The notes beneath the pieces were generated by a model. The model saw only the letters and a program-made list of their open reading frames with translations, searched no databases and was not told the DNA's origin. From assembly GCA_011390645.1 (NCBI GenBank), contig JAABRY010000018.1, positions 1 to 38,739 of the forward strand: a stretch of 38,739 bases of DNA, read 5' to 3'. The position numbers were made by a program, and so were the translations under genes. The DNA comes from Gemmatimonadota bacterium. Its GTDB lineage: Bacteria > Gemmatimonadota > Gemmatimonadetes > Gemmatimonadales > GWC2-71-9. Below, one piece after another: positions 1 to 38,739 of the stretch. Position 1 is the stretch's first letter. Each line of letters opens with the position of its first letter.

Positions 1-33
1 CGGTTCCGGCTTCGGCGCTCCTTCAACGGTCAT
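1..33 (-). CDS. Possible start of a gene downstream of cydB (partial, runs off the window)
   Basis: An ATG at 33-31 on the minus strand opens a frame that reads MTVEGAPKPEP to the window edge, about 29 bases after the cydB stop. A G-rich stretch (complement of 47-53) lies upstream and could serve as a weak ribosome binding site. Eleven codons are too few to identify a protein. The sequence could equally be untranslated 3' end of the cyd operon, because an inverted repeat (23-28 with 34-39) overlaps the supposed start. Confidence 0.2.
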   Translation of the reverse strand, partial: MTVEGAPKPEP

Positions 34-52
34 CGTTGACCCGCCGCCCCCC

Positions 53-73
53 CGTTCACCGTTCACCGTTCAC
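53..73. repeat. Three tandem copies of CGTTCAC at the cydB stop
   Basis: The heptamer CGTTCAC is repeated three times without spacing. On the minus strand it reads GTGAACG, and the cydB stop codon TGA (65-63) lies inside it, so a copy-number change could extend or shift the last residues of CydB. A short inverted repeat, TCAACG-GTCAT-CGTTGA (23-39), follows downstream of cydB. It is too weak and lacks a T-run for a confident terminator. Confidence 0.6.
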
Positions 74-1082
74 CAGCTTCACTCCGCCGAAACACCCGAA
101 ACAGATACCACAGCGACGGAAAGAGCACCACGCTGCCAATCGCGAGTGCGCCAACGAGCAGGCCGAGGGTGGCAGGGGGGGCGGCGGCAGCGTGGAGCGT
201 GAGGTCGGGTGGCACCGCGTAGGGATACTGCGCGCGCGCCCATCCCACGATGATCAGCACCGCCTGCATGGCCGCGGCAGCGCGCGCCAGATGAAAGCGC
301 CTGGTGACGAGCGCCACGAGCGCGGTCGTTGCCGCGATGGCCGTGAGCAGGTGCAGGCCCCACGCCCACTCTGACAACACCAGGCCACTCCACAGCGCGG
401 GGGCTCCCGTGCGAGCCACCACCAGCACCGCGCCGGCGAGTGGCAGCAGCAGCGCACCAGTGATGATCGCGCGCTGTCTGAAGTCGTTCGCCACCTCGGT
501 GTCTTCGGCCTCGACCGTGAGGTAGGTCGCTGCCAGGAACGCGAACAGCACCAGCGTGAGCATGCCGACAAGCAATGGCAATGGTCGGATCCACGGCGCG
601 ACATACGCATCCGTGAAGGTCACGCCGGGCACCACCGCGACCGTTCCGGTCGCCACGGTGCCCGCGACAATGCCGAGCAGGACGGGCGTCACCAGCGAGG
701 CGATCGAGAAGACACGGCTCCACCGGCGTTGCACGTCGTCGCGCTGCGAGTCGTAGCTCCGGAAGGTGAACGCCGAGCCGCGCAAGACGATGCCGACAAG
801 CATCAGGGTGAGCGGAATGTGCAGCGTCACGGAGAGCCGGGCATACGCGACCGGAAAGCCCGTGAACAGGATCACCACCACCAGAATCAGCCAGACGTGA
901 TTTGCTTCCCAGATCGGGCCGATCGTGTCGGCGATCAACGCGCGTTGTCGCGCCGCGCGCGGTCCGAGGGCGAAGAGATCCCACACGCCCCCGCCAAAAT
1001 CCGCGCCGCCGAAGATCACGTAGGCCGCCATCGAGATCACCACCGCGCCAGCGGTGAGCTCGACCAAGGGGAGTTCACCCAC
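63..1082 (-). CDS. cydB: Cytochrome bd ubiquinol oxidase subunit II
   Basis: 339-residue polytopic membrane protein, the normal length for CydB/CioB. Residues 1-60 carry the family signature region (YVIFGGADFGGGVWDL, then the IWEANHVWLI stretch). Eight or nine hydrophobic segments follow and a short basic C-terminus ends the chain. With CydA it forms the quinol-oxidising, non-proton-pumping terminal oxidase of the cytoplasmic membrane. The start is GTG at 1082, overlapping the cydA stop by 8 bp, with a GAGG ribosome binding site inside cydA, so translation is probably coupled. Transcription should come from the Rex-controlled promoter ahead of cydA. No cydX or cydCD is seen before the window ends. 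Confidence 0.95.
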   Translation of the reverse strand: MGELPLVELTAGAVVISMAAYVIFGGADFGGGVWDLFALGPRAARQRALIADTIGPIWEANHVWLILVVVILFTGFPVAYARLSVTLHIPLTLMLVGIVLRGSAFTFRSYDSQRDDVQRRWSRVFSIASLVTPVLLGIVAGTVATGTVAVVPGVTFTDAYVAPWIRPLPLLVGMLTLVLFAFLAATYLTVEAEDTEVANDFRQRAIITGALLLPLAGAVLVVARTGAPALWSGLVLSEWAWGLHLLTAIAATTALVALVTRRFHLARAAAAMQAVLIIVGWARAQYPYAVPPDLTLHAAAAPPATLGLLVGALAIGSVVLFPSLWYLFRVFRRSEAGER

Positions 1083-2400
1083 GCGACACCTCGCCAGGCG
1101 TGTCGATGTCGGGCGCCATCAGCACTTGCCGTCGCAGCAGCCAGACCACGGCTATCGCGAGGAGGATGTACAACAGGGTGAATCCGAGGAACGGCACGAT
1201 CAGTCCGGGCATCGGGGTGACCGCATCGGCGGTGCGCAGCACCCCTTGGATCACCCACGGCTGCCGACCGACCTCGGTGACCATCCACCCGGCCTCGGTG
1301 GCGATGAAGCCCATCGGCGCCGCGAAGATGATCGCACGCAGCAGCCATCGCATCTGGCCGATGTCGCGACGACGCACCAGTGCCACCAGCGCCGCGAGCG
1401 CCGTCAACGCCATGAAGATGCCCAACCCCACCATCACCTGAAACGACAGGTGCACGATGGGCACATTGGGCCAGTCCTCGCGTGGAAATTGATCGAGGCC
1501 GATGACCTCGGTCGTGAAGTCATCGTGCGCGAGAAACGACAATGCCCCCGGAATCTCGAGGCCCCAGCGCACGGTCTGTGTTGCGACGTCCGGAATCCCG
1601 CCGATCAGCAGCGGTGCGCGTTCCTGCGTGACGAACAGCGATTCCATCGCCGCGAATTTGGCGGGTTGCGACGTCGCGACAAACTGCGCGGAGAGGTGGC
1701 CCGCCAGCGGTTGGGCGAGGGCCGCTGGAATCGCCAGCCAGAGCGCGAGGACCAGACCGCGCTGGTGGAAGCGGTGCGCCGGGGTCCGGAGCAGCATGAG
1801 CGCATGCACGCCCGCCGCGCCGAAACCGGTGGCGGCGTAGGCCGCGAGGGTCATGTGCAGCGTTTGCGAGAAGGCTGCTGGCGTGCCGAGCGCGGCGATC
1901 GGGTCGATGTTCACCGGGCGACCGTCGAGCATCTCGAAGCCAACCGGTGCGTTCATCCACGCGTTGGCGATGACCACAAAAATCCCCGAGAGCGCGCCGC
2001 TGACAGCGACCAGCACACCCGCGGTGAAGTGGGCCCGTCGGGAGATCCGGTCACGGCCGTAGAGGTAGATGCCCAGGAAGATCGCCTCGGTAAAGAAGGC
2101 GAAGCCCTCGAGCGAGAACGGCATCCCGATGATCGGGCCGGCGAACTCCATGAAACCCGGCCAGAGCAGGCCGAGCTCAAACGACAGCACCGTGCCGGAG
2201 ACCGCCCCGACCGCGAAGAGAATTGCCGTCCCCTTCGCCCAGCGCTTGGCGAGGGACAGGTAGACCGGATCGCCCGTCCGCTGCCATTGCCGCTCGGCCA
2301 GCACCATGAGCACCGGCATGCCGATGCCGATGATGGCGAAGAGAATGTGGAAGGCGAGCGACATCGCCATCTGTGAGCGTGCCGCCAGAAGATCGGTCAT
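1075..2400 (-). CDS. cydA: Cytochrome bd ubiquinol oxidase subunit I
   Basis: 441 residues with about nine membrane helices. Visible family hallmarks are His18 in AFHILFA (heme ligand region), the histidine in QTLHMTLAAY, and the GRQPW motif in the late segment GWMVTEVGRQPWV. The periplasmic Q-loop region is short, as in the CIO/short-loop class rather than the long-loop E. coli bd-I class. The protein carries hemes b558, b595 and d and oxidises quinol while reducing O2 to water. The ATG at 2400 is the only good start. A weak GACGGGG lies upstream. It is the first gene of a two-gene operon with cydB and sits directly behind a perfect Rex operator. Confidence 0.96.
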   Translation of the reverse strand: MTDLLAARSQMAMSLAFHILFAIIGIGMPVLMVLAERQWQRTGDPVYLSLAKRWAKGTAILFAVGAVSGTVLSFELGLLWPGFMEFAGPIIGMPFSLEGFAFFTEAIFLGIYLYGRDRISRRAHFTAGVLVAVSGALSGIFVVIANAWMNAPVGFEMLDGRPVNIDPIAALGTPAAFSQTLHMTLAAYAATGFGAAGVHALMLLRTPAHRFHQRGLVLALWLAIPAALAQPLAGHLSAQFVATSQPAKFAAMESLFVTQERAPLLIGGIPDVATQTVRWGLEIPGALSFLAHDDFTTEVIGLDQFPREDWPNVPIVHLSFQVMVGLGIFMALTALAALVALVRRRDIGQMRWLLRAIIFAAPMGFIATEAGWMVTEVGRQPWVIQGVLRTADAVTPMPGLIVPFLGFTLLYILLAIAVVWLLRRQVLMAPDIDTPGEVSRG

Positions 2401-2416
2401 GGGCCCCGTCAGGTGT

Positions 2417-2434
2417 TTGTGAAAAAATTCACAA
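2417..2434. promoter_or_regulatory. Rex operator (redox-sensing repressor box) for cydAB
   Basis: The sequence TTGTGAAAAAATTCACAA is a perfect 7+7 inverted repeat with a 4-bp spacer. It matches the known Rex consensus TTGTGAA-N4-TTCACAA at every defined position. It lies 16 bp upstream of the cydA ATG. A weak minus-strand -35-like TTGTCT upstream (about 2454-2449) would put the -10 element inside the operator. Rex is an NAD+/NADH sensor that represses cyd operons in Actinobacteria and Firmicutes and releases DNA when NADH rises. The same palindrome contains TGTGA-N6-TCACA, so a CRP-family protein is the alternative. No rex or crp gene lies in the window. Confidence 0.85.
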
Positions 2435-2456
2435 GCTGTACCCGGAAAGACAAGGA

Positions 2457-2484
2457 TTGATGCACCAAGAAATGTTGATATATT
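2457..2484 (+). promoter_or_regulatory. Promoter of the ars operon, nearly leaderless
   Basis: A sigma70-like pair is visible: TTGATG (2457-2462) and TATATT (2479-2484) separated by 16 bp, in a clear AT-rich dip. The expected transcription start falls at about the arsR ATG (2491), so the message would be leaderless. This fits the absence of any Shine-Dalgarno sequence upstream of arsR. A partial dyad, AAAT-N8-ATTT (2470-2485), covers the -10 box and is a candidate ArsR operator. Confidence 0.6.
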
Positions 2485-2490
2485 TCAGCG

Positions 2491-2820
2491 ATGGTCACCA
2501 AAGTCACCCCCACCGCGCTCACGCGACTGGCCGTCTTGGCCCACGCCCTCTCCGATACCACTCGGCTCGGGGTCCTCGCGGAGCTCAGGCAGGGCGAGCG
2601 CTGCGTGTGTGACCTGACGGCCGATCTGGGGGTGGCCCAGAGCCGGCTGTCGTTCCACCTCCGTGTCTTGCGCGAGGCGGGTCTGGTCACCGATCGACGC
2701 GAGGGACGCTGGAGCTTCTATCAGCTTGCACCGGGAGCCCTCGAAGAAGTGGCAGGGGGTGTCGCGTCGCTCCAACCGGACACCCCGGTGTTCTCTGTAG
2801 TATCCGATTGCTGCAGTTGA
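2491..2820 (+). CDS. arsR: ArsR-family arsenite-responsive repressor
   Basis: 109-residue winged-helix regulator of the ArsR/SmtB family. Residues 31-42 contain ELRQGERCVCDL, with the C38-V-C40 pair at the place where classic ArsR proteins bind As(III). The recognition helix follows (VAQSRLSFHLRVLREAGLV). A second cysteine pair (C107-C108) ends the protein, as in the Acidithiobacillus-type sensors that use tandem C-terminal cysteines. It should repress its own operon and dissociate on binding trivalent arsenic or antimony. It is transcribed away from cydA. Next comes arsM after a 48-base gap that holds a T7 run (no hairpin before it) and an AGAT-N6-ATCT dyad, a possible second operator. Confidence 0.92.
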   Translation: MVTKVTPTALTRLAVLAHALSDTTRLGVLAELRQGERCVCDLTADLGVAQSRLSFHLRVLREAGLVTDRREGRWSFYQLAPGALEEVAGGVASLQPDTPVFSVVSDCCS

Positions 2821-2868
2821 GTCGATTTTTTTGCTTGCATAGATCAACAAATCTTGCTGGGAGTGCGA

Positions 2869-3687
2869 ATGTCCACCGAGCTGACGACGCTGGTGCGAGA
2901 GAAGTATGGCGAGGCCGCCCTGCGCGCGGGCACCGGATCCAGGGCCAGTTGTTGTGGATCAGACGCGAACTGCGGTGCCGACCCGATCACGACTGGCCTC
3001 TACTCCGCTGAGCAGATGGCCGACGTGCCGGCGCTCGCGCTCGCGGCGTCGCTCGGCTGCGGCAACCCCACGGCGCTGGTCTCGCTCGCCCCCGGAGACG
3101 TCGTGCTCGATCTCGGATCTGGGGGGGGGATCGATGTGCTGCTCTCCGCGCGCCGCGTCGGGCCGACCGGGTATGCCTACGGCGTGGACATGACCGACGA
3201 GATGCTCTCCTTGGCGCGCCAGAACCAGGCCGCGGCGGGCATCACCAATGCGGAGTTTCTGAAGGGGACCATCGACGCGATCCCGCTGCCGGATGCCTCG
3301 GTGGATGTGGTCATCTCGAACTGTGTCATCAACCTCGCCGGCGACAAGCGGGCCGTGTTGCGGGAGGCCTTCCGGGTGCTGCGACCGGGTGGGCGATTCG
3401 CGATCACCGACGTCGTGACGCGCGGCGACCTGCCCACCGCCGTACGCGAGTCGCTGCCGCTCTGGACCGGCTGCGTGGCCGGTGCGCTTGATGAGATGGC
3501 CTTCACCGCCTTGCTCCGCGAGGTGGGCTTCACGTCGCCGAGTCTGGAGTCCGTGCGTGAGTACACGGCCGAGGATGCGAGGGCGATCCTCGCCGACGGC
3601 GGCCTCGATGCCGACACGATGGCGCCGATGGTGGAGGGACATGTGTTCAGTGCCTTCGTGCGCGCCACCAAGCCGGCGGTGGCATGA
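2869..3687 (+). CDS. arsM: Arsenite S-adenosylmethionine methyltransferase
   Basis: 272-residue class I methyltransferase. Motif I is [10 protein letters not shown] (81-90) and the acidic loop is GVDMTDEML (105-113). The three cysteines known to bind As(III) in ArsM are present: C64 (SLGCGNP), C152 (SNCVINL) and C202 (WTGCVAGAL). An extra CC (28-29) and C35 lie near the N-terminus. It converts As(III) to methylated, partly volatile species using SAM. I chose the ATG at 2869 because GGGAG lies 5 bases before it; an in-frame TTG at 2854 is less likely. The glycines of motif I are encoded by a G9 tract (3121-3129). The stop overlaps the next start by 4 bp (ATGA). Confidence 0.94.
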
Positions 3688-4595
3688 GCTCAGCCGTGTT
3701 GCGCGCGGCCACGGCGCAAGATCTGCCGGCGGTGACCACACTGCTCACCGCCAACGGGTTGCCAACCATCGGACTCGCCGGCTTCCTCGAAGGATTGGTC
3801 GTGGCTGTGCGAGATGGAGAGATCGTGGGGGCAGGAGGTCTCGAGTCGGCCGGAGCGGACGTGCTCCTGCGGTCCCTCGTGACGGCGCCGGCGGAACGTG
3901 GTCGCGGGACGGGACAGGCGCTTACGGCGCGTCTCGTGACCGACGCGCGCCGCCGCGGGGCTGGCACGATCTGGCTCCTCACCGAGACCGCCGCCGATTT
4001 CTTTCCGCGACTCGGTTTCCGGCGGGTGCCACGTGACCGTGCACCCGCGCCACTGCAGTCGCTGGCTGAATTCGCCCATGCATGTCCGGCGTCGGCGACG
4101 GCATTGGCTCGCCGGGCACAGCCGCTGCGGGTGCTGGTCCTCTGCACGGCGAACGCGGCGCGGAGTCAGATGGCGGAAGCGCTGCTGATGCACTGGGGGG
4201 GGGACCTCGTCGCGACGGCGAGCGCCGGGTCACGGCCAGGGCATGGCCCGCACCCTCTCGCCGTGGCCACGCTCGCCGAGCGGGGCATCGCGTGGGAGGG
4301 GAAGCGGTCGCAGGGCATCGACGCGGTGGCAGACCAGCCGTGGGACCTGGTGATCACCGTGTGTGACGCGGCGCGTGATGCATGCCCGGTCTTGCCCGGC
4401 GCGACGATGGTGCACTGGGGGCTGTCCGACCCGGCCGCCGTGCCGCCGGAGGCGGTCGCAGATGCGTTTCGCGCGACGGCGAACGCGCTGGAAGCGCGCA
4501 TTCACGCCCTGCTCGACCTGCCGCTTGCGGTACTGGATGCGCCCGCGTTGCACGCCGCAGCGCAGGCGATTCATGCAGCGCAGGCGTCGGCCTAG
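3684..4595 (+). CDS. Fusion of ArsN-like GNAT acetyltransferase and thioredoxin-type arsenate reductase ArsC
   Basis: 303 residues, two domains. Residues 1-135 are a GNAT domain with the acetyl-CoA loop ERGRGTGQAL (71-80) and a C-terminal FFPRLGFRRV strand, resembling ArsN2 proteins of arsenic operons. Residues 148-275 are a low-molecular-weight phosphatase-fold ArsC: P-loop C154-TANAA-R160-S, then C227 and C234 in VCDAARDACP (the redox-relay cysteines), then VHWGLSDP. It would reduce arsenate to arsenite with thioredoxin and may N-acetylate an organoarsenical or other substrate. It is coupled to arsM by a 4-bp overlap. The stop shares CTAG with the convergent DUF1499 gene. A G9 tract (4195-4203) encodes part of WGGD. 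The acetyltransferase substrate is inference. Confidence 0.85.
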   Translation: MSSAVLRAATAQDLPAVTTLLTANGLPTIGLAGFLEGLVVAVRDGEIVGAGGLESAGADVLLRSLVTAPAERGRGTGQALTARLVTDARRRGAGTIWLLTETAADFFPRLGFRRVPRDRAPAPLQSLAEFAHACPASATALARRAQPLRVLVLCTANAARSQMAEALLMHWGGDLVATASAGSRPGHGPHPLAVATLAERGIAWEGKRSQGIDAVADQPWDLVITVCDAARDACPVLPGATMVHWGLSDPAAVPPEAVADAFRATANALEARIHALLDLPLAVLDAPALHAAAQAIHAAQASA

Positions 4596-5020
4596 GGCGC
4601 GGCGCGCGACTTCGCGTCAAGCGCGGCGATCAATTCCGCAAGATTGCGCGCATTCTGTCCCAAATCATCCTTGCCCACACGGGATGCGCTGCGCATGAGG
4701 AGCCGCGTGCCGTGCGGCGCAGGCTCCACGACGAGATGGATGTCGTCCACAAATCGGAAGATGCGGGTGCGTCGTGTCAGCCAGACGACGTCACCGCGCG
4801 TGCCTTCGTGCCGCCACCGCTTCAGCGTGATGGCGGCCTCGACGATCAGGCCCGCCGCGCTCTCGCTCGGAACGGGCAGGTCGTGCGTCGCCACGGCGAT
4901 GTTGCTCCCACCCCCTTCGGCGTGGCGCGCGCGCGCGGTGGCCCCATCGGGGAGGCCATTCACGGGTGGACTCCCTCCGCAGGCCGCGAGTGCCAGCAAC
5001 AGGAACAGCGCACGCGTCAG
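4592..5020 (-). CDS. DUF1499 lipoprotein, probable CTG start
   Basis: 142 residues. The conserved DUF1499 core is clear: FRFVDDIHLVVEP, then RSASRVGKDDLGQNARN near the C-terminus. No ATG precedes the lipobox LALAACGG. Starting at CTG 5020 gives the short n-region MTRALFLLLALAAC, a normal lipoprotein signal. That CTG overlaps the stop of the upstream cytochrome gene as CTGA and is preceded by GGGAGGGA at good spacing. A TTG at 4999 would leave almost no signal peptide. DUF1499 proteins have no established function. Co-transcription with a periplasmic cytochrome suggests an envelope role. Confidence 0.8.
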   Translation of the reverse strand: MTRALFLLLALAACGGSPPVNGLPDGATARARHAEGGGSNIAVATHDLPVPSESAAGLIVEAAITLKRWRHEGTRGDVVWLTRRTRIFRFVDDIHLVVEPAPHGTRLLMRSASRVGKDDLGQNARNLAELIAALDAKSRAAP

Positions 5021-5874
5021 CGTCCCTCCCCCTCGCGTCGGCCCGCGGTGGTCGGGTAGGCCACATCGAGGGGTGGGTCGCCCTTCGGCCAGTCCGCCGC
5101 CTTGCGACTGAAGTCCGGGCGCGGGCGCGATACCACATAGGCAGCCACGTCGAGGGCATCCGCGTCACTGAGCGTCCCGGGCATGTCGAACGGCATGTTG
5201 TGCTTGATGAAGCCCGCGGCGGTGCGCAGGCGGGCCATCCCGGCGCCAATGTTGTACGAGCGATCACCCCAGACTGGCGGCCCCAACTCGCTGCCGCTGC
5301 CGTCCGGTGCATGGCAGCGGGCACACTGCTCCAGCCACACCGTGGCACCATGGGAGGTGTCGCCCACGGCCATTGCCGGCTTCGGCACGCCTTGGCCGGG
5401 TACGGCGTCACCGATGGCCACACCACGCGACAGCACGGCGAAGTACGCGACCATGTCGCGCATCGCAGGGTCGTCGAGTGGCAGGGCGGTGCCGTTCATC
5501 GAGCGCTCGATGCAGCCATTGATCCGCTCCTCGATCCGGAAGACTGCTGCGGCGCGCGTGTTGTACTGCGGAAAGCGCGCCTGGATGCCGGTCCAGGGCA
5601 TCGCGTTCGGGCGCGTCCCCTGATCGAGATGGCACGAGGTGCAGCGCAGGTCGTTGCCGATGTGGTTCGGCAGGGAGTCTCGTGTCGCCTCAAGGATGGC
5701 GAGCCCGCGCCGGGCCGATTCACCCACCGGGCCGTCAGGAAAGACGATCTTCGGGGTGACGACCTCGGGTGCCGGTGCCGGTGTGGCGTCTGCCACGGGT
5801 TGGGGAGCGTCGGTGCCGTCGCCGCCGCAGGCTGCCAGCGCGATCAGTGCGATCGCCGTCGTGATGTTCCGCAT
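5017..5874 (-). CDS. Diheme cytochrome c lipoprotein, thiosulfate dehydrogenase (TsdA)-like
   Basis: 285 residues. The signal ends in lipobox LIALAAC, so the protein is probably lipid-anchored in the periplasm. Two heme-c motifs are present, CTSCH and CARCH. Between them lie HLDQGTRPN, RFPQYN and EERINGCIERSMNG, the diagnostic stretch of TsdA. The cysteine in INGC corresponds to the unusual axial heme ligand in characterised TsdA. The end, DFSRKAADWPKGDPP, is also family-like. TsdA oxidises thiosulfate to tetrathionate or works in reverse. I chose ATG 5874 because GTGGAGG precedes it. The neighbours are a DsrE-like protein upstream and a DUF1499 lipoprotein downstream, so a sulfur-linked electron-transfer role is plausible but inferred. 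Confidence 0.85.
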   Translation of the reverse strand: MRNITTAIALIALAACGGDGTDAPQPVADATPAPAPEVVTPKIVFPDGPVGESARRGLAILEATRDSLPNHIGNDLRCTSCHLDQGTRPNAMPWTGIQARFPQYNTRAAAVFRIEERINGCIERSMNGTALPLDDPAMRDMVAYFAVLSRGVAIGDAVPGQGVPKPAMAVGDTSHGATVWLEQCARCHAPDGSGSELGPPVWGDRSYNIGAGMARLRTAAGFIKHNMPFDMPGTLSDADALDVAAYVVSRPRPDFSRKAADWPKGDPPLDVAYPTTAGRREGEGR

Positions 5875-5954
5875 GATGCCTCCACAAGCCTGATGGGATG
5901 CCGGGTGTCGATCAGGAATGCGCACCCCGCGCGCCGATCCCGACATCGCATCCC

Positions 5955-6617
5955 TCACGATGTTCCCATCGCATAGGCACAGCCGCGCGTTTGCGCCAGT
6001 TGCAGTGCTGCCAGCACCGCTGGCACGACGGTGACACCGGGGAGGATTCCGGCGCGGAGGTCAGCGTAGACCGCCTCGACGGTGCGATCAGGGTGTGCCG
6101 CGGCGAGCTCGCGACTGACGCGTCGCAGGGTGTTGTTGCACACGACGACGATCGCGCCGCGCGATTGCACCGACTCGAGGGTGGGACGCGCGGCGTCCGG
6201 ATGTGCCCGGAAGATGTTGCGAGTGGCCGGCGCACCGTTCGCCGGATCCGTGACGCCGGCACCGCGTCCGACCTCGTAGCGCGCCCACCGCTCGTCATCG
6301 AGCACCGAGACCCACGCGGACCCGTGGAGGGCCATGACGACCAGCACCTCGTCGGCGGCAACGCCATAGCCGTCGCGCATGGCATCGAGATAGCGCGTTG
6401 GCCCGCCGAACAGGTCGCCGTTGCCGTGGGCGGTGGTGTCGAACACCAGCATGTTGGGACGGGTGAGTTGGGCGAGCCAGCGGTGGTCCCAATCATCGGG
6501 GCCGTTGAACGTTCCGAGGGGGCGCGCGACCACCGGTGTCGGCAGTGCGAACGCCGCGCCCGCCAAGGCGAGGGATCCGAGAAAGCGACGCCGCGGTGAA
6601 CGAGATTCGAGGGACAT
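5955..6617 (-). CDS. Tat-exported DsrE-fold protein
   Basis: 220 residues. The N-terminus has a twin-arginine signal (SPRRRFLGSLALAGAAFA). The mature part has the alternating strand/helix pattern of the DsrE/DsrF-like fold, with a cysteine in IVVVCNNTLRR at the position used for sulfur transfer in related proteins. ATG 6617 is chosen because TGGAG precedes it at normal spacing; an upstream in-frame ATG at 6638 lacks one. An 80-bp gap separates it from the TsdA-like gene. Export by Tat implies a folded, possibly cofactor-bearing periplasmic protein. Sulfur-trafficking with the neighbouring cytochrome is inference. Confidence 0.75.
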   Translation of the reverse strand: MSLESRSPRRRFLGSLALAGAAFALPTPVVARPLGTFNGPDDWDHRWLAQLTRPNMLVFDTTAHGNGDLFGGPTRYLDAMRDGYGVAADEVLVVMALHGSAWVSVLDDERWARYEVGRGAGVTDPANGAPATRNIFRAHPDAARPTLESVQSRGAIVVVCNNTLRRVSRELAAAHPDRTVEAVYADLRAGILPGVTVVPAVLAALQLAQTRGCAYAMGTS

Positions 6618-6640
6618 GTGGTGCTCCAGTCGATGCACGG

Positions 6641-6686
6641 ATCCCCGACGGGGGATGGGGTATCTTTCCGAGGTGATTCATGAATG
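6641..6686. promoter_or_regulatory. Divergent intergenic region with two dyads
   Basis: The gap between the DsrE-like gene (minus) and the DUF4399 gene (plus) holds a hairpin-capable repeat, ATCCCC-GACG-GGGGAT (6641-6656), and a perfect 10-bp palindrome, ATTCATGAAT (6677-6686). Either could be an operator for the divergent promoters. No convincing -35/-10 pair is visible. Confidence 0.35.
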
Positions 6687-6707
6687 ATACCTGCAAGGAC
6701 TCCAGAC

Positions 6708-7148
6708 ATGATGCCCATGCCCACACGTTTGCTGCTGCTGGTTTGCGCCCTCGCATCCTGCGCTCGCGACGACGCCGCCCCACCGCCTCCATCCGAGGAG
6801 CGAGTCGGGGTGGAGATCCTCTCGCCCATGCCACTGGCCATCATGGGGGACAGCCTCCGGGTGCTTTTCGGGGCGTTCGGTGCAACGGTGGTGCCGGCCA
6901 CCGGGAGCCGGGTTGATGGCGAGGTCCACCATCACCTGTTCGTCGACGTGGACGTCACCCCCGAAGGGGAGCCCGTCCCGAAGAGCGAGGGGATCTACCA
7001 CCTCGGAGACGGGGCGGACAGTCTGTGGATTGCGTTGGCCCCCGGGCGGCACCGTCTGATCGCGGTGCTGGCGTGGGGGGATCATGTCCCGGTGACGGGC
7101 GCGTCCCGCGATACCATCACCATCGAGATGGTCTCGCCCGGTCCGTAA
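6708..7148 (+). CDS. DUF4399 lipoprotein
   Basis: 146 residues with signal and lipobox ALASC, then a Pro-rich linker. The DUF4399 core is recognisable: an early VEILSPMP strand, EVHHHLFVDVD with a histidine cluster, then YHLGDGADSLWIALAPGRHRLIAVLAWGDH (a split stretch) and a final beta strand. ATG 6708 is chosen because AAGGA lies 8 bases upstream; ATG 6684 has no such site. The function of the family is unknown and the His cluster suggests metal binding. It converges on the TauE/SafE gene with only three bases between stops. Confidence 0.75.
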   Translation: MMPMPTRLLLLVCALASCARDDAAPPPPSEERVGVEILSPMPLAIMGDSLRVLFGAFGATVVPATGSRVDGEVHHHLFVDVDVTPEGEPVPKSEGIYHLGDGADSLWIALAPGRHRLIAVLAWGDHVPVTGASRDTITIEMVSPGP

Positions 7149-7151
7149 ATC

Positions 7152-7511
7152 CTAGGCGGCGCGGACCCACAGCCGCACCGCCATCACTGCCAGGAAGACC
7201 GCAAAGGCGCGCTGCAGGGTGGCGGGCGAAATCGTCTGGGCCCACCGCCCGCCGCCCCACGCGCCGATCAGCAAGCCGCCGGCCAGGAAGGCGGCGGCAT
7301 GCACATCAACATGTCCCGCCTTCCAGTACTCGCGCACCCCGAGAATGCCGACCGGTAGCAGCAGCGCCGCCAGCGAGGTGCCGGTGGCCTGATGGATCGG
7401 GAACCGCATCAGCGCCACCAGCGCCGTCACGATGATCACCCCGCCGCCAATCCCGAACAGCCCGGAGAGGACACCGCCGGCGAGCCCGATCAGGGCGAGG
7501 AGCGCGTTCAA
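7152..7511 (-). CDS. Half-size TauE/SafE family membrane protein
   Basis: 119 residues with four hydrophobic segments. The N-terminal GGVLSGLFGIGGGVIIVTALVAL (first half cited) and the GTSLAALLLP motif are typical of the first repeat of TauE/SafE (sulfite or organosulfonate export) transporters. Full-length members have two such repeats and about 250 residues, so this protein would need to work as a dimer. It is the last gene of a five-gene coupled unit and overlaps the TonB receptor gene by 4 bp. The substrate is unknown. Confidence 0.8.
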   Translation of the reverse strand: MNALLALIGLAGGVLSGLFGIGGGVIIVTALVALMRFPIHQATGTSLAALLLPVGILGVREYWKAGHVDVHAAAFLAGGLLIGAWGGGRWAQTISPATLQRAFAVFLAVMAVRLWVRAA

Positions 7512-10288
7512 AACGCCACCTCCACCCCGAAGCGGATCAGTCGCGGTGGCCCGAAGACGAAGAGCGGCTGCGTGAAGTCCGCGGCCGCCGCGCGAAAGAG
7601 CGGCAACAACTCCGCCGCGCCACTGAGGACACCGTCCTGGTTGAGGTCAGCCTCCCGGCGATAGCGTGGCGACTCGTACGGGATCGGGGCCGGGTTCGCC
7701 TGGAACGCCTGCGTCGCCATCGTGTTGATCGTCTCCTCCGAGGCGAACGGATTGCCGGTGTCGCGCCGCGTGGCGATCTCGTTGCGGCGATTGGTCACGT
7801 TGCGGACGTCGAGGTAGAGGCCACCGCGCATGCCACCGATGCGGATCGGCTTGCGGAGGAGGGCATCGAGGGTCCACTGCGCCGGGAGCCGGGACCCGTT
7901 CGGCTCGAAGAGCAGGTCGGTGCCGGTGCTGTCGACGCGTGAATACGGCAGCCCCGTCGCGTAGCGGAAGACGCCCGCCACCACGAGTCCGCCGACCAGG
8001 CGACCCCCCAGGAAGCGCGGGCCGGCATTCTCGCGCACCTCATGATCCACTGTGGCGATCACCGCGAGCCGTCGGTCGAAGTCCAAGGGGAACTGCGCCC
8101 GTGCTGGGGGGGGGAGCGTGTCACCGGTGTTGGGATCAATGCGAATCAGGCGCTGCAACGTGAAGGCATCCGTGACCGTGCCCTCGGCCCGCTGGAACAC
8201 GCCCGCGAGACGCGCACCCCAGCCCTTGGTGCGCTCCAACTCGAAGAGGACCTCGGCCCCGATCACGCTGCCGACGTCGGCGTTGACGAAACGGCTGGAG
8301 TCGGGATTCACTCCGATCGGTGCCGCGGCCACGAGCCCGGTGAGGTTCTTCGTGAAGATGTTCACGCGCAACGAGGTCAGCTCACGCAGCCGGATGCGGG
8401 CGCTGAGTTCGAACTGCGTGCCCTGTTCGAAGCCGAGGTTCGGGTTGCCCTGCCGGAAGCGTCCGGTGCGGACCGTATCGTCGAAGGCCGCATCCACGAG
8501 GAACTGCAGGTCGGGCGGTTGCGAGAACTTGCCGACGGTACCGACGATCGTCGCACCCTGGAGCACGGTGGAGACGGCGATGCGTGGATTGATCGTCGAG
8601 CGGGTGCCGACCGTGGCGTTCTGGAGGTCGGCGCCCGGATCGAACGCGTCGTACCGGACGCCCGCGGTGAAACCGAGGTCAGCCACGCGTGCCTGCGCTT
8701 CGAGATAGGCACCGGTGGTCAGCGGGGAGAACGACGCGGCCGTGGCGGGGGGGACGTCACCTCCGACCGGGCGATATGCCACGACGCGCTGGAACGTCTG
8801 CACGTCCTGGGACGCCACCACGCCACCGAAGTAGAGGTCGGTCTGCTGACCGAGCGTCAGGCTCATGTCAAGTTGGGTGCGCAATTCCCTGAAGCGATTC
8901 CAGGCGATCTCTCCCTGGTCTGCCCCCCCCAGAAAGAAGCCCGGCACGCCCCACGGGGTCCGATCCGAGAGCGTCGGGACGAGGAAGCCGGGCTGCGCAG
9001 TGCGTGCCGCGACCGTGTCCTGTGCCCGCGCGAGTTCCTCGCCCCGGATGGCCAGACGCTTGCCCGTGAATGCGCCCATGGTGAAGTCGGCGGGCTCCAC
9101 GGCGCCGCGCACGAACTCGCGGTCGAACCAGCCGATACGAATGTCGCCGACCAGCGGCCGTCGACTCGACGGGGACGGGAGCAGCTGCAGGTGCGAGGTG
9201 AGCAACAGCCCATCCGTGCGACGTCCCGGGGCGAAGTCGGGATCGTACTTGTACTGCTGGTCGTAGAGGTAGCGCTGCTCCGTGGTGGCGAGGCCGAAGA
9301 GACGGCCGATCAGGCGTTGGCTCAGCGGAATGGTCAGCTTGCCCCCAGCGGTCCAGGTCTCGCCGCTGTTGTGCGGGAGCGGCCCCGGGGTGTCGAACCG
9401 CGGGTCACGAGGGTCGGTGGCGGCTGGCGCATTGACCGGATCGAAATCGAGCCGGGCTGAGAGGTCGAGGATGCCCACCGCGGTGATCCCCCCCCCAAGT
9501 GGTCCGTCCGCCTGCACCACGAGGCGATCGAGTCCGAGGTCGGCGATTCCGCTCATTGGCCGGTCCGTCTCGTAGGCAATGCGACCGCGCCAGGCATCAC
9601 CGCCGTCCCGAGTGGTCACACTCACGAGGCCGGAAATCGCCTGGCCATATCGCGCCGAGAAGCCATTGGTGATGAGCTGTGCTTCCGTGAGCAAGTCGGG
9701 AGGAATGCGAAGCCCGGTCCCGCCCGTCGAGGCGTCCAGCGCGTTCTTCACGCCGAAACCATCCAGGATGAATGCCTGTTGTCCCGCCCGTCCGCCGCGA
9801 AACGATTCACCCACCACGCCGGCCTGCAACGCGATGGCGTCCTCGAGAGAGGCGACCGGCAACCGTCGCAGGTCCTCCGAGCTGATCCGTTGGGAGGTCT
9901 GGGTGGCGAGCGGGTCGAGGACGGGATCACGGATGCCGATGGCGATCAGGTCTTCGAGTTGCACCGCCAACGGGGCGAGGCGCACCTCGATGCTCACGAT
10001 CTCGCCGGCACGAATCCGGATGTCGTCGCGACGGGTGGGCCGGTAGCCCGGCCAGGTGACCTCGACCAACCGGTCTCCCGTCGGGAGGCCGCGGAAGCGG
10101 AAGGCACCCCCGGTGTCGGTGGTCGCGCGGAAGCGCCCGCCATCGATGCGGACCTCCACCTGCGCGAGCGGTTGCAGGGTGCTGGCGTCGATCACCGTGC
10201 CGACGAGCCCTCCGGTGCTCTGTGCCGCAAGCGAGCTGGTGCCGGCCACGAGGGCGACCGCACAGGCAATGGCAAAGCGGGAGGTCAT
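7508..10288 (-). CDS. TonB-dependent outer-membrane receptor with carboxypeptidase-regulatory-like N-domain
   Basis: 926 residues. Signal peptide about 1-22, ending SSLAAQ. A CarboxypepD_reg-like beta domain follows at about 25-105 (GGLVGTVIDASTLQPLAQVEV). The plug is about 130-235, with RRLPVASLEDAIALQAGVV and GQQAFILDGFGVKN. The rest is the beta-barrel, ending in the terminal aromatic motif FGVEVAF. It imports an unknown ligand with energy from TonB/ExbBD, which are not in the window. The gene overlaps its neighbours by 4 bp on both sides. It carries G9-class tracts at 8106 and 9488, a C8 run at 8923 and a G7 run at 8747. An M28 peptidase in the same operon suggests a peptide-like ligand, by inference. 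Confidence 0.9.
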   Translation of the reverse strand: MTSRFAIACAVALVAGTSSLAAQSTGGLVGTVIDASTLQPLAQVEVRIDGGRFRATTDTGGAFRFRGLPTGDRLVEVTWPGYRPTRRDDIRIRAGEIVSIEVRLAPLAVQLEDLIAIGIRDPVLDPLATQTSQRISSEDLRRLPVASLEDAIALQAGVVGESFRGGRAGQQAFILDGFGVKNALDASTGGTGLRIPPDLLTEAQLITNGFSARYGQAISGLVSVTTRDGGDAWRGRIAYETDRPMSGIADLGLDRLVVQADGPLGGGITAVGILDLSARLDFDPVNAPAATDPRDPRFDTPGPLPHNSGETWTAGGKLTIPLSQRLIGRLFGLATTEQRYLYDQQYKYDPDFAPGRRTDGLLLTSHLQLLPSPSSRRPLVGDIRIGWFDREFVRGAVEPADFTMGAFTGKRLAIRGEELARAQDTVAARTAQPGFLVPTLSDRTPWGVPGFFLGGADQGEIAWNRFRELRTQLDMSLTLGQQTDLYFGGVVASQDVQTFQRVVAYRPVGGDVPPATAASFSPLTTGAYLEAQARVADLGFTAGVRYDAFDPGADLQNATVGTRSTINPRIAVSTVLQGATIVGTVGKFSQPPDLQFLVDAAFDDTVRTGRFRQGNPNLGFEQGTQFELSARIRLRELTSLRVNIFTKNLTGLVAAAPIGVNPDSSRFVNADVGSVIGAEVLFELERTKGWGARLAGVFQRAEGTVTDAFTLQRLIRIDPNTGDTLPPPARAQFPLDFDRRLAVIATVDHEVRENAGPRFLGGRLVGGLVVAGVFRYATGLPYSRVDSTGTDLLFEPNGSRLPAQWTLDALLRKPIRIGGMRGGLYLDVRNVTNRRNEIATRRDTGNPFASEETINTMATQAFQANPAPIPYESPRYRREADLNQDGVLSGAAELLPLFRAAAADFTQPLFVFGPPRLIRFGVEVAF

Positions 10289-11364
10289 GGCAGCTCCAGG
10301 AGGAAGAGATTGCGACTGTTGCCTGCGCGGCCTTCGAACACCACGCGTTCGCCCGTCGGATCAAGCGCCACGGCACCGATTCGTCCTTCGACGCCTCGGC
10401 GCGACGCGAGCACCTGTTCACTGGTCCCGTCCACCCGACGGAGCTGGCTGACCGAGTCGCGCTGCGCGCCAGGGGCTGGTGGCTCCAGGTAAATGCCACT
10501 GACGACCATCCGGTCCGCGGCGACCGCGAGGCCGGTGAGGCGAAAATCCGGCCGAGCAGGATCCGCCGGGGGCTCATAGGCGACGGTGGTGGTGCCGTTC
10601 GCCAGCAGCTCTTCCACGCGATCCGGATACCGGATGTATCGGCGTCCGGTCGCACGGTCTACCGCCACGCCGCCCGCGGCTGGCTGCACCGCCACCGCAG
10701 TCACGACACTGGCAGTCGTGCCGCTCCCGGGCTGGATCGTGGCCACATGGAGGCCGACATACGTGGTGTCCCAACAGATCCCTGGGGGACAGCGGTTGAT
10801 GATCACGGCATCGGTGGCAAGCGCTGTCAACTCGTTCGGGCCGCTCCAGGTGAGGTCGAGGAGGTAGTCCCAGGCCGTACCACCAGCAGGTTGAAAGACG
10901 AAGAGGTCAAGCACTCGTTCGGCGTTCACTGCTTCGCCTTCCCGGCTGATGAAGAGGGCGGCATCATTGGGCACCACTCCGTTGACGCGTGAGGTGTACC
11001 GCGTGAAGGCGAGGCGGCCATCGGCGGCGAGGGCTCCGAGCTCGAGTCCGTCGGCCAGCGTGTCCTGACCCTGCGCGGTCCAACACAAGGTGCGAAGTCG
11101 AGTGCCCCCCCCGGCGGGGAGTGTCGCGAGGCATCGATCGCGATCCGGGGTCCCGCGCACAAAGGAGTAGGTGATTTGTGCGCCGTCCTCGCTGAAGGCG
11201 GGCCGGAGATTGGCGCCGGCCGCAAAGGTCAACCGCACCGGTGTCACCGGGCTGAATGGCTCGAACAGGGTGGTGTCCGCGGCCGTGAACGGCTCGGTGT
11301 GGCCACACGCGCCGAGGAGCGTTCCCAGCACGCCTGCGATGAGGTGGGGAAGGCGGGTCATCAA
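10285..11364 (-). CDS. Propeller-like lipoprotein, paralogue 1
   Basis: 359 residues. The lipobox is LGACGH. The body has repeated strand motifs of the TolB/WD40-like type, such as RPAFSEDGAQITYSF and GAVALDPTGERVVFEG. It is a diverged paralogue of the next upstream gene: both begin the mature part with CGH(T/S)EPFT, continue with RLT-AAG-NL-PA(F/W)SEDG, and share DRDRCL and LPAGGGTRL. The operon placement, between a TonB receptor and another propeller lipoprotein with 4-bp overlaps both sides, suggests a surface or periplasmic accessory role. I do not recognise a named family. At the shared GGG it has a run of eight G followed by C (11105-11112). Confidence 0.8.
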   Translation of the reverse strand: MMTRLPHLIAGVLGTLLGACGHTEPFTAADTTLFEPFSPVTPVRLTFAAGANLRPAFSEDGAQITYSFVRGTPDRDRCLATLPAGGGTRLRTLCWTAQGQDTLADGLELGALAADGRLAFTRYTSRVNGVVPNDAALFISREGEAVNAERVLDLFVFQPAGGTAWDYLLDLTWSGPNELTALATDAVIINRCPPGICWDTTYVGLHVATIQPGSGTTASVVTAVAVQPAAGGVAVDRATGRRYIRYPDRVEELLANGTTTVAYEPPADPARPDFRLTGLAVAADRMVVSGIYLEPPAPGAQRDSVSQLRRVDGTSEQVLASRRGVEGRIGAVALDPTGERVVFEGRAGNSRNLFLLELP

Positions 11365-12494
11365 GGTCCCGTGTCGAGAAGGTAGAGGTCGGCGAGGTTC
11401 GGGGCGGAATGGAGTTCGGCCACCACCTGCCGACCGTCCGGCGATGCCGTGATGCGCCCCCAGCGCCCCGTGTCGGGGATGCGGCGGGTGTCGATGGGGC
11501 GCGTCGTGCCGTCGGCCAGGATTTCGATGATCGAGGCGAACTCCCCCTGCGGTCGGATGCCGCTGCTGGGGACGCCGCGCTGCTCGCTCACGAACACCCT
11601 CCCCCCCCCAGCGGCGAGGCCGACGATGCCACCGACCACCTCACTGGCGGCCCGTGGCGCACCGTACACAGGCACGGCCGGGCCGCCGGCGAGCGGCATG
11701 CGATAGACGGTGTCGGCCAGTCGAGCGGCGTCGGTGTTGATCAACGGGCTGCGCGGGGGCGCGACCACGAAGTACAGGAACCCCGCGCCGCGATCCACCG
11801 CGAGCATCGTCGCCCAGTCCACCTCGGCGAGCGTGGCCCAGCGGACCGGTGTCTCGTCCACGAGCAGCTCGACCAGGAGGCTGGCACGAAACGTCGTGTC
11901 GAAGGGCAGGGGAGGCGGGCTGTCGAATTCCCACCATGTCCCCACGGCGGCCTCGGCGGCGAGGGCGACAACCCGGCCCGGTCCGGCCCACGCCGGGGTG
12001 AGCAAGTAGGTCCATGGCCGCGATGTGCCTGGCGGGGTGCGCAATAGCGGTGTGATCTGCCGGCGGCCCCCAACCGAGTCCAGGCGGGTCAGCAGCAGCT
12101 CCCCGCCCTGCGGTGACTGCACGAACGAACTGTTGGTGTGATGATTCAGGACGATGCGCCCGTCGGCGTCCATCCCGCCGTGCGTATAGGCATCGAGCAC
12201 CCCTTCATCCTCGAGCGGCGGCGCACAGATCTCGGCGAGGCGCGTCCCCCCCCCAGCGGGCAAGACGCCGAGGCACCGGTCACGGTCCGCCGTGCCGCGC
12301 AGGTAGGAGTAGACGATTGCCGAGCCGTCCTCGGACCAGGCGGGGTGGAGGTTGGATCCGGCCGCGTGTGTGAGGCGGATCGGCACGGTGGCGGAGAAGG
12401 GGCCGTCATTCCGCTGGTCAGCCGTGGTGAACGGCTCCGAGTGGCCACAGGCGGCGAGCAGCAGGAGGGCGCCCGCCCGCGAGGCCGCGCTCAC
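11361..12494 (-). CDS. Propeller-like lipoprotein, paralogue 2
   Basis: 377 residues with lipobox LLAACGH. The sequence parallels its neighbour: HPAWSEDGSAIVYSY, GTADRDRCL, LPAGGGTRL, and a C-terminal GRITASPDGRQVVAELH blade. The central region has an insertion relative to paralogue 1 with Trp/Pro-rich segments. Start ATG overlaps the M28 peptidase stop by 4 bp. Two G9 tracts (sense strand) encode Gly-Gly-Gly at 12246-12254 and 11601-11609. A tandem duplication followed by divergence is the simplest origin. Function unknown. Confidence 0.8.
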   Translation of the reverse strand: MSAASRAGALLLLAACGHSEPFTTADQRNDGPFSATVPIRLTHAAGSNLHPAWSEDGSAIVYSYLRGTADRDRCLGVLPAGGGTRLAEICAPPLEDEGVLDAYTHGGMDADGRIVLNHHTNSSFVQSPQGGELLLTRLDSVGGRRQITPLLRTPPGTSRPWTYLLTPAWAGPGRVVALAAEAAVGTWWEFDSPPPLPFDTTFRASLLVELLVDETPVRWATLAEVDWATMLAVDRGAGFLYFVVAPPRSPLINTDAARLADTVYRMPLAGGPAVPVYGAPRAASEVVGGIVGLAAGGGRVFVSEQRGVPSSGIRPQGEFASIIEILADGTTRPIDTRRIPDTGRWGRITASPDGRQVVAELHSAPNLADLYLLDTGP

Positions 12495-13855
12495 CGGCCG
12501 AACACCGGAAACTGGACCACCGACTCGTGCCCGTCAGGGCCCACGGCAGCCACGCCGAAGAGCCAGTGGTCAATCACCACGCCCTCCAGGGTGATCAGCG
12601 TTCGCCCGGCCGGGATGAATCGCGAGTGCTCCCATTGCGGCGCGGTCGTGTCACGCCACCAGATCCGGTAGCCGATGGCCCCATCGTCCGGGGCGGGTTG
12701 CCATGACACCGAGGTGGAGGGGCTCACCGCGCCCTGGATCCGCACGCGTGTGGGGGGGGGAGGCGCCCAGGCGATCGACGCCAGCGTTGCGGCATTGACG
12801 CCAGTGAGCTTCGCGGCGTAGGGAAAGTCCACGAAGTCGATCACGTCCCCGAAATGCCGGCCATCCTCGGTCCGCAGGTCCTGGTGCTGACGGTCGTAGT
12901 GCTCGTGCATCTCCATGATCCGCACACCGGGCATGCCGAGGTCATTGAAGGGGCGATGATGCCCCCCTCGCCCGAACCGATCCAGGCGATAGATCATCCG
13001 CGGGCGCATCTCGGGGAGCACACGTCGGGTGAGGGCCTCGATGTAGCGCGCGAGTTGGCGTGACGGGCCGTCCACCTCGCCGCCATAGACGCGGCGATTG
13101 CGCTGCTCGGCCTCGGTCGCGCCTGGTGGCACCGGTTCCGAGAAGATCCGGAACGAGCGATTGTCCACCTCGCCATTGATACCGGCGATGTTGCCGATCA
13201 TGTCGTTGTTGAGGACCGCCTCGACGGTCCAGCCGCTGTCCAGGATCTCTCGCGCGAGTGCCGCCCCACCGAAGAGCCCCTGTTCCTCGCCGCTCAATCC
13301 GGCGTAGACAATGGTCTTGCCGAACCGATACGCACTCAGCACGCGCGCTGCCTCGAGGGTGCCGGCCATCCCGGAGGCGTTGTCGTTGGCGCCCGGCGAA
13401 TCCGAGGTGGCGTCCATCACGTCGCTGACGCGCGAATCGATGTCGCCTGACATCAGTACCAGGCGGTCGGGGTGCGAGGTGCCGCGCTGAATCGCGATCA
13501 CGTTCACGATCTCGGTGTCCCGCGTGATGCGAGTACCCTCGCGGCCGGGGACGATGCTGCGCGTGTAGCGTACCTCGAGGCAGCCGCCGCACGCCGCGCT
13601 GATCCGCTCGAACTCCGCAAAGATCCACCGCCGCGCCGCGCCGATGCCACGAGTTCGGGAGAGGGTATCAGAAAAAGTGTGTCGCGTGCCGAAGTCCGCC
13701 AGGATCCGGATGTCGCGAGCGATGCGCTCTTCGGACGGGGCCCGCGCGATTGCATCCAGACGAGGGTCCGGGCCGGGCGGCGCCTGCTGGGCCGCGAGGG
13801 AGGTCGAAGCGGTCAACAGGAGGACGGCCGCGGCGACACGTCGGGAGAGGAGCAT
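12491..13855 (-). CDS. Secreted M28-family metallopeptidase with C-terminal fibronectin-like domain
   Basis: 454 residues; the signal peptide ends SLAAQ. The M28 catalytic core contains GANDNASG (D158, bridging metal ligand), GLSGEEQG (E190 catalytic, E191 ligand), NNDMIGN (D218) and GGHHRPF (H300). At the site of the first zinc-ligand histidine, usually HxD, it reads SGDIDS, so D138 replaces His. A CGGC pair (89-92) may form a disulfide. After residue 355 a beta-rich domain (ATRV/VSWQPAPDDGAIGYRIWWRD) resembles FN3. It leads the five-gene coupled unit, so the receptor may take up its products. No clear promoter is visible in the 123 bp upstream. Confidence 0.88.
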   Translation of the reverse strand: MLLSRRVAAAVLLLTASTSLAAQQAPPGPDPRLDAIARAPSEERIARDIRILADFGTRHTFSDTLSRTRGIGAARRWIFAEFERISAACGGCLEVRYTRSIVPGREGTRITRDTEIVNVIAIQRGTSHPDRLVLMSGDIDSRVSDVMDATSDSPGANDNASGMAGTLEAARVLSAYRFGKTIVYAGLSGEEQGLFGGAALAREILDSGWTVEAVLNNDMIGNIAGINGEVDNRSFRIFSEPVPPGATEAEQRNRRVYGGEVDGPSRQLARYIEALTRRVLPEMRPRMIYRLDRFGRGGHHRPFNDLGMPGVRIMEMHEHYDRQHQDLRTEDGRHFGDVIDFVDFPYAAKLTGVNAATLASIAWAPPPPTRVRIQGAVSPSTSVSWQPAPDDGAIGYRIWWRDTTAPQWEHSRFIPAGRTLITLEGVVIDHWLFGVAAVGPDGHESVVQFPVFGR

Positions 13856-13978
13856 GCTTGGCCTGTGGCGAGGGATGACGAAAGGTAACGGGCGGGGGCT
13901 GGACCGCTACGGGCTGGCGGATCGTGACCGGCCGCTGATACGGCCCGTCAACCTTGTGCCCTATCTTGTCGTATCAAC

Positions 13979-14959
13979 GTGTTGGGCCCGTTCTCCCCCT
14001 CCACTCATCCTCTTACGCCAGAGCTCCCGATTCCGCGCTCGCGACTCCTGTCGGTACTCGCCTTCTGTGTCCTCGCCGTCTCGGCCTGCTCGGCTGTCGG
14101 GTGGGAACTGCCCAACTACGGTTTCTTCGGCTTCGTGCCCAAGCCTGATCCGCGCCAGTTGGCGCCTGTCACGGTGATCGAGAACGTCAAGCTGGTCACC
14201 GCGACCGATACCACCGACGTCCACGAAGGTGAGTTCAGGATCGACACCTCGCGTGTCGGCGGCGAACGAATCTGGATCATCACGCGACGCTCCCTCGATG
14301 CCCAGCAGCGTCCGGTACTGGACAGTGCGTGGCTCGACGGTTGGACCCTCCGGACGCTCAATACGGCAAGCCACCGCGCGACCGGCACCTTGCGCCAGCG
14401 TTTCGATCGGCGGGCGGTTTTCAGCGAGTTGACCGGGACCGATGGCCGCACGAAGCGTCGCAAGACGCTCTACGAGGCCGAGCCGTACGGCACGGTGGGG
14501 ATCGAGGTCATCATTTCTGCCCTCCCCTTGCAGGATGGCGCTGGTGGACAGCTTCCGGTCGTTGACGGGTTTGGTGGGGATCTCGCCTGGCTCACCTACG
14601 AGGTGCTCACGAAGATTCAGGAGCCTCGCTCGGCCGTTGGCGGCATTGTCATCCGGCCGGTCTGGCTGGTTGAGGTCGGCCTGCGTGGCGAGAAGCAGCG
14701 CCTCTGGATCGACGGGATGGATCGGAGCATCTTGCGCCGCGAATCGGTGATCTCGCCGACGACCAAGCACCTCGTGGTGCGCGGGCAACCGGTGCCATCG
14801 CTCCAGTTCTTCCCGGTCGAGCCCCTCGCGTCGTCGACCCCGGCAACGCGCTCCCTTCGTCAGGGGAGTCCGGCACAAGTGGTGCCGTGGCAACCGCCGC
14901 CACCGACCCCGGCGACACCGCCGCCTGCTGAACCTCCGCCGAGCGGCGGCGTACCCTGA
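13979..14959 (+). CDS. DUF3108-like lipoprotein
   Basis: 326 residues if GTG 13979 is the start; no in-frame ATG precedes the lipobox LAVSAC. TTG 13982 and an internal CTG near 14045 are alternatives. The mature part has the pattern of periplasmic DUF3108 proteins: a beta sheet starting VTVIENVKLVTATD, RIDTSRVGGERIWIITRRS, an EVIISALPLQDG strand, and VWLVEVGLRGEKQRLWID, RESVIS near the end. A Pro-rich tail (PPPPTPATPPPAEPPP) ends the protein. The promoter is unclear: TATCTT (13962-13967) could be a -10 for a nearly leaderless transcript. Function unknown. Confidence 0.65.
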   Translation: MLGPFSPSTHPLTPELPIPRSRLLSVLAFCVLAVSACSAVGWELPNYGFFGFVPKPDPRQLAPVTVIENVKLVTATDTTDVHEGEFRIDTSRVGGERIWIITRRSLDAQQRPVLDSAWLDGWTLRTLNTASHRATGTLRQRFDRRAVFSELTGTDGRTKRRKTLYEAEPYGTVGIEVIISALPLQDGAGGQLPVVDGFGGDLAWLTYEVLTKIQEPRSAVGGIVIRPVWLVEVGLRGEKQRLWIDGMDRSILRRESVISPTTKHLVVRGQPVPSLQFFPVEPLASSTPATRSLRQGSPAQVVPWQPPPPTPATPPPAEPPPSGGVP

Positions 14960-14965
14960 TTGCCA

Positions 14966-15002
14966 ACGACGATGCCCGGCCAAGTTCGCCGGGCATCGTC
15001 GT
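14966..15002. terminator. Strong bidirectional stem between convergent genes
   Basis: ACGACGATGCCCGGC (14966-14980) pairs perfectly with GCCGGGCATCGTCGT (14988-15002), a 15-bp stem with a 7-base loop. It lies 6 bases after the DUF3108-like stop and 50 bases from the PhzF stop on the other strand. There is no T-run on either side, so it would act as an mRNA-end-stabilising or Rho-aided terminator. A second small stem (GGGCAT-CACA-ATGCCC, 15022-15037) follows. Confidence 0.7.
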
Positions 15003-15052
15003 ATCAGGGCATTGCGGCGAGGGGCATCACAATGCCCGAGCTGATGCCACCC

Positions 15053-15847
15053 TCAGCCGCACAACTCGCCGCGGAGCGTGGTGACCGCGCGTCCCGCCAG
15101 CCTGACCCGATTGCCGACGACCTCACACCGCACATGTCCCCCGCGTCGGGAGGCTTGTTCGCCCACCAGTACCGTCCGTCCGAGCACCTGGGCCCAGTAC
15201 GGGGCCAGCGCACAGTGCGCGCTTCCGGTCACCGGGTCTTCCGCCACCCCCAGTGCCGGGAAGAAGCAGCGCGAGACGAAGTCGACGTTGTCCCGGTCCG
15301 TGGGAGCGGTGGCGATGACCCCGCGCACGTCCCACTGCGCGATCGCTCCAAGATCCGGCGTGAGGGATCGGACGGCCGCGGCGTCCTGCAGGATGCACAG
15401 GAGATCGAAGGCACCGCGCAGCACTTCCCGCACCGGGGAGCCGAGGGCGGCAGCAACTGTGGGGGGGGGATCTTCCGCGACCGAGTGAATCGCCGGAAAG
15501 TCGAGCGTGATCCAACCGTCGCCATCTCGGCTGGCGGTCAGGAGGCCGCTGTGGGTGTGGAAGCGGGCGGGTGCCTCGGGTGCGAGCACTCCGGTCTCCC
15601 AGAGATAATGGGCCGCCGCCAGTGTCGCATGGCCGCAGAGTTCCACCTCGGCCATCGGCGTGAACCAGCGCAGGCCGAACCCCTCCGGTTGGCGCGTGAT
15701 GAACGCGGTCTCCGCCTGGTTCAGCTCCATCGCGACCGACTGACACCAGGTGTCCGGCGGCGGCGTCCCCTCCAGGAGCGTCACGCCCGCGGGATTGCCG
15801 GTGAAGGGGCCGTCGGCGAAGGCGTCAATCAAGTGCAGCCTGGTCAT
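15053..15847 (-). CDS. PhzF-family isomerase/epimerase-like protein
   Basis: 264 residues, slightly short of the usual 280-300. Family motifs are DAFADGPFTGNPAGV (8-22), the catalytic glutamate E46 in LNQAETAF, WFTPMAEVELCGHATLAAAH, and AEDPVTGSAHCAL near the C-terminus. Members isomerise small metabolites; most non-phenazine homologues have unknown substrates and no phenazine genes are nearby. The start ATG overlaps the S9 peptidase stop as ATGA, so it is co-translated with a secreted peptidase. A 9-base C run on the sense strand (15461-15469) encodes Pro-Pro-Pro. Confidence 0.9.
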   Translation of the reverse strand: MTRLHLIDAFADGPFTGNPAGVTLLEGTPPPDTWCQSVAMELNQAETAFITRQPEGFGLRWFTPMAEVELCGHATLAAAHYLWETGVLAPEAPARFHTHSGLLTASRDGDGWITLDFPAIHSVAEDPPPTVAAALGSPVREVLRGAFDLLCILQDAAAVRSLTPDLGAIAQWDVRGVIATAPTDRDNVDFVSRCFFPALGVAEDPVTGSAHCALAPYWAQVLGRTVLVGEQASRRGGHVRCEVVGNRVRLAGRAVTTLRGELCG

Positions 15848-18708
15848 GGCGACGCCGGGGCGACGGTCGTGTCGGGCGCGGCCGTGGCCGGCGGTGTGGG
15901 GGGGGGAGGGCGCCGGGCCCGCAAGTGCTGGTCGAGCTGCAGACGCGGCACACCGACCCGATACCACTCGGGCTCCGTCATGCCCCGCAGCTTGGCATCG
16001 AAGAACTCCTGCATCCGGGTGGCATAGTCCACCTGGTTGGCGCGCTTGGCGAGGCCATGGTTCTCACCCGGATAGGAGAGCATGACGACTTCCTTGCCGA
16101 GCTCACGCAGCGTGTTGAAGTAGGTGACGCCCTGGTTGAAATCGACGGCGCCGTCCTTGTCGTTGTGCATGATGATCAGGGGCGTGGTCACGCGCTGCGC
16201 GAAGCGGTTCGGCGAGTTGCGCAGGTACGCGTCGGCATGGTCGATGTAATTCCCCAGGAAGCGGCCTTGTGAGGAGACGAAGATCGGCTGGTTGGCGGAT
16301 CCGCTGTTCCAGTACACCGAGGAGTACATCGAGATCATGTCGGTGAGCGGTGCGCCGGCGATTGCCCCCTTGAAGCGATCCGTCTGCGTCACCAGAAACG
16401 CGGTCTGATAGCCGCCCCAGGAATGCCCCTGCAAGCCGACGCGTTCAGGGTCCACCACGCCAGTCGCCACCGCGGCATCGAGCGCCGGCAAGACCGTCCA
16501 GACGGCGCTCATCCCCGGATCATTGAGCGTGTAGGTGATGTCCGGCATCAGGATCGCGTAGCCGCGGCTCGTGTAGACGCTGGGATTGAGATAGCGCGTC
16601 TCGTTCGGGATGGCGTACTGGTGCAACGACTGGGACAGCTTCTCGTAGATGTACACCACCGTGGGCGCCCGCATCCCCGGCGTCCAACCGGCGGGCAGGA
16701 AGAGCGCGGCTTGCAAGGTGTCGCCTCGCGCACTCACGTAATCCACGAGCCGTGCGCCGGCGGACCATGCCACCTCGCGTTGTTGCGGGTTCGCGTCGGT
16801 GAGGCGCGTCGGGGCGGTCAGGGACCCGGTCGCCGTCCACCAATCGGGAAAGTCCACGAAGGTGCCGCGGGTCCAGGCATGCCGGGCGGCATCCCGGGCG
16901 CGCGTCACGCGGAGTTGCGCGTCATCGCTCAACAGGACCGTCACACCGGGCCGTCCGGGCTGAATGCGGCCGAAACCCTCGCGCTTGGTGCGTTCGCCAT
17001 AGAAGTGCAGTTCGACCGGCTTGCCGAGGTCGATCCCGCGTGCCCGCGGATCGGGTTGCACGATCTGCCGATACCGCAAGCCGTCGCGCTTCCCGTTGAC
17101 GGTGAGGTTGGTGGCCGTCCCCGCGGCGACGGGAACCCGCCAGAGATCCCAACCGTCCGTGAGCACGAGGGCGCGTGAATCATCCGTCCAGCCGAGGGGA
17201 AAGCGCGCCGGCTTGTCCACGTTGCGATCGTTCTCCTCGTCCCAGAAGATCGCGGAAATCCCGTCGGTCATGTTGCGGACCGGTCCGCCAGCGAAGGATT
17301 GCGTCAGCCAATGCCCATCCTCGAACCACGCGAAACGTTCGCCGTCCGGAGACATCGTGAGCGTGGTGCCCGCTTTGGTGAGCGCGAGGCGCCGAGTGCC
17401 GTCGCGCTGGTCAACGACGTAGACATCGCGATACCGGCGTCCGGTGAGGTTGCCCTCGAGTTCGTACGCGCGTTGATCGAAGCCGACCGCCCAGTGCCCG
17501 GTCGGGGCGAGCTGGACGTCGCGCACCTCCTCGTCGGCCAGCCGAACCAGCCGCTGCTGTGCCAAGTGCCACACTGCAAGCCAGCTGAAGGACTTGTCGG
17601 CGTTTTCCTGAACCTTCTGCATCGGCTGCAATCGCGGCTCGCGGCCGTGCCAGATTTCGACCACCGGCTTCTCGTCGTCTCCCCAGGCCGGGCCACGATC
17701 CTTGGGGGGATTGGTCTCGCGCAGGCCGAGGCTGAGGGTGGCGAGGTCGTCCGACCAGCGCAACACGCGATCGGGCGACACCTTCAGGCCCGGCGGCACC
17801 CCCGCCGCGGAGTCGCCGCGCATCTCGTGACGCACTGGTCCCTGCGGTCCGAAGCTGGTCCACGCGACGACGGCGAAGAGGGTGTCGGCGCGGGCCGTAT
17901 CGGGGATGCCGCGCATCACGGCGAGCGCCCGGCCGCTGTCGGCCCAGGTGAGCCGACGGTACACCGCCTTGGCAAAGTCTCCCGGTCGCACCGCATCGCT
18001 GGCGAGGTGGCGGAACTGCACTCCGTTGGTGAGGCGGTCCTTGGTATCCACCGTCCAGGCGAGCCACTCCCCGCGGTCGTCGAAGCCGAACTCTCCGACA
18101 TCGCCGATGGACAGGGTCGCATTGCGGGCGAGGTCGTGGAGCAGCAGCGTCGCCCCGGATGTCCCCCCCCCAGGTGATGCCCCCCCCGCCGCCCCGGCCC
18201 CCGTCGCTGGCGCGTCGGGATAGCCATGCAGCGCGACCCAACCGGGCCGATCACCGGCGAAGCTGATGCGGCGCACCTTCTCGAACCGCCGAACCTCACC
18301 GGTGCCGAGCGCGACGAGCGTGGCGGTGCCCTGCACCGGCTTCCGGTCCTTGCGCAGCTTCTTCGCCTCGGCGGCCGTGGGCCACGCGAGGAAGGCGGCC
18401 CACGCGCCGTCGCGGGTGATGGTGAGACCGTTCTGCTGCGTGACGTCGCCGACCGGGAATCGATGCTCAGTCTCACCCGTGGTGGTCCGCAGGATCACCT
18501 CGGCATCCCCCTCGTTCGGGGCGAGCACGTGGCCGAACCAGCGCCCATCCGCCGAGAGGCTGGCGTTGCGGATCGTCTTCCATCCGGCGAGGTCCTCACG
18601 CGTCAGCTGGCGCGGGCCCTCCGGCGCTGTGGCCACGGTGTCTTGCGCAGCGGCCGGCGCGGCCACTCCCAGCGTGAGGAGGGTGAGGAGCAGGTGGCGA
18701 TACGACAT
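15844..18708 (-). CDS. Secreted S9-family (prolyl oligopeptidase-type) serine peptidase
   Basis: 954 residues; signal peptide ending APAAAQ. Residues 30-640 form the beta-propeller (WD-like blades such as NASLSADGRWFGHVL), and the C-terminal alpha/beta-hydrolase domain has GHSWGGYQ with nucleophile S763, an aspartate in NDKDGAV and the histidine in GENHGL. It likely cleaves peptides in the periplasm or outside the cell. ATG 18708 is used rather than GTG 18711 because GAGG lies 5 bases before it. Around 18155-18200 a low-complexity Gly/Ala/Ser insertion in the propeller contains both a G9 and a G8 run. A C9 sense tract at 15898-15906 encodes a Pro-rich C-tail. Confidence 0.92.
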   Translation of the reverse strand: MSYRHLLLTLLTLGVAAPAAAQDTVATAPEGPRQLTREDLAGWKTIRNASLSADGRWFGHVLAPNEGDAEVILRTTTGETEHRFPVGDVTQQNGLTITRDGAWAAFLAWPTAAEAKKLRKDRKPVQGTATLVALGTGEVRRFEKVRRISFAGDRPGWVALHGYPDAPATGAGAAGGASPGGGTSGATLLLHDLARNATLSIGDVGEFGFDDRGEWLAWTVDTKDRLTNGVQFRHLASDAVRPGDFAKAVYRRLTWADSGRALAVMRGIPDTARADTLFAVVAWTSFGPQGPVRHEMRGDSAAGVPPGLKVSPDRVLRWSDDLATLSLGLRETNPPKDRGPAWGDDEKPVVEIWHGREPRLQPMQKVQENADKSFSWLAVWHLAQQRLVRLADEEVRDVQLAPTGHWAVGFDQRAYELEGNLTGRRYRDVYVVDQRDGTRRLALTKAGTTLTMSPDGERFAWFEDGHWLTQSFAGGPVRNMTDGISAIFWDEENDRNVDKPARFPLGWTDDSRALVLTDGWDLWRVPVAAGTATNLTVNGKRDGLRYRQIVQPDPRARGIDLGKPVELHFYGERTKREGFGRIQPGRPGVTVLLSDDAQLRVTRARDAARHAWTRGTFVDFPDWWTATGSLTAPTRLTDANPQQREVAWSAGARLVDYVSARGDTLQAALFLPAGWTPGMRAPTVVYIYEKLSQSLHQYAIPNETRYLNPSVYTSRGYAILMPDITYTLNDPGMSAVWTVLPALDAAVATGVVDPERVGLQGHSWGGYQTAFLVTQTDRFKGAIAGAPLTDMISMYSSVYWNSGSANQPIFVSSQGRFLGNYIDHADAYLRNSPNRFAQRVTTPLIIMHNDKDGAVDFNQGVTYFNTLRELGKEVVMLSYPGENHGLAKRANQVDYATRMQEFFDAKLRGMTEPEWYRVGVPRLQLDQHLRARRPPPPTPPATAAPDTTVAPASP

Positions 18709-18788
18709 CACGACCTCGGGGTGAGGCTAGGGGTGGGGAGGGGAATACCGGAACCTACGCCCTCGGCTGTGTCGGGGAAGGGGGGCGC

Positions 18789-19751
18789 CTACTCGGCGTA
18801 GTGGCAGGCGACGCCATGCCCATCCGCGCTGCGCAACGCCGGACGCTCATTTGTGCATCGCGAATCCCGGGCGGGATGGAAGCAACGGGGGGCGAATGGG
18901 CACCCTGGCAATGGAGCCGTGGGTGATGGCGGCTCACCGGTGAGCACAATCCGTTGGCGACGGCGCGCCGGATCGGGAATCGCGGAGATGAGTGCCTGGG
19001 TGTACGGATGACGCGGCGTGGCGATCAGCGTACGTGCCGGTCCGATTTCGACGATGGTGCCGAGGTACATCACGGCGATGCGATGGGCGACCTGGCGCAC
19101 CACGGCGAGGTCGTGGGCAATGAACAGGTAGGAGAGCCCGCGCTGCTCCCGCAGGTCCATGAGCAGGTTCAGCACCTGGGCCTGCACCGAGACGTCCAGT
19201 GCCGAGACCGGTTCGTCGCAGACAAGAAAGCGTGGCTCGACGGCGAGCGCGCGCGCAATGCCGATCCGCTGCCGTTGTCCCCCGGAGAACTCGTGCGGGT
19301 AGCGCGACGCATAGGAGGCGTCGAGTCCTACTTCCTGGAGCAGGGCCGCGACCCGCTCCCGGAGCGCGACCCGCTCGGTGATCTGATGAATCAGCAACCC
19401 TTCGGCAATCGACGCCTCGATCGTGTGGCGCGGGTTGAGCGAGCCGAACGGATCCTGTGCCACCAGCTGCATCCGTCGCCGCATCGCGCGCAGTGCTGGG
19501 GCTGTGAGTGTCGATAGGTCAACACCCTCGAAGCGAACGATGCCGGCGGTCGGTGTCTCGAGCCGCAGGATGGTCCGTCCCACCGTCGTCTTCCCGCTTC
19601 CCGATTCCCCGACGAGCCCGAGTGTCTCGCCCGGCGCGATGGTGAACGTGACGCCATCGACTGCCCGAACGGCGGGTGCGGCACGCCGCAGCACGCCGCC
19701 CGACGCGAAATGCTTGACCAGTCCTTCCACCTCGAGCAGTGGCGTGCTCAT
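18789..19751 (-). CDS. oppF: Oligopeptide ABC transporter ATP-binding protein (OppF/DppF type)
   Basis: 320 residues. Walker [11 protein letters not shown]-loop [12 protein letters not shown], signature [15 protein letters not shown], Walker [13 protein letters not shown], and H-loop IAHD are all present. The C-terminal oligopeptide domain with GCPFAPRC and two later cysteines is typical of Opp/Dpp ATPases, which may carry an iron-sulfur cluster. ATG 19751 overlaps the OppD stop by 4 bp. With OppD it powers the import of peptides. It is the last gene of a five-gene operon; 77 bp of featureless G-rich sequence separates it from the S9 gene upstream of that gene's start. Confidence 0.95.
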
Positions 19752-20728
19752 GTGGGGGACCCTGCGGTGACCCAGCACGCCGTGGCATGCGCAGCCGTGT
19801 CGGCGACCAGCGGTGGGCGTGTGGCCACGCACGCCGCCACTGCCAGCGGGCAGCGGGGATGAAAGCGGCAGCCGCTGGGCCACTGGCCCGGGGGGGGGAC
19901 GACGCCGGCGATGGACGCCAGCCGCTCCACGGGGCCGTCAAGTCGCGGGATGGAGCCGAACAGTCCGCGGGTGTAGGGGTGTTGCGGTGCGGCAAACAGC
20001 GTGGATGCCGGGGCCGATTCGACGATTCGCCCGGCATACATCACGAGCACGCGATCCGCCCGTCCTGCGACGATGCCGAGGTCGTGCGTGATCAACAGCA
20101 CGGCCATCTGCCGCGTGCGCCGGAGGGTGTCGAGCAGTTCGAGGATCTGGGCCTGTACCGTCACATCGAGCGCGGTCGTGGGCTCGTCCGCGATCAACAC
20201 GTCCGGCTCTCCGGCCAGCGCGATGGCGAGCATGACGCGTTGGCGCATGCCACCGCTCAACTGGTGTGGCCAGGCGTCCACGCGATCCGCAGGGTCGGCG
20301 ATGCCGACCTCAGCGAGCAGCGCGATGGCGCGCGCGCGGGCCGTCGAGAACGGCACGCTCGCGTGAGCCTGAATCGCTTCCACGATCTGCGCCCCGACCC
20401 GCATCACCGGGTTGAGCGAGGACATCGGGTCCTGAAAGACCATGGCAATGCGTGCCCCGCGGTAGGGTCGCACCGTCGTCTCCGAGAGCGTGGCCAGGTC
20501 CACGCCGGCAAACCGTATGGCGCTCTTCGGTCCGAGTTGCGCGCCGCGCGGCAGCAGCCGCAGTATCGCCAGCCCGGTGAGGCTCTTGCCGCAGCCGGAC
20601 TCACCGACCAACGCCACCATCTCGCCTGCTGCCACCCCGAACGAGACATCGTCCACGGGCACGATCGGCGCTGCGCCGGGCGGCGCGAAGCTGATCCGCA
20701 GGTCGCGTACCTCGAGAAGGTCGGTCAT
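19748..20728 (-). CDS. oppD: Oligopeptide ABC transporter ATP-binding protein (OppD/DppD type)
   Basis: 326 residues. Walker [12 protein letters not shown]-loop [10 protein letters not shown], signature [15 protein letters not shown], Walker [13 protein letters not shown] and H-loop ITHD are intact. The C-terminal Cys-containing oligopeptide region ([12 protein letters not shown]) is present. It pairs with OppF as the nucleotide-binding dimer under the OppBC channel. Overlaps by 4 bp with both neighbours show translational coupling. A 9-base C run on the sense strand (19890-19898) encodes Pro-Pro-Pro in [10 protein letters not shown]. Confidence 0.95.
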
Positions 20729-21531
20729 CGCGTGCCGGGGAGGAGTCGGTGGCGCAGGGCATCACCGATCAAGGTGGCGGCGGTGGTCGCCACGACCAGC
20801 GCGAGGCCCGGTGCGAGCAGGAGCCACGGCGCGCTCGCGATATGGTCGCGCGCTTCGAGAATCATCCCACCCCAGGTCGGGGCGGGCGGCTGGATGCCGA
20901 GGCCGATGAAGGACAGGCCTGCCTCGAGGAGGATGGCATCGGCGATGCCAAGCGTGGCGGCGACCAGTGCCGGGGCCATGGCGCCCGGCAGGATGTCTCG
21001 CCGCAGGATTCGCAGGGGGGAGGCACCGAGCGCTCGCGCTGCCCCAACGAAGCCGGTCTCCCGCAGACGGAGCGTCTCCCCACGCACCAACCGGGCAATC
21101 GCGGGCCAGCCGGTCGCGCCGAGGACGAGGGCGAGGGAGAGCGGTGTGAGCGGTCCCACGGCGGCGAGCAGCACGAGGAGCACCACCAGCCGCGGCAGGC
21201 CGAGCAGGAGATCGATCGCTCGCCGCAATGCCTCCGCGGCGGCACCGCGCGCGCCGCCCGCAATCAACCCGACGAGTGTTCCGAGCAGCGTCGCGACCAC
21301 GACTGCCCCCACCGCGATGCCGAGGGAGGCCCGGGCCCCGGCCGCCAAACGTGCGAAGACGTCGCGCGAATACTGGTCGGTGCCGAACCAATGGGTCGCA
21401 GAGGGCGACTGCAATGTCCCGGTGATCAGGTCCGGCTGCGCGAGCGGATCGGGAGCGATCCAGGGCCCCACGATCGCCAACAGGACAAGTCCCCCCCCCA
21501 GCACGAGCCCCGCACGCAGGGTGCCCGTCAT
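20725..21531 (-). CDS. oppC: Oligopeptide ABC transporter permease (OppC/DppC type)
   Basis: 268 residues with about six membrane segments. The N-terminal amphipathic/TM1 portion and the motif HWFGTDQYSRDVFARL are typical of OppC/DppC. The cytoplasmic EAA-like coupling loop reads VGAARALGASPLRILRRDILPG (split here as ALGASPLRIL, RRDILPG). ATG 21531 overlaps the OppB stop by 4 bp; the longer upstream frame has no membrane character and is rejected. A G9 tract on the sense strand (21491-21499) sits in TM1 as GLVLGGGLVLL. Confidence 0.93.
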   Translation of the reverse strand: MTGTLRAGLVLGGGLVLLAIVGPWIAPDPLAQPDLITGTLQSPSATHWFGTDQYSRDVFARLAAGARASLGIAVGAVVVATLLGTLVGLIAGGARGAAAEALRRAIDLLLGLPRLVVLLVLLAAVGPLTPLSLALVLGATGWPAIARLVRGETLRLRETGFVGAARALGASPLRILRRDILPGAMAPALVAATLGIADAILLEAGLSFIGLGIQPPAPTWGGMILEARDHIASAPWLLLAPGLALVVATTAATLIGDALRHRLLPGTR

Positions 21532-22499
21532 GCAGCGTCCTGTGCAGGGTCCACGACCCGGTAGAGCAGATCGGCGAGGAGGGAGCCGACCTGCACGGTG
21601 AGAATCAGCAACGCGCCGGCGCCGACCACCATCGGGACGTCGCGTTGCGCAGTCGCCTCGGCGATCAGCGTCCCGATCCCGGGCCAGGCGAAGACTGCCT
21701 CGACGAACACGGCACCACCGACGAGCATCGGCAGCCAGAGGCCGAGCAGGGTGACGATCGGCGTGAGTGCGGGGCGCCAGATGTGATGCACCGCGAGCCG
21801 CGCCGGCGAGACACCGCGGGCACGCGCCGCGACGACCCATGGGGCCTCGCGGGTTTCGTCCACGGCCGCTCGCTGGTGACGGATCGGCACGGCGATCGTC
21901 GCCAGCACCATGGTCGTGAGCGGGAGGGCGAGGTGTCGCACGCGATCCAGGAGGACCGCGCCCAGCCCGGCGTCAGACGCGAGCAAGGGGTCGCTGTACC
22001 CGGCGGGCGGGAACCAGCCCCACGTGAGCGCGAAGAGCCAGACCAGGATGAGGCCGATCACGAAGGACGGCAGCGCGTACCCCACCAAGGTGAGTCCGCC
22101 GATGACGCGCGCCCGAAGGGTGCGCGGATGCAACGCGGTCCAGAGTCCGAGCGCGAGTCCGATCGTGAAGTGCACCAGCAGCGTGAGCCCGCCGAGCAGC
22201 AAGGTGGGCCCGAGGCGCTCGGCAAGCACCGTGGTCACCGGTCGACCGGCGGCGAGCGACGTGCCGAGGTCGCCCCGAAGTGCCCCCCCCACAAAGCGAG
22301 CGACGACGGTGCCGAGCGGCAGGTCGGTCCCCCAGCGCTCCCGCAGGGCGGTCAGGGTCGCCGGGTCGGTTGGGAAGTCACGAATCACCGCGGCCAGCGG
22401 GTCGCCCGGGAGCACCTGGACGAGGACCACCAGCAACAGCACCCCGCCGAGCGTGGAGAGGGCAGCGTCCAACGTGCGACGGACGAGCCAGTGCGTCAT
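21528..22499 (-). CDS. oppB: Oligopeptide ABC transporter permease (OppB/DppB type)
   Basis: 323 residues with six predicted membrane helices. The start MTHWLVRRTLDAALSTLGG and the motif LPGDPLAAV in the first periplasmic loop are typical of OppB. The coupling loop AARARGVSPARLAVHHIWRPALTPIV (split as ARGVSPARL, HIWRPALTP) is the EAA motif. The ATG at 22499 begins one base after the stop of the substrate-binding protein gene. A G8 run followed by C lies at 22283-22290. It forms the transmembrane pore with OppC. Confidence 0.94.
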   Translation of the reverse strand: MTHWLVRRTLDAALSTLGGVLLLVVLVQVLPGDPLAAVIRDFPTDPATLTALRERWGTDLPLGTVVARFVGGALRGDLGTSLAAGRPVTTVLAERLGPTLLLGGLTLLVHFTIGLALGLWTALHPRTLRARVIGGLTLVGYALPSFVIGLILVWLFALTWGWFPPAGYSDPLLASDAGLGAVLLDRVRHLALPLTTMVLATIAVPIRHQRAAVDETREAPWVVAARARGVSPARLAVHHIWRPALTPIVTLLGLWLPMLVGGAVFVEAVFAWPGIGTLIAEATAQRDVPMVVGAGALLILTVQVGSLLADLLYRVVDPAQDAA

Positions 22500-22500
22500 G

Positions 22501-24138
22501 TCACCGGTCGCGCGGGAGCGCTGCCTCGGGGCGCACGCGCCAGCGCCAGACATTCAGCCACGCCTTGATCGGCAGGATCTGCACGTTGGCGTAGCGCGTG
22601 TGCACGGCCACTTGATTGGCTGGCGCGGCGAAGAAGATCGCCGGGACCGCTGCCTGCATGTGGGCAAAGGCTCGCTGCCACGCTGCAGTGGGGTCGCCCG
22701 TGACCGCTTCCGCCGCCTCACGCAAGCGATCGAACGTCGGATCGCACCAACGCGCCACGTTGCTGGACCCCGGGCTCTGCGCAGAGGCGCAGGACCAGCT
22801 GGTCAGCAGCGAGCGCGGGGAGGCATCCTGATTCACCGCGGTGAGGTCGAGGTCCCAGTCGCCGGAGCCGCGCCGTGCGAGGTACCCGGGGAAATCGCTG
22901 CGCTCCAGCGTCACGGCCACGCCGATGGCGCGCCACATCGCTTCGGCCTGTACGGCAAGGGTCTGACGCGGCGCGCTGGTACTCGGCAGAATCATCGCGA
23001 GACGGAGCGGGGTCCCGTTGCGGTCAAGAATGCCGTCGCCGTCGCTGTCGCGCCAACCAGCTTCCGCGAGCAACGCGCGCGCCCGTGCCACGTCACCACT
23101 CGGGCGGGCGGGTGGTGGCGGGCGCGTCCACTGCCAGAGTTGGGAGGCGGCGACATCGGGCACCAGCGTGTTGGCCCCGAAGGCACTCCGTGCCATCGTC
23201 GTGCGATCGAGGGCGAGACGCATCGCCTCCCGCACGCGTCGATCGGCGAGGATGGGATGCGGTCGCGTCGTGTCGCCGGGGTGGCGGGTGTTGAAGAGGG
23301 CGTAGACGATCAGGGTGCTCGAGACCGTCACCGGAGCGATCTCGGGTCGGGCGACCAGCTGCTCGAGCATTGGGGGGGGGAGATTGTCGAGCACATCCAC
23401 CTGGCCCGCGAGCATCAGGTTGAGGCGGGCCGACGGGTCGCCAGCGACCCGCACCACGAGGCGATGAATCCCGGGTCGTCCGAGGTAGAACGTGGTGTCG
23501 GCACGCAACTCCACGAACTGTCCCGGGACGCGACGCTCCCACCGATAGGGACCGTTGCCGACGGGAAAGCGGGCGAAGTCGGAAGTCGCGATCGCCTCGG
23601 GAGCGACGTCCCCCAACAGGTGGGCCGGCAGCGGCTGCATCCCGAACCCGAAGGTGTAGAGTTGCTCGCTGGAGGCGCGTCGGAACCGAACCCGGACCGT
23701 TCGCGTGCCGATCGCGGTCACGCTTTCGACGAGTTCCAGCGCCGCCTGGTTGGGATTCACCCGCGGATTGCTCGCGATCGCCCACGTGAACGCGACATCA
23801 CGGGCCGTGACCGGCGTGCCGTCATGCCATCTCGCGCGCGGGTCGAGCTCGAACACCAGCGTGCGCGGATCCTCGCGCCGCCAACTCGCCGCGAGTTGGG
23901 GATCGAGCGAGCGATCGCCCCCCGTGCGGAACGCGCTGGTGATCGTGCCGAGGCGCAGGAAGAGTTGATCCGCGACGTCGGCGTTCCCCTGTGAGGCGGT
24001 GCCCACGAACGGAATCGGCAGGGCGGGATCCTGCCCGGTGGCGAGCACCACGGTGCCGCGGACCGACTGAGCCGCAAGTGGATCTCCCCCCCCCAGATGC
24101 ACGAGGGCCAGCAGGAGGACGAGCGCGGAGCGACGCAT
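22501..24138 (-). CDS. oppA: Oligopeptide ABC transporter substrate-binding protein
   Basis: 545 residues, SBP family 5. The N-terminal signal MRRSALVLLLALVHLGGGD leads to cleavage near LAAQ. No lipobox cysteine is present, so it appears to be a free periplasmic protein. Family features include DPALPIP at the mature start, LEPDPRARWHDGTPVTARDVAFTW (key: WHDGTPVTA), and PNLP-type loops. ATG 24138 follows AAGGA. It is the first gene of oppABCDF and should define peptide specificity; the real ligand cannot be read from the sequence. It holds G9-class tracts at 23372 and 24086, the latter in the signal peptide (HLGGGDP). Confidence 0.92.
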   Translation of the reverse strand: MRRSALVLLLALVHLGGGDPLAAQSVRGTVVLATGQDPALPIPFVGTASQGNADVADQLFLRLGTITSAFRTGGDRSLDPQLAASWRREDPRTLVFELDPRARWHDGTPVTARDVAFTWAIASNPRVNPNQAALELVESVTAIGTRTVRVRFRRASSEQLYTFGFGMQPLPAHLLGDVAPEAIATSDFARFPVGNGPYRWERRVPGQFVELRADTTFYLGRPGIHRLVVRVAGDPSARLNLMLAGQVDVLDNLPPPMLEQLVARPEIAPVTVSSTLIVYALFNTRHPGDTTRPHPILADRRVREAMRLALDRTTMARSAFGANTLVPDVAASQLWQWTRPPPPARPSGDVARARALLAEAGWRDSDGDGILDRNGTPLRLAMILPSTSAPRQTLAVQAEAMWRAIGVAVTLERSDFPGYLARRGSGDWDLDLTAVNQDASPRSLLTSWSCASAQSPGSSNVARWCDPTFDRLREAAEAVTGDPTAAWQRAFAHMQAAVPAIFFAAPANQVAVHTRYANVQILPIKAWLNVWRWRVRPEAALPRDR

Positions 24139-24167
24139 CGGCGATTCCTTGTGATGGGGTGGCGACC

Positions 24168-24938
24168 TCAGCGGCGCCACGTCCAGGCGGTGTCACGATA
24201 GCGCGGGAGTGACTGGAGACTCGCCGTTTCGAGGCGTGAGGTCAACTCTGGCGGGGCTGGTGTGGCACCGGCCCCCAGCCACGCAGCGGCGATCGCTGCA
24301 CCGAGTCGGTCGGCCGCGGGGAGGCTGGAGTGGCGGGCCACCGACAGGTCGACCGGTGCCGTGCGGTAGCGTCCGAGGGACGCGGTGCGGTCGCTTCGCG
24401 CGATCGCACCGTGCTGCAACAGCATCCCGTGCCGCACCAGTTGGGCGGAGCCGATCACCTTGCGCGCGTGGATCATGACCTCGCCACCGACCGGGACATC
24501 GAAGCATGCGCCTGGCGCCAGGCCCGGGAGTCTGGCCGGTTTTGGGGCGAGGGTGGGTGCCAGGGAGAGTGCCGAGTCGAGCGCGTGGGCGAGTCGGCGG
24601 TGAAGCTCGGCGTAGGCGCTGTGCACCCCGCCCAGCGCAGCGACCGGGCCAGTCCATGCATACGTCAGGTCGTCCGCGGCATGCCAGACAGCGCGTCCAC
24701 CGGTCGGACGGCGAACACAATGGATCCCGTCGCGAGCCAACCTGTCACGATCCCAGTGCCGGGCGGCGGCCTCATTGGCGCCGAACGACACGGTCTCTGT
24801 GCTCCACTGGTAGAGTCGGAGGAGGTGCACGCCCTCCGCAGCGAGCGCGAGTGCGGCTTCGTCCAGGGCCATCTGTGACGCCGCATCGCGAGGTGTCCGA
24901 TCCTCCCAGACAACCGTCAGTGGGTGATCAGCTGCCAC
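24168..24938 (-). CDS. Lipoate-protein ligase A family protein
   Basis: 256 residues of the BPL/LplA/LipB fold. RRPTGGRAVWH is the lipoate-binding motif, and CFDVPVGGEVMIHARKVIGSAQ contains the conserved lysine (in ARKVIG). It lacks the small accessory C-terminal domain of E. coli LplA, so it may be a lipoyl transferase such as LipM or need a partner. GTG 24938 overlaps coaE by 22 bp; no better start exists before the conserved VVWEDRTPRDAASQMALDEA region. A good ribosome site is not seen, so it may be coupled to coaE translation. It ends 29 bases before the OppA start. Confidence 0.85.
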   Translation of the reverse strand: MAADHPLTVVWEDRTPRDAASQMALDEAALALAAEGVHLLRLYQWSTETVSFGANEAAARHWDRDRLARDGIHCVRRPTGGRAVWHAADDLTYAWTGPVAALGGVHSAYAELHRRLAHALDSALSLAPTLAPKPARLPGLAPGACFDVPVGGEVMIHARKVIGSAQLVRHGMLLQHGAIARSDRTASLGRYRTAPVDLSVARHSSLPAADRLGAAIAAAWLGAGATPAPPELTSRLETASLQSLPRYRDTAWTWRR

Positions 24939-25510
24939 AGCGCGTCGGTACGATCGAGGAGCGTCTGGCGGTCGCCATCATTGTCGATGATCCACGTGGC
25001 TCGCGCTCGCTTGTGGGCCGCGGGCCACTGCGCGGCCAGAAGCCGATCGGCTTGTTCCGGGGGGAGCCCTCGCTCGTCGATCAGTCGCCGCCGTCGTTCC
25101 GCCTCGGGGGCGTCGACCAGGATCACCCCCTCATACACCGACGGATCGGCGGCCTCGAACAGCAGGGGAATCTCGGCGATCACCACCTCGGCGCCGTCGG
25201 CCGCGGCGCGGGCGACCTGTCGCCGGCGTTCGGCTTCGACGGCCGGATGCACGATCGCCTCGAGCGCGAGGCGCTCCGCCGGGTCAGCAAGAATCCGGGT
25301 TCGCAGCGCCTGCCGATCAATGGTGCCATCCGAGGTGAGGATCCCCGCACCGAAGCGAGCCACGATGCGCGCGTGGACCGGCGTGCCCGGCCGCTGCAAG
25401 TCGCGCACGATCGCATCGGCATCGACCAGCACGGCACCCAAGGCGCGCAGGCGTGCCGCGACAGTGGACTTGCCCGCAGCGACGTTCCCGGTGAGTGCCA
25501 GCACGCGCAT
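24917..25510 (-). CDS. coaE: Dephospho-CoA kinase
   Basis: 197 residues, the normal length. The P-loop is GNVAAGKST (8-16), followed by VLVDADAIVRDLQRPG, a canonical CoaE segment, and EIPLLFEA plus RRLIDERGLPPEQADRLLAAQ. It phosphorylates dephospho-CoA in the last step of coenzyme A biosynthesis. Start ATG 25510 overlaps the tdk stop by one base (TGATG). The longer frame upstream lies within tdk and is not used. Confidence 0.95.
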   Translation of the reverse strand: MRVLALTGNVAAGKSTVAARLRALGAVLVDADAIVRDLQRPGTPVHARIVARFGAGILTSDGTIDRQALRTRILADPAERLALEAIVHPAVEAERRRQVARAAADGAEVVIAEIPLLFEAADPSVYEGVILVDAPEAERRRRLIDERGLPPEQADRLLAAQWPAAHKRARATWIIDNDGDRQTLLDRTDALWQLITH

Positions 25511-26118
25511 CAGAGCAACGCCACCTGATCGGTGTCCTGACGGGGGACCTGGAAGCACCGCCGGCAGCGTGCTTCATAGCTCTCACTGCCGCCGACGAGC
25601 ACCACCGGCATGTTCCAGTGCGCCGGCTCACCGTTGACGAGTCGTTGGTTGCGCGACGCGAGATCGCCGCACCGGACACAGATCGCCTGCAACTTGGTCA
25701 CATCCTCCGCGATGGCCATCAGGTGGCCCATCATGCCGAACGGCTCGCCGCGAAAATCAGTGTCGGTCCCCGCGCAGATCACGCGCACGCCACGCTCCGC
25801 AAGATGGGTCGCGACCTCGACGATGGCGCCGTCCAGGAATTGCGCCTCGTCCACTGCGACGACATCCACCGTGTCGGGGTCGCCGATCAGGCGCAGCACT
25901 TCTTCCGCGCGGTCAATGGGCGCCGCGTCGATGGCGACGCCGGTGTGGCTGGAGACGTGATGCAGCCCCTCGTACCTGGCGTCGAGGTGCGACTTGAACA
26001 CCCGGACCTGCCGGCGGGCGATCAGTGCGCGACGGACCCGCCGGATGAGCTCTTCGCTCTTCCCGCTGAACATCACGCCCGCCACAATTTCGATTCGACC
26101 AACGCGCTGGTGTGTCAT
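25510..26118 (-). CDS. tdk: Thymidine kinase
   Basis: 202 residues, type II thymidine kinase. P-loop GVMFSGKSEEL (14-24), catalytic DEAQF, and two zinc-binding pairs in CVRCGDLASR and CRRCF are intact. It phosphorylates thymidine in nucleoside salvage. ATG 26118 is chosen because the conserved segment GRIEIVAG begins a few residues later; the long upstream frame runs through promoter sequence. It leads the tdk-coaE-lipoate-ligase gene group. Confidence 0.95.
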   Translation of the reverse strand: MTHQRVGRIEIVAGVMFSGKSEELIRRVRRALIARRQVRVFKSHLDARYEGLHHVSSHTGVAIDAAPIDRAEEVLRLIGDPDTVDVVAVDEAQFLDGAIVEVATHLAERGVRVICAGTDTDFRGEPFGMMGHLMAIAEDVTKLQAICVRCGDLASRNQRLVNGEPAHWNMPVVLVGGSESYEARCRRCFQVPRQDTDQVALL

Positions 26119-26203
26119 ATCAGGAATTCCGACAAGATGTATCGGCCCGGAGGCCTTTATTAATAAGGGGTCGGCGCGGGTGGCGTGTGGAAAACCGCAG
26201 AAC
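26119..26203. promoter_or_regulatory. AT-rich divergent promoter region between tdk and HU
   Basis: This gap has the lowest GC content in the window. It includes a perfect palindrome TTATTAATAA (26157-26166), about 40 bp upstream of the tdk start. The minus-strand reading contains TATTAA, suitable as a -10 for tdk. The palindrome could also be an operator acting on both directions. Confidence 0.45.
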
Positions 26204-26233
26204 TTGCGGACTTCCGCGCCCGACCCCCATATT
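26204..26233 (+). promoter_or_regulatory. Promoter of the HU gene
   Basis: TTGCGG (26204-26209) and CATATT (26228-26233) are separated by 18 bp, a sigma70-like pair. A small stem, CCGCA-GAACT-TGCGG (26195-26209), overlaps the -35 element. The expected start near 26240 gives a leader of about 57 bases. Confidence 0.55.
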
Positions 26234-26238
26234 CTCGG

Positions 26239-26267
26239 CCGAGCGGGCCATCCGGGCCCGTGCTCGG
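26239..26267 (+). other. Hairpin in the 5' leader of the HU mRNA
   Basis: CCGAGC (26239-26244) pairs with GCTCGG (26262-26267) and GGGCC (26245-26249) with GGCCC (26255-26259), an 11-bp stem with a 2-base bulge. It lies at the predicted 5' end, 20 bases before the AGGAG of HU. It might stabilise the abundant HU transcript; no T-run follows, so it is not a terminator. Confidence 0.5.
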
Positions 26268-26297
26268 TTCCCACACAATCACACCCAGGAGCACCCC

Positions 26298-26588
26298 GTG
26301 AACAAGATGGAGCTCATCGAGGCCGTCGCGAAGGAACTCGACACCTCGAAGGCGCACGCCGGCGAGATCGTCGATCTCTTCTTCTCGACCGAAGGCATCA
26401 TCGCCAAGGCCCTCAAGAAGGGCGACGCCGTCGCACTCACTGGCTTCGGCAGCTTCGAAGTCCGCAAGCGCGCTGCGCGTGAAGGCCGCAATCCGCAGAC
26501 GGGCGCCACGATCAAGATCAAGGCGTCGAAGGTCCCGGCGTTCCGCCCGGGCAAGGGTCTCAAGGATCTCGTGAACAAGGCGAAGTAA
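26298..26588 (+). CDS. hup: HU-family nucleoid DNA-binding protein
   Basis: 96 residues, close to the 90-residue norm. The hallmark GFGSFEVRKR and RNPQTGATIKI with a basic beta-arm and KVPAFRPGKGLKD end are all present. It is a dimeric DNA-bending nucleoid protein. The start is GTG 26298, with AGGAG 7 bases before it; the ATG at 26307 is internal. Monocistronic, with its own promoter and a strong terminator. Confidence 0.96.
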   Translation: MNKMELIEAVAKELDTSKAHAGEIVDLFFSTEGIIAKALKKGDAVALTGFGSFEVRKRAAREGRNPQTGATIKIKASKVPAFRPGKGLKDLVNKAK

Positions 26589-26614
26589 GCCTGCACCACG
26601 TTGTCCGTCGGACT

Positions 26615-26640
26615 ACGGGCCGCCCCGCTGGGCGGCCCGT
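26615..26640. terminator. Bidirectional terminator after HU
   Basis: ACGGGCCGCC (26615-26624) pairs perfectly with GGCGGCCCGT (26631-26640) across a 6-base loop. It lies 27 bases after the HU stop and 9 bases from the convergent helicase-like gene's stop. A weak T-track (TTT at 26646-26648) follows. Confidence 0.8.
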
Positions 26641-26648
26641 CGGCGTTT

Positions 26649-28112
26649 CTACCCTCGACGCGGCGCCCCGCGGCCGGGCCCACTGCGCGCGGGAATGCCG
26701 CGATCCACGCGCGCGACCAGACGCCGCCGGCGGATCGTCAGCCCGGTGAGCGCCGCGGCCAGGCGATCGGCTTCACTCGCGGGCACTTCAACGAGCGAGA
26801 AGGTGTCACGCAGTTCGATGCGTCCGATCAACGTGCGATCGAGACCGGCCTCCTTCACGAGCACGGCCACGAGGTCGCCGGGCGTGGCGTCGTCCTTCTT
26901 GCCCGCGCCGACCCACAGCTTCGCCATTGCCGATCCGCCACCGACGGGCGTGGCGCTCTGCACCGGTGCTGCCTCGCGCCGGGGAGCTGCAGCCGGTACG
27001 AGCGCCTGGCGCCACAACGCGTAACACGCCGCCGCCACCTGCTGGGGTTCGTGCCGCTCGAACAGCGGTGCGAGTGCATAGAATGCCGCGTCGAGTGGGA
27101 GCCCCTCGATCGCGTTGAGTACCTCCGCCCGGCGCGCGGCGTCGCGCTCGAGCAGGGCAGTGCCGAGGGAGGGCATGACGACGGGGCGGCGCATGGGGGC
27201 GAGGCGCCCGACGTACTGCTCCGTGCCAGGAGGCACGAGCAATGTCACCGCGGCTGCTGGTCCGAACGCGGCATAGGTGGCGGGATCGGGCAGGTCATAG
27301 CAGATCACCTGCGCGATCGCGCCCTGGGTGCGATGCACCAGCGGCAAGGCGCCCCCGAGCGCCGCATCGAGCGTGGCGTGGTCGGCGGTGTCCGCGGTCC
27401 AGACGACGGTGGTGTCGGGGTCGGTCACTTCAAGGAGCGCGGCGATTGACGCGGCACGAGTGGCCCACGGCGTGGCCACGGATCGCACGCTGGTGGGCAG
27501 CTCCGCTTCGACGGACAGCGCCGCCTCGCCCAGGATGGCGGCGCGACGGGCGTAACGCTCCACGAGGGCTTCGGCCTGCGACGGTACCGCCGTGAAGACG
27601 AGTCGCTGGGCATCGCGCGCGAGATCGTTCAGGAGCAGGGTGAGCGCCTCGTCGGCGTCCCAGCCGTCGGGCCACGCGAGGACCAGTGCCGCCGCCCGAT
27701 CGGGCGCCAGCGCGGAGCGTGCCTGCAGGGTCAGGGCGGTGGCGGGGGAGCAGACGAGGACGTCCACCTCGTCGGCGCGAAGGCGACGTGCGGCGCGGGC
27801 AGGGCCGAGGGCGGTTTCATGACGGAGGCCTGCGGCGGCGGCGAGGCGCGCGACGAGCGCACCGAGCACCGGCACCAGCGCTGGAGCGGCCAGGACGATC
27901 GTGCGTCCACCGCGCTCGGCGGCGCCCTCCAGGACGCCCGCAAGCGCGGGGCCCGCCCACGCCGGCGATGGGGGCCGGACCATCACCAGGTTGGTCCCTC
28001 GGCGAGCCGGCTGGAGCCCACCCTGCCCGATGGCATCCTCGCGCGTCCAGCCCAGCGCGGCAAGCGCCGTCGCCACTGTAGGGGCCACGCCCCATGCGTC
28101 CTGTTCCGTCAC
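26649..28112 (-). CDS. Degenerate DEAD-box protein with DbpA-type RNA-binding domain
   Basis: 487 residues. The C-terminal 75 residues (LWVGAGKKDDATPGDL to RRRLVARVDR) match the DbpA/CsdA RNA-binding fold. The N-terminal part aligns in outline with a DEAD-box core: APTVATALAALGW in place of PTPVQ, then VMVRPPSPAWAGPAL where the Walker A GSGKT should be, VDVLVCSPATAL (motif Ib-like), VLAWPDGWD where DEAD should be, and FTAVPSQ for SAT. So ATP-binding and hydrolysis residues are missing. GTG 28112 is preferred because GAGGG lies 5 bases before it; GTG 28181 has none. It probably binds RNA without helicase activity. Convergent with HU. Confidence 0.75.
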   Translation of the reverse strand: MTEQDAWGVAPTVATALAALGWTREDAIGQGGLQPARRGTNLVMVRPPSPAWAGPALAGVLEGAAERGGRTIVLAAPALVPVLGALVARLAAAAGLRHETALGPARAARRLRADEVDVLVCSPATALTLQARSALAPDRAAALVLAWPDGWDADEALTLLLNDLARDAQRLVFTAVPSQAEALVERYARRAAILGEAALSVEAELPTSVRSVATPWATRAASIAALLEVTDPDTTVVWTADTADHATLDAALGGALPLVHRTQGAIAQVICYDLPDPATYAAFGPAAAVTLLVPPGTEQYVGRLAPMRRPVVMPSLGTALLERDAARRAEVLNAIEGLPLDAAFYALAPLFERHEPQQVAAACYALWRQALVPAAAPRREAAPVQSATPVGGGSAMAKLWVGAGKKDDATPGDLVAVLVKEAGLDRTLIGRIELRDTFSLVEVPASEADRLAAALTGLTIRRRRLVARVDRGIPARSGPGRGAPRRG

Positions 28113-28205
28113 CGTACCCTCGATTGTCAATGCGCCTCGCCCTGCGCGAGTTGCGCGGCAGGACAATCCTAGCGCGCTCACGCAGGGCGGGAAAGTGCGA
28201 CAACG

Positions 28206-28234
28206 TTGACACGGCCCCGGCGACGGCGGACTTT
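28206..28234 (+). promoter_or_regulatory. Promoter of the aminotransferase-nurA-herA-sbcDC operon
   Basis: A perfect -35 TTGACA (28206-28211) is followed after 17 bp by GACTTT (28229-28234), a weak -10. The 160-bp gap also has a 9-bp perfect inverted repeat, CGCCCTGCG (28138-28146) and CGCAGGGCG (28181-28189), with a 34-base loop. It precedes the -35 and could bind a regulator. Confidence 0.55.
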
Positions 28235-28272
28235 TCCCGTTTCCTCGTCCCTTTGTCGAACGGATTCACGCG

Positions 28273-29484
28273 ATGGCATCGTTTCGCCCGTCCCCCAACC
28301 TCGCGCACCTGAAGGCCTCCGAGACGGTCGCCATCAGCAACGAGGCCAAGCGCCGCAAGGCCGCTGGCGAGGATGTCCTCGATCTCGGTGTGGGCGAGCC
28401 GGACTTCGACACGCCCACTGCCGTCGCCGAAGCGGGCATTGCGGCGATCCGTGCCGGTCGCACGCGCTATGCACCCAACACGGGCACGGTGGAGCTGCGC
28501 ACCGCGATGGCTGGCGCGATGTCACGCATGAGCGGCGGACGCGTCGTCGATCCCGACCGTCTCGTCATCAGCAATGGTTCGAAGCAGTCGTTGTTCAATG
28601 CATGCTTCGCGCTGTTCGGGCCCGGTGACAAGGTGCTCATCCCGTCGCCCGCATGGGTCTCGTATCCGCAAATCGTGCATCTCTGCCGCGCGGAACCCGT
28701 GATGGTGCCCGGCGATCCGGAGTGGGGGCTGAAGGTCAGCGTCGCCGATCTTGAACGCCACCGCGATGCTGCCACCAAGGGGCTCATTCTCTGCTCGCCC
28801 TGCAATCCGACCGGCGCAGTGTACACCGCGAAGGAGATCGCAGCGATCAGTGCCTGGGCACGTGAGCACGGCATCTGGTTGATCAGCGACGAGATCTACC
28901 GACGCATCCACTACGGTGCTGGCCCCGCGCCATCGCTGCTCGATCTGGATGACGCGGCGCTCGAGCGTGCCGTGGTGATCTACGGTGCGTCGAAGGCGTA
29001 CGCGATGACGGGGTGGCGGATCGGTGGCGCGTATGCGCCCGCCGAACTGGTGCGCTCCATGGCGGCACTGCAGAGTCACACCACCACCGGCGCCAACCAG
29101 CCGGCGATGTGGGCAGCGACGGTCGCCTTCTCGGATCCATCCGTGGATCACGACGTCGAGCGGATGGTGGCCGCATTCCGCCGTCGCCGTGATTACCTCG
29201 TCGCGCGCTTTCAGGACCAGGCCCCGGGCATCGAGTACATCGAGCCGCACGGGGCGTTCTACCTCTTCTTTCGCGTGGATGCGCTGATGCCCGGCGGTGG
29301 TCCGGGAGGGACGGCCTTCGCAGAGCGCCTGATGCGCGAGGAGGGACTGGCCACGGTGCCGGGCGCGGCCTTTGGTGACGATCGTTGGCTGCGGCTCTCG
29401 TACAGCGTCTCCGATCTCGAACTCGAAGCGGCGACCGATCGACTCATGCGTTTCATCGGCCGTCTGGGCGAAGGCACCTCCTGA
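28273..29484 (+). CDS. PLP-dependent aspartate aminotransferase (fold type I)
   Basis: 403 residues, the normal length. Landmarks are LGVGEPDFDTP at the N-terminus, SNGSKQSL, CSPCNPTGAVY (NPTG motif), ISDEIYRRI, YGASKAYAMTGWRIGG with Schiff-base lysine K241, and the C-terminal RLSYSVSD with the substrate-carboxylate arginine. It belongs to the aspartate/prephenate aminotransferase class. Start ATG 28273 has no clear ribosome site. It overlaps the next gene by one base (TGATG) and so leads the end-resection operon. The link with DNA repair is probably only co-transcription. Confidence 0.92.
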   Translation: MASFRPSPNLAHLKASETVAISNEAKRRKAAGEDVLDLGVGEPDFDTPTAVAEAGIAAIRAGRTRYAPNTGTVELRTAMAGAMSRMSGGRVVDPDRLVISNGSKQSLFNACFALFGPGDKVLIPSPAWVSYPQIVHLCRAEPVMVPGDPEWGLKVSVADLERHRDAATKGLILCSPCNPTGAVYTAKEIAAISAWAREHGIWLISDEIYRRIHYGAGPAPSLLDLDDAALERAVVIYGASKAYAMTGWRIGGAYAPAELVRSMAALQSHTTTGANQPAMWAATVAFSDPSVDHDVERMVAAFRRRRDYLVARFQDQAPGIEYIEPHGAFYLFFRVDALMPGGGPGGTAFAERLMREEGLATVPGAAFGDDRWLRLSYSVSDLELEAATDRLMRFIGRLGEGTS

Positions 29485-29987
29485 TGGCGATCGAGATCCA
29501 TGTCCTCAAGGGGGGGGGAACACTCCCCACGCTCGACTGGCAGTGGGACGCCGAGACGGGCATCCTGTCCGGGGCCTTCATGCCCGGGGTCATGCAGACC
29601 GGCTATACGGGGACCGTCGAGATGACGGACGAGGAAGGCTCGACGGTGCTGCTCGACATCAGCGGTGGGGTGCTCTGCGGGGTGGATATGGTCGTCTGGC
29701 CCGAGGTCACGCCATTGCCCGGGCTCGCGCCGCCGGTCGAGGCGCGCATCGCTCAGGTGGTCATCCCCGGGCGTTCGCCGCGCCGCGGCGCCGCCGCCAT
29801 GGAGTTCGACACCACGATCTCGATGGCCGCAGATCCCGGCGGGCGCGTGTACCACCTGCGCGTCGGCACGCGCCGGCCCGTCGAGCCGATTCGTGTCGCG
29901 GACAAGTTGCTTGTGGAGGTGGACGCCGCCAATCGCCTTGCAGGACTCTGGCTCGACGGCGTGCCTTCCCGCCCCGATCCGGCCTGA
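29484..29987 (+). CDS. Uncharacterised protein of the nurA-herA operon
   Basis: 167 residues, no signal peptide or membrane segment. The sequence is acidic and beta-rich: EIHVLKGGGTLPTLDWQW, then DISGGVLCGVDMVVWPEV and a C-terminal DKLLVEVDAANRLAGLWLDGVP, which faintly resembles the DUF2283 pattern. I do not recognise the family. Start ATG overlaps the aminotransferase stop by one base. A G9 tract (29510-29518) encodes KGGG at codons 9-12. Its position directly before nurA suggests a partner of the HerA-NurA system, by context only. Confidence 0.6.
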   Translation: MAIEIHVLKGGGTLPTLDWQWDAETGILSGAFMPGVMQTGYTGTVEMTDEEGSTVLLDISGGVLCGVDMVVWPEVTPLPGLAPPVEARIAQVVIPGRSPRRGAAAMEFDTTISMAADPGGRVYHLRVGTRRPVEPIRVADKLLVEVDAANRLAGLWLDGVPSRPDPA

Positions 29988-29995
29988 CCGGCCGG

Positions 29996-30931
29996 ATGGC
30001 CTCCCTGACGTTCCATCCACTGCGCCGCCGACTTGCCCTCGCCGGCGGACACACCGCCACCGCCGCCGCCGATGCAGCCGGCGGCCGGCGCGAGACCGCG
30101 AGCTATCGCCCCGCGAAACTCGTCGAAGGCCCACTCCGTGCGATCGCGGTGGGCGCACCGATCGCGTGGACCGAGCCGGTGGCATTTCTCGACGGCACGC
30201 AGCACGTCGAACTGCTCGGCTACCTCGGCACCGATCCGGTGCTGGGGGCCGACGTGCGTGCCGCGGTGCGCGTGCGCCGGGCGCGTCGACTCACGCTCTC
30301 GACAGAGGCGCATGAGCGACTGGTCGTGGCGCGACCGCACGCCCTTGCCCGCCTGGCCCCGTCGCTGCCCGGTGCGGTCCGGGCGATCCCGGTGGACGAC
30401 GCCGAGCCGCCGCATCCGATTGCCGACGCCGAGCGCGCGCACGCCCTCGTGGACCGGGCCCGCACCGCACTCGAAATCGAAGTGGCGCGCCGCTTCCGTG
30501 CGGTCGAGCCAACCACGTGGTGTCTGGTGGACGGCTCCCTCGCGACCTCGCCCGACTGGGCCCGGGACCCGCAGATGCTCGGCGTGGTGAAGAGCCATGC
30601 CACGCTGCCCTTCACGGACGACGAGCTGCACACCTACCTCACGCTGCCGGCGGGACATCGTACCAGCATCTTCGCGCCGGCCACGAGGCAGGTTGCCCCC
30701 GTGTACGCGTGGGCGCTGCGACTCCACGAATGGGAGGGGAAGGATCTCTTCCACGGCTTGTTGCGAATCGAAGCGCCCGCGACGGAGCACACCCTCGTGC
30801 ACGCGGATGCATGGTCGCGACACCTGCTGGCCGAGCGCGCCCCGCTCGCGGCGGACCGACGCGCGGATCGTCTCCTGTATGGCATCCACGATGTCGAGCG
30901 GTACCTGCGCGCCCGTGCGGGGGGGGGATGA
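29996..30931 (+). CDS. nurA: NurA-like nuclease
   Basis: 311 residues. The NurA family motifs appear in order: FLDGTQHVELLG with D66 (first metal-binding Asp), WCLVDGSL with D179, MLGVVKSHATLPF with K199, LLRIEAP, and a C-terminal RADRLLYGIHDVERYL helix with likely acidic/His catalytic residues. NurA is a 5'-3' exo/endonuclease that works inside the HerA hexamer to resect DNA ends. ATG 29996 starts 8 bases after the previous stop. The gene ends with a G9 tract encoding Gly-Gly-Gly, and its stop overlaps herA as ATGA. The sequence is diverged, so activity is inferred from motifs and context. Confidence 0.78.
   Translation: MASLTFHPLRRRLALAGGHTATAAADAAGGRRETASYRPAKLVEGPLRAIAVGAPIAWTEPVAFLDGTQHVELLGYLGTDPVLGADVRAAVRVRRARRLTLSTEAHERLVVARPHALARLAPSLPGAVRAIPVDDAEPPHPIADAERAHALVDRARTALEIEVARRFRAVEPTTWCLVDGSLATSPDWARDPQMLGVVKSHATLPFTDDELHTYLTLPAGHRTSIFAPATRQVAPVYAWALRLHEWEGKDLFHGLLRIEAPATEHTLVHADAWSRHLLAERAPLAADRRADRLLYGIHDVERYLRARAGGG
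30919..30931 (+). promoter_or_regulatory. G9-ATGA junction of nurA and herA
   Basis: The last codons of nurA read as nine G followed by ATGA. The ATG is the herA start and TGA the nurA stop. No AGGAGG-type site precedes herA, so the G tract, complementary to the C-rich anti-Shine-Dalgarno region, or termination-reinitiation must serve. The same 13 bases recur at the sbcD/sbcC junction. Confidence 0.6.
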
Positions 30932-32865
30932 GCATGCTCGGACGCGTCCTCGCCACCGAACTCAAGCCCAGTACCCCGCACCAGTTCCATTTCTGGACCG
31001 CGGCCGACGCGGTGCTTGGTATCGGCACCATCGTGCGTGTCGAGGGTGATGCGCGCACGGTGTTTGGTGTCGTGACCGAGGCGGTCGCCTACGCCGACCT
31101 CGCCCGCCCGATGGATGCGGTGATCGGCGCGGATGGTGATCCCGCGCGCACGGCGGACGACCCCACGCTGCGTCCGGAGATCCGACTCTGGACCGCGGCC
31201 GTGTTGCGGCAGCTCCCCGAGGAGCCGATGCAGCCGGTGCCGCTCGGGACCGTCACCGCAGCGAGCAACGACGACGTGCGCATCGCGTTGCGCATGGATG
31301 CCTACGTGAACGAGGACGCCTCGACCGGCATCCCGATCGGACTCTACGCCGCAGGCGGGATGTCGGCCCCGGTCTATCTCGACGCCGACTTCCTGGTCGG
31401 CCCCGAGGCGGCCCACCTCAACATCACCGGGGTGTCGGGGCTCGCGACGAAGACCAGCGCGGTGACCTTCCTGATGCAGTCGCTCTTTCAGACCTTCCCG
31501 GCAGGCAAGGGCAGCGTCGCGGCCGTCTGCTTCAACGTGAAGGGGCCGGACCTCTGCTTCCTCGATCAGGCCGCGCCACTCGGTACCGATGACCTGGCGC
31601 TCTGGCGTCAACTCGGACTCGTCGCCTCACCGTTCACCGATCTGACCGTGTACGCCCCCTACAAGGCTGACGGCGTCAACCTGAACACGCTGCGATCGCA
31701 CCCAGCGCTCGTGGATCGGGTCGAACCACTGGTCTGGGGCCTGCGCGAGATCCTGGACTACGCCGAGGTGGTGCTGAATCGGGATGACGTGGACGCCAAG
31801 GCCGACGCCCTCCTCGACTTCCTCGCCGATCGTGTGGTGGGGAAACGCTTCGACGCGCCGGAACTGCGGGCTGCGCCGTTCGCCGTCGAGACCTTCGCCG
31901 ACCTCGATGAGCTCTTCCGCGCGATCTTCGATCATCTCGAGACCACGCAGCGCGGCGGCGAAGTCTGGCGCACGCACCACGTCGCCACGATCCGCAAGGT
32001 GCGCAACCGGCTCGGCAACATCGCGACGCGCGCGCGCGGATTGGTGACCGACGACGGCGTCGCGAATGATTTGCCGTGGGGCGAGTTTCGCGATCGCTCC
32101 GTGACGGTGGTGGACGTGGCAGGCGTGGACCCGCTGGCCCAGGATCTCGTCTTTGCGCGCGTGATCTCACGACTCCGCGAACACCTCGAACGCCGCGATC
32201 TCGGCGTGGACCACATCGTGGTGTTCGTGGACGAGCTCAACAAGTACGCGCCCGCCGACGGTCCCGAAACGCACGTCAAGAAGATGCTGCTCGATCTCTC
32301 GGAGCGGGGCCGCTATCTCGGGCTCGTCCTCTTCTCGGCGCAGCAATTCCGCTCGCAGGTACTCCGTCGCGTGGTGGGCAACGCGGGCACGACCGCGTAT
32401 GGCCGGATGGACAGTGACGAGCTGGCGATGCCGGGCTACGCCACGCTGCCACCGGCCGTCAAGGCGAAGCTTGCCGCGTTGCCGAAGGGAGAATTGCTCC
32501 TGCGGCATCCGCACTTCACGCAACCGGTGTTCGTGCGCTTCCCGCGCCCCGCCTCGCTATCCGGCCGCGAGGGGATCGAGCACTTCCCCCCCGCCGCCGA
32601 CTTGCCATTTGCCGATGCGGTGATCCAGCGGCTGCGCCTGCTGGATCCAACGGTGCGTGCCGATGACGTGCGCGCCCTGCTCGCGGATCGCCCGGAGGTC
32701 GAGGTCCGTGCGGCGCTCTCCGCGACCACCCGTCGTCGGCCGGACGCGCCGTTCGCCTTCTTCCGCGGGATGTTGCGCAAGACGATTCCGAACACGACAC
32801 CTGAACCCGCGCGCGGAATCACGCCACTCGCGCATGACGACGCCGACCCGTTCGCGCCATACTGA
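30928..32865 (+). CDS. herA: HerA-family ATPase/translocase
   Basis: 645 residues. The N-terminal HAS-barrel-like segment (GRVLATELKPSTPHQFHFW) leads to a long variable part and then the P-loop ITGVSGLATKTS with K175. Walker B is VVFVDELNKYAP (D435, E436). The segment RSRRYLGLVLFSAQQFRS-type sensor (LFSAQQF) and the conserved RVVGNAGTTAYGRMD are also typical of HerA. HerA is a hexameric DNA pump that works with NurA, Mre11 and Rad50 in end resection. Start ATG 30928 overlaps nurA. The gap to sbcD is three bases. Confidence 0.9.
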   Translation: MSMLGRVLATELKPSTPHQFHFWTAADAVLGIGTIVRVEGDARTVFGVVTEAVAYADLARPMDAVIGADGDPARTADDPTLRPEIRLWTAAVLRQLPEEPMQPVPLGTVTAASNDDVRIALRMDAYVNEDASTGIPIGLYAAGGMSAPVYLDADFLVGPEAAHLNITGVSGLATKTSAVTFLMQSLFQTFPAGKGSVAAVCFNVKGPDLCFLDQAAPLGTDDLALWRQLGLVASPFTDLTVYAPYKADGVNLNTLRSHPALVDRVEPLVWGLREILDYAEVVLNRDDVDAKADALLDFLADRVVGKRFDAPELRAAPFAVETFADLDELFRAIFDHLETTQRGGEVWRTHHVATIRKVRNRLGNIATRARGLVTDDGVANDLPWGEFRDRSVTVVDVAGVDPLAQDLVFARVISRLREHLERRDLGVDHIVVFVDELNKYAPADGPETHVKKMLLDLSERGRYLGLVLFSAQQFRSQVLRRVVGNAGTTAYGRMDSDELAMPGYATLPPAVKAKLAALPKGELLLRHPHFTQPVFVRFPRPASLSGREGIEHFPPAADLPFADAVIQRLRLLDPTVRADDVRALLADRPEVEVRAALSATTRRRPDAPFAFFRGMLRKTIPNTTPEPARGITPLAHDDADPFAPY

Positions 32866-32868
32866 TTC

Positions 32869-34053
32869 ATGCGCATCGCTCACCTTGCCGACCCGCACCT
32901 CGGCTTTCGCCAGTACGCTCGCCTCAATGCCCGGGGGCACAATCAGCGTGAGGTGGATGTCGGCACCGCGTTTGGCCGCGCCATCGACGGGGTGCTCGCC
33001 GAGCGTCCCGACGCGGTGATTGTGGCCGGCGACCTCTTCCATGCCGTGCGCCCGACGAATTCCGCGATCCTGCAGGCATTCCGCGAGTTCGCCCGACTGC
33101 GTGCCGCGCTGCCCGACGCGCCGATCCTCCTGATTGCCGGCAACCACGACACGCCGCGCTCGAGCGATACGGTCTCGATCTTCGGGCTCTTTCATGACCT
33201 CGGCGTACATGTCGCGCATCAGGGCGCTCGCCGCTTTTCCTTCCCCGAGCTCGACCTCGCCGTCCTCGCGGTGCCGCATCAGGCGCTCTTCGAGCAACCG
33301 CGCCCCGCACTCGAGCCGGCCGGTCCAGAGCAACATCAGGTGCTGATTCTGCATGGCGAGACGCCGGGGCTGTTCGGCCATGATCGTGCCCTCGCCGAAC
33401 CTGGTGGCGCATTCCTGAGCGAGGCCGACCTCGGCGGGGCGTGGAGTTACGTCGCGCTGGGACACTATCACGTGCAGCACGAGGTGCGCCCGCGTGTCTG
33501 GTACGCCGGTGCGCTCGACTATGTCAGCCCCGACCCCTGGAGTGAGCTGCGCGAGGAGCATACGCGCGGGCTCCACGGGAAGGGCTGGCTGATGGTTGAC
33601 CTGCCCGAGGCCCGGGTCACACGCCACGCGATCGAGGCGCCCCGTCGCGTGCTCGACCTGCGTCCGCTCGATGCCGGGGAGCTCTCCGCTGCGGAACTGG
33701 ATCGCCTCCTCGCGGAAGCCATCGAGGCCGTGCCCGGCGGCATCGAGGACGCCGTCGTGCGACAGGTGGTTCGAGGTGTGCCGCGCGCAGTCGCGCGGGA
33801 ACTGGACCACACCACCATCCGGCAGTGGAAGGCCCGGGCCCTGCACCTGCACCTCGACCTGCGCCGTCCCGAGCGCGCAGCGCGAGAAGTCGGCATGGGA
33901 GCACCGGGCGAGCGGCAGACCCTGGCGGACACCGTGGCCGGCTTCCTGCGCGGGCGTGCCCTGCCGGGTGGCGTCGACCGAGAGCAGTTCGTGGCCGAGG
34001 GCATCGCGGTGCTGGCCGAAGTCGAGCGCGACGCACTTGAGGGGGGGGGATGA
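32869..34053 (+). CDS. sbcD: Mre11/SbcD-family DNA repair exonuclease
   Basis: 394 residues. Metallophosphoesterase motifs are in order: HLADPHLG (D8, H10), GDLFH, GNHD, LHGE and GHYH, all of the manganese-binding Mre11/SbcD nuclease. The C-terminal third is the Rad50-binding cap region. It cuts DNA ends and hairpins with SbcC. Start ATG 32869 follows the herA stop by three bases. The last codons are another G9 tract (34041-34049) giving C-terminal Gly-Gly-Gly before TGA, exactly as in nurA. Confidence 0.95.
   Translation: MRIAHLADPHLGFRQYARLNARGHNQREVDVGTAFGRAIDGVLAERPDAVIVAGDLFHAVRPTNSAILQAFREFARLRAALPDAPILLIAGNHDTPRSSDTVSIFGLFHDLGVHVAHQGARRFSFPELDLAVLAVPHQALFEQPRPALEPAGPEQHQVLILHGETPGLFGHDRALAEPGGAFLSEADLGGAWSYVALGHYHVQHEVRPRVWYAGALDYVSPDPWSELREEHTRGLHGKGWLMVDLPEARVTRHAIEAPRRVLDLRPLDAGELSAAELDRLLAEAIEAVPGGIEDAVVRQVVRGVPRAVARELDHTTIRQWKARALHLHLDLRRPERAAREVGMGAPGERQTLADTVAGFLRGRALPGGVDREQFVAEGIAVLAEVERDALEGGG
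34041..34053 (+). promoter_or_regulatory. G9-ATGA junction of sbcD and sbcC
   Basis: The 13-mer GGGGGGGGGATGA, identical to that at nurA/herA, ends sbcD. Here the sbcC ATG lies at 34055-34057, five bases beyond the G run, a normal Shine-Dalgarno spacing. The G tract is the only candidate ribosome binding site for sbcC. Confidence 0.6.
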
Positions 34054-34054
34054 C

Positions 34055-36472
34055 ATGCATCTGCTCCGCTTGAGACTCGTCAATTTCCGGCAGCACGAGC
34101 GAACGGAACTCACCTTCAGTCAGGGCCTGCTCGCGATCGTCGGTCCCAACGGGTCCGGCAAGACCACGCTGCTCGAGGCGATTGCCTATGCCCTCTACGG
34201 CGTGCCTGCCGCACGTGGGACACGTGACACGCTCCGGCGTCGCGGGGCGCCGCCACGCTCGAAGTTCGAGGTCGAGCTCGAGTTCGCCCTGGGCACGCAC
34301 GTGTACCGGGCGACACGCACCCTCACGAATGCCGAGCTCGCACAGGACGGTGTGGTCATCGCGAACAGCACCGGGGCGGTCACCGAACGCCTGACCGCCA
34401 TCCTCGGCATGACGCGCGAGGAATTCTTCAACACCTACTTCACGGGGCAGAAGGAACTCGCCGTCATGGCGGCGATGACCCCGGCGGAGCGCGGGCGTTT
34501 TCTCTCGCGGGTGCTCGGCTACGAGCGGTTGCGAGAAGCGCAGGATCGCATCCGCGAGCGGCGCAGTGCGCGCCGCGCCGAGTTGGCGGGAGTGGAGCAG
34601 GGACTCGCCGACCCGGCCGAACTCGAGACTGCGCTTCAGGTGGCCACCACACGCCTTGAGGCGGCGCGGGCGTCGGGTGATGCCGCCGCGGAGCGGGAAC
34701 GGCTGGCGCGGATCGCCCGGGAGTCGCTTGCACCTGCCTGGGACGTGGCGCAGCAGCGCCGCACGGCATGGCAGGGGCTGGATGGCGAGCGACGTGTGGT
34801 GGAACAGCGCGTCACGCAGGCACGGACGGTCTTTGCCGCGCTCGACAAGCAACTCGCCAGTGCCCTCGAGGCCCAACACCGGCTGACGCCCCTTGCGACC
34901 CAATTGATTGCCTGGGACGCGCTCGTGACGGAACGCGAGGTGCTCGACAAGGCCGCCGCGGCCGTGGCGGCGCGCAGCCGATTCGTGGCGCAACGCGATG
35001 AGTTGCGCACCCGGCGCGTGGCGGTCGAGGCCGAGATCGCAGCGCTCCCGGACGCCGCGGCCGTGGCATCCCTGCGCACGGCACGCGATCAGGCACGACT
35101 CGCCCGCACCGAGGCGGAGCGACTGCTGGCGGAGGCGCGGACCCGCTGGACCCAGAACGGCCAGGAGGCGCGGACCAAGCTCGAAGCGTACCGCGACCGC
35201 TACCGGGAACTGCGGGAGCAGCTCACGGCCATCGAGGCTGCGGGTCCGGAGGGCATCTGCCCGACGTGCAATCGCCCGCTGGGCAAGGACTATCGCGAGA
35301 CGCTGGCCCTCCTGCAGACGCAGATGGACGAGGTGCTTGCCAGCGGGAACTACTTCAAGCAGCGCAGCGATCAGCTCGAAGCGATGCCCGAGGAGGTGCG
35401 CGAGCGGGAGGCGGCGCGGGAGGTGGCGGAGCGGGCGCATGCCGCCGCCACCACGGCCACCGCCGAGGGTGAGGCGAAGGCCTCGCGTGTCGAGGCGTTG
35501 CGCGTGGATCTGACCCGCATGGATGCCCGTCTTGCCGAGTTGGAGGCCGAGCTCACGGGGCCAGCCGCCACCTACGACGCCGCGCGCCACGATACCGTGC
35601 GCACCGAGCTCGCGCGCCTCGAGCCGATCCGTCGCGAGCATGACCAACTCGTCGGCGTGGCAGCACGCGCGGTGAATCTGGGGACGGAGGCGACGGAAGC
35701 GGAGCGCACCGCCACCGCGGCGGAGGAAGCGCTGGCCGAACTGGGCGCGCGCATGGCGGCGCTCGACTGGAATCCCGAGTCCTTCGCGTCGCTCGAGGCG
35801 GAGGTGCGTGCGGCGGAACTGGCCGTACAGGCGGCACAGGTCGAGGCGGCGGGCAGCGCCGAGGCACTCAAGGGTGCCGAACAGTTGCGGGCGATGGCGT
35901 TGCAACAACAGGCCGATCGTGCCGCACGCGCCGCGCGCGCTCGCGCCCTCGGCACCGAGGTCACCCGGTTGCATGAACTCGATCGCGCCTTTGGGGACCT
36001 CCGCACCGAGTTGAACCTGCAACTGCGCCCCGAACTCGCCGAGCGCGCGTCGACCTTCCTGCGCGATCTCACCAACGGTCGCTACGCGGATCTCGACCTG
36101 AGCGAGGAATACGTCGCCACGATCGTCGAGGATGGCGAGGTCAAGCCCGTCATCTCCGGCGGCGAAGAGGACATCGTCCACCTCGCACTCCGACTCGCGA
36201 TTTCCCAGATGATCGCCGAGCGGGCAGGGCAGCCGCTGGCGCTGCTGGTACTCGATGAGATCTTCGGCTCGCTCGATGAGGAGCGCCGGCAGGCGGTGCT
36301 CGACCTCCTGCGCGCGCTCGGTGACCGCTTCCCGCAGGTGATCCTCATCTCCCACATTGAAGGAATGCGCGACGCCGTGGATCGCCTCCTCCGGGTCAGT
36401 TACGATGTCGAGCGCGGGGTGACAACCGTGCGCGAGGATGAGGCGGAGGCGCTCGGTGATGTGGCGGCCTGA
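34055..36472 (+). CDS. sbcC: Rad50/SbcC-family ATPase
   Basis: 805 residues. Walker A GPNGSGKTT at the N-terminus, Q-loop YFTGQKEL, long coiled coils rich in Ala/Glu/Arg, zinc hook CPTC (402-405), signature SGGEED, Walker B LLVLDEIFGSLDEE and the H-loop ILISHIEG. It clamps DNA ends and drives Mre11. The frame upstream of ATG 34055 (an alternative start inside sbcD) is rejected. It overlaps the next gene by 14 bp. The length is near the archaeal Rad50 (about 880) and shorter than E. coli SbcC (about 1050). Confidence 0.95.
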   Translation: MHLLRLRLVNFRQHERTELTFSQGLLAIVGPNGSGKTTLLEAIAYALYGVPAARGTRDTLRRRGAPPRSKFEVELEFALGTHVYRATRTLTNAELAQDGVVIANSTGAVTERLTAILGMTREEFFNTYFTGQKELAVMAAMTPAERGRFLSRVLGYERLREAQDRIRERRSARRAELAGVEQGLADPAELETALQVATTRLEAARASGDAAAERERLARIARESLAPAWDVAQQRRTAWQGLDGERRVVEQRVTQARTVFAALDKQLASALEAQHRLTPLATQLIAWDALVTEREVLDKAAAAVAARSRFVAQRDELRTRRVAVEAEIAALPDAAAVASLRTARDQARLARTEAERLLAEARTRWTQNGQEARTKLEAYRDRYRELREQLTAIEAAGPEGICPTCNRPLGKDYRETLALLQTQMDEVLASGNYFKQRSDQLEAMPEEVREREAAREVAERAHAAATTATAEGEAKASRVEALRVDLTRMDARLAELEAELTGPAATYDAARHDTVRTELARLEPIRREHDQLVGVAARAVNLGTEATEAERTATAAEEALAELGARMAALDWNPESFASLEAEVRAAELAVQAAQVEAAGSAEALKGAEQLRAMALQQQADRAARAARARALGTEVTRLHELDRAFGDLRTELNLQLRPELAERASTFLRDLTNGRYADLDLSEEYVATIVEDGEVKPVISGGEEDIVHLALRLAISQMIAERAGQPLALLVLDEIFGSLDEERRQAVLDLLRALGDRFPQVILISHIEGMRDAVDRLLRVSYDVERGVTTVREDEAEALGDVAA

Positions 36473-37421
36473 TCGCACGGTGGTCGGACCGACGCGCCTC
36501 GAGGTGCGCGATGTGGGCGCCCTGAATCGCCTCTTCTCCGAGGCGTTCACCGAACGGTACCGCCGCGATGGGCTCAATGGTGTCCGGGTGCCGCACCTCA
36601 ATCCCGACGTCTGGCGCTACGCCCTCGAGGGCGCGGGCAGCGGCGCCATGGCGTGGCGCGATGCGCGCGGTGACCTCATCGCCTTCAACCTCTCCCACCT
36701 GTCAGGCACCGAGGGGTGGATGGGCCCGCTCGCCGTCCGGACCGATCGTCAGGGGGGGGGATTGGGTCGCGACATCGTCACTGCGGGCATCATCGCGCTG
36801 CGTGACGCCGGTGCGCGCACCATCGGACTCGAGACGATGCCGCGCACCCTCGACAACATCGGCTTCTACTCGCGACTTGGCTTCCGCCCGGGTCCGCTGA
36901 CGATCACGTTGCAGGGCGACGTGACCTCGGGTCTCGCACCGAGTGCACCGCGGTTGGGCGACGCCCCGGCGGAACGGCGTCAGGAAATGCTCGACGCGTG
37001 CCGTGCGCTGAGCAGCAGCGTCGTGCCAGGCGCCGACTTCACGCACGAGATGCAGCTCACCCTGGCCATCGGTCTTGGCGATGTGTCCCTGGTGCACGAC
37101 GCGTCGGGTGCGCTCCAGGCGTTCGCCCTGTGGCACTCCGCCCCACTGGCGGCGGGGCGCGTCGCGGAGGACTTGCGCGTGCTCAAGCTCGTCGCGCGCG
37201 ATCTCCCCTCGGCACGGCGTGCCATTGCTGCGGCAGAGGGTGAGGCTTCCCGGTGCGGTCTCGCAGGGTGCACCGTCCGCTGTCAGACCCGCCACCTCGA
37301 TCTCTACGGCCAGTTGATCACCGACGGGTGGCGCGTGCAGTGGACCGACCTTCGCCTCACCCTCGAGGGCTTCGCCGAGATGGAGCCAGCGGGAATCCTG
37401 TTGAGCAATTGGGAGATCTGA
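36459..37421 (+). CDS. Two-domain GNAT-fold acetyltransferase
   Basis: 320 residues. The first half is a GNAT domain with the acetyl-CoA pyrophosphate loop RQGGGLGRD and a FYSRLGFRPG C-strand. The second half has a similar secondary-structure order (GDVSLVHDASGALQAFALWHS, then RVQWTDLRLTLEG), so it looks like an internal duplication without an obvious acetyl-CoA loop. ATG 36459 is chosen because GGAGG precedes it at 9 bases; ATG 36438 has none. The G9 tract 36752-36760 encodes the cofactor-binding glycines themselves. It is the last gene of the resection operon and its substrate is unknown. A G-run/C-run stem (about 37438-37452) follows in the 125-bp gap. Confidence 0.82.
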   Translation: MWRPDRTVVGPTRLEVRDVGALNRLFSEAFTERYRRDGLNGVRVPHLNPDVWRYALEGAGSGAMAWRDARGDLIAFNLSHLSGTEGWMGPLAVRTDRQGGGLGRDIVTAGIIALRDAGARTIGLETMPRTLDNIGFYSRLGFRPGPLTITLQGDVTSGLAPSAPRLGDAPAERRQEMLDACRALSSSVVPGADFTHEMQLTLAIGLGDVSLVHDASGALQAFALWHSAPLAAGRVAEDLRVLKLVARDLPSARRAIAAAEGEASRCGLAGCTVRCQTRHLDLYGQLITDGWRVQWTDLRLTLEGFAEMEPAGILLSNWEI

Positions 37422-37546
37422 GAGGCGGCTGGGGCGAGGGGGGTGTCCCCCTGAGCGAACGGGAGGAGTGAGGGGATCCGGCGCGGTCCTGCGCAATGCA
37501 CTGCGTCCAGTTGCTTCTCTGCTCGACCCTCCCCCAGGAGCCCGCC

Positions 37547-38494
37547 ATGTTCCGCCCAGTCAGTCTGCTCGCCTCGCCTGTGCTGCTGCTCACCCTCGCC
37601 TGTGGCGGAGGGGGCGGGCCCACGGGCCCCGGCCCCGGCCCCAATCCCCCGCCGCCGCCGCCGCCGCCGCCGCCGGGCGGCACGGCCAACTTCACCGCCT
37701 CCATTGAGGGCCAGGCGTGGGCATCTGCGGCGAGTGCGACGGTCGCCGTTGCGGCCGCCAGCGGGACCTACACGATTTCGGGTGGTACGGCCCAGGGGCA
37801 AGGCATCTCGATCACCCTGATGAACATCCCCGGCCCAGGGACTTACCCACTTGGCACAGGTGCCGGAGTTTCAGGCGGCACGGCCATCTACGCCGATCCG
37901 ACGGGCGGCTGGGGGACCCCCCTCAGCGGCGCGGCAGGTACCATCACCATCACGGCACTTACGGCCGCCCGCATTGCGGGGACGTTCTCGTTCACGGCTG
38001 CCGGGAGTGCGGGCGGCGCCACCGGCACCCGCAGTGTCACGAATGGTGCATTTGACCTCGCGATCACCTCTGGCACCACCACGCCCGTCCCGGAAAGCGG
38101 TCGCAATCTGCTGCGCGGGACGCTCAACGGGGCGGCCTACAACGCCTCGACCGTCGTCCGCATCGGGACGCTCGCCACCTTGCTGACCTTTGGGGGGAGC
38201 AACACCCAGCACACCATCAACATCACGCTCCAGAACGTGAATGCCACGGGGACCTACGCCGTCGGTCCCGGGAGTCCGGCCCGCGCGACCGTGGGCGCCC
38301 CGCCGGGAGCGCCAGTGACCGGGCCGCTCTGCTGCTGGAATTCCTCGGCGGGCGGAACGGGATCGCTGGTCGTCACATCGCTTACCGCGACCCGGATCGC
38401 GGGGACCTTCACCTTCACGTTGCCAACGGCGGGTAGCGGAGCAGCGACGGCGCCGATGGTCGTCACCAACGGCAGCTTTGATATCGCCCTGTAG
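37547..38494 (+). CDS. Lipoprotein with two DUF6252-like repeats
   Basis: 315 residues. Lipobox TLACGGGG is followed by a Gly/Pro linker with a run of ten prolines. The rest is two copies of an about 120-residue beta domain, each containing a start like FTASIEGQAW or LRGTLNGAAYNAS, a middle ISITLMNIPGPGTYPLG or INITLQNVNATGTYAVG, and an end ITALTAARIAGTFSFT or VTSLTATRIAGTFTFT with a final VTNGAFD/VTNGSFD. This resembles the DUF6252 family. ATG 37547 has AGGAG 7 bases upstream. It is surface or periplasm anchored, function unknown. Confidence 0.8.
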   Translation: MFRPVSLLASPVLLLTLACGGGGGPTGPGPGPNPPPPPPPPPPGGTANFTASIEGQAWASAASATVAVAAASGTYTISGGTAQGQGISITLMNIPGPGTYPLGTGAGVSGGTAIYADPTGGWGTPLSGAAGTITITALTAARIAGTFSFTAAGSAGGATGTRSVTNGAFDLAITSGTTTPVPESGRNLLRGTLNGAAYNASTVVRIGTLATLLTFGGSNTQHTINITLQNVNATGTYAVGPGSPARATVGAPPGAPVTGPLCCWNSSAGGTGSLVVTSLTATRIAGTFTFTLPTAGSGAATAPMVVTNGSFDIAL

Positions 38495-38504
38495 ACCGGG
38501 GTGG

Positions 38505-38534
38505 TTGACAGCCCCCAGTCTCGCTAGGTAACGT
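38505..38534 (+). promoter_or_regulatory. Promoter of the pheA leader
   Basis: A perfect -35 TTGACA (38505-38510) is followed after 18 bp by TAACGT (38529-38534), which matches the -10 at its first, second and last bases. A start near 38541 would place the leader-peptide ATG at the transcript's 5' end, so either translation is leaderless or the true start is slightly upstream. A GAGGG lies at 38535-38539. Confidence 0.6.
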
Positions 38535-38542
38535 GAGGGATC

Positions 38543-38626
38543 ATGAACCCCGCCAAGACCTGCTTCTTTGCGTTTACCTATGCGGCCTTTCTCGACGAGA
38601 GGGCTGGGGGTCGGCGCACGCAGTAG
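38543..38626 (+). CDS. pheL: Phe-rich leader peptide of the pheA attenuator
   Basis: 27-codon frame, starting MNPAKT and continuing CFFAFTYAAF, with a TAG stop at 38624. Phe codons are at positions 8, 9, 11 and 16 (TTC, TTT, TTT, TTT) and Tyr at 13. This clustering of rare TTT codons in a GC-rich genome is the pattern of a regulatory peptide, as in enterobacterial pheL. The segment CGAGAGGGCT (38596-38605) within its own coding sequence doubles as antiterminator strand. It was too short to be called by length alone; the Phe content, the terminator and the following gene make the case. Confidence 0.85.
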   Translation: MNPAKTCFFAFTYAAFLDERAGGRRTQ

Positions 38627-38682
38627 GTAGCTCAGCGTACCGATTGTTCCCAGGCCCTCTCGATCCCCGAGAGGGCCTTTTT
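38596..38682 (+). terminator. Transcription attenuator of pheA
   Basis: Terminator: AGGCCCTCTCG (38652-38662) pairs perfectly with CGAGAGGGCCT (38668-38678), an 11-bp stem with loop ATCCC followed by a T5 run (38678-38682). Antiterminator: CGAGAGGGCTGGG (38596-38608) in the leader can pair with CCCAG-G-CCCTCTCG (38649-38662) with a single bulged G, competing for the same strand. An upstream strand, CGCCAAGACC (38551-38560), can pair with GGTCGGCG (38609-38616) just after the antiterminator. Ribosome stalling at Phe codons 8-11 would leave the antiterminator strand free and switch pheA on when Phe-tRNA is short. Confidence 0.85.
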
Positions 38683-38706
38683 GTTGTCACCCTTCAGGAG
38701 CAGATC

Positions 38707-38739
38707 ATGCGGATCGCATTCCAGGGCGCCCCCGGTGCC
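38707..38739 (+). CDS. pheA: Prephenate dehydratase, first 11 codons (partial)
   Basis: The frame reads MRIAFQGAPGA to the window end, matching the N-terminus of prephenate dehydratase, whose typical start is IAFQGEPGAYSE. AGGAG (38696-38700) lies 6 bases before the ATG. It makes phenylpyruvate in phenylalanine synthesis, in keeping with the Phe-leader attenuator 25 bases upstream. The rest lies outside the window. Confidence 0.78.
   Translation, partial: MRIAFQGAPGA

Follow-up and report, generated by a model that had tools for sequence, protein, structure and literature searches.

The window, which is the whole stretch of DNA analysed (38,739 nucleotides), is contig C42 of G000, a 2.93-Mb genome assembly in 295 contigs (86% complete) of an uncultured bacterium of the Gemmatimonadota. 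Its genes include those for a methyltransferase-domain protein, a TonB-dependent-receptor-like protein, M28 and S9 peptidases, an oligopeptide ABC ATPase, a solute-binding protein, an acetyltransferase and an SbcC-like protein, and many of them carry runs of eight or nine G on one strand or the other (Table 1). The sole tandem repeat detected in the window consists of nine CCG units (37649-37675). An Rfam scan of the window at gathering scores gave no match, and neither did a near-identity search of positions 28273-30889 against phages.

G runs in the window

A recount bore out the run-length profile described in a sequence-only reading of the window: four runs of seven G, four of eight, eighteen of nine and none of ten or more, with A after all 18 G9 runs, C after all four G8 runs, and 12 of the G9 runs on the plus strand and 6 on the minus strand. 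Since every G8 run in the window reads G8CA, G9A and G8CA can be treated as a single non-palindromic word, H-G8-S-A, which covers all 22 of the G8 and G9 runs (18 G9A, 4 G8CA) and has T-G9-A as its best form. The 22 copies compare with a mean of 0.44 and a largest value of 2 in 100 dinucleotide shuffles. The window is motif-rich even for G000, as 11.7 copies would be expected at the sample average (P = 0.005). A context resembling the G9ATG one, in which the word runs into a called start codon, occurs at locus L004, position 16870.

Table 1. Copies of the H-G8-S-A word in the window, with the genes and residues concerned
Form	Position	Strand of G run	Context
TG9A	3120..3130	+	Methyltransferase-domain gene, Ser-Gly-Gly-Gly-Ile; same residues at congener locus L048
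TG9A	4194..4204	+	Trp-Gly-Gly-Asp codons; Arg-Gly-Gly-Asp at congener locus L048
TG9A	8105..8115	+	TonB-dependent-receptor-like gene 7508-10288, template strand, Pro-Pro-Pro
TG8CA	8921..8931	-	TonB-dependent-receptor-like gene 7508-10288, Leu-Gly-Gly-Ala; same residues in some congeners
TG9A	9487..9497	-	TonB-dependent-receptor-like gene 7508-10288, Leu-Gly-Gly-Gly-Ile; congeners differ
CG8CA	11103..11113	-	Pro-Ala-Gly-Gly-Gly-Thr
TG9A	11600..11610	-	Ala-Gly-Gly-Gly-Arg; frame assignment weakly supported
TG9A	12245..12255	-	Pro-Ala-Gly-Gly-Gly-Thr
TG9A	12751..12761	+	M28 peptidase gene 12491-13855, template strand, Ala-Pro-Pro-Pro-Pro
TG9A	15460..15470	+	
TG9A	15897..15907	+	Near end of S9 peptidase gene 15844-18711
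TG9A	18162..18172	-	S9 peptidase gene 15844-18711
CG8CA	18178..18188	-	S9 peptidase gene 15844-18711; 16 bases from copy 18162..18172
CG9A	19889..19899	+	Oligopeptide ABC ATPase gene 19748-20728, template strand, Val-Pro-Pro-Pro
TG9A	21490..21500	-	Residues changed in congeners
TG8CA	22281..22291	-	
TG9A	23371..23381	+	Solute-binding-protein gene 22501-24138, template strand
TG9A	24085..24095	-	Near start of solute-binding-protein gene 22501-24138
AG9A	29509..29519	+	
CG9A	30918..30928	+	A is first base of called start codon (G9ATG), gene 30928-32865
AG9A	34040..34050	+	End of called gene 32869-34053, just before SbcC-like gene 34055-36472
AG9A	36751..36761	+	Acetyltransferase gene, Arg-Gln-Gly-Gly-Gly-Leu-Gly; identical at congener locus L065

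Abundance and placement in G000 and its relatives

The word TGGGGGGGGGA is a genome-wide short DNA word present in hundreds of copies in one uncultured bacterium, and the relatives examined are without it. This distribution suggests a species-specific signal read directly on DNA, for example a tag for the recognition of own DNA. The whole of G000 holds 742 copies of H-G8-S-A (404 and 338 on the two strands), or one per 4 kb. HG9A accounts for 307 and 265 on the two strands against 110 for a reversed-pattern control, and the control count is probably mostly explained by AG9A, which matches its own reversal (23 of 105 copies in the sample described below).

Placement was studied in a 435-kb sample of G000 made up of 37 stretches including the window, four masked pieces having been dropped. 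A was the next base in 105 of its 111 G9 runs, and C in 31 of its 42 G8 runs (CA in 27), giving 132 perfect copies (105 HG9A and 27 HG8CA). T preceded 71 of the 105 G9A, and the flanks held little information beyond one base. The absence of runs of ten or more, correct for the window, does not extend into a general rule, as the sample contains eight G10 and two G11 runs; such lengths are rare. The placing of all tracts within genes was likewise nearly right: 29 of the 132 sample motifs lie outside genes called with the author's simple codon-usage caller, in a sample of which 20% is uncalled, and several such sites in the window fall in frames that match congeners. All codon phases are used in the called genes of the sample, in line with the earlier reading of more than one phase.

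Copies occur in both orientations, in and between genes, and their spacing is near random, with 22 gaps below 500 bases where simulation gives 20.5 and a coefficient of variation of 1.27 where it gives 1.10. Inverted-pair hairpins are lacking, with one of five close pairs in the sample inverted. No signal of the polarity associated with replication or segregation was detected, at low power because the GC skew is weak: orientation against GC skew gave 71 to 61 (P = 0.43) and against third-position skew 60 to 72 over the whole sample, and adjacent copies on six long contigs shared orientation in 38 of 64 cases (P = 0.17). Orientation does agree with the direction of most genes (88 copies to 44), as expected from the greater number of coding-strand opportunities (278 against 118). 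An apparent enrichment in congener-conserved genes (21 of 46 against 82 of 350, window genes included) vanished when window genes were left out and only untargeted congener stretches were used (5 of 15 against 82 of 334, P = 0.54; congener genomes partly covered).

Several other features of G000 were noted. Contig C2 (loci L009 and L112) carries a single copy in 40 kb, compared with an expectation of 12 (P = 7e-5, uncorrected for its selection from 31 contigs), and could represent acquired or misbinned DNA. Its genes are accessory-looking, and seven scanned proteins gave matches to a catalase, a DinB-type polymerase, a member of the endonuclease/phosphatase family, a 5'-nucleotidase, a PEP carboxylase, a TonB receptor and a member of a phytase-like family. 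G000 also has short repeats built on units of about 7 bases (GGTGAAA, GGGGTGA, GGTGAAC), as at L094 near 1634, L097 near 5887 and window positions 47-68, and over-represented CTACGACCTA and GCTAAAGC words; the stretches sampled from congeners G004 and G009 contain few or none of these.

Relatives were searched in overlapping sets of 121, 394 and 395 genomes and a family set of 102, each including G000, and no other genome in any of them came near its count. Nine congeners have 0-5 HG9A each (121-genome set), seven of these nine have 1-8 H-G8-S-A each (394-genome set), and 380 kb of G004 and G009 together contain neither HG9A nor HG8CA. Two genomes, G028 and G224, have 60 and 76 HG9A, but their reversed-pattern controls come close to these counts (57 and 55), which suggests that G runs are simply common in both. 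The genome G356, from a different family of the same order, has 67 HG9A against a control of 2, a weak but equally sharp version of the word: in 400 kb, G9 is followed by A four times and by C or T never. The base before the run there is C in 44 of 68 cases, T in 23 and A in 1, unlike that of G000. Each of the four congeners of G356 holds 2-6 H-G8-S-A, including 0-2 HG9A. This weak case suggests that such words can arise independently. As a small cross-phylum control, 80 loci totalling 1.31 Mb, with a G+C content above 62% in 28 loci, contained no copy of H-G8-S-A; they were the best 80 of at least 592 relatives of the oligopeptide ABC ATPase, with up to 58% identity and from many phyla. Viral contigs gave no match to the two patterns searched, T-G9-A pairs in direct orientation at 120-150 bases or inverted at 60-90 bases. 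No published description of such a word was recognised in literature listings, which is no proof of its absence from print.

A word on DNA, codon usage and slippage

The proposal of a DNA-level signal, already made from the window, is supported by the excess over codon shuffling, by similar use of the two gene strands and by a high count private to G000 among the genomes searched. When synonymous codons were shuffled 200 times within 329 predicted genes (350 kb), the test by which the sequence-only reading would have stood or fallen, the 84 HG9A in genes compared with a mean of 3.4 and a maximum of 10, and the 19 HG8CA with a mean of 2.4 and a maximum of 8. Codons redrawn from usage outside the motifs gave 2.2 HG9A (maximum 7) and 2.0 HG8CA (maximum 8), and runs of seven are depleted in genes (22 against 58 shuffled). 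Further, where A follows an in-frame H-GGN-GGN-GGN, 27 of 43 cases are written as G9, compared with 4 of 106 before other bases (P = 1e-14; C 0 of 22, G 4 of 76, T 0 of 8). Codon bias and Gly/Pro repeats are ruled out as explanations by the shuffling and this next-base test together.

In the G000 sample, synonymous change could produce the word at 278 positions with G on the coding strand, of which 76 (27%) carry it, and at 118 with C on that strand, of which 27 (23%) do (P = 0.38); together these make 103 of 396, about a quarter. The corresponding figures are 0 of 114 in G004, 0 of 107 in G009 and 4 of 215 in G356. Within called genes, G8CA is confined to sites at which the ninth base determines an alanine (19 of 19), and in the synonymous frame there are 27 G9A and no G8CA, which points to a protein constraint acting on a DNA word.

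Random slippage, which had been thought hard to reconcile with the fixed length and next base, does fit poorly. Well-aligned sites differ from congeners (about 65-73% identity) by ungapped substitutions, with frames open; at 3121, for example, a congener has TCG GGT GGC GGC ATT and G000 has TCT GGG GGG GGG ATC. The other sites have small gaps or lie in poorly aligned stretches where a substitution origin is not judgeable from the alignment, and the same origin is presumed for them. A congener-matching frame runs through all 22 tracts (tblastn), with weak support at 11601, 15898 and 34041. At least one congener has the same tract residues at 8 of the 22 sites (3121, 8923, 11105, 11601, 12246, 12752, 19890 and 36752), and residues have changed at others, such as 9488 and 21491. 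Shuffling, the next-base effect, strand use and substitutions thus argue for a DNA-level word rather than codon bias or slippage.

Near misses are few relative to perfect copies. Against a scaled congener background, the 435 kb contain 132 perfect copies, a modest excess with one mismatch (89 against 36) and 1247 against 656 with two. The excess over background for two and three mismatches is 0.9 and 0.4, compared with 0.22 and 0.07 given for the Haemophilus influenzae uptake sequence (PMC1939737); the higher values probably reflect a generally greater frequency of G runs of 4-7 in G000.

Possible roles and comparison with known systems

The reading that we rank first, by analogy and with a probability of about 0.4, is that of a self-recognition word spread by drive in the manner of a DNA uptake sequence. 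An uptake site and a Chi-type hotspot were both among the candidates of the sequence-only reading. H-G8-S-A, with T-G9-A as optimum, would be a genome-wide iterated recognition word on double-stranded DNA; incoming homologous DNA carrying it would be favoured by a putative sequence-specific receptor of the competence machinery, and molecular drive would steadily add copies, on the model of uptake sequences in Neisseria and Haemophilus. The uptake sequences of H. influenzae and N. gonorrhoeae fall steeply in number after zero mismatches, and a gradual origin by point mutation has been suggested for them (PMC1939737). G000 encodes a homologue of ComEC, the component of the competence machinery that was searched for (contig C41, an 829-aa open frame; gene at L111 2605-4893), as do 12 of 13 other genomes tested, among them eight of nine congeners; because the word-poor congeners also have ComEC, its presence discriminates nothing. 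The ComEC gene of G000 holds three copies of the word in 2.3 kb.

The main rival, which we consider unlikely, is a Chi-type site, the word being the regulatory sequence of the RecBC(D) helicase-nuclease of G000, protecting own DNA and directing recombination; in one variant, RecBC gained in a genus otherwise without it would have favoured a new word. The word is G-rich and non-palindromic, and its density of one per 4 kb is close to the one per 5 kb of Escherichia coli Chi (PMC8022716). Adjacent genes on contig C287 (L266 2050-8696) encode RecC (1059 aa) and RecB (1156 aa), and neither protein was detected by tblastn in congener sequence comprising 980 kb from G009, 200 kb from G004 and other sampled loci. 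Matches to the RecB-type nuclease domain (PF12705) occur in G000 and G356 and in none of six congeners searched, an absence that is not secure because the G000 match is itself marginal (22.8 bits, cut-off 22). With that marginal match, and with PF12705 matches in G270 and G331, two word-poor genomes of the genus of G356, the link to Chi is suggestive only. Against it also stand the 30% and 34% identity of RecC and RecB between G000 and G356 over the main aligned segments, the lack of recD similarity in the 0.8 kb after recB, and the lack of detected strand polarity by GC skew, third-position skew or neighbour orientation, in a genome of weak skew. The excess of Chi is milder than that of the G000 word. 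The Chi motifs described in PMC8022716 are octamers.

Less likely still is a ratchet of repair or methylation, in which modification or mismatch-repair bias makes and keeps the word, as proposed for GCGATCGC (HIP1) in cyanobacteria. Extreme iteration, use of all codon phases and patchiness among relatives would agree with it, as would the loss and replacement of HIP words in single strains (PMC4390886), but T-G9-A is not a palindrome. Equally hard to favour is a site bound throughout the genome by a chromosome-organising or segregation protein: the hundreds of copies, the near-random spacing and a proportion outside called genes similar to that of uncalled sequence are what such a site might show, but no polarity was detected (skew weak), and sites of this class are rarely so exact or species-specific.

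A sequencing or assembly artefact writing G9 over other sequence would be very unlikely, even though only two of several hundred genomes searched show the word. Long frames run through the tracts with residues shared by congeners, the G9 spelling depends on A as the next base, and the preceding base differs between the two genomes (mostly T in G000, C in G356). Moreover, no fixed word is depleted enough to account for the tracts: in a list of the strongest depletions for words of 4-10 bases, the highest expectation for one missing altogether is 27.5 (CGTCGATA), against 132 copies. Overwriting of one fixed word by read masking is therefore rejected (GGCGGCGGC occurs 87 times against 77 expected), and overwriting of a degenerate word would be a formal possibility. 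A phase-variable homopolymer tract fits poorly, as A follows 105 of 111 G9 runs, length is nearly fixed and frames are open.

To our knowledge, genome-wide exact words come from few lineages (uptake sequences, HIP1 and Chi), and how they begin is unsettled. As the present word is plentiful in one species, almost missing from nine congeners and weak in a second family, its gain, drive and protein cost can be read directly. Tentatively, and with some doubt, one species may since its split from its congeners have invented a new self-DNA word with a homopolymer core and established it at about one in four of the synonymously permitted positions, possibly driven by newly acquired RecBC or a new DNA-uptake receptor, with the same kind of word starting independently in the family of G356. 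The H-GGN-GGN-GGN-A test provides a simple score of progress toward saturation, and a word that marks own DNA would offer a practical handle for transforming this uncultured group.

By the size of its excess, its exactness, its substitution origin and its use of protein-permissive positions, the word groups with DNA uptake sequences and HIP words and not with Chi. Like the DUS of Neisseriaceae and the USS of Pasteurellaceae, it is an exact non-palindromic word of about 10 bases in many copies and both orientations, with a point-mutation origin and few near misses. It differs from them in its homopolymer core and in the lack of inverted pairs. Inverted DUS pairs at terminators are common, though not universal, and DUS dialects are common to related species, unlike the G000 word, which its nine congeners do not share. 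Copy number is also lower than that of DUS (943 to 5918 per genome; PMC3630211), and the two-mismatch excess is larger than that of the H. influenzae uptake sequence. With HIP1 and the alternate HIPs of cyanobacteria the word shares extreme iteration and a patchy pattern of gain or replacement across relatives, although those are palindromes tied to methyltransferases. Phase-variable poly-G tracts of contingency loci similarly lie within genes, but the G000 word has a nearly fixed length and next base, hundreds of loci and open frames. Compared with the Chi sites of RecBCD and AddAB, it is likewise G-rich, non-palindromic and spaced at about one per 4-5 kb in a genome encoding RecB and RecC, but is longer, shows no detected polarity and is in much larger excess.
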